Positions 1 through 64,000 of a stretch of DNA of 64,000 nt are shown here, in pieces. Source of the stretch: Chrysophaeum taylorii (Eukaryota > Sar > Pelagophyceae > Pelagomonadales > Pelagomonadaceae); the NCBI GenBank assembly GCA_029834535.1, contig JAQMWT010000324.1:62001-126000 (forward strand), given 5' to 3'. How positions within the stretch are numbered: the first letter of the stretch is position 1; each line of letters opens with the position of its first letter. Position numbers and translations under genes: made by a program. The notes beneath the pieces were generated by a model. The model ran no database searches and was not told the origin of the DNA. It saw nothing but the letters and a program-made list of their open reading frames with translations.

Positions 1-285
1 GGGAGTTGAAAACTCGACTATAAAGAGCGAGGCGTCGTCTTCCGACCCAGCCTAGTCAGCCGAAAAGAACTCCGACGCCTCGTCTCCGGGAAAAAAAGGC
101 CGCGGTCATGCGCGCGTTGTCAGCATCGACAACATTGTTTCGACGGGGCGTGAGAATGGCGCGCTGAAAGAGCCGCCTCGGCTCGTGGAAATAGTCTGCG
201 AGGTCGCCGTAGACGGCTTGGAGGATCACTGTCTGGCTCTCGCGCCTACCTGATCCTTACTCTCGCGCCTACCTGATCCTTACCC
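1..285 (-). mobile_element. Helitron (PIF1-like) helicase fragment
   Basis: On the minus strand this stretch reads as the middle of a Helitron-type PIF1 helicase. The motif around RAILTPRRNDVVD matches the conserved ILTPRN region, and it is followed by NARMTAAFPGDEA and FFSAD. The window begins inside it. A second, very similar copy lies at 24640-24900. Helitrons are rolling-circle DNA transposons whose RepHel protein ends in this helicase. No Rep nuclease part is visible, the frame is broken, and the fragment stops at a (CAGA)n simple repeat. I read it as a decayed, truncated copy. Confidence 0.7.
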
Positions 286-340
286 TAAATAGAGGGACAA
301 ACAGACAGACAAACAGACAAACAGACAAACATCTGTCGAT
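286..340. repeat. (CAGACAAA)n simple repeat
   Basis: A short run of CAGACAAA-like units follows the Helitron fragment. The same simple repeat recurs at 1362-1440, 25240-25262 and 25990-26035. It is repeatedly found at the edges of the dispersed repeats here, so it may be part of their termini. Confidence 0.6.
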
Positions 341-1262
341 TAGTAGTTAGGAACACAGGGGTATTATAGCCCCGTGCACTCGCGCACACCAGGACCGGCA
401 TTCCTACCCTCACCTTTTGGTTATGGGCCCTTAAAGCGCTCGAGGTGGATCGCGCGTTCGAATCCGCTCCACCGCTGCGTCGCAAGGAGTGTGTGAGTGT
501 CTACGAAGCAGTTGCCGTCGCCAACTGCTGGAGCCCCATCGTCTAGCACAAACACTAGACCCCCCTCATCTGGGCGCTTTCACTTACCAGGACCGGGTGT
601 TCATCTCCGACGCAGATGTTCATCTTAAGCAGATGGCGTCGTCGTCTGCTGGGTGGGTCCCCATCGTCTCGCATACACATACATGCTTGACTCGCCCCAG
701 ATGTTCACGTTTCAGTATGATGGGGAAGCACAGGGGTATATATAGCCCCGTGCACTCGCGCACACCAGGACCGGCATTCCTACCCTCACCTTTTGGTTAT
801 GGGCCCTTAAAGCGCTCGAGGTGGATCGCGCGTTCGAATCCGCCCCACCGCTGCGCCGCAAGGAGTGTGTGAGTGGCTTCGACGCAGTTGCCATTGCCAA
901 CTGCTGGAGCCCCATCGTCTAGCACAAACACTAGACCCTCCTCATCTGGGCGCTTTCACTTACCAGGACCGGGTGTTCATCTCCGACGCAGATGTTCATC
1001 TTAAGCAGATGGCGTCGTCGTCTGCTGGGTCCCCATCGTCTCGCATACACATACATGGACCGGGTGTTCATCTCCGACGCAGATGTTCATCTTAAGCAGA
1101 TGGCGTCGTCGTCTGCTGGGTCCCCACCGTTTCGCATACACATACATGCTTGACTCGCCCCAGATGTTCACGTTTCACTATGATGGGGAAGCACAGGGGT
1201 ATATATAGCCCCGGGCACTCACACACACCAGGACCGGCATTCCTACCCTCACCTTTTGAGGA
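341..1262. repeat. Tandem tRNA-SINE-like repeat, about 2.4 copies
   Basis: A unit of about 380 bp starts near 345, again near 721, and in truncated form near 1183. Each unit begins with GCACAGGGGTATTATAGCCC-like sequence. The first two contain GCGTTCGAATCC, one mismatch from the RNA polymerase III B-box GGTTCGANNCC, after a GCGCTCGAGGTGG segment. Unit 2 has an internal duplication of about 90 bp (970-1060 against 1061-1150). The B-box match suggests a tRNA-derived SINE or a SINE-containing satellite. A clear A-box and an A-rich or other tail were not found, so the class is tentative. Short ORFs in it on both strands are by-products. Confidence 0.5.
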
Positions 1263-1454
1263 AGACAAGTGCAGGCCAGTAAGTTCACCTAGTCCCTATC
1301 TCTAACCCCAGTAAGTTCATCTGGCTCGTGGGCCTACTTGATCCTTACCCTAAATCGGGGGTCAGACAAAGAGACAGACAGACAGACAAACATCAGTCGA
1401 CATATAAAGACAGACAAACATCTGTCGATTAGTAGTTAAGAAGAAGAAGATTAC
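1263..1454. repeat. GTTCACCTAGTCCC tandem repeat and (CAGA)n
   Basis: Two imperfect units of AGTAAGTTCACCTAGTCCC plus TCTCTAACCCC lie at 1278-1345. The same unit forms a longer array at 23945-24270. A (CAGA)n tract (1362-1440) with two copies of a CATCNGTCGA segment follows. It ends directly against the conserved upstream region of gene A, so the promoter copy there is truncated by repeats. Confidence 0.55.
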
Positions 1455-1682
1455 GGTCCGGCGAAGGATCTCTGTCGGCCGACCAGAGGACGGGCTTCGA
1501 CTGGCCGTTTGGGACTCGGCGCGCGAAACTTACATTTTGGCTTCGAGAACGAGGACAAAATACTATCGCGAGGGACAAGGTAGTTTGGGCAAAAGACCCC
1601 GCGAGTAGCGTGGTGGCCGAGAAGATTGAGCGCCGACGCGGAGCTACCCTGGGAGTTCGTTCGCACCAAGAAGATCTAGACC
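1455..1682 (+). promoter_or_regulatory. Truncated conserved 5' region of gene A
   Basis: This segment aligns by eye with 12670-12895 (before gene B) and 29540-29754 (before gene C). Shared blocks include GACTGGCCGTTT, GGCGCGCGAAACT, TCGCGAGGGAC, GTAGTTTGGGCAAAA, and the run up to the start codon ending AAGATCTAGACC. The ~400 bp found further upstream of B and C are missing here. It probably holds the core promoter and 5' UTR, but no TATA box or initiator can be assigned. Confidence 0.5.
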
Positions 1683-2987
1683 ATGGCCGATCATATCGGA
1701 TTGGGAGAGATATTTAAGGTCTCCAACAAAGGGGATGGGTCCTATTTTAAAGGCGAGAGGAATCATGATGACGAGCTACTGTTCGAGCATTCACTTAGGA
1801 AATCATGGAAACCGGGTACTCACAAATACTCGGAAACCATCAAAACCCCATCGGACAAGGAAATCAACTACATCGAAGTTGTCGACAATTGGAAAGACGG
1901 AACGAACGGAGAGAGGGACGTAACTGTGACGGCCAAGACTGAGGTCCGCGTGACGATTACGGGGGTCTTTGGGCGCGGAGTCAACTGGGACATCCGAGTT
2001 TATGCTCGTCCGACGCCAAATCCCACACCAGACCCGCCAGAGCTCACACCAGACCCGCCAAAGCCCACACCAGACCCGCAAAAGCCGTACGCGCCCTTGT
2101 GTTTTGATCTCGGGCCGTTCGAGGATTATCAAGGTCGCCGACCACGTATAGCTGACGACTGGACGGACATGCCTCGCGAAAACCCGCCGGTCCTCTGCGT
2201 GGTCACGACAGCTGATCGCGAGTACGACGCCGTGGTGGCGCGTCTTGAACCGGCCATTGGTCACAATGTCGTGCTCCAAGTGGTGTGCGGGGGCGTGCCG
2301 ATGCTCGTTGGCAAACTCGGAAGCTACCAAGTCGCTTTACTCCAGACTCACATGGGCGCACACGAGACCAGGGGGGCGCTGCTCCAGGTGCTCCCTAATT
2401 TGTTGTCGGTCCGTTTGGTGATGGCTATCGGTTTCGGCTACGGGTTAAATCCCGCGCCGGCGAGCGCGCCGACGGACGGGCAAATGATCGGCGACGTCAT
2501 GATCTCGGCCAGGTGCCAGGACCTGTCGCATTATCGAGCCACCGACAAATCCATCCAGCCACGTGGTGACGTTACGAGCACGCAAACCAAATTGGTTTAT
2601 GTTTACGGAAAAGCTGTGCGCGACGCGTGGGTGCGAAAAGTCGGTAATTGGGGAGAGCGTCCCCGAGCTCCGAAGATCCACCTCGGAACTTACATCTCGC
2701 TTCCAGTGCTCTTCGACAGTGAAGTGCAAGCCCGCCCCTTCGTCACCGCCACCGCTCATCTGAATCCGATCGGTGGCGATATGGGGCTCTTCCAAATCGT
2801 CAGTGCTGTCGGTCAGCCAGAGCATCCAACAAAAGCTTGGTTAGCCATCAAATCGATCTGCGATTTCGGCGGTTTGATCGAGAAGTCCAAGGAAGGTCAA
2901 CCCCTGGCTGCGGCGACAGCCGTGGCTTTCGCCCACTACTTCTTATCGATCCCTGGGCTGCTTGATCACCTACTCAATAGTACTTGA
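1683..2987 (+). CDS. Gene A: MBF2-like + nucleoside-phosphorylase-like protein (short paralog)
   Basis: The 434-residue product carries only the cassette that opens the larger paralogs. Residues ~1-108 form a beta-rich domain ending GRGVNWDIRVYAR. This resembles the C-terminal signature of MBF2 proteins, known mainly from arthropods, though the match is by eye. A PTPDP-repeat linker follows (~110-140). Residues ~145-430 are PNP/MTA-nucleosidase-like, with IGFGYGLNP, MIGDVMISARC and IKSICDFGG in family order. The start is the ATG in CCATGG, at the same place as in C and E. The family's ribose-binding Met-Glu reads Met-Gly here (GGDMGLFQ), while B and E keep Met-Glu, so this copy may not be catalytic. 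Downstream sequence still resembles the next region of the paralogs, so A is probably a truncated gene. It could act as a decoy, or be inactive. Confidence 0.75.
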   Translation: MADHIGLGEIFKVSNKGDGSYFKGERNHDDELLFEHSLRKSWKPGTHKYSETIKTPSDKEINYIEVVDNWKDGTNGERDVTVTAKTEVRVTITGVFGRGVNWDIRVYARPTPNPTPDPPELTPDPPKPTPDPQKPYAPLCFDLGPFEDYQGRRPRIADDWTDMPRENPPVLCVVTTADREYDAVVARLEPAIGHNVVLQVVCGGVPMLVGKLGSYQVALLQTHMGAHETRGALLQVLPNLLSVRLVMAIGFGYGLNPAPASAPTDGQMIGDVMISARCQDLSHYRATDKSIQPRGDVTSTQTKLVYVYGKAVRDAWVRKVGNWGERPRAPKIHLGTYISLPVLFDSEVQARPFVTATAHLNPIGGDMGLFQIVSAVGQPEHPTKAWLAIKSICDFGGLIEKSKEGQPLAAATAVAFAHYFLSIPGLLDHLLNST

Positions 2988-3260
2988 ACCAATAACTATA
3001 TGCGTATGGAGATTAGCGGAGGCTTCGTTGAGATGGAGCGATTCGTGCGGGATCACGAAGCCGTGTTGCAACCATTACTTTAGTAATCTGAGTCAAAAAA
3101 AAAAACTCGCGGTTTTCTGCTGAACAATGACATATGGTTCAATGGCGCGCCAATGCAGCCAAACTCAAGCACCAAGCCTTAGTATGTCGCACGCACGAGA
3201 TCAGGCAAAGAGGCGCTCGAGCGACATTTTGTTATGATGTAAGTCAAAAGTCCAGAGAGT
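2988..3260 (+). pseudogene. Decayed remnant of the post-PNP region of gene A
   Basis: After the stop of A the DNA still resembles the next segment of genes B, C and D. Around 3030-3090 it matches the GAGATGGAGC ... GTTGCAACCATTAC block. Around 3135-3240 it matches the block that in B encodes TWFKGTDAAKHKQ and the following helix. It is no longer open in one frame. Gene A was therefore once longer and has lost everything beyond this point. The near-identical stop context TTTAGTAATCTGAGTCAAAA recurs after gene C (41632-41655). Confidence 0.65.
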
Positions 3261-3419
3261 TAGGCCCATGTCTTTAAATGTCGACTGCTTAGAGGGGGGT
3301 GTGTGTGTGGCCCATGTCTTGCTTAACTCGTTAGGCCCATATCTTGCTCAACTCGATGTAGTCCTTCAACATTCACATTCCTCCTTCCGGCTCTGATTTT
3401 GTATTAAGAAGGGCTAACG
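3261..3419. other. Intergenic, no gene seen
   Basis: The stretch contains an imperfect repeat of TTAGGCCCATGTCTT or similar (three times) and a short (GT)n. No coding signal is visible. Confidence 0.4.
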
Positions 3420-3850
3420 CTGGGGCTGTTGATGGCGGCTATCCGTTTAGTCATGTGTTGTGTGACCCGACCCGGAAACACACCCTGGCTGCACCACATC
3501 TCAACGGAGATCCTGCTGCGGCGCCTCGGCCTCGAGTCCATCGACGTCTACGTCACGCGCCGCCAGCTCGGCTGGAAAGGTCACGTCGCCCGCATGCCCT
3601 TCTCCCGACTCCCTCGCGACATGCTCTCGTCTTGGGTCCGCTCCAAGCGCCCACCGGGGGCTCCGCAGATGACGTACGGGAGGACGCTCGCCAAGGCACC
3701 CTGGAAATGCGACATCCCCTTCAACTCGTGGCACGACCCCGCACAAGACCGCGCGCAGTGGCGGTCCGCCATCAACGCCGTTTCACCCATCGCCTCTACC
3801 CCAACTGTATGTGATCCTGGACCGGCTCCTGTGCCGAAGTTAGTTAGTAT
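3420..3850 (+). mobile_element. LINE 3' end (C-terminus of non-LTR reverse transcriptase ORF)
   Basis: The frame at 3429-3814 encodes the characteristic C-terminal tail of many LINE ORF2 proteins downstream of the reverse transcriptase. Visible motifs are LGWKGHVARMP, RLPRDMLSSW, and a final WHDPAQDRAQWRSAI block. The reverse transcriptase and endonuclease are absent, as expected for a 5'-truncated insertion. The element ends in a GAAGTTAGTTAG (TTAG)n tail at about 3835-3847. A second copy of the same 3' end lies at 10019-10255 on the minus strand. It is a fossil insertion. Confidence 0.75.
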
Positions 3851-4079
3851 CCGTTTAGTGTCGAACATGTCCTGAAACGAGTTGTAGAAGGCGGCCGCAT
3901 CGACGCACACGATCTCGTACTGCCGATGTCCATCAACGATCTTCTCTCTCACGACTTCTCGAGGTCGGCCTCGAGGTACGAGAGTCGCAGGACTTCTCGA
4001 AGAGCGGCACTCGCATCGCAGTCCTAAAGATGCTCGAGCTACCCTTTGCGCCTCGCGACCAGGACGACGACACCGCGCC
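3851..4079. other. Unassigned sequence after the LINE
   Basis: The minus strand has an open frame (3952-3581) that runs into the LINE. Its first part, around VDAAAFYNSFQDMF, is protein-like but I do not recognise it. A repeated GACTTCTCGA segment lies at 3953-4000. No gene is called. Confidence 0.3.
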
Positions 4080-4345
4080 GCGTTCTTCGCGGGATCCTCG
4101 TGCTTGTTTGCCGCCCGACGTTCTCGCGCCCGCTCGCGCTCCTATTCCTTGTTCTCAGCTTCGCTCGGGCGGTGCCGCGCAGGCCGCGCGTGTCTCGCGC
4201 GATCGCGTCGCTTTTTTTTCGAGGAGACGTCGTCGTTGGTCCGAGAGTTCCTGTGGTGCTTGGCGCGCGTGTCTCGCGCGATCGCGTCGCTTTTTTTTCG
4301 AGGAGACGCCGTCGCTGGTCCGCGAGTTGCTGTGGCGTAGCAATA
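4080..4345. repeat. Dispersed repeat with internal 77-bp tandem duplication
   Basis: A block of about 77 bp containing GTGTCTCGCGCGATCGCGTCGC, a T8 tract and GAGGAGACG is present twice in tandem (about 4188-4264 and 4265-4341). The flanking part, including CAGCTTCGCTCGGGCGGTGCC, recurs at 59760-59790 inside a related copy at 59600-59850. Open frames here follow from the repeat and are not called. Confidence 0.6.
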
Positions 4346-4544
4346 ACATATCTTCGACGCTTCCCATCGTTCTTGGAATTCTTGGACCGTTGTTGAAGGC
4401 TTCAACGAAGTGGGAACCTTACTCAAACATATCCATTTAACGGCTCGCAGCATATCTGACACACCGAGATTTTGTGTACTTTATTTCGAATCTATGCTGA
4501 TTTTGAAATTCTAAACGGCTAGCCACATATCTTCCGGCAGCTAG
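4346..4544. other. Unassigned sequence
   Basis: No gene is visible. A GTTGAAGGCTTCAAC palindrome lies near 4391-4405. A related TTCAACAA-containing segment follows the sister repeat near 59930. Confidence 0.3.
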
Positions 4545-4712
4545 GGGGGTGTGTGTGGGGAGCATGAAGGATGTGGGTGGGTTTGTGGGGTAGGAGGGAT
4601 GTGCCTGACGGGCGGAGATATGTACGCGGGACCTAGTCGGGGTCATCGCCGAGTCGTGGGGCAGGCGAAGAGAGGACCGGCCCCGCCCGTAGGTCGTACG
4701 CGTGCAGCTGGG
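4545..4712 (-). repeat. Inverted copy of the 24.9-26.0 kb dispersed repeat
   Basis: Read on the minus strand this matches the units at 24969-25255 and 25834-26000. Shared blocks are the CGGGCGGGGCC segment, CCTGCCCCACG, the GATGACCCCGACTAGGTCCC segment and the CCCCACAAACCCACCCACAT segment. It is a single, diverged copy. Confidence 0.7.
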
Positions 4713-6175
4713 GGGTCTTTTAGCCCCTTTTTTCGGCTTGGCGTGACGTCACGATGCCTCCCGTCAAACTCAACCTCGGCACCTTTGAGAGAACGCTCGC
4801 ACGCAACTGCGCCACGTTATGGTCCGCGTCAAGAATGCTCATCACGTGCAACGATTTGCTGCTTTGTCGAACCAGGGACGTGTCGTCCTTCGCGACGAAA
4901 TCGAACGGCGCTACAGGTTGCGAAATGAAGAGTCGCTTGTGAACTCTGGAAGCTCGACGGGAATACCGTTGCGTTAAAATGGATGAGGACGCTTCTACAC
5001 CTCGACTGCGCTGACCCGCATCTGGGCTGACCAACGACGACATCGTTATCACCGTGCAACGCAGAGTAATTTTAGTGTCCCCAAACGCGACATGTCAGGC
5101 ACGACATGTCAGGCACGCTGCGTAAGCGCATTGGTCACGCTCGGAATGGACCAATGACTCATGATCAGCCGTCAGCGTCCAGTTCTCTGATAGGCCAAGT
5201 TCTGATATCCACTCTGGCACACCCCACACTGCAGCGGTGCAGCTCATCTGCCCAGAATGTCGCGCCTGGTGTGGATTAATAGCAAACAACAACTTTTCGG
5301 ACCTCGGGAACTACACGCGACGGGCATTGATAGGCTCGAGGTCCTGTAAACTGGTGCAAACCCAACCCAATTAGGACCCGATCGCAGATCTCGCGCTTAC
5401 ACCAAACCCCCGCTTGAAGTTCAGCAGCCGACCAAGTACAACCAAAAAAGCCTACTTAGATTCAACCAGCCGCAAGAATTTTGGGGCACTTGAAGGCGGC
5501 GAGGTCTGGACTAACTTGCTTCCCTGTCTGCTAGTCTCTGGGTCCCTGAAATCTACATTATATGCCGAGTACGTGTTGCCCAACCCGAGTCCCCACTATA
5601 CCAGTCGCCCCGCCGGCGATGCCGCAGATGGAGTAGACTAGTTCGATGACGTGCGTTGGTGCTAGGGTCGTCAAACTTGTTCCCAGCCGCCGTGCGTGAC
5701 AGAACGGCATTGTGGCCGGCATGCTGCGCGCGCCTGGCCCCGCGGTGAGCTCGTTGGCGGCCTCCACGCGCCCCAGCATGGCAGCGTGCGGCGCAGCCTG
5801 CCAAACTGCACCTGACCTGAAACTCATTGGACCTAAGCACGACCAGGCGAATTGATCAAACTCATTTGAGACCCGCGGAACTCGTGAGAAAGCTCAGTCA
5901 GATCTCCTGGAGTTCAACGTCGCTCTCGACTCGAAGAAGTCATAAGCCCAAAATGATGAGTGAGGGAAGAAAATCGCAACAAATCTGGCGCCCAGCGCTT
6001 CGAGAAACCGAGCGGCGTGCACCCATCGGATGAAGCGATTAGCAGCGCGAGCACACAAGACTATTGAGGGGCGGCAGAACCAAGTTTGATACGCAGGGTA
6101 AAGAAAATGAAAAAAAAATCTCTCGTTATGTTGATTTTGACACATTTGTCGAGCGTTGTACCCTGATCGCTGACC
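4713..6175. other. Gene-poor stretch, no recognisable gene
   Basis: Only short overlapping open frames on both strands were found, and none has a motif I recognise. A direct repeat of GACATGTCAGGCAC lies at 5089-5116. The minus-strand frame 5052-4720 and the plus-strand frame 5827-6033 read as noise. An AT-rich patch (A8) lies near 6110. Confidence 0.35.
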
Positions 6176-6540
6176 GCACGGTTGCGATGGAGGACGGTGC
6201 CTTCTGAACCTGCGCCTTGCGAAGGCATCCGTCCTCCCGGCGTAGGTTGGCACCTGTTCGCCCGCCGGGCGGGCCGGTTGGAAGCCGGAACGTTCGCAGC
6301 GGGACGGGTTATGTATTATGGCCAGGGGACGCAGAAGGAAACGTTAACGACGAGGTGGGTGTCAGTCAAATCGCGGTCTCCGCGCCGCATGGCGACAGGC
6401 CTCAAATCTCCCCCGACGCTCCTTCTCCGCGCTGCTCGTCTCTCGACCCCGTGACTTCTGATCCCATGCGCCACGGCGCTAGGATTAGCCTACGCCCCGT
6501 GCACTGAGATGGCCGATAGGTAGTTAGTTAGTTAGTTAGG
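6176..6540 (+). mobile_element. SINE-like element with (TTAG)n tail, copy 1
   Basis: This ~360-bp element is the forward counterpart of 22685-23055 (minus). They share GATGGAGGACGGTGCC at the 5' side, CGGCGTAGGTTGGCACCT, GGCGGGCCGGTTGG and the GCATGGCGACA block. It ends in TAGTTAGTTAGTTAGTTAGG. It is too short to code for anything, and the tail is the same as on the LINE 3' ends, so it is probably mobilised by that LINE. Its last ~80 bp differ from copy 2. The tail overlaps the stop codon of the ion channel gene on the other strand. Confidence 0.6.
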
Positions 6541-7861
6541 TCGAGCGTTGCCGAGGTACGTACGCCCCCGACCCGAGATCCATTCTACCCCAGAGGAGGT
6601 AGATGAGACATACGTGGTAAGCGAACCAGCCGAGGAAAACAAGACCGTAGACGACCTTGTCTACCCAAAGGTAAGGGTGCTTCAACAGCACGCTGTCAAA
6701 AACATTGACTAAAACGAGGACGATGACAATGAGGGCGCACGCCTGCGCGTGCATACTCAGATACGTCGCGTAGGGTAGCTTGGGCAGGTTCGATGAGACA
6801 CTTGTCGAGAAAGAAATCGTCGTAAAGAGTACCGTGACGGTGGTAGCGAGACGGGTCGAGAATTGCTCAGGGTCGACGAGAACGAGCGCAAAAGCGACGG
6901 TCGCGATTAGCGACTCCATCATCAAAATGGTTTTCACGTAGTAACGCGGCTTGCGCTTGACCTTAATGTGGAATTCGACGCGTGGTTTTGATTGCTGCCC
7001 TGTCCGCTTGCCAATCTCTGTTGGCAGGCCAAGATCGAACTCGGGGCCACATTTGAGCCAAGGGTCGAATTCAAGGGCAGGGTCGAGTTTCAGGGTCCCA
7101 TTCTGGTGCTGCTCGACCAAGGCATTGGGCGCCTCTTCGTTGTGCTTATAGTACGGTATCTTCTCATCTTGATCTTCGATGCACAAGCCGTCTGGGTCGT
7201 CAAAGTTCCCCCCAATTTGGAGAAAGTACTCTTTGCGAAAGGGGAGCTTGTTGAGCCGATAGTCGAGGACGAAATCATGATCATCAAACGGGAAGTCACG
7301 CAAATCGAATTGGTGTTCCAAAGTCATGGCGACCTGCTCCGTGTAACACCATGCTTCGAGGCGCGGTTTGTAGATAATTTCAGCCGGACTCGTTACATCG
7401 AGCGTGGTGATGCGATTCGCAACGGTCGGAATTGGAACGAAACGTTTAACGTCGATCGGTAGTTTATGCACATACCAGCGCGTTTGGCTGTTGATGTCGT
7501 CGTGGCCGGCTTTGGTTTCCTCGCCAAAATGCGTATGCATTTTGCAATCGATGTCGTCGAAAGAGCGTTTGGTTCCCTCGACGTCCATGCTGTCACCATC
7601 AGCGTCCGTCGGCCTCGCTCGAATTTTGAAAAACTCCCTTGTAAGCTCTTCGCATTCGAAATAGACAAAATACCGCCAACGCAGATCGAAACTATTGGTG
7701 AGGGGATCTATGTTACGCAAAACTTTAACGCGAACGAAGAGGAGGCATGGGCGGCGCTCTTCATCACGCTCTGCCATTGACCCGTAATTCTCGTGCGGCT
7801 GCATGGTGTCGAGGATCGCCGCAAGTGCTTTCTGGGCAGATGGTTGGCTCAAGGGCTTCAT
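6536..7861 (-). CDS. Pentameric ligand-gated ion channel (Cys-loop-receptor superfamily)
   Basis: The 441-residue product looks like a pLGIC subunit in the plasma membrane or an internal membrane. The extracellular-type beta domain (~40-305) contains FDLRDFPFDDHDFVLDY, matching the conserved FPFD region after loop 2. Four membrane segments follow at about 312-329, 338-358, 370-390 and 402-424, with the typical NLPKLPYATYLS between M2 and M3. No N-terminal signal peptide is seen and the paired Cys-loop cysteines are not obvious, as in prokaryotic and protist members. A neutral, Ser/Thr-rich M2 (TTVTVLFTTISFSTS) does not settle ion selectivity. The start ATG is the first in frame. The stop codon lies inside the (TTAG)n tail of the inserted SINE-like element, so the native C-terminus may have been cut. 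Confidence in the family is good. Ligand and role are unknown. Confidence 0.8.
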   Translation of the reverse strand: MKPLSQPSAQKALAAILDTMQPHENYGSMAERDEERRPCLLFVRVKVLRNIDPLTNSFDLRWRYFVYFECEELTREFFKIRARPTDADGDSMDVEGTKRSFDDIDCKMHTHFGEETKAGHDDINSQTRWYVHKLPIDVKRFVPIPTVANRITTLDVTSPAEIIYKPRLEAWCYTEQVAMTLEHQFDLRDFPFDDHDFVLDYRLNKLPFRKEYFLQIGGNFDDPDGLCIEDQDEKIPYYKHNEEAPNALVEQHQNGTLKLDPALEFDPWLKCGPEFDLGLPTEIGKRTGQQSKPRVEFHIKVKRKPRYYVKTILMMESLIATVAFALVLVDPEQFSTRLATTVTVLFTTISFSTSVSSNLPKLPYATYLSMHAQACALIVIVLVLVNVFDSVLLKHPYLWVDKVVYGLVFLGWFAYHVCLIYLLWGRMDLGSGAYVPRQRST

Positions 7862-8339
7862 ATCTTGGAATCGCGTAGTTACGTGTTAAATTCTCAAGTA
7901 AGAAGCAAGCCCACGTCAGTCCCAACAACATCTGAAATTTTTCGTGGCCTACAAAGTCATACATGTACGTAATATTGTACAATGTACAGAGAATATTACT
8001 TCCTGCAACCAATTTCAAGGGCCCCAATCCTACAACCTTCGGCGACTTCAACTTTAGAAAGCGAAGCGGTGACAGAAAGATACATTATGACTTCTCGCTC
8101 AACTCTTCGACAGCCATCAAACGCGGGATTGCGCCCTCGGCGGCTGGAGGCGGCAGGTCGAAGAGCTTGGACAACGTCTCCAGCATATCCTGCCTCTTGA
8201 GTTTCCAGCCGCCTCGGTCTTGAACCTCGCTGACGCGCAAGTCCTTTCCGCGTCTTCTTCAACAGCGGCCGTGGAGGAGCGACCGGAGTTTGGGGAGCTT
8301 TGAGATAAACCAATCTACACGCTCGTCGTCGAAGAGCTT
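7862..8339. other. Upstream region of the ion channel gene
   Basis: Contains the presumed 5' flank of the minus-strand channel gene, which is AT-rich around 7900-8000. Two overlapping short plus frames and one minus frame (8313-7996) have no recognisable motif. No gene is called. Confidence 0.3.
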
Positions 8340-9170
8340 CGGAAGTCCGACGATGCGGTGACTGCGATCACAGCGCAGGCGCGGCTGACGACAGGGCCGG
8401 CGCCGGTGGAGCTACAGGAGCCACGTAAGACGCAGCGCCGGAAATGGATCTCCAAGGCGTTATCGATGGACTAGACCGCGCTCGAGGCAACGGGGGCGAC
8501 GCGCGGGCTCAAGTCGATCATCAAGGAGTGTGACCGGCTCTACGGAGAAGAAGCGGTGTGGACCGAGAACACGATCTACGCCTACGTCGCACACGGGGCC
8601 CCTGCGCCCAAGACCAAGGGCCGGCAGGCTTATTACACCAATGAGTGCGAGGACAAGGTCGTGGCCATCGTCATCAAGCTCCGCGTGATGAAGTGTCCGG
8701 TCTACAATGAGACTGTCCTCGCGCAGGCCCTCGTCAACGAGACAGTCTGGGCGGATGCCGAAGATCGCGCAGCTTGACGCCTCGGGGAAGATGAAGCGCT
8801 ACGGCTCCGGTGGTATCATCTGGGACGGCTGCAAGTGGGTCCATTGGTACTATCGGTACTTCCTGACGTACGAGGCTGTCGCCGGCCCTTGCCACTAGCG
8901 CCGCCTCAACGCCAACCGTGCCATGTGGCAGACCCCGGCAACATCCTCGGCCACAACGAGTGCTTAGAGACCGAGGAGAACGCGCCGCCCAAGGGGGAAA
9001 TACGAAGGCGGACAGCCTCGGCACCTTCCGAGTCGACTGGAAGGCCGACACGCTTGCCGGCATGCTCACCGCACCTCCGCAGCGACGGATACCTCTGGCC
9101 AACCTTGATGCCAGCCCCCAACACCGAACCCAGCCGCTTGACGCCCTAGACTCGACCCGCCGCAACTAAG
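8340..9170 (+). mobile_element. Decayed DDE-superfamily transposase (DNA transposon)
   Basis: In the plus direction the sequence reads as the N-terminal part of an IS630/Tc1/pogo-type transposase. First comes an HTH-like region with TIYAYVAHG and the following GRQAYYTNE (8556-8777). In the next frame come WVHWYYRYFLTYE and then RRLNANRAMWQTPANILGHNE (about 8830-8960), which resembles the W-Y-x-F-L ... R-x-x-W-T-x-x-N-I segment of such transposases. It carries at least one frame change and a stop, and no catalytic DDE block is readable. It is an old DNA transposon remnant whose ends were not found. Confidence 0.5.
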
Positions 9171-9837
9171 CATAGAGTTTGATGGCCCAGAAGGAACACG
9201 TGGAACCCTTTAACACGCCGACAGAAGCTCCGGCGTCTGGCGGTCCGTGTGGCGCCGAGGCTGACTACGGAGAATTTCCCGCAACTACCCAGAGATGCCC
9301 CGCCGTGTCTCCGACCCCCTGTCTCCTTCGCATCTCCATCGACAATCGAGACTCCTTTTGGCGGCAAAGCGCTCGACGCGGCGCCCATTAAGAGAAAAGT
9401 CAAGTCCGCAAGGCAAGACTCCGCCGGTAGTGGAGTAGATCAAGAGGGCCCCCACGATCTCGACTCTCGGCACTTACTTACACACGCTAGACACACCGCC
9501 CCCCACGTCTTTCACCGCAACACCCCCCTAATCGTCTTCTTCCTCGCTTACCCCGCTGGCTCTGCCCCACAAGCGGTTCGACCCGATGAGGTCGGGTTTC
9601 GCCTATCCATAAGGGCGGCTGAAACGGTTACTCACATAACCACACAGAGTCAGATTCGCCTGTCCGGGCCTGAGTGCATGGTCCGAAATACGTCCGTGCG
9701 CGGACGCTGACACCCGAGTTGGCGCTTCTTTCATTCTTTTCTCGTATTCCATCGTTCATTCACTCATTTTTAATTCTTTCATCTTCATCATTGTGTTTCA
9801 CTTTACTTCACTTTACCCGTCAACTCCGTAATCTAAC
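9171..9837. other. No gene seen
   Basis: Several short open frames on both strands lack any recognisable motif. A pyrimidine-rich tract with repeated TTCATT / CACTTTACTTCACTTTAC lies at 9725-9815. Confidence 0.3.
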
Positions 9838-10018
9838 GGACGTTGAATCAAGCCTTTCCTTGCTTTTTCAAACGACGATGCCCGCGCCAAATCTCCCAGC
9901 ACGCGGTCCGTAGAAATGCAATGCGAGGAGTCTTCTGGTGGGCAACACGAAATCGTCGAAGTTGAGGGACCATGCTCGAGAATCGTGCAAGGTCTTGGGT
10001 CTCAGTGGAATAAATGAC
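9838..10018. repeat. Segmental duplication, left copy (proximal part)
   Basis: This matches 27750-27930: GAAATGCAATGCGAGGAGTC, GGGCAACACGAAAT, CATGCTCGAGAATCGTGCAAGG and TGTCTCAGT. In the right copy the sequence runs on without a break. Here it is interrupted at ~10019 by a LINE 3' end. It marks the left boundary of the block that carries gene B. Confidence 0.7.
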
Positions 10019-10255
10019 GCAACTAACTAACTAACTAACTTCGGACCTCTCCCGGGCATGGGAGCCAGGCTGGGCCGGCAGTAGCCGGTCCAGGATCACA
10101 GAGCAAAAATCACACAGTTGGGGTAGAGGCGAGGGATGAAAGGACGTGGATGGCGGACCGCCACTGCGCGCGGTCTTGTGCGAGGTCGTGCCACGAGGTG
10201 AAGGGGATGTCGCATTTCCGGAGTGCCTTGGCGAGCGACCTCCCAGGACGACCAT
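10019..10255 (-). mobile_element. LINE 3' end inserted in the segmental duplication
   Basis: On the minus strand this reads WHDLAQDRAQWRSAI and then a 3' UTR ending in GGTCCGAAGTTAGTTAG, the (TTAG)n tail (10019-10040 on the plus strand as CTAA units). It is the same family as 3420-3850. The 3' UTR contains a CTCCC-loop-GGGAG hairpin just before the tail, shared with the SINE-like copy at 22685. The corresponding point in the other duplicate, near 27922-27932, is empty, so this insertion is younger than the duplication. Confidence 0.75.
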
Positions 10256-10959
10256 CTCGAGCCTACCTTCCTGAGAACAATCCTTCGACGACGTCGTCGC
10301 GAACTACATCTACATCTAAAGAGGGCAGGACTCCGGCACTTAGCGGGAAGCTTACGATTGCTCAGATGTTGATTACAGCCTGCTGTGTCGCTACTGGGGG
10401 CTTCGCGCATGTCGTTTCTGGGGCGCACGCGACGATGGCAGCGGCGCCTGCGTGGGCGACTTTTTACGCGACGTGCGGCCTGCGTCGAGACGTGTTGGGA
10501 AGATCGGCTCGTACCCCTGATCCGGAGGCGTACGCCACAGCTTCCCACGCCTCTTTAAGAGTCCGCACTTCGCAGAAATGGCCGCGTATATTGTTGCGTC
10601 TAAGCAACTTCCCCCACACTCCACGCCTTTTTATGCTGGCGTTCCTCATAACGACGACGCTTAATAAGGCTATACGTGCATAGGTCCGAGGGGGATTACT
10701 CTCATGCCGCAACCACCATCCCTCGATAAATACACGAACACGGAGACGTGGATACACGGTACGGCCTCATAGGTGCGCGGCGATGCGCGGAGCGTCCTTA
10801 TGGCGGTGTTCGTCGATGGGCGGGTGCACTCATACATGCGCCCGCATCATGCCCGTGAGCCAAATCGAAATCGGTGTCTTTGCCGAAAATGTCGCGTGGA
10901 GCCGCCGCCGGTTCCTCTTACTCTACGCCATTCAGTGGATTTCAGCGCTCGTCGATGCC
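10256..10959. repeat. Segmental duplication, left copy (middle part)
   Basis: This matches 27932-28620 closely: GAGCCTACCTTCCTGAGAA, GGAAGCTTACGATTGCTCAG, GATCGGCTC, ATAAATACACGAACACGGAG and CCAAATCGAAATCGGTGTC. No conserved protein is visible. Open frames exist on both strands but do not stay aligned between the two copies, so none is called. A 7-bp difference around 28380-28430 (ACGCGCACCTGG) is among several small indels. Confidence 0.65.
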
Positions 10960-12262
10960 GGCCGGCAGCCTCGTGTGCGTCCGGCACGCGTCGAGGCCAG
11001 CTGGAAGCCTCGCGCGCGTTCGGCGGGCGCGCGTCGATCGGCGGGCGCTAGTCGAGGCCGGCTGATAGCCTCGCGTGCGTTCGGTGGGCGCCCATCGAGG
11101 CCGGCCGGAAGCCTCGTGTTTTGGCAGGCGCGCGTCGATTGGCAGGCGCTAGTCGAGGCCGGCTGGTAGCCTCGGCGCAGTTCGGCGGGCGCGCTTCGAG
11201 GCCGGCTGGAAACCTCGCGTGAGTTTGGAGCGCGCGCGTCGAGGCCGGCTGGTAGCCTCGCGCGCATTCGGGGCGCGCGCGTCGAGGCCGGCTGGTAGCC
11301 TCGCACGCGTTCGGCGGGCGCGCGTCGAGGCCGGCTGGTAACCTCGCGCGCATTCGGCGGACGCGCGTCGAGGCAAGCTGGTAGCCTCGCACGCGTTCGG
11401 CAGGCGCGCGTCGATCGGCGGGCGCGCGTCGAGGCCAGCTGATAGCCTCGTGTGCGTTCGGTGGGTGCCCGTCAAGGCCGGTAGGGAGCCTCGTGTTTCA
11501 GCAAGCGCGCGTCGATGGGCAGGCGCTAGTCGAGTCCGGCTGTTAGCCTCGCGCGCGTCGAGGCCGTCAGGTAGCCTCACGCGCGTTTGGCGGGCGCGTG
11601 TCGAGGCCGGCTGGAAACCTCGCGTGAGTTCGGCGCGCACGCTTAGAGGACGGCTGGTAGCCTCGCACGCGTTCGGAGCGCGCGCGTCGAGGCCGGCTGG
11701 TAACCTCGCTTGAATTCAGCATGCGCGCGTCGAGGTCGGCTGGTAGCCTTGCGCGCGTTCGGCAACCGCTCGTCGAGCCAGCTTGTAGCCTCGCGCGCGT
11801 TTGGTGGGCGCGCGTCGAGGCCGGCTGGTAGCCTCGCACGCGCTCGGCGGGCGCGCGTCGAGGCCGGCTGGTAACCTCGCGCGCATTCGGCGGGCGCGCG
11901 TCGAGCCGGCTGGTAACCTCGCGCGCGTTTGGCGGGCGCGCGGGCGCGCGTCGGAGCCGGCTGGTAGCCTCGCGCGCGTTTGGCGGGCGCGCGTCGAGGC
12001 CGGCTTGTAGCCTCGCACGCGTTCGGCAGGCGCGCGTCGAGGCCCGCTGGAAGCCTCGTGTTTTGGCAGGCGCACGTCGATTGGCAGGCGCTAGTCGATT
12101 CCGGCTGTTAGCCTCGCGCGCGTTCGGCGGGCGCGCGTCGAGGCTGTCAGGTAGCCTCGCGCGTGTTCGGCAGGCGCGCATCGAGGCCGGCTGGTAGCCT
12201 CGCACGCGTTCGGCGCGCGCGCGTCGAGGCCGGCTGGTAACCTCGCGCGCATTCGGCAGACC
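10960..12262. repeat. GC-rich hairpin minisatellite upstream of gene B, ~30 units
   Basis: Units of about 42-44 bp with the core GTCGAGGCCGGCTGGTAGCC and CTCGCGCGCGTTCGGCGGGC are repeated about 30 times with point and length variation. Each unit can fold: CGAGGC pairs with GCCTCG around a GGCTGGTA loop. The unit is often a multiple of three, so both strands show long low-complexity frames (such as RARLPAGLDARPPNA). I regard these as artefacts. A shorter array of the same unit occupies 28625-29122 at the same distance from gene C. Confidence 0.85.
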
Positions 12263-12895
12263 AAGACGCTCGTCGGAGAGCGTCTCAAGGGACGGCGCTT
12301 TCGTCCAGCTTGTAGACGATGGTGTGATTTTTCTGCCGCGACGGCACCGCAGCGACGTCGGTGCTTCTCAGAAGCTGCTCTCGAAGCCCTCGTAAGCCAA
12401 CGAATACGACCGAACGGTAAAAATCGCGCCCAAATGAGGTCTTGCCATCAACAAAGCGTCGAGACCGGTAGCCCGAGTTAGGACTCGACCGACTGCTTCA
12501 GGCATCAGAGTCTACAGTCGCACGGCTCGCGCGAACGATGGATTAGTGGCAGGCTAGGATCAGCATCGTGACGCTTTCGGTCGCGAACATTGTGTTAAGA
12601 CTGTGAGTCAGCAGCAAGTCTACGTCAGTGCAATTATTTACAATATCATTTTATGGTAGATGACGTCTAGGGAAAGGTCTCGGCCGGCGACTGTGAGAGG
12701 AGCTCCGACTTGGCGATTTGGACACGGCGCGCGAAACTGACTCTTTTGGCTGCCGCCGCGAACGAAGGCGAGATAATCGCGAGGGACGAGTTAGTTTGGG
12801 CAAAAAATATCCCGCGAGTAGCGTGGTGACAAAGAAGATTGACCGCGGACGCGGAGCGACCTGGGGAGTTCGCTCGCGCCGCGCAGATTCAGACT
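12263..12895 (+). promoter_or_regulatory. Conserved 5' region of gene B
   Basis: About 630 bp between the minisatellite and the start of B match 29123-29754 before gene C. Conserved blocks include GGAGAGCGTCTCAAGGGACGGC, GACGTCGGTGCTTCTCAGAAGC, AACGAATACGACCGAACGG, TCGAGACCGGTAGCCCGAG, and near the gene GGCGCGCGAAACTGACNCTTTTGGC. It is the best candidate for promoter plus 5' UTR. The start region ends CAGATTCAGACT before ATG. No element can be named with certainty. Confidence 0.5.
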
Positions 12896-15800
12896 ATGGC
12901 GTATCTTGACATACGGGGAAAGGTATTTAAGGCGTCCAATAAAGCGGATCGGTCCTATTTTGAAGGCGAGAGGAATGATGATGACGAGCTACTGTTCGAG
13001 CATTCACTTAGCAAATCGTGGAAACCGGGGACTCACAAATACTCGAAAACCATCAGAGCCCCATCGGGCAAGGAAATCAACTACATCGAAGTTGTCGACA
13101 ATTTGAGAAACGGGACGAACGGAGACAGGCGCGTGGCTGTTGTAGCCAAAACTGTGGTCCGCGTGACGATTACGGGGGTCTTTGGGCGCGGAGTCAACTG
13201 GGACATCCGAGTTTATGCTCGTCCGACGCCAAATCCCACACCAGACCCGCCAAATCCCACACCAGACTCGCTAGAGCCCACACCAGACCCGCAAGAGCCG
13301 TACGCGCCTCTGTATTTTGACCTCGGGCAGTTCAAGGATTATCAAGGTTGCCGACCACCTTTAGCTGACGACTGGGCAGACGTGCCTCGCGAAAACCCGC
13401 CGGTCCTCTGCGTGGTCACGACTGCCGATCTCGAGTACGAGGCCGTGGTGGCGCGTCTCGAACCGGCCATTGGTCACGATGTCGTGCTCCAAGTCATGTG
13501 TAGGAGTGTGCCAATGCTCATTGGCAAACTCGGAAACTACCAAGTCGCGCTACTCCAAACTCACATGGGCGCGGACGACACCAAGAAGGCGCTGCTTCAG
13601 GTTCTTCCTAGTCTGTCGTCGGTCCGTTTGGTGCTGGCCATCGGTTTCGGCTACGGATTACATCCGGCGCTGGAAAGGACGCCAAAAGACGGACAGATGA
13701 TCGGAGACGTCATGGTCTCCGCGACGTGTTTCGATTTGTCGTCGTACAGGGCTACAGAAGGTACCATCTATCCACGAGGGGCCGTAACTCGGGTGAAAAG
13801 TGTGCTGGCCAACACCTTGAGCAAGCCGCTGTTCGAAGGATGGACTCGGAAGCTTTCAACAGGCGGCCGCCCGCGACCTCCCACCGTGCACGTCGGGACG
13901 TACCTATCACTCCCAGTACTCTTCGATAGTGAAGAACTTGCTCGTCCATTCGTTCAGGCTGCTGCCCACTACAAACCGATCGGTGGTGACATGGAGCTCT
14001 TTCAAATCATCAGTGCTATCGCTGAGCCAGGGCATCTAGCCACAGCTTGGTTAGCCATCAAATCGATCTGCGATTTCGGCGGTTTGATCAAGAAGTCCAA
14101 GGATGGTCAACCCCTAGCTGCGGCGACGGCTGTGGATTTTGCCTGCTACTTCTTATCGATCCCTGGACTGCTTGATCGACTGTTCGAACCTTCTCAGGAC
14201 AAGAATGATATGTTTCAGGAGATCAGCGGCTACATCGATGAGATGGAGCAACTTATTGAGGATTACGAAAACGAGTTGCAACCATTACCTCAGTATTATG
14301 AGATAAAACATGCGGACTTTGATATTGAAAATGCGTACTCACAAGCTCGCCGAACAATCACTTGGTTTAAAGGGACCGATGCAGCCAAACACAAGCAACA
14401 CGTCTCCGCAGACCGTCTGCAAACAATCAGGAAGCATAGAGACGCTCTCATGGGATTATGTTTCGAAGTGAGACAAAGGCCCCATCGAGCAGCAGCTCTG
14501 ATTTGTGTCGAGGATTTACGGACTGCGGCAAAAAGAATCTGCCCTCTGTTGAAACCACTCGGGAACATTTGTGTGCCAACGTATTATCGACCAGATGAGG
14601 AGGTGTTTGCAACAGTTCGAAATTCTCAACCTTTCGCGTGTTTACTCGTCGGTTGCTACGAAAAGGACGCCGATTTGACCGAGATGAAGAGACTTCGCCT
14701 CTGGAATTCAGCTGGGAAAGCACACGAGATGCAACCAAAGCACGTCGCTGATTTCATACAATCGGTGCGGCCCGTGTGCACTCTGCTCGTCGCCGACGAA
14801 TCGGACGACGATTTCGGTGCAGAACTTACGAATTGTCTTGAAGATGACATGTACTTGATCGCATGGAAGGGTAAAGTGACTCAGCCGCTCTACGAAAAAT
14901 TCATTGGGAGTTTCTTGCGACTCTGTCTGAGTGACACAACCGAAGGAGTTCTTGGGTGCGTAGAGTGCGCGTATGTCCGATCAGTGATTGAGTTGACTCA
15001 TGAACCTGGGGCGACTCGACCGGTTATACTGCATCCTTGCACTTCGAGAGTGACGGAACTCCTTTCCCAGAGCAGACTAGAAGAAATTCGCATCAAACTT
15101 TCAGGACCTAAGAACTTACTCAACACCGGTGAAGACCCTTCGCTGTTGAGAATAAAAACCCTCCTTTGTCGCGCAGTTGTCAACACGCGAAATTTTGAAC
15201 ACGAGGCAAGGATTGTCATTCACGGATTCGTGTACGAGCGCGACAAGGGCGAGCTAGAGAGACTACTTGATAATTTGGAATTCTTAAGTTTCGGCAAAGT
15301 TGAAGTTAACCGCTCCCCATCAAATGGCTCTCTCATTTTCACTTGTATCGTCTCGGATCTGAGCTGGTTCTGCGAATGGGGACGAAAGACTGCCGCTGAT
15401 CTGCAATCCAAGACACCGCGAACTTTTTGCATAACAGAAATAGCCATCACTGGACTCGTCGTCGAACGGTCAGCGTTAGAAATGTTGCAGAAAGATCGAG
15501 AAGTGGTTGAGCCGCTGTGCACGTCCGATTTTGAGGAAGAACGCTTGTTCGCTGGGCTCGTAAAGTCCAATTTGACGTTTGAAGAAATTGATCGAGTCGC
15601 TCTCTGTGTTCAGGGATGGTATTATGAAAAGCACGATCTCATCGCCACCGAAGGCGGCCGTTCGATCAACCTCGGAAGGAACCCGCAGACGCGCGCGTAC
15701 GATATTCTCAGTTCTGGAGAGGTTTCGCGCGTCACAGATGCGGACGTCAAGTACTTTCTCTCGAACCAAGTCACGAGCGTGAATCTTGTTGATTGTCTAA

Positions 15801-18800
15801 GCATCACGGACAGCGCGCTTCAGGCGATTGCTGCCAACTGTTCGAACCTCACAAATCTAAATGTCTCGGGGTGCGAGAATTTGACGGACTTTGCTCTGGA
15901 GGCGATTGCCGCCAACTGTTCGAACCTCACGAAGCTCAATGTCTCGGGGTGTGGGAAGTTGACCGACGACGTGCTCCATGCCCTCGCCGCCAATTGTTCG
16001 AACCTCACGAGTCTCGACGTCTCGGGGTGCGGGAAGTTGACGGGCGCCGAACTCAAGGCAATTGTCGCCAACTGTTCGAACCTAACGCGCCTCAAAGACG
16101 ACCCCGTACAGCGCGAGGAGGATGTTGCTACGACCAGGAAGGTAGTGCCTATGATCGCAACCGAAGGCGTCGGAGTGAAGGGAACCGCTGCCACCGCTCT
16201 CGCTTCCGGGCCGTCGTCCACCCATTTTGCGGAAGTCTTGGCAAAACGGAGACACCAAGACCATATCAAACGCAAGCAGCAAGAAGAACACCGACAAGAG
16301 CTTGAGCGCGAGAAGGTGGAACAAATGGAAAAGGTTGACGAGCTCATCATGACCGAGAAGAAGAGCCGTTTTCTGCTCAAGGAATTTAGTGCCCTGTTGA
16401 AGCGCGCCTTTGAACGCTTCGATGACGCTGCTGTTCAAAATGCCCGCGAGAAGGTGCTTGAGCTGATGGACGACACAAGTTCACTTGCATTGTGTGAAGA
16501 AGGCTTCGTCTTGCAGCTGCTCGTGGCGAGCTTTGCTGACGAAACCAAGACAATCGAAGCACTCCTAGAGAAGGCGCCAACTATCATCCACGAGACGTTG
16601 TCTGACGTCGGCGGCGCCTGTTGGGCGCTCTCGGCGCTTCACGTCTCAGCGATGCGCGGCAACTTAGAGGCCATCACGAAGCTGAAAAACATGAACGGCG
16701 ACTTCACCATCTCCGACGCGCGCAAGCGGACGCCGTTGCATCACGCCGCTGCTCGCGGCCACGCCAACGTGGTTTTGTACTTGGTGAAGTACTGCGGTGT
16801 CGATGTCAACGCCGTGGACTGCAGCGATCGGACAGCCTTGATGCACGCCAGCTACGAAGGGTTCCTCGACGTCGTCGTTTGTCTTGTTGACGTGGGAAAC
16901 GCTGATGTGAACGCCGGGTTCGATGACGACTATGGCGACGAAACTGCCATCGACTTAGCTATGTGTCGAGGCCACACCAGCGTCGTGAGATACTTGGAGA
17001 AGCGTGGGGCACGTCGACTCTCAAGACCAATCAAGATGAATACTAGCAGCGCCCCGATGATTACGCAGACTCTTCGCCTTGACTCTGTATACGTCGGAGG
17101 CGTGGGACGGACCGCAAGGGTTCGCCTGCCATCCTCTATCGCCGAAAATCGGAGCGACCAGCAAAGTTCGGACTTTGTCGCGATGTCAAGTGGCTGCGAG
17201 GACCTCGGATTTCGCGTCGATCAACGCGCGGCAAAAAAAAAAAATGTTGTTGCTGCTGAGAATCTCTGGGGCACGCGCCAGTCGTTTTCGGCCAAACACA
17301 ACCACGTCGTCGATTCTCTTCCCACGAAACCCACCAAAACCCAGCGTTCTCTCGGCGTCGGTAAGCTCGACGTGGGGTACCTCGTTCGCCTGCCCACGAC
17401 GGGCCGGCCCGTGTTTGAAGTCGTCGACTTCATCGCGCAAGGGGCTCATGGCGAAGTCTATGTCGTTCGATCGATGACTCGAGCTGCGGCGTCGTTTGCG
17501 ATGAAACGCGTCCGATCTGACGAGCTCCGAGGGGCTTCGGTCGCCGCGAAGAAGAAGAATAACATCGTGGAGGAAATTCGACTCTGTCGCGAGGCCTTGC
17601 TTATGGCCGAGCTCGGCACGCACCCTCACATCGTTTCGCTGCACTACTGCGTCGTGTCAGGCAGTAATGCAGAATTCTTGCTCTTCATGACGCTCGTCGA
17701 CGGGGCCCGCGACTTGGAGCGACTCGTCTCGAGCGGCGACCTTTACGACCGGGACACACGTCTCGTGCGCGCGTCAATCTTCTCAATACTTCAGCAATTG
17801 GCCTCGGCGCTTGCATTTTGTCACTCGCGAGGCGTTCTGCATCAAGACGTCAAGCTCGAAAACGTATTGGTCGACACCGTGGGTCGCGCCTATCTGGGGG
17901 ACTTTGGTCTCGCGCGCCACGGCGATGGGGTCGGCGCGCAGCTCCGAGCGCCGCTCGAGGGTTGCACACCGGCATACGCGTCCCCTGAAGTAATTGCGGC
18001 GCTCGACATACCGTCGGGTCAACCTCGCCGGGTCATACGGAGTGTTTCTCCCGCCGAGACTGATATTTGGGCGTTTGGAGTCGTCGCTTTACTCTTGTAC
18101 CATGGTGACGAGGAGGGGTGTCCCGAAATGCAGACGGCGCTCGAGAGTATCCAGACGCTGCAGGCACCAGAGGCAAGTTGGGGGCGGCTCGAAGTGCGCG
18201 CTTGGTTGCAAAAGCACTCGCTCTCCATTCAGGAGGACACACTCGACGGTGCAGCGCTATTCACATTGTCGCCGAACAACCTCCACGATGCTTTACCGTG
18301 GCTTCCAAAGAAACGAGATCGAGCACGATTGCGTCGGATGCTCTTGGCGCCACCTCCCGCCGTGAGCATTCTCCTTCGGCAATGTCTCGCCGCTCACATC
18401 ACCCAAAGACCAACCTGCGGCGCAGCTCTGCTCGAATTGATGCAGGTTCCCGCCACGTCGACAACTCATCATCATCCTGTGGAGGAGGATGTCGCAGGGA
18501 CGCTGCTCAATATTGGCCGAGCGGTGGTCGAGCTAGAGGATGTCGAACTTGCGTGCAGGGCACTCGAGGCTGCGGCAGCGAATGGCGGCGACGCGGCAGA
18601 ATGTTACTCGCTCATCGCGTGCGCGCACGTGCGCGCTGGCAGCTGCGAAGAAGCATTGGTGGCGTGCGACCGGGCTTTGAGCCACGACGCAGAGCACGGC
18701 GGTGCGCTTTTTGCCAAGGCGGAGGCAACGTATCGCCACGACTCCTCGGACTCGCTGTTTCTCGAAGTCGTACGCCGCGCGCAGCTGTATGATGCGAAGC

Positions 18801-21800
18801 TCTTTCCCGCACCGCGCGTAGAAAAGGGCGCCGTCGCCTACCTCGAGGCCGCCAAAGACGAAGCGGACTGGGCGCGCGATCCCGTCACCGACGACCGAGT
18901 CTCGGTGTCGAAGTGTGTGCGAAACCTCCCGCCAAAAGTCGTCTATCGACGCGACGTGAAGACCGATTTTCGGGGAGCGTCACCGTCCACGACGGCGGAG
19001 GGCTCGAGCGTTCGAGGAGCCCTCGCCGACGTCTTGCACACTGGCGAAGGCGTCGAGGCGGCGATGCGCACGGGTCGCGTTGTGATCGAGGGAGACGCGG
19101 GCTCGGGAAAGGGGTGGATTCTGCGCGCTGTCGTAGTTGCCCTGTGCAAGAAGCAACTCGATAATGTTTCGGGTGAATCGAGCGAGTCGGAATTCCTGCT
19201 CCCTTTGACCATCCCTCTTTCGAGCATCGAAGATCCCAGGAGCGACTGGGTCGGTCGCATGATCAACAATGTTCGAGAGGGTGGCGGTGGCGACGCCCTG
19301 CGAGCAGCGCGGATCGACCGACGTCTTGTTCTTTGTCTCGACGGCCTCGACGAAGTCGCGCCGACAACTCGACCGTCGCTCGTCGAGAAGATTGTCGAGT
19401 TCGCCCCAGGTTGTGCTCTGACTGTCATCACCTCGCGTCCGGCAGCTGGGAACATCGGCGATCTCGCGCCGCACGGCTTTGCTTTCCTTAGCATTGCTCA
19501 AGTCGATCGCAGACGCGTCGAGGCCCTTACGGGTATTCCTCCCGACATCGCGAGTTTCGTCGAGACTCCTCTAGCCCTCCGGCTCGCGTTGCTTGCCTTA
19601 TCTTCTCCTGGAGAATTGCAGACACCACCTGTTCTTCTTCGCGATCGTTCCGATTTGTTCCGCATCGCGGACGAGGGGTTCATGGCTCGCGCTTTGGCGT
19701 CGACGCGACAAGACGGAGCGCTCGCACTCGCGCGTGAAGTTCTCCAAGAGCGCGGCAGTGTGGAAGTGCGCGAGGTCCTCGAGCGGCTGGCGCTCGTGGC
19801 GCACCAGGATCGACGAACTTTGATTCAACGTGGCGATCTCGAGGGCCTAGGATCCCCCCGCTTGGCTGCGGCGGTCTGGAGCTTGGCGCGGTCGGGGCTG
19901 TTGCCTCCGTTCGCGCCGCGCGGGAGCAGCTCGGTTGCTTTCTTCCACCTGACGTTCCAGGAGTATTATGTCGCGCTCATCCTTGGCCTAGACAGCTTGC
20001 TTGTTGGCGACTTGTTCGACCTCGGCGACCCCTGGTGGCAATCACCCGCGCTCTTTGCGTTCCAGCTCGCGGAGCCTGGTGGACGCGAGAGTGCACTCGC
20101 CGCCCTCGCTCGGAAGATTCCCGCGATGCGTCTTGGCGAGACGGTCGAAGTCTTTTTGGAAGATTTTCGGAGTTATCGACCACATATTGTCGCTTCTTTG
20201 GACGAGTTCGGATCGAGTCGCAAAATTGGTGTCAAAGAATATTCGTGGTCTGAACAGACACAAGCCGTCTCCGTGGAACGCGTGCGGCGAGACGTGGCTG
20301 GAGTTGCTGCGTTCGCACGGCGCGCAGCCGCAGAAGGCGAAACTGCGCTCGTGGTTGGACTTGTGGATCACGGTGCCGACCTCATCACGACGGTCGATTC
20401 CACGACGAAAGATAGCTCGCTGCATGCGGCCGCTCGGTCTGGTAGGCCTGAGTGTGCTCGACTCTTGGTTCGTGCCGGCGCGTGGACGCGCTCTAAAAAT
20501 AAGTTTCGTTCTCGTCCAGTCGACCTCGCTTTCTCTCGCGTGGTCCAAGCCGACCAAAGAGCTGAGATGGTTCGTCTCTTTTGGCCACCAAAATGCGACG
20601 AGGACCTCGCCGCTCATCCTATCGTTCCAGAAGTTCTAGAGTGGCTCGACGCCAATCAAGCATTAGACGCGATTCCTAAAGACTGGGACGACGAAGTGCG
20701 TTTGTACGCGTTCGCTCAAGCGTGTCATCGAAGGCAAGTGCAAGCCGCCGCGACACTAGCGGCCTCCATCGACGCGAATGGTCGTTTCCCTGGCGGCGGC
20801 AATAGTAAACCGCTTCATTTCGCGGTCGTTAATTCGTGCATTCCTGCTGTGAGCGTGCTGCTCGAACGAGGCGCGCGATTGCACGACGGAATAGGCGAAT
20901 CAGCGTTGGAACTTGCTTCGAGATTGTATCGCACGGATGCTCTCTCGATGATGCTTCAAGACATGCAGTGCGACGAGCAAGCGCTCTTGTTGCATCCTGC
21001 TGCGCTGTTTGGGTTTATCGAGTGCGTCGAGCTGTTGGTCGAGAAGGGCGCCGACGTCGACAAAGCGGGGGCTAGAGATGGCGTGACCCCGCTTTACATG
21101 GCGTCTCTATACGGCCACGTCGAGTGCGTCCAGCTGTTGATCGAGAAGGGTGCCGACTTTGATAAAGCGCGGACCGACAGTGGCGCGACCCCGCTTTATG
21201 GGGCGTCTTATAACGGCCACGTCGAGTGCGTCCAGCTGTTGATCGAGAAGGGCGCTGACGTCGACAAAGCGCGGACCGACAATGGCGCGACCCCGCTTTA
21301 CGGGGCGTCTTATAATGGCCACGTCGAGTGCGTCCGGCTGTTGATTGAGAAGGGCGCCGACGTCAACAAAGCGCGGACCGACATTGGCGCGACCCCGCTT
21401 TTCATGGCGTCTGAGAATGGCCACGTCGAGTGCGTCCAGCTCTTGATCGATAAGGGCGCATATGTCGATAAAGCGAGGATGGACACTGGCGGGACCCCGC
21501 TTTTCATGGCGTCTAAGAACGGCGACGTCGAGTGCGTCCGTCTGTTGATCGACAAGGGCGCCGACGTCAACAAAGCATGTACCGACGATTGCGAAACCCC
21601 GCTTTACGTCGCGTCTCACAACGGCCGCGTCGAGAGCGTCCGGCTCTTGATCAGCAAAAACGCCGATGTGAACAAAGCGCGGACCGATGGCGCGACCCCG
21701 CTTCACGCGGCGTCTCGCAACGGCCACCTGGAGTGCGTGCAGTTTCTAATCGCGAAGGGCGCCGACATCAAAGCAAACACCTTCAATCATCGTACGCCTC

Positions 21801-21883
21801 TTCATCTTGCAAAAACACCAGAAATCCGAAAGAATCTGTTGGAGGCTGAAGCGATGTCGCGCACCTGGTGCGCGCGTCGCTGA
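12896..21883 (+). CDS. Gene B: giant NLR-like receptor (MBF2-PNP-LRR-ANK-kinase/SAM-TPR-NACHT-ANK)
   Basis: A single exon of 2,995 codons. Domains in order: MBF2-like ~1-108; PTPDP linker; PNP-like ~145-430 with IGFGYGL, IGDVMVSAT, GGDMELFQ and IKSICDFGG; a caspase-fold-like region without an evident catalytic pair ~535-700; cysteine-type LRRs ~946-1069 (LNVSGCENLTD); charged coiled coil ~1115-1160; ankyrins ~1245-1375; protein kinase ~1498-1851 with Lys ~1537, HQD ~1651 and DFG ~1669; a SAM-like insert ~1764-1812 inside the kinase C-lobe; TPRs ~1865-1967; NACHT ~2008-2365 with Walker A GDAGSGKG (2066), Walker B LVLCLDGLDE and FFHLTFQEYY; ankyrins ~2500-2988 with about nine near-identical 33-residue repeats. 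The ATG in CAGACTATGG matches the paralogs' starts, although the frame is open 57 nt further up. This is likely a cytosolic signalling receptor of STAND type, with nucleoside cleavage and phosphorylation as possible outputs. The domain families are clear, while the MBF2 and caspase-fold calls are weaker. Confidence 0.88.
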   Translation: MAYLDIRGKVFKASNKADRSYFEGERNDDDELLFEHSLSKSWKPGTHKYSKTIRAPSGKEINYIEVVDNLRNGTNGDRRVAVVAKTVVRVTITGVFGRGVNWDIRVYARPTPNPTPDPPNPTPDSLEPTPDPQEPYAPLYFDLGQFKDYQGCRPPLADDWADVPRENPPVLCVVTTADLEYEAVVARLEPAIGHDVVLQVMCRSVPMLIGKLGNYQVALLQTHMGADDTKKALLQVLPSLSSVRLVLAIGFGYGLHPALERTPKDGQMIGDVMVSATCFDLSSYRATEGTIYPRGAVTRVKSVLANTLSKPLFEGWTRKLSTGGRPRPPTVHVGTYLSLPVLFDSEELARPFVQAAAHYKPIGGDMELFQIISAIAEPGHLATAWLAIKSICDFGGLIKKSKDGQPLAAATAVDFACYFLSIPGLLDRLFEPSQDKNDMFQEISGYIDEMEQLIEDYENELQPLPQYYEIKHADFDIENAYSQARRTITWFKGTDAAKHKQHVSADRLQTIRKHRDALMGLCFEVRQRPHRAAALICVEDLRTAAKRICPLLKPLGNICVPTYYRPDEEVFATVRNSQPFACLLVGCYEKDADLTEMKRLRLWNSAGKAHEMQPKHVADFIQSVRPVCTLLVADESDDDFGAELTNCLEDDMYLIAWKGKVTQPLYEKFIGSFLRLCLSDTTEGVLGCVECAYVRSVIELTHEPGATRPVILHPCTSRVTELLSQSRLEEIRIKLSGPKNLLNTGEDPSLLRIKTLLCRAVVNTRNFEHEARIVIHGFVYERDKGELERLLDNLEFLSFGKVEVNRSPSNGSLIFTCIVSDLSWFCEWGRKTAADLQSKTPRTFCITEIAITGLVVERSALEMLQKDREVVEPLCTSDFEEERLFAGLVKSNLTFEEIDRVALCVQGWYYEKHDLIATEGGRSINLGRNPQTRAYDILSSGEVSRVTDADVKYFLSNQVTSVNLVDCLSITDSALQAIAANCSNLTNLNVSGCENLTDFALEAIAANCSNLTKLNVSGCGKLTDDVLHALAANCSNLTSLDVSGCGKLTGAELKAIVANCSNLTRLKDDPVQREEDVATTRKVVPMIATEGVGVKGTAATALASGPSSTHFAEVLAKRRHQDHIKRKQQEEHRQELEREKVEQMEKVDELIMTEKKSRFLLKEFSALLKRAFERFDDAAVQNAREKVLELMDDTSSLALCEEGFVLQLLVASFADETKTIEALLEKAPTIIHETLSDVGGACWALSALHVSAMRGNLEAITKLKNMNGDFTISDARKRTPLHHAAARGHANVVLYLVKYCGVDVNAVDCSDRTALMHASYEGFLDVVVCLVDVGNADVNAGFDDDYGDETAIDLAMCRGHTSVVRYLEKRGARRLSRPIKMNTSSAPMITQTLRLDSVYVGGVGRTARVRLPSSIAENRSDQQSSDFVAMSSGCEDLGFRVDQRAAKKKNVVAAENLWGTRQSFSAKHNHVVDSLPTKPTKTQRSLGVGKLDVGYLVRLPTTGRPVFEVVDFIAQGAHGEVYVVRSMTRAAASFAMKRVRSDELRGASVAAKKKNNIVEEIRLCREALLMAELGTHPHIVSLHYCVVSGSNAEFLLFMTLVDGARDLERLVSSGDLYDRDTRLVRASIFSILQQLASALAFCHSRGVLHQDVKLENVLVDTVGRAYLGDFGLARHGDGVGAQLRAPLEGCTPAYASPEVIAALDIPSGQPRRVIRSVSPAETDIWAFGVVALLLYHGDEEGCPEMQTALESIQTLQAPEASWGRLEVRAWLQKHSLSIQEDTLDGAALFTLSPNNLHDALPWLPKKRDRARLRRMLLAPPPAVSILLRQCLAAHITQRPTCGAALLELMQVPATSTTHHHPVEEDVAGTLLNIGRAVVELEDVELACRALEAAAANGGDAAECYSLIACAHVRAGSCEEALVACDRALSHDAEHGGALFAKAEATYRHDSSDSLFLEVVRRAQLYDAKLFPAPRVEKGAVAYLEAAKDEADWARDPVTDDRVSVSKCVRNLPPKVVYRRDVKTDFRGASPSTTAEGSSVRGALADVLHTGEGVEAAMRTGRVVIEGDAGSGKGWILRAVVVALCKKQLDNVSGESSESEFLLPLTIPLSSIEDPRSDWVGRMINNVREGGGGDALRAARIDRRLVLCLDGLDEVAPTTRPSLVEKIVEFAPGCALTVITSRPAAGNIGDLAPHGFAFLSIAQVDRRRVEALTGIPPDIASFVETPLALRLALLALSSPGELQTPPVLLRDRSDLFRIADEGFMARALASTRQDGALALAREVLQERGSVEVREVLERLALVAHQDRRTLIQRGDLEGLGSPRLAAAVWSLARSGLLPPFAPRGSSSVAFFHLTFQEYYVALILGLDSLLVGDLFDLGDPWWQSPALFAFQLAEPGGRESALAALARKIPAMRLGETVEVFLEDFRSYRPHIVASLDEFGSSRKIGVKEYSWSEQTQAVSVERVRRDVAGVAAFARRAAAEGETALVVGLVDHGADLITTVDSTTKDSSLHAAARSGRPECARLLVRAGAWTRSKNKFRSRPVDLAFSRVVQADQRAEMVRLFWPPKCDEDLAAHPIVPEVLEWLDANQALDAIPKDWDDEVRLYAFAQACHRRQVQAAATLAASIDANGRFPGGGNSKPLHFAVVNSCIPAVSVLLERGARLHDGIGESALELASRLYRTDALSMMLQDMQCDEQALLLHPAALFGFIECVELLVEKGADVDKAGARDGVTPLYMASLYGHVECVQLLIEKGADFDKARTDSGATPLYGASYNGHVECVQLLIEKGADVDKARTDNGATPLYGASYNGHVECVRLLIEKGADVNKARTDIGATPLFMASENGHVECVQLLIDKGAYVDKARMDTGGTPLFMASKNGDVECVRLLIDKGADVNKACTDDCETPLYVASHNGRVESVRLLISKNADVNKARTDGATPLHAASRNGHLECVQFLIAKGADIKANTFNHRTPLHLAKTPEIRKNLLEAEAMSRTWCARR

Positions 21884-22684
21884 AGCCCTCCCTATAATTC
21901 GTTGTCTCCTATTCCTAAAGGACACGTACATTGGCACAGTTTTTAGAGGTGGCGAGGAACTGCTACTGGTCGCGGGTTTCATGGTCTAGACGGTGTGCAG
22001 GCTGCGCGGTCGATCTAGGCGACACGCTCTTGGAAATCGCGACATTCCGAGAGTCGATCGATGGCATGTCGGACGCGACTCCGCGGCCTCGACTGCTCGC
22101 GTCAGCATACTTGGGTCGAAGCTCGGTTTTCATGAAGCGTCGGCTGTGCTGCCGACGTCGACGCTGTACTAGAGCTACGACATAGCCGTGCCCAACGAGC
22201 CGATCGTGCCATACACGCAGGCGTGATTCTCCGTGGTGCGATCTGAATTCTGCGCTCTACCGAATCGCTGACGCTCCTGGCTCGTTTTCTGGAATAATTC
22301 GTGCACGAACAACAACATTTGTCTCCTTTCTCCACAACCCTCGTTCGTGGGATTTCTGCTCGTCATGGGCGACTACTTTGACGACTCTGCGACGTCTGTC
22401 GAGAAGACCTGACCTCGCGTCCGCTTCGAATACCACCTTGTGATGCTCGCGATCTACTTGTTCCAGTGGAAACCAACTGGTTCCCAGCGAAGAGACACTC
22501 GTCCAAAAAGAAGAAACGAACGCGTTACAACGCCCCTCCACGACGCCGACGCCGTCTAACACATCTCCCGGACCTGCTCGACGACCTTTCTCGCCCCAGG
22601 ATTTGGATAAATGCCGGTTGTGGAAGAAAAGAAAACTCGTCAGGCTGCTGCTGATCTCCGGTTTTAGGTTGCACCCTCGTCGTG
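21884..22684. other. 3' flank of gene B, no further gene seen
   Basis: Short frames only. The segment 21884-22200 could be the 3' UTR of B. No polyadenylation signal can be asserted. The minus-strand frame 22562-22257 has no recognisable motif. Confidence 0.35.
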
Positions 22685-23055
22685 GAGTAACTAACTAACT
22701 AACTAACTTCAGACCTCTCCCGAGCATGGGAGCCAGGCCGGACCGACAGGAGCCAGTCCGGAATCACGGGCCTGTAGACGAGGAGCGCCGAAAGGTCGGT
22801 CGGCGGAGAGTGACCATCAAGCTTGTCGCCATGCGACGAGGAGACCGCGATGTGACTGACAACCAACTCGTCGATAACCTTCCGTCTGCGCCCCCCGGCC
22901 GTACCCCGTCCCACTGCGAACGTTCCGGCTGCCAACCGGCCCGCCCGGGAGGCGAATAGGTGCCAACCTACGCCGGGAGGGCGGATGCCCTCGCAAGGCT
23001 CAGGATTCATGAGGCACCGTCCTCCATCGTAACCGCAGTCGGCGATCAGGGTAAG
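22685..23055 (-). mobile_element. SINE-like element with (TTAG)n tail, copy 2
   Basis: This is the minus-strand copy of the 6176-6540 element and is similar over most of its length. Its 3' ~75 bp (TGGCTCCCATGCTCGGGAG, then AGGTCTGAAGTTAGTTAG) match the 3' end of the LINE at 10019-10255 instead of SINE copy 1. The CTCCC/GGGAG stem is kept while the loop differs by one base. This is the usual sign that a SINE uses the 3' tail recognised by a partner LINE. Confidence 0.65.
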
Positions 23056-23944
23056 GACACGTCGTGGAGTGTCGTCGATAAAACCGCCGATTACGCTGCT
23101 CCAACTAAGAACTTTATCAGGAGGGCGATGAGAATCACGACGAAAGCCCCGCCAGAGCACAGCTTGATGATCATTGAAGACAGGCACTCTATGGTGAATC
23201 GAGGGGAAGAAGCAGCGGCACGAGAGGGATGACAACACATCGATGGTTGTTGTTGTTTTTGCTGTTTTTGCGGGGCGTGAACATTATTGGAAATGCGAGT
23301 CGGCTAATGGCTTCACTGGACTATAGAGACATGGTCTTGAGGCTCAAACACAAGGAGAGCCTCATTGTCTCGGTTTTTAATGACGCTCCAGGATATCAAA
23401 GAAGAGGAAAGGCGCTGCGAATAACAGCTAAGAGAACTCGAAAGGATCCCAAGCTTGGTCGCTTGGGCATGAGCAGTGCTCGCATTGAGGAGATACCGCT
23501 CGTTGAATGATCGAGCCACTGTGCGTGCGAGAACATATCGTACTACTGCTGCGTCGACTTCAGCGTCCACACGTATTGTTGCCGATATTTTGTAGATCGA
23601 GGTTGCAACTCTTCGCCTGTCCACGAAGGCCTGAGCATCCTTCCGTGCGTCCTTGTTATTCAAAGTCAGGTGTTGGATCCGATGATGGCCACCACTGTCA
23701 ATCAAGGTAGCGGCGAACCAAATCTCAAGTTTAATGATGCTGCCGTGGGCGGCTTCCCTCCGACGTTCCGTGTACATGTCGACGATGAATGCTGTCATCG
23801 TTGGGTTGCACCTCAACCCCCCTACATTTTTTTTTCTATGGGAAAGTGAAGTTTACGACGACGCATGAAGTTTGATCACCGTTAATTAACCTTCAAAAAG
23901 TTTGAGCACAAAGTCTGATCAATCCAGACTTTTGTGTTATTCAA
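23056..23944 (-). other. Unrecognised region with a minus-strand open frame (23816-23313)
   Basis: The minus strand has a 167-codon open frame, 23816-23313, whose product has a mixed charged sequence (TAFIVDMYTERRREAAHG at the start). I do not recognise it. A plus-strand frame at 23229-23510 has a Leu-rich start (RWLLLFLLFLRG) but no other support. Either could be a decayed element. No function is proposed. Downstream (23820-23944) is AT-rich and carries an AAGTNTGANCA repeat (three occurrences). Confidence 0.25.
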
Positions 23945-24270
23945 ACAAGTGCAGGCCAGTAAGTTCACCTAGTCGCAATCTCTAACCCAAGAAGTTAGTT
24001 CACCTGGTCCCAATCTCTAATCCCAGTAAGCTCGGCGTAAACCCGCACCCACTCACCCCACTCTCCTTTGAGCTCGTCGCTCTCACCCCCGCCAATCTAA
24101 GCTGCTTTGATCCGCACACACCGCTAACCTTTGAGTTTACTATAAAAACCCCAGCAAGTTCACTTGGTCCTGGTCATTAAGTTCACCTAGTCCCAATCTC
24201 TAACCCCAGAAAGTTCACCTGGTTCCAGAAAGTTCACCTGGTTCCAGAAAGTTCACCTGGTCCCAGTAAG
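23945..24270. repeat. GTTCACCTRGTCCCA tandem array
   Basis: Variants of AGTAAGTTCACCTAGTCCCA with TCTCTAACCCCAG are repeated about eight times here. Inside the array four copies of CAGAAAGTTCACCTGGTTC-type units are nearly identical. The same unit occurs at 1278-1345. The array abuts a Helitron helicase in both places, directly at 24250 and with repeats between near 1.3 kb, so it may be part of that element family. Confidence 0.6.
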
Positions 24271-24900
24271 TTCACCTACAGTGCGCGTGTAGACGCCGGG
24301 AGGGGGCTCATCGGTATTGCGCAGCACGTGTGGGGTAGGGTGGAGTCGTCGACCCAGAAGAGGATATCCTCGGGGTTGCCGATCGACAGGGAGCCAAGTA
24401 GAGCTGGACGTGGCAGAAGACGGGCTTGGGCAAGATGACGCCAACCTCGCGGGGCGTCTGGCCCTGGCTCTTGTTGATCTTTTGGCGTAGGCGGGCCTTA
24501 AGGGATACAGGTTGGAGGAGCCTCGGTGAAAACGACACGATCGATCGTGTATCTGGTAACGTTGCAGTGGCCGTGCGACGGGTCGAGGTTGCGAAGACCT
24601 TAAGCTCGCGCTCAAAGTCAGCATGCCGTTGGTTGTCAGGGAGTTGAAAACTCTACTGTAAAGAGCGAGGCGTCGTCTTCCGACCCAGCCTAGTCAGCCG
24701 AAAAGAACTCCGACGCCTCGTCTCCGGGAAAGGCCGCGGTCATGCGCGCGTTGTCAGCATCGACAACATCGTTTCGACGGGGCGTGAGAATGGCGCGCTG
24801 AAAGAGCCGACGCGGGTCGTGGAAATAGTCTGCGAGGTCGCCGTAGACGGCTTGGAGGATCAATGTGTGGCTCGGGGGCCTACATGATCCTTACCCTAAA
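24250..24900 (-). mobile_element. Helitron (PIF1-like) helicase fragment, C-terminal half
   Basis: The minus strand reads RAILTPRRNDVVDADNARM (about 24850-24740), FFSAD, and then further on RQKINKSQGQTPREVGV and ILPKPVF(C)HVQLY (about 24490-24390). These are the final motifs of Helitron PIF1 helicases (INKSQGQT, then SHGQLYVALSR). Several positions are mutated (HGQLY to HVQLY; VALSR lost) and the frame is broken, so it is inactive. Most of 24640-24900 is repeated at 1-285. Confidence 0.75.
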
Positions 24901-25470
24901 TCGAGGGACAAACTCGCCGCATCTACCGTGAGTGGGGGATCGCCAACGCATTAGGCCGGGCTCGCTGCGCCCTCACTGCCCTCACCCATGTCGCCGCCGC
25001 GGGGAACCCCACCCATGCCGCCCGATCCCAGCAGGACGTCACCCTTTGTCGCACATACGTCCGGCGGCAGCATGCGTACGACCTACGGGCGGGGCCCGTC
25101 CTCTCTTCGCCTGCCCCACGCCTCGGCGATGACCCCGACTAGGTCCCGCGTACTTATCTCCGCCCGTCAGGCACATCCCTCATACCCCACAAACCCACCC
25201 ACATCCTTCATGCTCCCCCCACACACCCCCCTCTTAGCAGTCGACATTTAAAGACAAACAGATCGCTGTGCCCTCACCGCCCTCACCCATGTCGCCGCCT
25301 CGGGGAACCCCACCCAGCCGCCCGATCCCAGCAGGACGTCACCCTTCGTCGCACATACGTCCGGCGGCAGCATGCGTACGACCTACGGGCGGGGCCCGTC
25401 CTCTCTTCGTCTGCCCCACGCCTCGGCGATGACCCCGACTAGGTCCCGCGTACTTATCTCCGCCCGTCAG
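24901..25470. repeat. Dispersed GC-rich repeat, units 1 and 2
   Basis: Unit 1 (about 24969-25255) and unit 2 (about 25263-25470) share CATGTCGCCGCC, CCGCCCGATCCCAGCAGGAC, GCACATACGTCCGGCGGCAG and GATGACCCCGACTAGGTCCC. Two further partial units (25731-25832 and 25834-26000) follow the inserted MITE. The arrangement is head-to-tail, and an inverted single copy lies at 4545-4712. Frames inside are not genes. Confidence 0.75.
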
Positions 25471-25730
25471 CAGGGTCGGATAAGAAAGTTCGTACGAGCC
25501 GTTAACTATGTTTCAGTTTGTACTAAGACATACTCAACGGATCGCTGAGCTATGTTCATTTGTACTCAAGCAGTATGTGCCGCCACGCCGCCGAGATCGT
25601 CGCGATGGAACTAGTCCCCATAGTGAAGTCGGCATCCTTTCGTCCCCTCACGCAAAAAAAGGAAAAAGCCCACGCGTTGTAGGACCCGTCGTTGCGGCGC
25701 GGGCTAGTCTCGTTTTCTTATCCGACCCTA
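25471..25730. mobile_element. hAT-like MITE with target-site duplication
   Basis: This 260-bp insert starts CAGGGTCGGATAAGAAA and ends with the inverse TTTCTTATCCGACCCTA. It is flanked by CCGTCAG on both sides (25464-25470 and 25731-25737). Uninterrupted copies of the host repeat (CCGCCCGTCAGGCACATCC, for example near 25160 and 25910) show the empty site. TIRs beginning CAGGG and a 7-8 bp duplication fit the hAT superfamily. It is too short to code a transposase. Confidence 0.75.
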
Positions 25731-26040
25731 CCGTCAGGCACATCCCTCATACCCCACAAACCCACCCACATCCTTCATGCTCCCCACACACACCCCCCTC
25801 TTAGCAGTCGACATTTAAAGACAAACAGACAGACGGGCGGGGCCCGTCCTCCCTTCGCCTGCCCCACGCCTCGGCGATGACCCCGACTAGGTCCCGCGTA
25901 CTTATCTCCGCCCGTCAGGCACATCCCTCATACCCCACAAACCCACCCACATCCTTCATGCTCCCCGCACACACCCCCCTCTTAGCAGTCGACCTTTATA
26001 GACAAACAAACAAACAGACAGACAAACAAACATCCGCCGA
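25731..26040. repeat. Dispersed GC-rich repeat, units 2 (continued), 3 and (CAGA)n
   Basis: The repeat interrupted by the MITE resumes at 25731. A further unit runs 25834-26000. Each ends TTAGCAGTCGACATTTAAAGACAAACAGA or similar, and the last is followed by (CAAACAGA)n up to 26035. Confidence 0.65.
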
Positions 26041-26269
26041 CTAGTAGTAAAGATAAGGAAGGCAGGGACGAGGCGGGAAAAAGGTGAAGAGAACAGATGA
26101 GGTGTTGCCAAGAGTGTGGCGAGGGGCGACACGAGGCAGCAGTAAGACAAGAAGTTGTCCCCGGCAAGCGAAACAAGCTGGCTCCACCACGCTTGGCCAG
26201 CCTGGGCGTACTGGATCTCGAGCTTTGCGAAGGTCTCGCCGGCGATGATTGTTGTGCTTCTTCCCAAGG

Positions 26270-27600
26270 TTATCCGCCCCCTGTCGCACGTTCGCGTCGT
26301 ACTCGAAGCTGATTGAGATGGCCCGAGTTGAGGGTGACTTCCCCACGAACCCAGTTTAAGTCGACGTCGAGTTCGGCCCTAGCGAGGAGTGGCACACGCC
26401 TGAGCACAATCCGGTCGCAATGGTAGAAGGTGGCGCCGCAGTTGGAACAAAGCGATCGGCGCGAGACAACCAGCGTGCACGAGCCGTCGCCCTCGGCTAA
26501 TTGGACGTGTGGAAAGACCAGTCCTTACTTGTGACCGGGGCCGTGTGCCACGCAACATTCGTGCCGAAGCACTCTGGATTTGCGCATGGACAGCAGGCTA
26601 GGCCGAAGTCCTCGCAGACCCTCTCAGGCTCGCTGTCCTCGAAGTTCACAAAGGTGATCCGAAGCCCTTGAAATACAGACGCCGTCCTTGGATGGACGGA
26701 GACGACAGCCATTTGGTCTCGCGCTGCAGCGCCCTTGTACTCGTAGACAATCTTCGAGCGGTCCTGCTTGTACACTTGGAATGTCATCAAAATGAGGCGC
26801 CACGCCCAAGAGGGTTCCCGTCGCGTCACCAGCACGGAGTCGAAGAAGATGTTCGGCACAATGTCGCACATGGCGCCATCGATCTTACGGGCCGCCGCCA
26901 CGACTGCAGCTGAGACTCTGGGCGACCTGTCACCACCAGAGATGGCGGCACTCAGCTTATCCGCGGCGTTGTCCATATGCTCGGACGTTTGCCAAGTAGT
27001 ACGACCTTCTTGTCGTGTGGCCGGAGATGAAGTTGCTGTCGGCCTGCTCCATCACATCCTTGTCATCGAGATCTGGTTGGACTAGGTGGCGGTTCGTGCC
27101 AGCCGCGTTCGAATAGTCGCCGTCGTTGTCGTGTATCACGATGACTTCGGGAGGCTCACACCTCCGAGATGTCGGCTGCCTCGTTGAGTCGGCGCCGTCG
27201 CAGTCGCCGCCATCCAGCGACGCGACAGGTGGCGCCGACGTCGAGGGGAGGGCAGCTACCTGTTCCACATCAGCGGCAATCGCCTGCCTTTTCTTCTCCT
27301 GCCTGAGAGTCTAGCGCTACCTGTCAACCATAGATCTCAACTTCTGGCCAGTCTACTTGCACTTGGTGCTCCACGAAGGGGTCGTCGCCAGCCTGCGCCT
27401 GTCGCAGTACGCTCCGCGGAGTTTTCTTGTACGAGTTCGTGGCGTCCTGCGTCGCGTCCAGCTCCTCGGCGAGCTGGGACACCGAACAACTGCCGAAGAA
27501 CGTCGTCATCGTCAACGAGCATAGCGCTCGACGGTTGAGCGCGTTGAGCGGCCGCGGACTTCCGTACTCCTTGCTTGAACTTCTCGTTCACGCCCGGTTT
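26270..27600 (-). CDS. Unrecognised interrupted coding region with a cysteine-rich segment
   Basis: On the minus strand successive open frames share a protein-like composition. They are 27591-27337, 27515-27324, 27268-26957 (acidic, with PPEVIVIHDNDGDYSN) and 26976-26497 (159 codons). In-frame sequence with GDGSCTLVV and LCSNCGATFYHCD continues to about 26270. The 159-codon piece has CEDFGLACCPCANPEC and the next has CSNC, which suggests a zinc-binding module. The pieces change frame, so the gene either has short introns or is decayed. The whole may be an N-terminal part of a mobile-element protein, but no family is recognised. The exact start and end are not defined. Confidence 0.35.
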
Positions 27601-27749
27601 CTCGAAGGCTTAGTTACGACACTTGCTCATATAATGATCATAGGCGCTCCGCACTGCTGTAATCGTTTGAATGATGGATGGAATAACCCTTATTACGTCT
27701 ACAGTGTCATTCTTACCCTTATTTCGTGTTTTTTAGTGATTCAAACGAA
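27601..27749. other. Spacer before the right segmental duplication
   Basis: No gene is visible. The stretch is AT-richer than its neighbours. Confidence 0.3.
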
Positions 27750-28624
27750 GCCTGTGCAAATCTGCCAACGCGCGGTCCTGAGAAATGCAATGCGAGGAGT
27801 CTTCTGGAGGGCAACACGAAATTGTCGAAGTTGAGTTTGACCATGCTCGAGAATCGTGCAAGGTTGCTTTTTATTTTTGAAAAGGTCTTGTGTCTCAGTA
27901 GATTAAAAGGCACAACGGGAGTAACGATGTCGAGCCTACCTTCCTGAGAAAAATTCTTCCACGACCTCGTCGCTATCTACATCTACATACAACGAGGGCA
28001 GGACTCCAGCAATTTGCGGGAAGCTTACGATTGCTCAGATGTTGATTACAGCCCACTGTGTCGCTACGGAGGACTTCGCGCATGTTGTTTCTGGACGACG
28101 ATGGCAGCGGCGCCTGCGGGCGACTTTTTACGCGATGTGCGGCCTGCGTCGAGACGTTTTGGGAAGATCGGCTCATACCCCTGATCCGGAGGCGTACACC
28201 ACATCTTCCCACGCCTCTTTATGAGTCCACACTTCGCAGCAGTGACCGTGTATATTGTTGCGTCTACGCAACTTCCCTCACACTCCACGTCTTTTTATGC
28301 TGGCGTTCCTCATAACGACGCGTAATAAGGTTACACGTGCATAGGTCCGAGGGGGATTGCTCTCATGCCGCAAACACCATCCCTCGATAAATACACGAAC
28401 ACGGAGACGCGCACCTGGATACACGGTACGGCCTCATAGGTGCGCGGCGATGCGCGGAGCGCCCTCATGGCGGTGCTCGTCGATGGCGGGTGCACTCATA
28501 CATACGCCCGCATCATGCCCGTGAGCCAAATCGAAATCGGTGTCGTTGCCGAAATGGTCGCTTGGAGCCGGCGCCGGTTCCTCGTATTCTAAGCCATTCA
28601 GTGGATTTCAGTGCTCGTCGATGC
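27750..28624. repeat. Segmental duplication, right copy (upstream part)
   Basis: This corresponds to 9838-10018 plus 10256-10959, but without the LINE insertion. It runs through the same blocks in the same order into the minisatellite and then gene C. The two copies differ by point changes and small indels. Confidence 0.7.
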
Positions 28625-29122
28625 CGCCCGGCAGCCTCGCGCGCGACCGGCGCGCCTCGAGGCCGGCTGGTAGTCTCGCGTGCATTCAGCAGGCGTGCGT
28701 CGAGGCAGGCTGGAAGCCTCGCGCGCGTTCGGCGGGCGCGCGTCGTTCGGCGGGCGCGCGTCGATCGGCGGGCGCGCGTCGATCGGCGGGCGCTAGTCGA
28801 GGCTGGCTGGTAGAGCCTCGTACGCGTTCGGCGGGCGCGCGTCGAGGCGGGCTGGAAACCTCGCGTGAGTTCGGCATGCACGCATCGAGGCCGGCTGGTA
28901 GCCTCGCACGCCTTCGGCATACGCGCGTCGAGGCCGGCTGGTAGCCTCGCGCGCGTTTGGCAACCGCTCGTTGAGCCAGCTGATAGCCTCGCACGCGTTC
29001 CGCAGGCGCGCGTCGAGGCCGGCTGGTAGCCTCGCACGCGTTCGGCATACGCGCGTCGAGGCCGGCTGGTAGCCTCGCACGCGTTCGGCGCGCGCGCGTC
29101 GAGGCCGGCTGGTAACCCCGCG
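28625..29122. repeat. GC-rich hairpin minisatellite upstream of gene C, ~12 units
   Basis: The same 42-44 bp unit as at 10960-12262 is present, with fewer copies. The array ends in CGAGGCCGGCTGGTAACC and then the conserved promoter block, exactly as before gene B. The copy number difference (about 12 against 30) shows that the array changes length quickly. Confidence 0.85.
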
Positions 29123-29754
29123 CAACATTCGACAGACCGAGACGCCCGTCGGAGAGCGTCTCAAGGGACGGCGCTTTCGTCCAGCTCGTAGACGATCGTG
29201 CGATTTTGCTGCCGCGACCGCACCGCAGCGACGTCGGTGCTTCTCAGAAGCTGCTCTCGAAGCCCTCGTAAGCCAACGAATACGACCGAACGGTAAAAAT
29301 CGCGCCCAAGTGAGGTCTTGCCATCAACAAAGCGTCGAGACCGGTAGCCCGAGTTAGGACTCGACCGACTGCTTCAGGCATCAGAGTCCACAGTCGCACG
29401 GCTCACTCGAACGATGGACTCGTGGCAGGCTAGGATCAGCATCGTGACTTTCGGTCGCGAACATTATGCTAAGGCTATGAGCCAGAAGCAAGTCTACGTC
29501 AGCACAATTATTTAGAATACTTTTTTATGGTAGATGACGTCGAGGGAAGGATCGCGGCCCGCCGACTTCAGGGTGACCGCGACTAGGAGAGGAGCTCCGA
29601 CTGGCCGTTTTGGACACGGCGCGCGAAACTGACACTTTTGGCTGCCGTCGCGAACGAAGGCGAGATAATCGCGAGGGACGACGTAGTTTGGGCAAAATAT
29701 TCCACCGACGCGGTGCGACCCTGGGAGTTCGTTCGCACCAAGAAGATCCAGACC
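29123..29754 (+). promoter_or_regulatory. Conserved 5' region of gene C
   Basis: This is the counterpart of 12263-12895. The frame is open for 117 nt before the start codon, but without an upstream ATG. Conservation right up to the start codon (AAGAAGATCCAGACC) also holds for gene A. Confidence 0.5.
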
Positions 29755-32700
29755 ATGGCCGATCATGTCGGATTGGGAGAGATATTTAAGGTCTCCAACA
29801 AAGGGGATGGGTCCTATTTTGAAGGCGAGAGGAATGATGATGACGAGCTACTGTTTGAGCATTCACTTAGGAAATCATGGAAACTTGGTACTATTCCCAA
29901 ATACTCGGAGACTATCGAAGCCCCATCGGGCAAGGAAATCAACTATATCGAGGTTATCGACAATGAGAAAGACGGGACGAACGGAGAGAGGGACGTAACT
30001 GTGACAGCCAAAACTGCGGTCCGCGTGACGATTACGGGGGTCTTTGGGCGCGGAGTCAACTGGGACATCCGAGTTTATGCTCGTCCGACGCCAAAGCCCA
30101 CACCAGACGTGCCAGAGCCGTACGCTCCCTTGTATTTTGATCTCGGGCCGTTCATGGAATATCAAGATCGCCAACCATCTTTCTCTAAAGGCTGGACAAA
30201 GATGCCCCGCGAAAACCCGCCGGTCCTTTGCGTGGTCACGACAGCTGATCCGGAGTACGAGGCCGTGGTGGCGCGTCTCGAACCGGCCAATGGTCACGAT
30301 GTCGTGCTCCAAGTGGCGTGCGGGGGTACACCAATGCTCGTTGGCAAACTCGGAAACTACCAAGTCGCGCTACTCCAAACTCACGTGGGCGCTTACGAAA
30401 CCAAGAAGGCGCTGCTTCAGGTGCTCCCTAGTCTGTCGTCGGTCCGTTTAGTGATGGCCATTGGTTTCGGCTACGGATTACATCCGGCGCTGGCAAGTAC
30501 GCCCGAAGGACGGACAGATGATCGGAGACGTCATGGTCTCCGCGACGTGTTTCGATTTGTCGACGTACATGGCTACAGAAGGTACCATCTATCCACGAGG
30601 GGCCGTAACTCGGGTGAAAAGTGTGCTGGCCAACACCTTGAGCAAGCCGCTCTTCGAAGGATGGACTCGGAAGCTTTCAACAGGCGGCCGCCCGCGACCT
30701 CCCACCGTGCACGTCGGGACGTACCTATCACTCCCAGTACTCTTCGATAGTGAAGAACATGCTCGTCCATTCGTTCAGGCTGCTGCCCACTACAAACCGA
30801 TCGGTGGTGACTTTGAGCTCTTTCAAATCATCAGTGCTATCGGTGAGCTAGGACATCCAGCCACAGCTTGGTTAGCCATCAAATCGATCTGCGACTTTGG
30901 CGGTTTGATCAAGAAGTCCAAGGATGGTCAACCCCTAGCTGCGGCGACGGCCGTGGATTTTACCTGCTACTTCTTATCGATCCCTGGACTGCTTGATCGA
31001 CTGCTCGAACCTACTCAGGACAAGAATGATATGCTTCAGGAGATCAGCGGCTACATCGATGAGATGGAGCAACTTATTGAGGATTACGAAAACGTGTTGC
31101 AACCATTACCACAGTGTTATGAGATTCAAGATGCCGACTTTAATATCGAAAATGCCTACTCACGAGCTCGTCGAACAATCACTTGGTTCAAAGGCGCAGA
31201 TGCAGCCGAACACAAGCAACGCGTCTCCGCGGATCGTGTGTACGAGATCAGGAAGCAAAGAGACGCTCTAATGGCATTCTGTCGGGAAGTTATACAAAGG
31301 CCTTTTCGAGCAGCAGCTCTGATTTGTGTTGAGGATTTGCGGACTGCGGCTAAAAGAATATCCCCCCTGTTAAAACCACTCGGGAGCATGTGTGTCCCAA
31401 TGTATTATCGACCAGACGAGGCGGTGTTTGCAAGAGTTCGACGCGATCAACCCTTCGTGTGTTTACTAGTCGGTTGCTATGAAAAGGACGCCAATTTGAC
31501 CGAGATGAAGAGACTTCGCCTTTGGAATTGGAATTCGCAGGGGGAGGCATACGAGATGCAACCGAAGCATGTTGCCGATTTCATGCACTTGGTGCGACCC
31601 GTGTGTACTCTGCTTGTCGCCGACGGATCGGACGACTTATTCGCTGAACTAATGGATTCTCTTCTGGATGGCACGTACTTGATCGCGTGGAAGGGCAACG
31701 TGACTCTACCGCTCTACGAAAAATTCATGGAGAGTTTCTTAGGACTCTGTCTGAGTGGCGTAACCGAGGGAAATCTTCATTGCGTAGAGTCCGCATACGT
31801 GCAATCAGTGCTCAAGTTGACTTTCGAATCAGGGGCGACTCGACCGGCTATACTGCATCCTTGCTCTCAGACAGTGACGGAACTCCTTTCCCAACAGAAG
31901 CCAAAACGCTCTCGCATCCTAGTTTCAGTACCTGTGAACTTACTCGATACCAGTGAACAGCCGTCTCTGACGAAGATCCTCAACCTCATTTCTCACGCGG
32001 ACGTCCAACCGCAAAACTTGGAAAAGGAGACGAGGATGGTCATCGACGGCATTGTGTCTGAGCGCGACAAAGAAGAAATGACGGTATTACTGGAGGATTT
32101 GGAATACTTAGGTGTTAAAGTCGAGAGATTCCCATCGTTCCAGGAGACCGAAGTACCCACCATGGAAACCGTTGCCTGGGCCGTGGCGGCGCACGTCGAG
32201 AGTAGCGTCGCGCTATTGACGTCCAAAACAAATGTGAAGTTAGCTATGGCGGCTACGAGTGAGCTGTTGAAACGCCGTATCGTCTGTACCTGGATGACAG
32301 CCGAAAGACTCAACGGTGGCATTGCTGCGCTTGCCAAGCGTCCTGAATGCCCCGAGAGGTTGGATGCCGAAAGTGAACATGAAATAGAACAGCTGTCTTG
32401 GAATCTCCCCGACTGTGTTTTTGAGCAACGTGCGAATGCCGAAATCGAGAATTTAAGTTGGAGTCTCCCCGAGGGGCAGGATACTGACAGCTTCTTCGAC
32501 GAGCTCACGCTGAAGCTCGTGGTACAAGGACGAATTCAACGATTCGACGCGAGAATGCTTGACGATGAAGAGGCATTTTATAAAGAGTTTGGCCGTTGCT
32601 CGCCGGAACTAGATCGTCGAGTCCGGAAGGCGGTTCTCGAGCGTGAAATGAAGGCTGCTATTGAGAGTGGCTACTGCTTGTGGAAACGATCTCGATTGAT

Positions 32701-35700
32701 GGTTGTCGGCCAAGGTGGTGCCGGGAAGACGAGTCTCGTCAAGTCTCTTCACTGCGAAGGGTTTGATCGAGCGGAGAGGAGCACAGCTGGGATCCAAGTC
32801 CACTCCTCCCAAGTGCCCGCCGAAGTTCGAGACGTCGGTGTGTGGATCAGGGCTTCCATGGCCAACGAACAGACGTGGTACGAGGACGAGAGCACTGGCA
32901 ACGAATTGCGGAGAGCGCTACGCACAAGCGCGGCAGCAGCCGAGGCGAGTCCATCCCCTGGCTTCGAAAGCTCCGACGCGGTCATCCGTCACCTGCAGAG
33001 CAAGTTTGGCATTGGCGACGCCCGGAAGCTTGACGAGGCTTCGATGTTGATCGAAACCTCGCAACCCGGAGATGGATCGCTTGACAACCAGGGCGATGAG
33101 ACCGCGGATGCCACTGCTGCTGAGACCCTGACACACGGTAGAGCCGCCGACGCACCGGCGCTCCGTCCGCACACATCGCAGCAAACCGAAGTTCGCAGCA
33201 TCGCGCCGCCTCGAGATAGCGCGGACAACGAAGGTGTGACGCACATGGGCGTGTTGGTGGTTGACGACGACGAAGCCGACAATGCTGGAAAAATTCTTGT
33301 CAGCGTCTGGGATTTCGGCGGGCAGCCGGTCTTTCAGGTCGTCCAGCATCTCTACATGCCGCGTATTGGAGTGTACGCCGTCGTCTTTCGCCTGATTGAT
33401 CTGTTGCTGGAGCCCGAAAGGGAGGCGCACCAAGCCGCGCTTAAATATCTCGACTTCTGGCTCCACTCGATCGACACGTACGCTACCTATCCTCGGAGAG
33501 AAGAGCGCGAGATCCGGTTCCCGCCAATCGTCCTTGTCGGGACATACTTGGACGACCTCGCGAAGCAGCCGGAAGAAGAGCGACTTGGCAAGCTGCGGCA
33601 AGTGAACGGCGTGCTGCTCGAAAATTTTAAAAATAGAATTAGCTGCCTCCAAGCTGATCAGTCATCGCGCATCAAGGGTCGTGAGTTCCTCTACAACGAG
33701 GCGCAAGACCTATGCTATTTTCCCGTTGACAACACCATTGATGACGACAAGAACGTCCGCTGCCTGCGCGAGGTCATCGTGCGGGCTATCAAGGAAGACG
33801 CGCTCCAGTACATTCACGACCCCATTCCGACTTCCTGGCTCCGCGTTTTCGACAAGCTCGAGACCGTAAGAGATTCGCATCCTCGCCTTGCAGTCCACGA
33901 AGAAGATGACGACGACGACGAAGATTCTGTCGTACAGTTGATGCTCGAGGCCGGAGCGCTGTCTCGCGAGGATCCGATCGAAGCTCGCAAGAGTCGGGCC
34001 GTCGCAATGCTCCAGTACTTCCACTTCTTTGGCGCTGTCGTCTACTTTGACGACGTCCCGGGCTTGCAGCACCACGCCCTCATCGGCCCGCAGTGGGTCC
34101 TGGATTCAATCACCTTCGTGAGTAGTCCGACGTTGCAGTAAATTACTCGCGCCCATAGGTCGTGCGCGACTTTCGTTTGCATCGCTTTCGTCGCGATCGA
34201 AAAGCGATGGACATCAACGATGGCAAAGACTGGCTCGATTTAATTTCAAATGGGATCGCTACCGAGAAGTTACTGCGTCGCCTCTGGATTGGGGAGCGAT
34301 TGGCTTATGATTTCTTGGTTAGCCTCATGATTCAGCTCGGGCTATTTGCCAGGCTTTCTGACGGGAGATTTCTAGTACCCTCGTCAGTTTGCGCGACAAC
34401 GATCCAAGGCGCCTCAAATGGCGAGCCAGCGGGCATCCAAGCTCACCTGGACGGCTCGGAGATGCGGTTAGACGGACGCATCCCGTGCTTCGAATTCCAG
34501 GACGGATTTTTGCCCAACGGCTTCTTCGAGCGTGTCGTCAACAAGCTCGTCAACGATTGGCCGACCGGAGCGGCTGGAGAAGCCCTCGTTCCCGAGCTCC
34601 GTGCGTCGTCCCTGCCCCGCGATCCGTTGACTGAGCGCCATCCAGGTCCGAACGCTGCATTCCTACATCTCCAATCCCATCCTCTTGTCATCTTAAAGGC
34701 TTGGCCGACCATCCGCGTCTACATCAGGCTCGGCGAGGCGGCACGTCGCGCTCTTGAGGCCGTCGACCAAGCCGTCGCATGCGTTAGTCGTGAGCACTAT
34801 GCTGGACACGTTCGACCTACCCGCAACTTTCAATCGGTACAGACGCAGATGCGGTCCTCTGTGCGCAGATCATTTTCATTCTCGGAGACTTTGGATGATG
34901 ATCCGTTCTTTGGCTGGCGAGAGTTGGCGGAAGCGATGATCAGCGAGCGAGAGCTTTTGACCTGCGAGCTCGCTCGCGAGGAGATTCGTGACTTGTACGA
35001 CTTTTTTAAGAACAAGGTCAAACCCAAAGGTAAAGCGAACGTGGCGGCGGAATACACTAAACGTATCCTCTCCGAACGTTCGCGCGCGAATCTCGAGGAT
35101 CTCAAGTACATGCAAGTGACGTATCTTGACAGCCTGAACAAGGATAAAGATAATCACTTGAAACCCGGCGGCGAGCTGGAAGCTTTGCTCCAAGACTGTG
35201 AAATCAAGAACGCCGACCAATGGAAAATCTGGCGGTTGTTGCACCAAAATTACCGTATTGTGAAGGGTCCAGGGCCCTTCTTGTTTGGTATCTTTGCTGG
35301 TGCCGGTCTTGATCACTTGAGACTCGAACGCGTCGAAATCGGCAATTTGATGAGCGCAGGATGTCTCGGGTTTGATTGCAAGATATTTGACGAGTTGACG
35401 GTATCGAAGCTCGAAAAGGCGCTAGACAACGGATGCGGAAAAGTTGACAACAGACGCGGAAGAGTCCTTCACTTCGCAATGCACGGTACTTCCTCTCGCA
35501 CCTCCATGCCGGATACAAGGGTGATTGGGGCGGAAGCGAAGTCAACGAGGACGACGCTCCAAGTCTACGGGGACGATTTAAAGGTGATCGAGGCGGAACC
35601 TCTGGCGCGAATCGTTGCGAAGCGATGCACAGACGAGCAGGTGCAGTTCTACGACAACAACTTCGAATGTGTCTTCCTCAACTGTTGCGAGAGCGATACT

Positions 35701-38700
35701 GCGGCGCGAAAGCTCAAAGAGTTTAATGTTCCGTGGGTACTGAGCTGGACGACGCCAGTAGATGACGAGGCCGCCAAGACCTTCGCCGAAGGATTTTACC
35801 GTTGGCTCGCTGGAAACCCAGGCGACTACAAAGGCGCGTTTGAGAAAGGAAAGAAAGAATTGACCGATCACCTTTGGATCATCGAGGATCCGACAAATTC
35901 TCGGTGCGGGCAAAAAAGTGGCATACCGCGACTGCGTGGTCCAACAAATCCGAAGTATCTGCCGCCCCCGCCCGAGCCGAGCACGCTTGAAATAAAAGAT
36001 ATCGCGTTCATGAAAGAGACACTTGCGACACTACACAAGACCTTCTTGCAGTACCTGAACGCCGAGCTCCAATACCCCAAGCTCTTCTTCGTCGTCAAAT
36101 TTCCGACGTCTTATGGGCTTGTGGCGGACCGGCTGATTAACGAGCAACTGATGGTCGTCTTTGTCTGCGAGAAGACGAAGAAACGTGCGCGGTACGAAGT
36201 CGATGGCAAAGATGTCGGTGGCCTCATCGTAACGGCGATGAAGCCCAGTGTCCGTAAATTCATCAAACGAGTCGACGACTTCTGGCATCGATTTGGTCCT
36301 ATTGTCAAAATCACTGCTGCTCTTGTCGTTACCGCGGTCAAGGCGACGACGAGTGTCGATCTCAAAGAGTTTGTCCCCTCGGCGTTGATGGAGACGTCGA
36401 AAGATTCTAAAGGCACTCACGATTTCATCACTCGGTATGCCGAAGACGCGGGTGCCAAAGTCGACGAGTCGCTCGCGGATGGCATGGTGACCGAAGTCGC
36501 CACCGCGGGTCTCGAAGCCGCCGGCATCGACCACTCAACTCTGAAATCGATCTTGCCAGCCAAAGGCTTCGAGCAGATCCAGAACATGAAGTTCAATCGC
36601 AAGACTTTCTTAGAGTTCGGGGATTTTCTTGTAGCCGCCGGCTATGATCGCAAATGCCTCTGCATGGACATCGACACCATCGGCGATTCCGGCGCCGGAT
36701 GGATCGCCCGAGACGTGGATCGCCCAACACAACGCGTGGACGACCTGCCTCCGCAGAAGAAGGTGATGAAGACGATCGAGCTGACGAAAAAAGCGATGAA
36801 GGAGGCGACCGAACGTACGGACCCGCAGAGAGCGGACGTGGAGCGAGTGGACGATTTCGTTGACCAAGGGCTCGATGTTACACTTTCCATCTTGTCGACT
36901 GGAAGGGCGCTTCCCCTAATCAGTGAGGCATGCGGCGTGGCCGGGGCGATCCTGAAGGACGTGCAAAAATACAAGGATAAGGCTGATGACGTAGTACAGG
37001 CCGGTCGCCGCGTCCTGGATGTCCTCGAGTTCCTCCGACTCCTCACGTCTCGCGTCCGCGAGTTATCCCCTGAATCAACGAGCGAGGTGCGCGCGGCGAT
37101 GGCAGACATCACGCAGTTGCTCGAGGAATTCAAGACGGCCGTTGAAAAATTCGGCAAGCCCGGCTTCTTCAAACGATTCTGGAAGCAGCGCGAGTACGCG
37201 GGGACGCTCTCGCGCCTCGACGGTGAGATCCGCGACAAACTTGACTTCCTGACGAATGCGTACGGCCTTGCGAGAGACGCCCAAGTTGAGGGCTTGCCAC
37301 GAGCTATTACGTACAAGCTCGAGGAGGCGCTCGAGAAGTACGTCGACGAGCGCCACGACAAAGACGAAAGGGCGCTCGAGAATGCGGCTAAAGAGGGCGG
37401 CGTCGACGCAGAGGAAACCACGATGGCGCTCGTGGCACTGCACCAAAAGGTGGAGCTCGAGAAGGATCTAGTGCGCGAGATGGCGCAATCGCGGGAGTAT
37501 GGTCGTCATGAGGTCCTCAAACAAGCTCTTGGTAGGGGCAGCTTACCATGGCGGCGCTCACGCCTGATGGTTGTTGGAGAGGGTCGCGTGGGGAAGACGT
37601 GTCTCGTTCGGCGCCTCAAAGGGGAGGACATCGACTCGAATCAGCAAAGCGCCCGTGGTGCTGAGACGTCAGACGTTGTTGTGACAAAGCCCGAATTCGA
37701 ACGCCAACGTTCAACACCAACTACTGATGCATCCGAAAATGCAGGGTTTAGGTTTCGGGGATCGTGGACTGGAGAGGTGAGACCAGAGTACGACGAGGGC
37801 GCGATTCCGCACGGGTCTGACCACACGCGCAAGCTTCGGATAAGCATCTGGGATTATGGCGGGTGTAAGCGAGCGTAACTCTCCCCGCGTGTTAATACTA
37901 AATATTATTGTGCTCTTGTTGTGTGTCCCCATCCTGCTCACCAGCTTGACCTCAGGCCAAATGTTTTCCAAGTTGTGCACAACAAGTTTCTTTCGCGAAA
38001 AGGAGTTTACCTCGTAGTTTTCAAGGTGATCGACTGGCTCGGTACGGAAAGCATCGGGGGTGTCGCCCGCGAGCAGCTTGTCTTTTGGCTTAATTCGATT
38101 TCGATTCATGCGAGTGGTGCACCGTTGCTGTTGGTCGGGACGTACTGCTGCGACTCTAAAGTCACGGATGCTGACCTCTCGAGGATTTCGGGCGAGATGG
38201 ATGATTTGGTTGCTAAAGCTAATTTGAAGAGTAGCCTGAAGCGCTGTGAGAAGACTGGTCGTGTGTTTTACAAGGTCGACAATCTACACATGGAGCAAAA
38301 CGATCCTGTCTTCAGGGACCTGCGCATAGCAATCGAAGACGCGATCTGCAGCGACAGTGACCGGTACATCCACACAGAGGTGCCATTCGCGTGGCTGCAA
38401 GTGTGTGACGAGCTGCAAAAGGCCCATGTCGAAAAAGATTGGCATTTCGTTGGGATCGGCGCGTGTTCTGAGCTGCTTCATCGCTGCTACGAAGGAATGG
38501 GGAAGTCACTCGTTGACGAGACTGAAGTCTACAGAATGCTCTCCCTTTTCGACGAGCTTGGTGTCATGACATACTTTGGCTCTTCCTATGGTTCGTTGGC
38601 TGGTAGTGTTGTGATCTTGGACCCGCAATGGATCGTCGATATGTTCACTGCTGTGATCCGCAACTTCGAGCGGCACAGGTTACGGCGCGATGTCGCAGCT

Positions 38701-41589
38701 TGGCTCGGAGGGTTCGGAAGTTGCAAAACTTACCCGGCGTCTGTTGGTGAAGTATTGTGGCACCACTTGACGCGAACTGGCATTCTGGATGACCGTCTCC
38801 TTGATCACCTCTGGCCAGACCACGAGTGTCATAATGATGACATACTGAAACCCGAGGGTGTGCGAGCGGCAGTGTTGGAGATCATGGAGGGTCTTAAACT
38901 CGTGGTGAAGTGCGTCCCCATTGATGCCCTCGGCGAGCCAGAGCTGGAGCTTGTCCCACAGTCACAGCAAACCAAGGAGCACCCAGTACGAACACGCCAC
39001 ATATACTTGGTACCGAGCATCTTTCAACTCGAACCTTCACCAAGCACCTTTACGAAAGACCGTTATGACGTACAGGCGGCGCTTCAGTTCGAACATTATC
39101 TGCCCGACGGCCTCTTTAGCCGCTTGGTAGCATCGCTGATTCCGGATTGTGAACAACAATTTGAAGAAGCTTTTGCACCAGGGGGCCTGTTTCGGACGGC
39201 GGTACGCCTCAGCTTTGACAACCGGTCCACGATAGTCACGCTCATGGAAGTACGTGCAATGGTTGAACAACAGGGTAGTGTCTTCATTGGGGTGCGCTTC
39301 AAAGGGGACGAGAGTCATAAGGAAAGCCACAAATCGAACGGCAAGATGCTAATAAGCTGGGTGCGTGAAGCGCTTGACGGCGTTTTGGCGGCTTTCTATG
39401 CCGGATCAGGAAGCTCAAAGCTATCGTGTCCCCAAATCCTTGAATATCGATGTGTGATGGATGTTGACGCGCCTGATGCTGCAACTAAACTTGTCGCTGA
39501 TCAGAAGTCTCCACTTAAATTGGGAGACAGCGGTGGACACGGCACACTCACCGCAAACACGCGTTGTCGAAATGGCAGGAACATAAAGGATGAACTCAAA
39601 ATGCATGAACTTCAGTTGTGGCTCGAGAGTATTAAGATCCCTCGGGCGAAGGCGAAAGAAATAGCTGAAGCGATGTGGGAAAATAGTATCTTGTGTTCGA
39701 TGGATGCCCTGCATGGACTGCACGTAAAATGCAAGAAGCAGCGGAAGGACAGGCGCGACAACGACAGAGACGAGTGGTGGTGCCGCGCTCTACACAATAC
39801 GGAAATCCAAGATGATGCTCGCAAAAGAATTGGCACGGAGATAAATTCATGGAAGAACCGCGATGTTTGCACGCCAATTTTTGCCTTCTGCGTCGAGTCA
39901 AAAGATCCCGACGCCGATTCAAAGATTTTGCGGAGCGAACAGACAGCTATCGTGGAGGGACTTTTGTTCCAACCTTGGAACGCACTGAAGAAGCTGACCT
40001 TGGCAGATCTCGAATCTGGTGCATTACACAGTTTCCAGAACTATCTCATGACGAGGTCTGGAAAATTAGAGATTGTGCATATTTCTGCGCACAACGTCCC
40101 AGGAAGTAAATTCTTCGATGACTTTCGGGCTAGGCACCTTCGTAAACTCACGGTGCAGCCAAACTGCGTGATCCTCAACTCGTGTTCGTCGCGCAAGGTT
40201 GGAGAGCGACTGTTTACCGATTTCCCGGGGTGCGAACACCGCTGGGTCGTGGCCTGGGACGCTGATGTGACGGTCGACGAAGCTGCAGCCTTTACCCAGG
40301 GATTCTACATGAGATTTGTTAGTGAGTATCCGTCGGATGATGATCTTAGCGAATCTAAAAACATTGGTACCGGCTTCTCTCGTGTAAAAGAGACATACCG
40401 AACAGACGACCCAGGCAATCGATACGTCACCTTATACTTCAGTGGTCTGCTTTTCATGAAGAATAGAGACTTAAAACCACCGTATGGAAAGGTCATCCTG
40501 CTCCACAAGAGAATTGAAGTGTTTCAAGGCACCGCAGAGCCCGACCCTTCACTCTCGCTTGAAGCCAGTTCGTGCAAAACGGCGAGCACGCGTTCCGTAC
40601 CTTTAGAAGTGCTCACGCTACGGCACAAAGGCGAGGAGCTTTACGCGCCATTGTTTTTTGATCTAGGACCGTTCGAGGAATATCAAGATCGCCAACCATC
40701 TTTCTCTAAAGACTGGATAGACATGCCTCGCGAAAACCCGCCGGTCCTCTGTGTGGTCACTACAGCTGATCTGGAGTACAAGGCCGTGGTGGCGCGTCTC
40801 AAACCGGCCATTGGTCACAATGTCGTGCTCCAAGTGGTGTGCGGGGGCATACCAATGCTCGTTGGCAAAATCGGAAACTACCAAGTCGCGATACTCCAAA
40901 CTCGCACGGGCGCAGTCGCGACCAGGGAGGCGCTGCTCCAGGTGCTCCCGAGTCTGTTGTCGGTACGCTTGGTGATAGCCATCGGTTTCGGCTACGGATT
41001 ACATCCAGCGCTAGCAAGTACGCCCAAAAAAGGACAGATGATCGGAGATGTTATGGTCTCGGCGACGTGCTTCGATTTGTCGACGTACACGGCCACTGAA
41101 GGCGCAATAAACCCACGAGGGCCCGTAACTTCGGTGAAAAGTGTGCTGGCCAACACCTTGAGCATGCCGCTGTTCGAAGGGTGGTCTCGGCAGCTTTCAA
41201 CAGGCGGCCGCACGCGACCTCCCACCGTGCACTTCGGGACCTACCTGTCCCTCCCAGTCCTCTTTGATAGTGAAGAACATGCTCGTCCATTCGTTGAGGC
41301 TGCTGCGTACTACAAGCCGATCGGTGGTGACATGGAGCTCTTTCAAATCATCAGTGCTATCGGTGAGCCAGGGCATCCGACGAAAGCTTGGTTAGCCATC
41401 AAATCGATCTGCGACTTCGGCGGTTTGATCAAGAGGTCCGAGGAAGGTCAACCCCTTGCTGCGGCGACGGCCGTGGATTTCGCCTGCTACTTCTTATCGA
41501 TTCCTAGACTGCTTGATCAACTGTTCGAACCTACTTGGGACAAGAATGATATGCTTCAGGAGATGAGAGCGGCTACATCCACGAGATAG
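29755..41589 (+). CDS. Gene C: giant NLR-like protein with two Roc-COR, two CHAT, HeLo-like and two PNP domains
   Basis: About 3,900 residues in three exons (29755-34117, 34159-37862, 37956-41589). Order: MBF2-like ~1-112; PNP ~125-410; caspase-fold-like region without clear catalytic residues ~455-700; Roc ~974-1342 with GQGGAGKTS and WDFGGQPVF; COR ~1342-1640; CHAT ~1825-2025 with His ~1896 (FAMHGTS) and Cys ~1963 (FLNCCES); alpha/beta region; four-helix HeLo/MLKL-like bundle ~2348-2495; second Roc ~2585-2831 (GEGRVGKT, IWDYGG) and COR ~2831-3178; possible SAM-like segment ~3240-3290; second CHAT ~3328-3481 with His ~3402 and Cys ~3433; second PNP ~3588-3878. Known family roles suggest a GTPase-switched receptor with protease, membrane-damaging and nucleoside-cleaving outputs. 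The first PNP reads GGDFELFQ instead of GGDMELFQ. One frame interruption occurs within the first PNP near 30500, which could be an assembly error or real. The tail past the second PNP is cut relative to the paralogs. Confidence 0.8.
34118..34158 (+). other. Intron 1 of gene C (41 nt, GT-AG)
   Basis: The intron begins GTGAGT and ends CCCATAG. It carries an in-frame stop, and its removal joins DSITF to VVRDF in the COR domain, changing frame from 2 to 1 exactly as needed. At 41 nt it is very short for a eukaryotic intron. Confidence 0.8.
37863..37955 (+). other. Intron 2 of gene C (93 nt, GT-AG)
   Basis: It begins GTGTAAG and ends GACCTCAG, splits a glycine codon (phase 2), and removes stops between IWDYGG and NVFQVVHNKF in the second Roc domain. 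It sits right after the switch-II-like DYGG motif. Confidence 0.7.
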
Positions 41590-41658
41590 GCCGACTCATG
41601 AGGGATTCCGAAGCGCGCGCGCTGCAATCATTTCTTTAGTAATCTGAGTCAAAATGCA
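41590..41658 (+). pseudogene. Decayed continuation of gene C (left of TIR element)
   Basis: The sequence resembles the block after PNP in genes B and D (GGATTCCGAAGCG ... GCTGCAATCATT ... TAATCTGAGTC). It is the same remnant seen after gene A at 3050-3110. The TIR element then interrupts it. Confidence 0.55.
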
Positions 41659-42512
41659 AAGTGCTGGGCGAAGACCGCTTCCAGGGGGGGGCGCGCGAGG
41701 ACAACGAGATACTGGGCGGGGGGGGTCGCGATCCCCCAGCGCTAAAGTTTCGTGCAGAGGTGGAGGTCTGCGACCCCCCAGCGCTATATTTTCAAGGTGG
41801 GGGTGATGGGGTTCCTGGCCGCGCACCTACGCCTTCGCGCCTTTCTCTAGCCCTCGCTAGTCGAGGAGGTCTCATACGCGAGGGTAAACCTGCTTGCCAG
41901 GCGCCCCGGTCTTCAGAGCTACTATTCTACGGACCGCCGCTAACTGAGGCTCGGCGGCTTTGTCGGGGGGGAGCGCCTCTGAGAGCCTCGCGCTCTTCCC
42001 GGGCACGGGCGGTGAAGGCTCGGAGGATCAGAGGGAGCGCCGCTGCAGAGAGAGCACTGTGCCGTAGCCAAACGCGCGACTCCGAGCTGCTTGGCGAGGT
42101 ACTGAATGCGACCTGTTTTCGGCTCGGACCGCCTACTTTCTACTGTTTCATGGATGCGAAGATCTGCCGGGATGCATGAGGGGCATGCCCAGGGTCCAAG
42201 CGGGACTTCGTTGAGCCCTGAGCACTCGAGGTGTGCACCCGTGGGGCATCCTCGTGGTTACCGTCCGCACGCCAAAATCCTCCCTCCAGCCCCAAATGCC
42301 TTGCTGGTCTGTAGCTTGACGAGTAGAGACAGTCTGGCGTAGGAATGCCAGTCGTCCCGGGGGGGGGGCGGGCGAGACCCCCAAGCGCCACTGACAAGAT
42401 CCAGGGAGGAGGTCGCCGACCCCATAAGGCTAAATTTTCATGCTGGGGGGTGTCTTGTCGTGTCCTCGCGCGCCCCCTCCCCTTTAAGCGGCCTTCGCCC
42501 AGCCAAGTGCTT
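41659..42512. mobile_element. Non-autonomous TIR element (~850 bp)
   Basis: The left end reads GCTGGGCGAAGACCGCTTCC then GGGGGGCGCGCGAGGACA. The right end is its inverse: TGTCCTCGCGCGCCCCCTCCCC ... AAGCGGCCTTCGCCCAGCC. Flanks AAAGT and CAAGT suggest a short target duplication. The interior contains several palindromic modules of the type CCCCCCAGCGCTAAA, paired with TTTAGCCTTATGGGG-like sequence. Similar modules occur at 58310-58480. No transposase frame is recognisable. It is inserted in the decayed tail of gene C, which resumes at 42513. Confidence 0.6.
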
Positions 42513-42651
42513 ACTCACGAGCATTTACCGAACGACTGCATGGTTCAGCGGCGTCAATGCAGCCAAACAAAAAAGCTGCAAGTCTTCGTATGTCGCACAC
42601 GAGATCAGGCAGTTTAGAGGCGCTCTAGTGGCATTCTGTTATGAAGTCAAA
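42513..42651 (+). pseudogene. Decayed continuation of gene C (right of TIR element)
   Basis: ACTCACGAGCATTTACCGAACGAC, TGGTTCAGCGGCGTCAATGCAGCC and the following codons correspond to the region that in B encodes YSQARRTITWFKGTDAAK and the next helix. At 42652 it joins abruptly to the middle of a PNP domain (IGHDLVLQV), which is a recombination breakpoint. Confidence 0.6.
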
Positions 42652-45600
42652 GACCGCCATTGGTCACGATCTCGTGCTTCAAGTCAAGTGCGGGAGCGTG
42701 CCGATGCTTGTTGGCAAACTCGGAAACTACCAAATCGCGCTACTCCAAACTCACATGGGCTCGGACGAGACCAAGAAGGCGCTGCATCAGGTTCTCCCTA
42801 GTCTGTCGTCGGTCCGTTTGGTGCTGGCCATCGGTTTCGGCTATGGATTACATCCGGCGCTGGAAAGTACGCCAAGAGACGGACAGATGATCGGAGATGT
42901 ATTGGTCTCCGCGATGTGCTTCGATTTGTCGACGTACAGAAGGTACCATCCATCCACGAGGGGCCGTAGGCTCGGGTGAAAAGTATGCTGGCCAACACCT
43001 TGAGCAAGCCTCTGTTCGAAGGATGGACTCGGAAGCTTTCAACAGGCGGCCGCCCGCGACCTCCCACCGTGCACGTCGGGACGTACCTATCACTCCCAGT
43101 ACTCTTTGATAATGAAGAACATGCTCGTCCATTCGTTCAGGCTGCTGCCCACTACAAACCGATCGGTGGTGACATGGAGCTCTTTCAAATCATCAGTGCT
43201 ATCGGTGAGCCAGGGCATCCAGCCGCAGCTTGGTTAGCCATCAAATCGATCTGTGATTTCGGCGGTTTGATCGAGAAGTCCAAGAAAGGTCAACCCCTGG
43301 CTGCGGCGACGGCCGTGGATTTCGCCCACTATTTATTATCGATCCCTGAACTGCTTGATCGACTGCTCGAACCTACTCAGGACAAGAATGATATGCTTCA
43401 GGAGATCAGCGGCTACATCGATGAGATGGAGCAACTTATTGAGGATCACGAAAACGTGTTGCAACCATTACCACAGTGTTATGAGATAAAACATGCGGAC
43501 TTTGATAATGAAAATGCTTACTCACAAGCACGCCGAACAATCACTTGGTTTAAAGGGGCCGATGCAGCCAAACACAAGCAACATGTCTCCACAGACCGTC
43601 TGCACACAATCAGGAAGCATAGAGACGATCTCATGGGATTCTGTTTCGAAGTGAGACAAAGGCCCCATCGAGCATCAGCTCTGATTTGTGTCGAGGATTT
43701 GCGGACTGCGGCAAAAAGAATCTGCCCCCTTTTGAAACCACTCGGGAACATTTGTGTGCCAACGTTTTATCGACCAAATGACGAGGTGTTTGCAACAGTT
43801 CGAAATTCTCATCCCTTCGCGTGTTTATTCGTCGGTTGCTACGAAAAGGACGCCGATTGGACCGAGATGAAGAGACTTCGCCTCTGAAATTCAGACGGAA
43901 AAGCAGATGCTATGCAACCAAAGCATGTCGCTGATTTCATACGATCGGTGCGGTCCGTGTGCACTCTGCTCGTCGCCGACGAATCGGACGACGATTTCAG
44001 TGCAAGACTTACGAATTCGCTTGAAGATGGCATGTATTTGATCGCGTGGAAGGATAAAGTGACTCAGCCGCTCTACGGAAAATTTATATGGAGTTTTTTG
44101 GAACTCTGTCTGAGTGGCGCGACCGATGGAGATCTTGGGTGCGTAGAGTGCGCGTACGCGCGATCAGTGCTCGAGTTGACTCACGAACCAGGGGCGACTC
44201 GACCGGTTATACTGCATCCTTGCTCTCAGACAGTGACGGAACTCCTTTCCCAGCACAGACCAGAAAAAATTCGCATCAAAGTTTCGGGACCTAAGAACTT
44301 ACTCGATCCTGGTGAAGAGCCTTCGCTGTTGAGAATTAAAAACCTCCTTTGTCGCGCGGTTGTCAAAACGCGAAACATTGAACACGAGGCGAGGATAGTC
44401 ATCAAAGGTTTCGTGTTCAAGCGCGACATAGAGGAACTAAATTCAGAACTCGATATGAATTGGAATTCTTAGGTTTCGACAAAGTTAAAGTTGACCGCTT
44501 CCCAAGAAATGGCTCTCTCATTTTCACTTTTGTCGTCTCGGATCTGAGCTGGTTCTGCGAATGGGGACGAAAGGCTGCCGCTGATCTGCGATCCAAGACA
44601 CCGCCAACTTTTTGCATAACAGAAATAGCAATCACTGGACTCCTCGTCGAACGGTCAGCGTTAGAGATGTTGCAGAAAGATCGAGATGTGGTCGAGCCGC
44701 TTTGCACGTCCGATTTTGAGGAAGAACGCTTATTCGCTGGGCTCGTAGAGTCCAATTTGACATTTGAAGAAATTGATCGAGTCGCTTGCAATGTTCAGGA
44801 CCGCTGGACAGTGCACCACGAAAAGCATGACCTCGTCATCACCGAAGGCGGCAGTTCGACTCACCCCGGAAGGAACCTTGAGTCTCACAATGCTTCCTGT
44901 TTTGGAGAGGTTTCGTGCGTCACAGATGCGGACGTCAAGTACTATCTCTCGAACCAAGTCACGGAGGTGAACCTTGTTGATTGTCTAAGCATCACGGACA
45001 ACGCGCTCCAGGCGATCGCCGCCAACTGTGGTGCGAACCTCACGAATCTCAACGTCTCGGGGTGCGAGAATGTGACAGACGAGGCGCTCATGGCGATCGC
45101 CGCCAACTGTTCGAACCTCACGAAGCTCAATGTCTCGGAGTGCAGGAAGTTGACTGACGACGGGCTCAAGGCGATCGCCATCAACTGTTCGAACCTCACG
45201 AATCTCGACGTCTCAAAGTGCAAGAATTTGACTGACGACGCGCTCAAGGTGATCGCCGCCTGTTGTTCGAACCTCACGCACCTCCGCGTCTCGAGGTGCT
45301 CGAATTTGACTGATGACGCGCTCGAGGCGATCGCCGAGAACTGTACGAAGCTCATGAAGCTCAATGTCTCGGGGTGCAGTACGTTGACCGACGACGCACG
45401 CAAGGCGATCGCCACCTACTGTTCGAACCTCTCAATACTCTTCGCATTTAGTTGCAACTTCATGTCCCTACCCCAAGACATTGGCGATCGGGTGCCGGAG
45501 CTCCAAACATTAAACCTATTCGCCAACAAGCTCACCGCGCTCCCGCGCTCGATTGTGAAGCTGACGAAGTTAAAAAACCTGACTCTCCGTAAAAAACCGC

Positions 45601-47448
45601 TCCAGACGCCGCCCGTGGAGGTCGCCGCGCTGGGCCTACAAGCCATCGCGCGGTACTTCGCCGAGCTCGACACTGCGTACCAGGCGGTCTCGATGGAGCT
45701 CATGGTCGTGCTGGTTGGAGAAGGCGGAGCGGGCAAGACGAGCCTACGCAACGCGATCGCCGGTCGCGTGAATCCGCGCCAGGGGCGGGACGATAGCACG
45801 CTGTACCTCGACCGCGAGAAAGTCGAGATAGACGACGTCATTCTATCTTTCTGCGACTTGGGTGGGCAACCCGCGTACACGAGCTCCCAGGCGCTGTTCA
45901 CCACGCCCTCGGCTCTCTACCTGCTCGTCGTCCCCATAGACAAGGCCGACGAAAATAACTTCGAGGATGATGTCGGACGATTTTTAGAGGTGCTGCAAGC
46001 GTTAGTCCCAGGCGCCATCGTGCAAATCGTCATCACAAAGACCGACCTGGTCGGCAACGACGAGAGCGCGGTCTCCAAGTGCAAGAAGTGGTTGCACGAT
46101 GCAGTCAACGAGGAACTCAACCGGTGGCGAGAGGCGGTGGCGAAAAATCAGAATGTTTCCCCCGACGTAGTCCAGATGTTGAAAGTTCAAGACGAGGTGC
46201 TCGCAGTGACGGTCGACGATGCAGCCGTGATCGACGCCGCGCGCAAGTCCATCGTCGAGCTCACGACACTCTTCCCGAGTGTTGGGCAGACGATTATCCG
46301 CAATCGTGGTTGGCTCTTTGGGGACTTTTGAGTGAAATCGCGCGGCATGGAGACGACGACCGGGCGGTGGATGCCATACGCTCCGATGCCGCGTTGCCTC
46401 ATGGAACACCCTTTTCGAACGAGCAACCGACGACGGTCTCATCTCGAGGAGCATATCGACGCGAGACGTCTCTCGAATCTAGCTGGGATAATATACGCGA
46501 CGACTTTAAAGGAACCGAGGATACCTTCGCCCACGCGATGAAGTTGTACCAGGCTCAAGGCAACATCGTTGTCGGAGAGGGGATCGTGTTTTTGTAGCCG
46601 TCACTTTTGGTGAACATCATGAAAGCACTCATTGACCACACGCTCGAGGCCGACGATGCCACTAACCGAAGCATCGCCAAGTTTGTCGAAACCAAGGGAC
46701 TTCCGGTCCAAACACACCTTGAGCTGGTCGAAAGTCTCGAGACATACATTCAATGTGGCAAGCTCGACGTTGGCCTCCTCTTGTGGCTTTGGCGGGATCT
46801 TCCGATTGACGTCGCCGACTACGAGCCCGTCGTGCGCATGCTGATCGACTGGAGGATTGTGATCCCCTTGCGACGCGACGACACTGAGGCGATTGCTGCA
46901 GTGGTCCTTTTCCGACTCTCCAAGACAGCACCACCAGAGCGAGAGCGAGCGTGGCCCGCCAAGCTACCACCAGACCAGCGCCAGATGCAGTTCGTCTTTG
47001 AGTTTTTGACGGGTTGTCCGCCCAACCTTTGTGTGAACGCTTCGCAGCGAACGCTCACAATTTTGGTGATCCTCTGTGCGCGTGGCGAGATGGCGCCGTC
47101 GTCCTCAACGCGGACCACAACTACCGGATCTGTGTGGACTTCTACGTAGGCGGAGAATCGACTTCACTTGTGTTTTCAGTTCGCGTGGAGCCGGGAAGCG
47201 AGGCGGCGGCCTGGGTGATTTTGTGCCAAGCGAAGGCTCTCCTCGAGTGGGATCGCGATGCGCGGTTTCCCGGAGCCGTGTTCGACGTCTGGGTCACGTG
47301 TCCCGAGTGTATCGCGAGGGGTCTTGACGTCGCTGGCAGGTTCGCGTGGACCACAGCGCAAAATCGAGGCTCGGTCGCTTGTAAGAAATGTTTCGAGCCT
47401 GTCGAAATTTGCAGCCACGCGACTGGTCGCGCCACGCAGATTCAGACC
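42652..47448 (+). pseudogene. Gene D: 5'-truncated PNP-LRR-Roc-COR paralog
   Basis: D begins inside the PNP domain, so it lacks the MBF2-like part and its promoter. The order then is PNP (to ~43340), the caspase-fold-like linker (to ~44230), six cysteine-type LRRs of 26 residues (44980-45420; LNVSGCENVTDEAL), a short plain LRR pair (LQTLNLFANKLTALP), Roc (45700-46290; GEGGAGKTS, CDLGGQPAY, ITKTD) and COR with a cysteine motif CPEC ... CKKC (46300-47400). It is closest to gene B up to the LRRs and then switches to a Roc-COR module. About six breaks in the coding frame make it very likely a pseudogene, unless several are assembly errors. Its last frame runs without a stop into gene E at 47449, so D and E are joined in one open frame. 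Confidence 0.75.
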
Positions 47449-50241
47449 ATGGCCGATCCTGTCGGATTGGGAGAGATATTTGAGGTCTCCAACAAAGGGG
47501 ATGGGTCCTATTGTGAAGGCGAGAGGAATCATGATGACGAGCTACTGTTTGAGCATTCACTTAGGAAATCATGGAAACCGGGTACTCACAAATACTCGGA
47601 AACCATCAAAGCCCCATCGGACAAGGAAATCAACTACATCGAAGTTGTCGACAATTGGAAAGACGGATCGAACGGAGAGAGGGACGTAACTGTGACGGCC
47701 AAGACTGAGGTCCGCGTGACGATTACGGGGGTCTTTGGACGCGGAGTCGACTGGGACATTCGAGTTTATGCTCGTCCGTTGCCAGAGCCCACACCAGACC
47801 CGCCAGAGCTCACACCAGACCCGCCAAAGCCCACACCAGACCCGCAAAAGCCGTACGCGCCCTTGTGTTTTGATCTCGGGCCGTTCGAGGAATATCAAGG
47901 TCGCACGCCGATTTTCGCTGACGACTGGACGGACATGCCTCGCGAAAACCCGCCGGTCCTCTGCGTGGTCACGACAGCTGATCGCGAGTACGACGCCGTG
48001 GTGGCGCGTCTTGAACCGGCCATTGGTCACGATGTCGTGCTCCAAGTGGTGTGCGGGGGCGTGCCGATGCTCGTTGGCAAACTCGGAAACTACCAAGTCG
48101 CTTTACTCCAGACTCACATGGGCGCACACGAGACCAGGGGGAAGCTGCTCCAGGTGCTCCCTAATTTGTTGTCGGTCCGTTTGGTGATGGCTATCGGTTT
48201 CGGCTACGGGTTAAATCCCGCGCCGGCGAGCGCGCCGACGGACGGGCAAATGATCGGCGACGTCATGATCTCGGCCAGGTGCCAGGACCTGTCGCATTAT
48301 CGAGCCACCGACAAATCCATCCAGCCACGTGGTGACGTTATGAGCACGCAAACCAAATTGGTTTATGTTTACGGAAAAGCTGTGGGCGACGCATGGGGGC
48401 GAAAAGTCGGTAATTGGGGAGAGCGTCCCCGAGCTCCGAAGATCCACCTCGGAACTTTCATCTCGCTTCCAGTGCTCTTCAACAGTGAAGTGCAAGCCCG
48501 CCCCTTCGTCACCGCCACCGCTCATCTGAAGCCGATCGGTGGCGATATGGAGCTCTTCCAAATCGTCAGTGCTGTCGGTGAGCCAGGGCATCCAACAAAA
48601 GCATGGTTAGGCATCAAATCGATCTGCGATTTCGGCGGTTTGATCGAGAAGTCCAAGGAAGGTCAACCCCTGGCTGCGGCGACGGCCGCGGCTTTCGCCC
48701 ACTACTTCTTATCTATCCCTGGGCAGCTCGATCTGCTCCTTGGTCAGGAGACCGTTGGTCCGAAGACCGCAGTGCCCGCTGGCTCCATGGAAACCGTTTC
48801 GGGGTTCGATTCTCGAGTGCAGGCGGCAAAGCTGGAACTAGCGGCAGTCTTGACGGGCCTCGGCGAAATGGTGAAGGGCGCGGCTGGGTCGATCCCTGTC
48901 GTGGGGAAAGGAATCGTGAGCAACGTGGAGCGCTTCTGTGATGCCTACGAGGCCACCAATAAACTTGTCGAAGAGTTCGACATCGAATGGGTGCGCAAAG
49001 CTGGAGAAGAGCTCGAGGCGATGCACTACTTGGGCTACTACATCCCCGATGTATCGACTGATTCGCTGGACATTTTCCTCGGTAAGCGGCTCACCAACTT
49101 TGTTTCGGCGCTCAAAGATTTGCTCGAGTTGGTAAACTACGTGCTTCCAGAAGAAGATTCAGACGAGACAACGAAGACGCTGTTGGAAAAATGGAGTGCC
49201 GAGATGAAAGAACGCGGGAAAGTGTGGCTTTGGAAAAACAAGCTAGAGGAGCTTAGTAAACGTCTCGCCGTTGCTCGCGTTGAGTTGTCTGATGCGATGA
49301 TCACGTACAACGTCAGGGGCGGCAAGAACGATCGTAGCGGCGACGATGGTGAGGCTACGGCAGTCGTCTTGGGCACTGGTCTTTGCGCGATCGTATGTGC
49401 GTCGGAGGAACTGCCACGTCGGGACACTGTTGTCCAACACGCTTTCGCATTGGAAGTTGAAGCTTTGAGATCTGCGCTCCGTGCGAACGTTATTTTTGGT
49501 GCGGCTGCGAACCTTATGAGTGTTTTTCGCAAACCCGTTGTCCGTTCGCTTATAAAGCTCGCGACGAATGACGAAAATCTACAAGTTGTGATGGTCAACT
49601 CAGACGACAGCCGCCAACTCAAGGAGAGACTGTTGCATTTCCCTCGGGCTGTTGGTGACCTTAAGATGATTGTGTGGCATGGCAAGGTGGATCCGATATT
49701 GGTCGCTGACTTTACCAAAGGCTTCCTGCGTTCTCGTGAGGAGTCTCTGGAAGAAGCGTGGTACTCGACTCCACCGTGGTTGCGGTGGTGGTATTGGACA
49801 ACGAACTCCTTGAAATGGGACGTGCACCTCGCGTTCGAAGACGGCGTAAGAAATATGGGGATACACGTGGATGCTGAACATTATCCAGCAGAGTTCGAAA
49901 CCACAGGGCAAACTGGATACGTGAACAACATCCTTGTTAATTGTGGTGTTCCAAAAAAGTTCAGCATACGATTCCCTCGTAAGTGCCGCTTTGCCGAGGA
50001 GTGTGTCAAGAAACTGAAAGAAACAGTACTAAAAGCAGGAAGCGTGCGGCCTCATGTGAGCGAAGTTTCGTTCGATGACCGGGTGTGCTTTGAGTTGCAC
50101 TTCCGAGGTGAAATATTAGAAAACGAAGATATCCATAAGACAATCGCGGATGTGTGTGCGCGAGTACAGAGATCTTTATCACGAAAGCTGCCTCATCTTC
50201 GACGAGTTAGTTGTACAGTGAGTCGCATTCGACGCGGTTAG
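47449..50241 (+). CDS. Gene E: MBF2-PNP-HeLo-like-degenerate CHAT protein
   Basis: 930 residues in one exon. MBF2-like ~1-110, a PTPDP-repeat linker, then PNP ~145-428 with IGFGYGL, MIGDVMISARC, GGDMELFQ and IKSICDFGG, so the catalytic signature looks complete. Residues ~446-625 are helical (KGAAGSIPVVGKGIVSNVE at the start, a long amphipathic series after) and resemble the HeLo/MLKL/RPW8-type bundle that permeabilises membranes in fungal, animal and plant cell death. Residues ~631-765 look like a CHAT fold whose NSC motif is NSD (VVMVNSDDS), followed by IVWHGKVDPILVADFTKGF, so it is probably non-catalytic. The C-terminal ~130 residues are unassigned. The ATG in ACCATGG matches the paralogs. 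The same frame is open upstream into pseudogene D, so a longer fused product cannot be excluded. Its own upstream promoter block is missing. Confidence 0.8.
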   Translation: MADPVGLGEIFEVSNKGDGSYCEGERNHDDELLFEHSLRKSWKPGTHKYSETIKAPSDKEINYIEVVDNWKDGSNGERDVTVTAKTEVRVTITGVFGRGVDWDIRVYARPLPEPTPDPPELTPDPPKPTPDPQKPYAPLCFDLGPFEEYQGRTPIFADDWTDMPRENPPVLCVVTTADREYDAVVARLEPAIGHDVVLQVVCGGVPMLVGKLGNYQVALLQTHMGAHETRGKLLQVLPNLLSVRLVMAIGFGYGLNPAPASAPTDGQMIGDVMISARCQDLSHYRATDKSIQPRGDVMSTQTKLVYVYGKAVGDAWGRKVGNWGERPRAPKIHLGTFISLPVLFNSEVQARPFVTATAHLKPIGGDMELFQIVSAVGEPGHPTKAWLGIKSICDFGGLIEKSKEGQPLAAATAAAFAHYFLSIPGQLDLLLGQETVGPKTAVPAGSMETVSGFDSRVQAAKLELAAVLTGLGEMVKGAAGSIPVVGKGIVSNVERFCDAYEATNKLVEEFDIEWVRKAGEELEAMHYLGYYIPDVSTDSLDIFLGKRLTNFVSALKDLLELVNYVLPEEDSDETTKTLLEKWSAEMKERGKVWLWKNKLEELSKRLAVARVELSDAMITYNVRGGKNDRSGDDGEATAVVLGTGLCAIVCASEELPRRDTVVQHAFALEVEALRSALRANVIFGAAANLMSVFRKPVVRSLIKLATNDENLQVVMVNSDDSRQLKERLLHFPRAVGDLKMIVWHGKVDPILVADFTKGFLRSREESLEEAWYSTPPWLRWWYWTTNSLKWDVHLAFEDGVRNMGIHVDAEHYPAEFETTGQTGYVNNILVNCGVPKKFSIRFPRKCRFAEECVKKLKETVLKAGSVRPHVSEVSFDDRVCFELHFRGEILENEDIHKTIADVCARVQRSLSRKLPHLRRVSCTVSRIRRG

Positions 50242-50481
50242 TGAGATGTTGAAGGGACCGACGTACTCGAAAGTTTGTGCGACAACAGCAATGACGATTT
50301 GTTGGGTGAGACCGAGATGTTCTTTGATGTTGAAGCAACTACGTATGTGATCCAGACTCTGGAAAAAATAAGATGCAACGTCGAATTTCCTCGCATGCGG
50401 CGTCGATAACGTCGCTCATATCCATTCGAAGCCTCTGAGAACCTCCCGCGGACCGCGACGGGGCCTGGAGCAAGGGACCAC
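50242..50481. other. 3' flank of gene E
   Basis: Likely 3' UTR. No motif is assigned. Confidence 0.3.
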
Positions 50482-50562
50482 GGAGCCACCCAGAAGTAGC
50501 GGGTGGCTGTGCTAGGATGTGTTGTTGGCCGTCAGAAACGCCGGCTACTTCTGGGTGGCTCC
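50482..50562. repeat. 19-bp perfect inverted repeat
   Basis: GGAGCCACCCAGAAGTAGC at 50482-50500 is matched by its exact reverse complement at 50544-50562, with 43 nt between. It could be a strong hairpin (transcript end or small-RNA source) or the TIRs of a tiny element. Confidence 0.7.
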
Positions 50563-52589
50563 GAGCTGGGGCAGCTCCCGCGGCTTCGCCGCACAGCGTC
50601 TCTCGTCCAATGAAAAGACGGATATGATATAAGATTTTGTGTACGAAAATTAGTACACCCCCGTTGATTGGCACGAGCTCACCCTTTGCAGGGCGGTCGG
50701 CTACAGGCAGGCCTTGCTCTCTCCCCAAGAACCACGAAACTGATAAAGACTGGACTAGAGCTACTGCCAGATAAACACTGGACTCTGGACCTTACGGCAC
50801 GCAAGGGTGGAACTATCCAAGGTCGTAAGGAGAACTAGACGATCTTCTTGGCTTGTTGTTTAACATGAAAGCGGAGGGAAGGGAGAGAGGGTAAGGATTA
50901 TAAGGGAAAGTCATGAATAGGACTCGGAGAGAAAACCCTCATACGAAATGAAGTAAGGAGTGGTCTTGTGAACCAGATGTGGTGTAGTGGAGTAAGAGAG
51001 AGTCATATACGACATGGGTGTAACTCTCTGGACAGCAGTTTAAATTTGGTTATCGGACCACTCTGCCCTATCAACCGCAGAGCAAACACACGGAGCTTAT
51101 GAACCGATTTAGAAGGCATTTCTACGCGCCGCTATCAACGAACAAAAGCAGACGGACTGGTCAGTAAGCTCACCGCATTATTCGAGAGCGGGATCCTCGT
51201 CACCCTTGAAGTCGAGGACGACTTCATCTCAAGTAGGGGGCTCCTGTGAGGTAACGCCGTTTCCCCACCAGCTCCCTGTATGGTGGAGTATCTCGCCTTG
51301 AACTTGGAGATATCACACAAAATCCCCGGTTGCTTGCTTTTTTTCGAGTCTCATCTATGCGAGACTCATGTTCGTCTACATATCCTAGCATATCTTGCTT
51401 GGATTTCCGAGAATCCCTTTTCCACTGCTTATCCTCTCTGTGGCAGGAGAAACGGCCCCATCCTGCTCAGGGGTGTTTAACCGACACACCGATGGCCTCT
51501 AGACTCGAGGCCGGCGCGCTAGGCTAGGGGCCGGCCGTCGACTGCGCGGCCCCAAGCTGCGTCATGGAGGACATAAGGGCCCTACCCTGCATCCTCGACT
51601 GCATCATCGAGAACAAGGGCATGGTATGCGTGGATGTCTTCCTCTTGTCCGGACACCAGCCCCCCCCTGCGCGCGAGGATCGACCCTAGCTCAAGCACAA
51701 GCCCATCGACCGCCCGCGCGAGGCTACCCGGACGGCAATGCAGCGTCATATAGACGGCGAACATACGTGGGAGTTCCTTATGGGTCGCCATGGTTAAGCT
51801 CGAGACCTCTGATCGAAGTCTTGGCTGGAGGAGCCCGCATGAGTCGGGGCGAATGTCACACCAACTTCACGACCTCTGAGGATTCTGGCGTTTTCGATTA
51901 GCCTCGGATCCACCAAGCCCAAGGCAAAGGGTGGTATAGCGGTCCCACAACCGGGAGCTCCGGCCTGTGGATCATGTCGGCGCCTACAGGTCCACCCCGC
52001 CCCGAGGCGTATGGGGTTTACGCCGGTCAGCAGCGAATATGTGGTGTCAAGTGCAATAAAAGTATAAACCTGGTCGTTCGCTGTGTCGACTGGGACATGG
52101 GCCTAGCTGAATTGCGTTAGATGTATATATTTATGTGCGCTGTTGAAAACGCTCAAATCGGCGCTAGCGTCAAGCTATGGCGGCACTTCGCACGGGCTCA
52201 TCGCCGAATGCTGGCTTACTAGGAGGGACTAGCTTCTCCCGACGCGGCATTACCTATTAGATCTGGACCCGATCCTCAGCAGGCCTGGATGTTCGGGACA
52301 TAGGATGGACCATCGCACCCTACTCATTTGTCGGTGGGGTCTCCGCCAATGGTAGAGAACTGCGTTATCGTTACCCCCGGATCACCACAGATCACTAATC
52401 AACTCTTAAGGTACGCTGATGCTCACCAACCGCAGCGACGAAAGCGTTCTGGGCGCTCGCCTCGGCAGCGCCTGAGGCGCGGTAGTGCGCGTCCCGGCTA
52501 GAACTTGAGAACAGTAAGTTGGTCGCCATGGATGGTCGCCCACACGCAACGCAGGCCCCTGCCGAAGACACGAACTTCTTGCACGAGCC
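50563..52589. other. Gene-poor stretch
   Basis: Only short frames without recognisable motifs were found on either strand. A minus frame at 51791-51582 (GGLVSGQEEDIHAYHA) has a protein-like look but no family could be assigned. Stretches rich in ATAGTGGAGTAAGAGAG-like sequence occur at 50870-51000. No RNA gene was recognised. Confidence 0.3.
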
Positions 52590-55171
52590 CGTTCACGATG
52601 GGAAACAAACAAACTACCGCGCAAGCGACGGACGAAGGATGAGATCGCAAGAGACAAGACCACGGAGGAGTCGCGCGAAGCAGCCGAGCGAGCGGCCGCG
52701 CACGGCAAGCGAGCCAACTTCTTCAACCCTCGGAAACGCGCTGTCCCTGAGACGACGGATGCTAAAGCAGCGACCGGCAGTGCAGTGAAGCCCCCTGGAC
52801 TCTGGCACCGATTCGACAGCGAGGGGGCGACGGCGCTGGCTGTGCCGATAAGCGAGGCACCTCTAGCAGTGGTCCTTGACCTCGTGACGGGTGCCAACAT
52901 CCAGTGTGGATTGGATGCCTTCGACACCGAGCGCTACGAAGCGCTTTTTTCGCTATACTTACCAGTGACACTCAGCGACGGCGACGCGGGTGTCGTTCCG
53001 GGCGACGTCATGCGCGGCTGGGCAATCATGCATCGAATAGGCGGCAACGGGCAGCGCTTCACATGGCGTCAGGGAACCATCTCCGGCCCAGCCCAGGACC
53101 CACAGTGCTGCACAGTCGTCTTCGGCGGCGTGAGCGAGGATCTTTTATTGTATCTCGACCTCTGCTGCGACGGTGGCGATATCGACGGCGTTGACGTCCG
53201 ATCTCCCTGGTTCCGGATTGCGCCACAGTCTGACGTCCATGGCATCCGTCGTGATATAGTGGACGGCCAGCGCGATGCTGTGATGGCACGTCACCATCGC
53301 CGAAGGGTCGAAGAGGTGGGTGATGGCCATTGCGGGCGAAGATCGGTGGCGCGTCAGAAGTCAACTTCTGAAGCGCGGGATCCCGGTAGAGACGGTGACT
53401 GCTGCTCACATTCGCATGGTCTGCATTCAGATTGCTGAAGGCATCGAGAAGCACATCGAAGACATTGCCAGCGTCGTCTGTGGCAGCATGGACCGCAATG
53501 CTCTTATTTCACGATTGCACGCGCGCGCCGAGCAGCTGCGTGGTCTTGACTGCTCGCAAGCCTGCGGACGAGCCGACTGGTTCGGGGGTGAGCACTCAAC
53601 TGACACCATCGCGCTCGCTATGGAAGAATCCACTGGCCTCTACATTCTTGAGCGCGGCCAAGCGACGGCGCGGCATTTCAGATCCGACGGCACGATTGGT
53701 GACGTGCCCGTGCTCGACCTCGCGCCAACGACTAACGAATTTGCAATGGAATTCGACTCTGGGCACTACGCTTCGCGCGTTGCGATTGATTGCGAGAGTG
53801 ATATCGCTGGTTCCGAAGACTCTAGCTCCAACGACGACGCCGACGTCAACGGCGACGACGACGGGGAAGACGATGACGACGAGACGGTTGACCTGACTGG
53901 CAAAGATGACCGGGCTATCGAGGACGATCCCATTCGCGGGGTTGATGATGCGCTGCCCATGCTATGAGAAGGTTGTGGCCCCGCTTCGCTCGAAGATCAA
54001 GCGGCAGGGCAACCGCCATGGTTCAAGGATTATCGGGACGTGGCCGTGGCCATCGCTGTGGCATCACCCTGAAGACCCAACGATACTGCCCATCGAAGCA
54101 CCTGAGGACTACTCGCGACAACAATGTGGGCGATTGCTCGTCTATCGCCCAGACCTCCGATCTCCGCGGTACTTCCAGTACACTTGGCCTTGCAAATGGC
54201 ATGGATGGGTTTATAAATCGAACTCTGTGCGCTGTCATGGCAATACGCGCCTGGTTCTGTTTCGTTTGCCGATTGCATGCCTGGAGAGACTTTCGGTATC
54301 TGCGTAGGTGCGACTGCGTTGTCGCCCACGATTTTCTGAATCCAGCGGGCCCTCGGCTCGTCTTTGATACAGACGGTGTATTCGGCGTTTGGAGTGGGAC
54401 CTTCCTGTGCAAGCCTCGCCGGGACGCCGGCGAGCACCCTTATATGTTCAACGGTTACGACCCCTGCTCGCTCCGCCATCTCCCTCGCCAGATACGAGCG
54501 GAGTTCCCCGTGCGTCTCACGCGACGTGCAGCTATCTCGACGGCGGTGATGCGGCAAATGGTGGCACCAATCATGCTCAAGTTGCCTTTTAATAATGCCT
54601 TTTGCAACATGCTCTGGGAGCTTCACGTGAGCCGCCGTGCTGAGCTCGAAGCGGAGTACTACGCTGACCTGAAGTGTCGGATGATTGATCGGGGGCAGCA
54701 GACAATTGAGCAATCCCTGTTGGGCCAGCGGCGATTGGCATTCTCGTGGGCCGGTGACAAGCTGTACCGCCGGACGGGCCGCAAACGCGGCCGCTTTCCT
54801 TCGACGGCGTATCTCATTGATCGCTTTTACGCATTCGCCGACTCCACAGCCGAATTCCATGACTGTCACATGATGATGGTCGACTGTCACCAGCTTTCAG
54901 GTGACAAGTCACACAGCTCGTTTTCACGAGACTAAGCGCGGATTATGCGAGGCAAACTGGCGTCTGGGACGGCATCTTCACCCTTTACAACGGGCGACGG
55001 CAGGTAAGACTTTTCTGATTCATCCGATGAGTTCCCGAGCCCGAAGGTTGCCGGATAGTGGTTTGTTCGCACGTCTTCGCAAGATGAGGTCAAGCAAGCC
55101 CTTCTTGGTGCGCGCACCCATTTTTTTCTCCTCCTCATTTTGTTGCTACAGGTGTTGCAGGTCGCATAAAA

Positions 55172-56332
55172 ATGTACGGCCGAGCTGGTCCGTACTTGTG
55201 CTACACTGACGACTGCTGCCACGAGGACATCATGCTCATGGAGGTCTTCGAGACCCTCCGCGAGGGCCGAGTCTTTGTCGCGCAGGAAGCCAACCTCCCG
55301 AAACTTGATCTACGCTCCTACCATCATCCGGCTTGCTATCTGACGAGTTCGCAGCAGGTTGACTTTGCTCTGGCCGAGCTCCAGCTTCGAATCAACGATG
55401 GTGGCTTGTTGCGATTTGTTGGGCTGGATGTTGAGTGGTGCGCGGGTAAGCCTATGGACTACGGTGTCGACACTCTCCAGCTCGCCACCGCCGACGGCAA
55501 CACCGCGGTGCTCATTCCAAGATCATTGCTCAATCCTCCACCGAGAGCTCTGGTGAATTTCCTCAGGGATGCCAAGGTGGCGAAGGTTGGACGAAATATT
55601 GGGCCTGACGTCAAGCGCCTGCTTCTCGGCCACGGGCTCGATGTTTCGAACGTTATCGACGTCGCCACTCGGGCCAAGGAGCTGAAGCTAATCAAGCGGG
55701 CCTCTATTGGTCTGGACACGCTTGCGCGGCTCTTTTTGAAGCGAGCTCTTGCTGGCAAGGGTTCGATGCAAGTCTCGAGGTGGGATGCGCCATCTCTGAG
55801 CGACGATCATGGTCTCAAGTACGCCCTCCTCGACCCGGTGGCGAGCGCTGCCATCTACGCCCGCTCGGTGCAGTGCGAAGACGCCGAGCTAATGCCGGCC
55901 GCAACGAGCCTGCTGCCTTCGGTTGCGGTACGGATCTACAATCGGGGTTGCTCGCGCCTAGCAGCGATTGGGGTCATCGCCGATGACGGCCACATGGTCG
56001 ACGGTTTTACCCCTGGTACCGAGGATGTCTTTGTGAGGTTGACGCACGTTCTCGTCCCTTCGACGAGGCCGATCCATGGTTCTGGGACACTGGGTAGCAG
56101 CGCTGTGGAAGCTACTGTCCTCTGGAAGCGCCAGAGGCTTCGTCTTTTTTTGCCACCAGCCTGGCGGCCCGACGAACACCTCTCCCTTATCGGCCGCAGC
56201 TGGGTTGATCCGACCGATGAGACCGGCTACACTGTCAAAGAGGTCTTTCCTATGGGGAGGAGGGTCTCCGAGTGGAGAGTACCAAGCCGACATTGCCAAC
56301 GACGGACGCGTCTTCTACAGCCGGGTCGATGA
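55172..56332 (+). CDS. 3'-5' exonuclease (DEDDy, WRN-like) segment of the broken gene
   Basis: The longest intact frame, 386 codons. Exo I is FVGLDVEWCAG (residues ~85-95), with the D-x-E pair. Exo II lies around KVGRNIGPDVKRLL, and Exo III is KYALLDPVASAAIYAR with the tyrosine and aspartate in place. The fold would remove nucleotides from DNA 3' ends. It follows YTDDCC directly, so it is one module of a larger protein. The N-terminal ATG at 55172 may only be an internal methionine. Confidence 0.65.
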   Translation: MYGRAGPYLCYTDDCCHEDIMLMEVFETLREGRVFVAQEANLPKLDLRSYHHPACYLTSSQQVDFALAELQLRINDGGLLRFVGLDVEWCAGKPMDYGVDTLQLATADGNTAVLIPRSLLNPPPRALVNFLRDAKVAKVGRNIGPDVKRLLLGHGLDVSNVIDVATRAKELKLIKRASIGLDTLARLFLKRALAGKGSMQVSRWDAPSLSDDHGLKYALLDPVASAAIYARSVQCEDAELMPAATSLLPSVAVRIYNRGCSRLAAIGVIADDGHMVDGFTPGTEDVFVRLTHVLVPSTRPIHGSGTLGSSAVEATVLWKRQRLRLFLPPAWRPDEHLSLIGRSWVDPTDETGYTVKEVFPMGRRVSEWRVPSRHCQRRTRLLQPGR

Positions 56333-56910
56333 AGTCCTACGATGGCTCGACGGCGACTCTTCTAGCAATCCATGAAGAAGCGCCCGAGCCCGAGGCCCAG
56401 CCGCCAGCGGAGGATAATGAGGGGAAGACGTTGAGCTCCCAAATACGGCTGAGGGTGTGGACTACGTTGATTCGCCTGATGCCGACGCCCGCGCCGAGGA
56501 GCCGCACGACGACGGCGCTGAGCCGGGCCATTCTGGATCCTGCGCAAGAGCGAACTGGCGGCGACTGCGAATCAAACTAGACGCCCGGCACGCAATGTTG
56601 CGGTTTGAGCGCTCGATTCGGTCGAAGCACGGTGCCCACGACCACTTTATGAGCCGGGTGCGAGACGCTCTCTTCGACGTCAATCACGACGACATCGTCA
56701 ATTTGAAGAGCATTCTGAAAGCTCGCTTTTTTCGGCGCCGACGCAGGAGGACGACCTTTAGCGACGACGAGGCACTGTGGAAATTAATTGGCCAACGAGT
56801 ACGTTGAGGGACGCTACGAGGAGGACTACCGGTACTTTGTCGTACCAGCCACAATGCGTTGCCGGCAAATCGCCATTGTCCACAGCCATATCAGAGAGTT
56901 CCAACGGTAG

Positions 56911-57192
56911 TTAAAGCCTCTGAGCAGCGCTATTACAAGGCGAGGTGAGTGCCCGGCCTGGGCGACAAGAAGGCGCAGATGGTGATGGTATCAGTCGAGC
57001 TGAGAAGTACCACGAACAACGTGAAAGACCATCACGCGTTACGTGCGACGCGTAGTAATAGTTCACATCTGGGTGATCCGAGAGACACCCCTTCCGCACG
57101 TGGCGAATGAAGGACTTGAAGACGCGCCAAGTAGTAGACGTGAAGAGCTGCTTGCCAGTCGTCGCATCCTCGCAGTTGGCGAACCATCCCAT
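56911..57192 (-). other. Possible inverted piece of the same family
   Basis: The minus frame contains FIRHVRKGCLSDHPDVNYYY and DGLSRCSWYFSAR. As I recall the family, this resembles the C-terminal kGclSDP...Y segment that normally follows the helical part in the same direction. Here it lies on the opposite strand between two plus-strand pieces, suggesting a local inversion. Confidence 0.4.
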
Positions 57193-57960
57193 AACCTTCC
57201 GTATCTCAGCTTCAAGAAGTTTTACATCCTCAACGCAGGCCGCATAGCACCCGACGAACTTCCTAACGATGGTGATGACAATGACATCGGTCCATCCGAG
57301 GACAGCGAGCTGTGGGGCGCGAATCTGCCTCCTGCGCTACTGCGATGGCTTGCCGACGTCGCGGAGATTCGACGACGCGCGTGTCTACCAAAGAGGAACG
57401 CACCCTCTTTCGTGGGAACTACCGCCGCTTCTTGAAGACCTCGACGAGTGCGAACGCTCACGACTCGGTTGACTCTTTTGCCGAGTGGTGGGAGGCTCTA
57501 CGTCGTTGGCCTCGAGGTCTCGAAACTTTTTTTTTCTGGAATCTTCAGAAAGACGGCTAGTCTACGGCGGCAGTATCACAAGAAGCACCTGCGTGTAATC
57601 AACATCGCCTCAACAATGGCGGGGTCAGCGACAGACGTGACGTCGACGATCCGTGACGAAAACGTACTCCTCGTCCGCGCACATCTCCGCGAGCCGCAGC
57701 GCGAGGGGAGCGACGCCTTTCGCGAACCGACTAGACCTTTGCCTCTAGTTCAGAAACCGGTCGCCCTTGATTCAGCGTCCAACGCGCCCGTTTTCAGTCT
57801 CGACGAAGCTCCGGAGCCTTCGACCTCGACTGCTGAGGGGCCCAAGCACCAGACACCTCAACGTCCGCAGACGTCGCGAGTCCTTGTTCCAGACAATCAT
57901 GTCATCAGCGGTCTTCCAACACACACAAGGGCCCGAGATGCCGACGCTGCGGCCGCTTAA

Positions 57961-58299
57961 TAAAGAGCGATGATATCGCCGCCGGCAAGCATGGCGCAGC
58001 CGGGTCGCGAAAGACACGAACGCATTCTGCCTCGTAGACCGCAGTGACTACCTGAAGGGATACCCCGTAGCGGGGTTGGCTGAGCCACTGTGATTTATTT
58101 ATTTTCCTGCAGCCGCGCCTCGTCTGGTCCGATTCTTTTTACGCCTTTAATGCCGCCGAAGAGCGCGAGGCTAGCAGGGGCGCTCCCTCCCGGCCGAGTA
58201 GCCGGCACCCAGTCCGCGGCCGTCCGTAGTTCTATAGCTCTGCTGACCACCTGTGCGCTCGGCAAGCATTCGAGGCCTCTTCTAGAGTGCGTGCGCGGT
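57961..58299. other. No gene seen
   Basis: Short frames only, without recognisable motifs. Confidence 0.3.
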
Positions 58300-58485
58300 G
58301 GTCAGGTCAGACACCCCCCTAGCACGAAACTTTCGTGCTGGGACTCCAGTGGGAGGTCGCAGACTCACCCCCGGACACAAAACTTTAGCGCTGGGGGGTG
58401 GCGCCCCCCCCCAACGGCCCAGCAAAAACGCTGTTCTCGCGCCCCACCCCCCCCTCTCGGATGCGGCTGTCGCCAAGCCCTATCT
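58300..58485. repeat. GC-rich palindromic modules related to the 41.66-kb TIR element
   Basis: Blocks CACCCCCCTAGCACGAAACTT and ACAAAACTTTAGCGCTGGGG, and a C9 run, resemble the modules inside 41659-42512 and its right part (GCTGGGGGGTGTC). It is a fragment or a relative of that element. Confidence 0.55.
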
Positions 58486-59345
58486 CGAGGAGCTCACCTT
58501 GATCGTGAAACGGGCTGGTGCGCGATCGGTGACGCAGATTGTGTCATCGGCCTGGTCGTAGCCGTCGTTCTAACCAACCCGCTTTTCAACACGTCGTTCG
58601 TCAGGATCGTGAATTCCGCACCATTCCACCCGTTCCCGTTCGAGTTCCTCAGCACGAGCTGGAAGCAAAAAGCCTGCTCCTCGAGCTCCCGTCCCCCTTC
58701 GTTTGTCAGCGCAGTGCCGAGCACCGCGGGGGACATCCCGCTGCGGGTAGTCGCGGCAACAACCAACACCATGCCGAGCGAGACATGCATCACGCCTCCA
58801 AAGCCACTTGGCGGGTAAAGAGAGATAATTTTAGTTCGAGAGTGCCGAACCCTCTTCACAAGATCGGCTCGAATCGGCTCGACCGGGCGGGGGGCGGGAT
58901 TGGGGTCGACACCGGCGCGGAGTGAGCTTGGTCGTACTCGCTGAGCGGGGCTTGCGCTTGACGCCGTCGATGTCGAAGTATGGCGTCGGCGACGCGCGCG
59001 AGTCCCGCTTCTTCAGGTGCAACGACACTCCGCGAGCTGACACTGTACTTCTTGAACATGAGCCTGATCTCCTCCTTCCACGCCAACGACAGCCTACCGT
59101 TTTTCGTGGCGGCCGCCTCGCAGCGCGACAATCGCTTCGCGCACTTTTTCAGGGATGTCGTCGCCGTGCGACTTGCGCTTCAGCGACTTCTTCTTTGCCA
59201 GTGTCTTTCCCGGAAGATGACCGCCGACAGGTGCGCCTCGTTCGAAGGAACCTTAAATCATCGGGCGCTCGTTATAGCCTACGAAAGCGCGATTCAAAAA
59301 TCACTTTCGCGAAGTAGGTCTGGGTTCAGGTAATTCTTTGTTCGG
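58486..59345 (-). other. Unrecognised minus-strand open frames
   Basis: Minus frames 59131-58856 (SLAWKEEIRLMFKKYSVSS, HTH-like in composition) and 58859-58494 (GGRELEEQAFCFQLVLRNSN) may be pieces of one old coding region. No family is recognised, and plus-strand frames overlap them. No function is proposed. Confidence 0.25.
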
Positions 59346-59599
59346 TTTCTTCTCAGATCGCCGACTTCCCTTCAGGGACTCACTACTAGAAAGCGAGCTG
59401 CACCGCCGTCTTCGCACGGACGGTGCGCCAAAACCGGCCCCCGGAAGATCTTTTTAGCCGGCTCGGAGGTTTTGAAGCTTCGTTGAACATTTATTTCTTC
59501 AACCAAACATGTTTAATTCTTCAACACCTTTGTTGCTCAAAAAATGAGTACTTATTTCTTTCTTCTATAGTAGACGAACGAACGTTCCGTGTTGCGGCC
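59346..59599. other. AT-richer spacer
   Basis: No gene is visible. Several TTTATTTCTTC / TTATTTCTTT units lie at 59490-59570. Confidence 0.3.
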
Positions 59600-59850
59600 G
59601 CGCTCTCCGCGCGGTGTATAGAACGACGCTGTCGCGCCCGCTCGCGGTCCTTTTCATAGTGTTGCGGCTGCCCGGTAGCACGACGCTCTCGCGCTCGGTC
59701 GCGCTCCTTTTCCTAGTCGCTGTCGTTGTTGGTCCGCGTCGAGGTCGCGGTGCTTCTGCTGCTTCTCAGCTTCGCTCGGGCGGTGCCGCGCAAGCCGCGC
59801 GTGTCTCTCGCCGCTCTTTACGCACGAGACGTCGTGGCTGGTCCCATGAG
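59600..59850. repeat. Dispersed repeat related to 4080-4345
   Basis: Shares CAGCTTCGCTCGGGCGGTGCC, GCCGCGCGTGTCTC, GTCGTTGTTGGTCCG-like and CGCTCCTTTTCCT-like blocks with the copy at 4.1 kb. A TAGNACGACGCTNTCGCGC segment is repeated at 59620 and 59677. Confidence 0.6.
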
Positions 59851-60423
59851 GCGTCGCCATCATTTCTTCTTCGGAGCAAGCACCCAAGATATGCCAAGAT
59901 CGGCAAGATATTTAAAGCTTCAACAACCGAACATGAGTATTTGATAATTTTTCTCTAGTAGACGGTCGGATGATTCGATTCGTGTGGCTGTTATTAATGG
60001 AACTCCGTTCCATCAACAGGATTACTTACTTACGGAGTGCCATGAGGGAGAGGACACCAGAGGGTTGGCACCCCGAACAAGATTCGGAGAATCATCCCAT
60101 GTTTCACTTGCCTTTCAGAAGAAAATCCATCTTGGATTCTCGGAGAATCATCATGTTTCACTTGCCTTTCAGAAGAAGTTCCGTCTCGCTCGCTCGGCAG
60201 TTCATTTCAGTCAGAGAAATGGGCGCGGTCGGCTTACAGGGCACCCCTGTAGTCGGGACTTGTTAAGCTTCGCGGGGTTGTTAATCGATCTCCGTTTGGT
60301 GCGAGGGCCTGAAAGCGAAGTTTGTGCTACTCGTTCGAAAACTCTCCCGCTCAGGAGCACGGTCGATCTGAAAAGTGTTCGGAGTCAAGACGTCTCAAGT
60401 TGGCGCTTGTTGGTGGTGTGTGA
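59851..60423. repeat. 5' flank of the hydrolase gene with a ~58-bp tandem duplication
   Basis: The segment CGGAGAATCATC, then ATGTTTCACTTGCCTTTCAG, occurs at 60087-60120 and again at 60140-60173. An open frame of 147 codons (59984-60427) lacks an ATG start and has no known motif, so it is not called. Confidence 0.45.
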
Positions 60424-62762
60424 ATGACCAAAAAGAAGATGCTGCAGATCAGCGTAACGTTGTGGTGTGTGGCGTTGGGGTTCACTCCTCCGACGCATCG
60501 ATGGAGTGCGGTCCGTGCGACGCCGGGTACTCCTCCAGCGCATCGATGGAGTGCGGTCCGCGCGACGCCGGGTACTCCTCCGACGCATCGATGGAGTGCG
60601 GTCCGCGCGACGACAGCCCCGACGGACGCGGAGAATATTTCCGACATAACCGATCTGATGGACACGGAGTTCTTCCCTGGCGAAAACGATGGATCGAAGG
60701 ACCGGGTGCTTGTCGTGGTCGCGGGTGGTCTTCAGAGGACGAAAGAGCAGATGCATGACATCCGCGACACGCTGCGAAACGAGATCAAGCTGTCGGAGTA
60801 TCACAAGGCGGACGTGCAGCTTTTCGCCTTTTCGCCTTATGAATGCTGGAACCTCCGCAACTTGAAAATCATTGGGAAGGCGTTCCAAATGGAAGAAGCG
60901 AATCACTTCGTCGCGGATATCCTGTACTACATCGAAAAACGCTGGGAGGAGGTCAAGTACGACCGGATCGTGTTCGTCGGGCACAGCATGGGCACCGTTT
61001 TTATCCGGAAGGCGTACGTCGCGGCGACCGGGCTCTTTAGGAAGTACAAGTTTGAGGAGTCGATTTACGATCATCTCGAGGCTCGTTTGGGGAGGGACCC
61101 GAACATGACGCATTGGCTGCCGAAAGTGGAACGAATCGTGATGCTGAGCGGCCTTCTCCGGGGTTGGAACCTCGATGAATTCGGCCTTAACTGGAGTTTT
61201 GTGACCTTAGCCCGGTTGGCAAAGCCGATTGCTTTTCTGATCGAACCGCGGCCGCTCATCTCGCAGCTCGAGTATACGGAAAAATTTCCCGCGCGGCTTC
61301 GACTCCAGTGGATCGAGCTTCCCGAATTGAAGAAGGATCTCCCCACCGTTATCCAGCTTCTGGGCACCAAGGACGAGTTCGTCGCCCCAGAATCTTGCAT
61401 CGATCCATGTTGAAGCTAAGGATATGAAATACTTGATGGTCGACAATACCACGCACGCGACGATGATCGACATGAAAGGCGACGCCAAAACCAAGTTCAC
61501 CCAGGCCATGACCCTCGCGAAAGGCGACAATGTGACGCTCCCCGTCTTACAAGATACGGACCGCTTTCGCATCCTTCACGATCCGGACCCAACCGTGACG
61601 GACGTCGTCTTTATTATCCACGGCATCCGCGATCCCTCGTTTTGGACCTTTCGCGTCGCCAACCAAATCAAATTAAATTGCTCGCGCAAGGAGACACTCA
61701 GAGAAAGGTAAAAACGCACACGCCCGACTACGGAATCTTCACCGCGTGGGAATTCCTCTGGCTGACCGAGCACGACAAGAAAATCGCGTGGTTCGTCGAC
61801 CAGTATGCCGAGCTCAAGGTCCGCTTCCCGAGTGCCGACATCCACTTCGTCGGCCACTCCTTCGGGACCCTCCTCTTCACTCAGGCCATCGAGCGCTTCG
61901 AGAGCATGCGGTTCAAACGGGTCATCTTCGCCGGCAGCGTCGTCAACAGCGAGTTTAACTGGACAAATCACACCCAGCCCGCATCATCATCATCATAAGG
62001 AGGAGGGCCAAGCGTCGAACGCGTCCTGAACCTCGTCGCCTCCAACGACTGGCTCGTCGCTTTCTTTCCAGGATCCTACGAGAAAGGTTTCTTCAAGGGG
62101 CTCCCCGGCCTCAAGCGCTTCGGATGCGCGGGCCACAAGGGCTTCCGTCACCCCGGTGGCGCGGTCGAGAATAGGTACGTCGAAGGCCAGCACGGCGCTG
62201 CGATCCAGGAGAAGTACTGGCCGGCCATCGCAGAGTTCGTTCTCAATGGTAGCATCCGGCAAGACTTTGGCACCACGAAGACCAGCTCGGGAAACTAGCG
62301 AAATTCTACGAGGCTCAGAGTCCTCAAGTCCGCGAGTTATGCATCTTCATTTACTGCGCTACCATGTCCGCCCTTCTCTGGTTCGATCGGGCCCACCCAG
62401 AGCTTCTCATTCCGCTCGCCGCCGCTTTTTTGGTCACCAAAGAGAACCCCGTCGCGCTCGCGGTCGCGCTCGCCGCATTTTTTTACGGGACAGGCATCTT
62501 TCCCGACATCCAAACCTTTGAGACTGTCGACTTGGTATTTTCAATTACACTCGGTACCTTCGGATACCTTCTTTCGACGCAAAGAGCACTAGCGGCCACC
62601 ATCTTCTCAGATACGCCGATCTACGTGATTGGCGGCTCCATTTTGCAAATTTTCGCGCGCTTCCTTCTTATCTTCCGTGAGCCCGTTGACACCGAGATCT
62701 TTTTGTGGTTCGTTGGCTCTGTAGTCTTCCAATGGTTCCTCGAGAGCGTCGCTTTGTTCTAG
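60424..62762 (+). CDS. Double alpha/beta-hydrolase with C-terminal membrane domain (interrupted)
   Basis: The N-terminus MTKKKMLQISVTLWCVALGFTPP is signal-like and is followed by three near-identical ~17-residue repeats (HRWSAVRATPGTPPT; 51-nt units at 60490-60620). The first hydrolase domain has the nucleophile elbow FVGHSMGTV (~60980). The second has FIIHGIRD (61612) and FVGHSFGTL (~61850). The C-terminal part (62364-62762) has about four membrane segments. Likely an esterase or lipase bound to a membrane. The frame changes near 61390, 61690 and 62270, and TAA occurs in frame at 61996, inside a TCATCATCAT repeat. The reading frames on both sides remain conserved in character, so either short introns or assembly errors are possible, or the gene is newly dead. 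The GF after the hydrophobic start resembles the Phe of ASAFAP-type plastid presequences, which is only suggestive. Confidence 0.6.
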
Positions 62763-62940
62763 ACGACGCATGCGGTCTTCTCTTCTTCTCTTCTCTGCTC
62801 TTCGATCCGATCCGACCCGATCCGATCCGACCCGACGCATGCGGGCTTCTCTTTCGCTGCTTTCTCACTCTCCTTCTCTCCTCTCCTCTCCTCTCCTCTC
62901 CTCTCCTCTCCTCTCCTCTCCTCTCCTCTCCTCTCCCTCT
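62763..62940. repeat. (GATCC)n and (CTCTC)n simple repeats
   Basis: GATCC/GACCC pentamers fill 62803-62836, and a pure CTCTC pentamer tract fills about 62871-62938. The segment GACGCATGCGG plus TCTTCTCTT-like sequence is present on both sides of the GATCC tract. Frames through these tracts are artefacts. Confidence 0.85.
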
Positions 62941-63609
62941 CTTCTTTATTTCGTTGTTTCTCGACTTCCTGTCTTGCGGCGCTGCTTCGGCTGCCTTTCC
63001 AGCTCACTTATTATTTTGCCCCCGACTGATCTGACCACATATCGGTGTCAATGACATTACGTGGTGCAAGTGTTGGCGGCTTGTACTTTTCGGCACTTTG
63101 AGGCTTTGTCCAATTTAAATCAGTTTTGTCCAATTTAAATCAGCAAGCTCTCGCACAAGATTGGGGAGCCGCCTGCCGGCCGGCTCACGGAAGTTTGGAT
63201 CATTGTCGCTGTTGATCTCGGGTTTATTGTTGAGATCGCGGCCTTTGAATTCCTCTCTATGATCGTGAGCATCTCGATTGCGTCGCCCGCGTGTGCGAGC
63301 CGAGATCAGCGATTGACGTAGAGTTGAGGGTGTACTCGTTACAGATGCCCGCGCCCTGAAGGGGATATTTGATGAGAGCACGCTCCTAGCTGATGATTGC
63401 TCGGACTTCCTGCAGCACATGTCATACCGAGACGGGTGTCAACGGCGGTGTCTGCAAGTCCGCCGGCGATCCCCTCGCGGCGCAGAGGATTCTCGAGCGT
63501 CCGGCGCGCCTTGCCGAGCTGCTCAGGATCGCGACCTGTCCTCTCGTTGGCGATGATCTTCGTGGCATCTCCTATATTCATCTGGAGAACAACCTCTTGG
63601 TCTGGCCCC
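62941..63609. other. Mostly unassigned; small tandem duplication
   Basis: GTCCAATTTAAATCAG is duplicated in tandem (about 63107-63143). A minus frame at 63581-63339 and plus frames at 63393-63626 overlap, and neither has a recognised motif. The minus strand may contain downstream exons of the next feature. Confidence 0.3.
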
Positions 63610-63984
63610 TCAAATTAAGTGACTGATTGCCACCTTTCTCCTTATGTAGCTTCTCCTCCAATATCTGAAATTGTTCTGGCGCGAGGAAGTTCCCGGTGCT
63701 TGCTCGAGAGTGTCAAGCACCGACTTTCGCGTGCTCGCATAGTCGTCGCCATACATTTCGGCGTGAAATTCACGACGTTTGAGCTCTTCCTCCGCGCCCG
63801 CGAGGCGATCGCGAACCTCCTTTTCGAGAACCAGAAAGAGTGGATTTTCCTGGCCGTCCGCCAGCGGCCTAATGGGTTGCGTGCCGCGCGCGAGCCACTC
63901 GGCGCGCCTTCGCGTTCCAAATTCGTGACGACGTTGCCGTCGGCGTGCCTCGCGAATTCTTTTTTGTGTCTTTGGCCTGTACAT
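63610..63984 (-). CDS. Small basic, helical hypothetical protein
   Basis: 124 codons with an ATG at 63984. The product is strongly basic at the start (MYRPKTQKRIREARRRQRRH), then has a charged helix (VLEKEVRDRLAGAEEELKRREFHAEM) and a basic end. It is not recognised. It could be the first exon of a longer gene that continues toward 63100. There is little overlap with competing frames, but no other support. Confidence 0.35.
   Translation of the reverse strand: MYRPKTQKRIREARRRQRRHEFGTRRRAEWLARGTQPIRPLADGQENPLFLVLEKEVRDRLAGAEEELKRREFHAEMYGDDYASTRKSVLDTLEQAPGTSSRQNNFRYWRRSYIRRKVAISHLI

Positions 63985-64000: not shown

Follow-up and report, generated by a model that had tools for sequence, protein, structure and literature searches.

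The cluster described here, from a 64,000-nucleotide stretch of DNA (the window) of the pelagophyte alga Chrysophaeum taylorii, encodes very large proteins that have been duplicated recently. On balance, we favour a reading in which these are large intracellular receptors of the NLR/ROCO kind, with a nucleoside-phosphorylase (PNP) effector that would serve as an ATP-cleaving death trigger. More tentatively, and with a little less than even confidence, we propose that an effector cassette (MBF2-like domain, putatively nucleotide-cleaving PNP domain and dead CHAT domain) has been inserted by recombination into proteins with unrelated switches of two classes (NACHT and Roc-COR), that it competes with a 4-helix pore-type effector for the same position, and that single chains stack PNP, CHAT and 4-helix parts, giving a colonial microalga modular immune receptors. 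Each of these parts is already known; for the combination, our literature search returned no description.

Results

The initial annotation, which had correctly taken the DNA to be from a protist genome, described five tandem paralogs (A-E) sharing an MBF2-like domain, a PTPDP linker and a PNP-like domain. The complete cassette, linker included, is present at four places: A (1683-2987), B (from 12896), C (from 29755) and E (from 47449). Two further copies, D and D', have the PNP domain without MBF2; D is the PNP-only C-terminus of gene C. Five equal paralogs were ruled out, since D lacks MBF2 and the sixth copy, D', is decayed. The genes form a local multi-copy family in a repeat-rich, locally duplicated cluster, and B and C have upstream DNA in common. 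The family also exceeds the annotated region: gene F lies just outside it (C324:52372-57061), gene G on contig C398 and gene H, a PNP-NACHT-WD40 protein, on contig C28. Long open frames are kept in B (3014 codons), G (1686), F (1277) and E (1075). Gene A is decayed: it ends directly after PNP, and DNA similarity to B continues for about 110 nt further.

1683..2987, + strand: gene A, MBF2-like and PNP domains only, 434 aa, a truncated relative of B

Gene B shows the layout of an NLR, with MBF2 and PNP at the N-terminus, a NACHT domain with Walker A and Walker B motifs, and a C-terminal ankyrin array. Its frame is open from 12839 and encodes 3014 aa. Against a cut-off of 26.7, the NACHT domain reached 32 bits in the six-frame search and 25.9 bits, slightly under, in the whole protein; its Walker A motif ends in GKG, not GKT/S. 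A TPR-like stretch between kinase and NACHT was noted by eye.

12896..21883 (from the shared ATG), + strand: gene B, MBF2-PNP-pseudoCHAT-LRR-ANK-kinase-NACHT-ANK
12965..13219 (C324:74965-75219), + strand: MBF2-like domain, from the whole-genome MBF2 search
13376..14201, + strand: PNP_UDP_1-type domain, motifs E-Y-x-A-V, G-G-D-M-E-L and S-I-C-D
14480..15034, + strand: pseudo-CHAT domain, structure model residues 529-713
15767..16030, + strand: LRR stretch built of 78-nt repeats, where the Pfam LRR models stay under their cut-offs
17417..18427, + strand: protein kinase domain, E 1.2e-26
19079..19456, + strand: NACHT domain, Walker A GDAGSGKG, Walker B LDGLDE, with HLTFQEY further on
20990..21817, + strand: C-terminal ankyrin array of 102-nt repeats

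Compared with B, gene C has one inserted nucleotide at 30502, which shifts its frame; it also has two probable introns and was read in pieces. Its CHAT domain has the catalytic His and Cys motifs (HFAMH and LNCCES) and scored 26.0 bits when excised, above the cut-off of 24, and 23.4 bits within the whole frame. The second CHAT-like stretch has no Pfam match of its own.

29755..41589, + strand: gene C, MBF2-PNP-pseudoCHAT-Roc-COR-CHAT-4-helix-Roc-COR-CHAT-like-PNP
32693..32818, + strand: first Roc P-loop region, GQGGAGKT
34118..34158, + strand: 41-nt GT-AG intron, same junction in the public protein CTAYLR_006524 (P0007)
35374..35820, + strand: CHAT domain, HFAMH and LNCCES, matched by the CHAT profile
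36775..37350, + strand: MLKL/RPW8/HeLo-like 4-helix domain, MLKL_N 23.7 bits (cut-off 27)
37561..37689, + strand: second Roc P-loop region, GEGRVGKT, removed by splicing in public protein P0007
38389..38664, + strand: second COR-A-like stretch, 26.5 bits (cut-off 35.3)
40078..40191, + strand: second CHAT-like stretch, HISAH to LNSCSS
40633..41535, + strand: D, a PNP domain without MBF2 at the C-terminus of C

Downstream of C lie D' and E. COR-like and zinc-ribbon-like stretches between the LRR-Roc frame and E were seen by eye only, and no COR profile match was found behind the Roc upstream of E.

42656..44454, + strand: D', decayed PNP and pseudo-CHAT copy with an 8-nt deletion, 1-nt and 2-nt insertions and in-frame stops
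44460..46331, + strand: LRR array with a Roc/RagA-like GTPase, ahead of E and perhaps in one gene with it
47014..50241, + strand: E frame, with an N-terminus that resembles COR and a zinc ribbon by eye, then MBF2 (47518-47772), PNP (47851-48741) and a C-terminus that is helical and otherwise unassigned

The MBF2-like assignment was borne out by profile searches. MBF2 (PF15868, curated Pfam cut-off 25 bits) was matched above cut-off in all four copies (A, B, C and E) at 27.3-30.5 bits, covering model positions 2-90 of 90; genome-wide it occurs at five places, the fifth being on contig C398. For the PNP-like domain the outcome was divided. Five single proteins of the window scored 12.7-24.4 bits against PNP_UDP_1 (PF01048), all under the cut-off of 25.1, the lowest being a fragment of C that the frame shift cuts. 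In the six-frame genome search, however, B, D and the C398 relative passed it at 25.6-28.5 bits; A, C and E were absent from the matches of that search. H scored 30.9 bits, and P0006 and P0004 had no PNP match in Pfam. In a structure model the MBF2 and PNP parts fell almost wholly below pLDDT 50, so the folds are not confirmed by the model.

Alignment with the alga's own MTA nucleosidase revealed MTAN-type DME and TD active-site motifs, which most of the PNP copies examined retain; DME is replaced by DMG in A, DFE in the first copy of C and DMD in P0006. The dN/dS comparison gave values near 1 for recent pairs (PNP A/E, 0.96; PNP B/G, 1.17; middle domain B/G, 0.92) and constraint between older PNP copies. 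A housekeeping role for PNP was ruled out: for its metabolic MTA nucleosidase the alga has another gene, on contig C47. Both objections foreseen in the initial annotation fell away, as the N-terminal domains do match the MBF2 and PNP profiles and the clustered genes are local and multi-copy. The domain is found at the N-terminus, at the C-terminus (C and F) and in the middle of proteins, which is untidy for, and counts against, a single effector role.

The NACHT, Roc, COR, CHAT, LRR, ankyrin and kinase modules named in the initial annotation all have profile matches, several of them under cut-off. Against a cut-off of 27 bits, Roc reached 47.4 and 27.8 bits in C, 35.8 in F and 34.4 in the frame upstream of E. 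All COR-A matches, which follow Roc in C and F, were below the cut-off of 35.3 (22.1-29.6 bits). The modelled fold of the middle domain of B, C and G resembles CHAT; by eye in the alignment, its motif positions read LLVG and LLVAD and lack the catalytic His and Cys. As for a HeLo-like domain, C has a candidate by an MLKL_N match below the Pfam cut-off of 27 (3.8e-5, 23.7 bits, two of three members), but the helical part of E has no match. RPW8 also matched two of the three 4-helix members (best 0.0017), and the structure model, at pLDDT 38, is unusable. The HeLo identity of the C-terminus of E was dropped, as neither Pfam nor profile comparison with the 4-helix domain of C returned any similarity.

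The body of B is also found behind a different N-terminus. Its kinase-NACHT part is 94% identical to another C. taylorii protein that starts with an MLKL/HeLo-like 4-helix domain. The NACHT body occurs on 15 contigs, with a 4-helix domain just upstream in 12, the PNP cassette in B, and neither in two (C437 and C489). The place of PNP on the B body is thus taken by the 4-helix domain in 12 of the 14 other contigs, suggesting equivalent roles. Judged from sequence, a single receptor body seems to take different effector modules in exchange, much as fungal NLRs do, and this apparent exchange with the NACHT family supports the proposal of receptors built on the cassette.

Discussion

Animals, plants and fungi have well-studied immune receptors, whereas those of microalgae have received much less attention. 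Provided that the genes are expressed, we infer an immune mechanism in which LRR, ankyrin and, in F, TPR-like repeats would sense a ligand; the TPR-like units of F were recognised by eye. An NTPase switch would oligomerise the protein; B has NACHT for this, C and F have Roc-COR, and for E a Roc lies just upstream. Once clustered, the PNP domains would break the N-glycosidic bond in a purine nucleotide, ATP being the likeliest by analogy with bacterial Detocs, leading to growth stop or cell death. In sister genes, a 4-helix domain of pore-forming type or a CHAT protease may play the same role. The pseudo-CHAT behind PNP probably acts as a scaffold or as an adaptor that binds a protease, and the MBF2-like domain perhaps serves in oligomerisation or as a decoy.

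The same machinery might instead serve self/non-self recognition or programmed death in mucilage colonies, not defence against pathogens. C. taylorii does form mucilage-embedded colonies and carries bacteria, as far as described in PMC10366177, fungal NLRs have allorecognition roles in the parts of PMC10197012 and PMC12881547 cited here, and the cluster is repeat-rich and locally duplicated. The sequence, however, has no tie to cell fusion or contact, and we regard this explanation as unlikely. We give less credence still to the idea that the locus is mostly decaying recombination debris of a recent segmental duplication, with few working copies (B, perhaps G and F). The truncation and DMG motif of A, the three frame-breaking indels and stops of D', the 1-nt insertion in C, the upstream DNA common to B and C and the near neutrality of recent pairs all fit such decay, but the long open frames of B, G, F and E and the constraint among older PNP copies argue against it, and a sequencing error could account for the insertion in C.

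The last alternative, that PNP is a nucleoside-binding sensor or regulator and the output lies in the kinase, CHAT or 4-helix part, appears the least probable. In B, PNP does share a chain with a kinase, and in C its chain also holds CHAT and a further CHAT-like stretch; in C and F it is C-terminal. Against this, most copies examined keep the active-site motifs, and the presence of the 4-helix domain in the place of PNP on 12 of the 14 other NACHT-body contigs suggests equivalent roles.

Should the genes function as their domains imply, a stramenopile alga would also have the logic of fungal NLRs (a fixed body with exchangeable killers), and would extend it across two switch families. This would help in asking whether that logic is ancestral or was assembled anew, and the locus supplies a concrete gene set whose part in the virus resistance of bloom-forming algae could be tested.

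The initial annotation also suggested a system not seen described before. Our literature search found no description of MBF2-like, PNP, NACHT, Roc-COR, CHAT and 4-helix parts combined in one algal cluster, but fungi are known to have PNP-NLRs, and brown algae to have candidate receptors of the ROCO kind, so the claim has to be limited to this combination. The cited portions of two fungal reports describe NLRs in which a NACHT or NB-ARC body carries a PNP_UDP_1 or HeLo-like domain at its N-terminus (PMC10197012, PMC12258605). In the fungal as in the algal proteins, PNP and 4-helix-like domains alternate at the N-terminus, the switch is NACHT or NB-ARC, and the ends are WD40, ankyrin or TPR; H has the architecture of the fungal PNP-NLR kind. 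Unlike these fungal NLRs, as far as those portions describe them, C. taylorii places an MBF2-like domain before PNP and a pseudo-CHAT after it, carries PNP also on Roc-COR proteins and at C-termini, and in B has a kinase before NACHT.

Brown algae have LRR-ROCO and NB-ARC-TPR candidate immune receptors, as described in PMC11378527. Both sets come from stramenopile algae, join LRR with Roc, have duplicated repeat units and are proposed to act in immunity. According to the same paper, a C-terminal peptidase domain is present in three ROCOs of brown algae and in some from elsewhere in SAR, so protease-ROCO fusions are not new in themselves. The brown algal set consists mainly of simple LRR-ROCO proteins (PMC11378527), whereas in C. 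taylorii Roc-COR is joined to CHAT, 4-helix and PNP domains; CHAT and PNP gave no hit in that paper's main text.

The PNP effector of bacterial Detocs cleaves ATP, as stated in the cited part of PMC11249213. An ATP nucleosidase of this type splits its substrate into adenine and ribose-5'-triphosphate. Like Detocs, the algal genes encode a PNP-family domain as a candidate nucleotide-cleaving effector of a conflict system, with ATP the putative substrate in the alga; Detocs differs in being a three-gene system. The algal pseudo-CHAT is 13% identical to the SAVED-CHAT filament protein (PDB 8tl0), and at the catalytic His and Cys positions it reads, by eye, LLVG and LLVAD.

Copies of the cassette and their profile support

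We searched a genome of 70.8 Mb in 697 contigs; the published genome of Chrysophaeum taylorii, a pelagophyte alga, is 71 Mb in 702 contigs, and its main text holds no match for 'immun', 'NACHT' or 'NLR' (PMC10366177). Within the window, tblastn with copies A and B as queries located the paired MBF2-like and PNP domains of the cassette at A, B, C and E, together with a broken copy, D', and an isolated PNP domain.

PNP domain located by tblastn with A and B
40633-41535, D, PNP without MBF2

Across the whole genome 11 stretches are similar to the cassette. Contig C324 holds seven copies: A, B, C, D, D' and E within the window (C324:62001-126000), and F a short way upstream of it; G, on C398, is a single copy with 93% identity to B, and H, on C28, is a distant relative (37% identity). 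MBF2 is matched at five places genome-wide, with Pfam scores above cut-off in all four window copies. In single window proteins the PNP match stayed below cut-off; a six-frame genome search placed B, D and G over it, and A, C and E are not among the PNP matches listed there. The cassette motifs DME and SICD align onto DME and VVTD of the alga's own MTA nucleosidase, which matches the solved MTA nucleosidase 2h8g (E 1.9e-62). P0006, a protein with PNP-like and pseudo-CHAT domains, is assigned to a cyanobacterial MAG, where its contig is 3,814 bases long; it perhaps derives from a mis-binned eukaryote.

Apparent exchange of N-terminal modules

B is one open frame of 3014 codons encoding MBF2, PNP, a middle domain, LRR (below cut-off), ankyrin, kinase, NACHT and ankyrin. 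A protein search with the CHAT-4-helix region of C retrieved two further C. taylorii proteins, P0008 and P0009, whose N-terminal domains are 74% and 66% identical to the 4-helix domain of C and are followed by ankyrin, kinase and NACHT. The body of B is 74% (aa 1164-1386) and 94% (aa 1523-2306) identical to P0008, and similar but less close to P0009. As best candidates, which may include assembly duplicates, the NACHT body of B is found in 24 stretches on 15 contigs and the 4-helix domain in 29 stretches on 23 contigs. On 12 of those 15 contigs the 4-helix domain lies 2.1-3.6 kb upstream of the NACHT body on the same strand, the exceptions being C437, C489 and B, where MBF2-PNP-pseudoCHAT-LRR occupies its place. 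For C309, the matches to NACHT, to the 4-helix domain and to a distant middle domain are each reported with an open frame of one length, 3406 aa. Two of three 4-helix members match MLKL_N (best 3.8e-5, below cut-off) and two of three match plant RPW8 (best 0.0017). Two CHAT matches of equal score and frame length (C25:69915-70691 and C521:69905-70681) are perhaps sequence duplicated in the assembly, which calls for caution with family counts.

Upstream of B and C lie 43-nt GC-rich minisatellite arrays (11035-12257 and 28773-29146), and the two genes share upstream DNA of about 95% identity (12250-12549 and 29126-29425).

Architectures of the relatives

C, read in several pieces with short introns, runs MBF2, PNP, middle domain, Roc, COR, CHAT, 4-helix, Roc and COR, then continues through another CHAT-like stretch to a PNP domain at the C-terminus. 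Its 41-nt intron at 34118-34158 is also present in the public protein CTAYLR_006524, which spans only part of C, ends at 37878 and has the second Roc P-loop spliced out; the remainder of the model is therefore not backed by that protein.

E is preceded by an LRR-Roc frame (44460-46331), possibly part of the same gene, with COR-like and zinc-ribbon-like stretches between them recognised by eye, without Pfam support. In F, Roc and COR-A (the latter below cut-off) are joined by CHAT-type motifs and, at the C-terminus, by PNP; Pfam gave no match for the CHAT stretch of F when excised. The exons preceding F look TPR-like by eye (C324:49831-51596; L050 7831-9596). Their units recur about every 169 or 337 nt (66% and 94% matches), apparently one unit to each exon, which recalls the exon shuffling of brown algal receptors. 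Further upstream, a 350-aa frame (C324:48637-49686; L050 6637-7686) contains FWVDMFSVAQND and VWCLNECF and by eye appears TIR- or HET-like.

G (minus strand, L053 3829-8886) comprises the cassette, pseudo-CHAT, LRR and a domain with seven hydrophobic segments that has no Pfam match. In H, PNP and a hydrophobic segment (379-411) precede an NTPase of the NACHT type (NPHP3_N, 60.8 bits); WD40 and, weakly, ankyrin are also matched.

Selection, decay and possible recombination

PNP dN/dS was 0.15-0.38 in 13 of 15 whole-domain pairs (dS > 0.2), and near 1 in two recent pairs (A/E 0.96, B/G 1.17). Comparisons with pieces of C gave 0.14-0.51 (n = 12); values were 0.37-0.96 for MBF2 (ten pairs) and 0.45-0.92 for the middle domain (three pairs). 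Damage is seen in three copies: A is truncated after PNP, D' is broken by indels and in-frame stops, and C has a 1-nt insertion relative to B. Identity between A and B is mosaic (80-91% over MBF2 and early PNP, then 67 and 56% within PNP, then 82 and 76%), which suggests recombination or gene conversion.

Proposed mechanism

The best reading, by analogy, is a receptor whose repeats would sense, whose NACHT or Roc-COR would act as a switch and whose PNP would cut a nucleotide and so stop the cell, with 4-helix or CHAT as the probable output in sister genes. The anatomy, the alternative N-termini and the constraint are shown; the remaining steps would follow fungal NLRs and Detocs (PMC10197012, PMC12258605, PMC12881547 and PMC11249213). 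Fungal PNP-NLRs and brown algal LRR-ROCO proteins are both close in design to the cluster, and ROCO proteins ending in a protease have been described before, from brown algae and elsewhere in SAR (PMC11378527). The open-access papers listed in our literature searches yielded no description of PNP on Roc-COR proteins, of an MBF2-PNP-pseudoCHAT cassette or of such effector exchange in a pelagophyte.

Other features of the window

Further genes and frames
55172-56332, 3'-5' exonuclease domain protein (PF01612, 41.4 bits)
60424-61413, esterase/lipase-like protein (DUF676, 20.8 bits, cut-off 20.3; GHSMG motif; 45-nt repeat near the start)
6536-7861, minus strand, 441-aa frame without a Pfam match; by eye like a ligand-gated channel with several membrane segments

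Between the genes lie two sets of dispersed inverted repeats (4543-4708, 25067-25232 and 25828-25980; 3678-3811 and 10111-10244), which are 92-96% complementary and are perhaps remnants of mobile elements.
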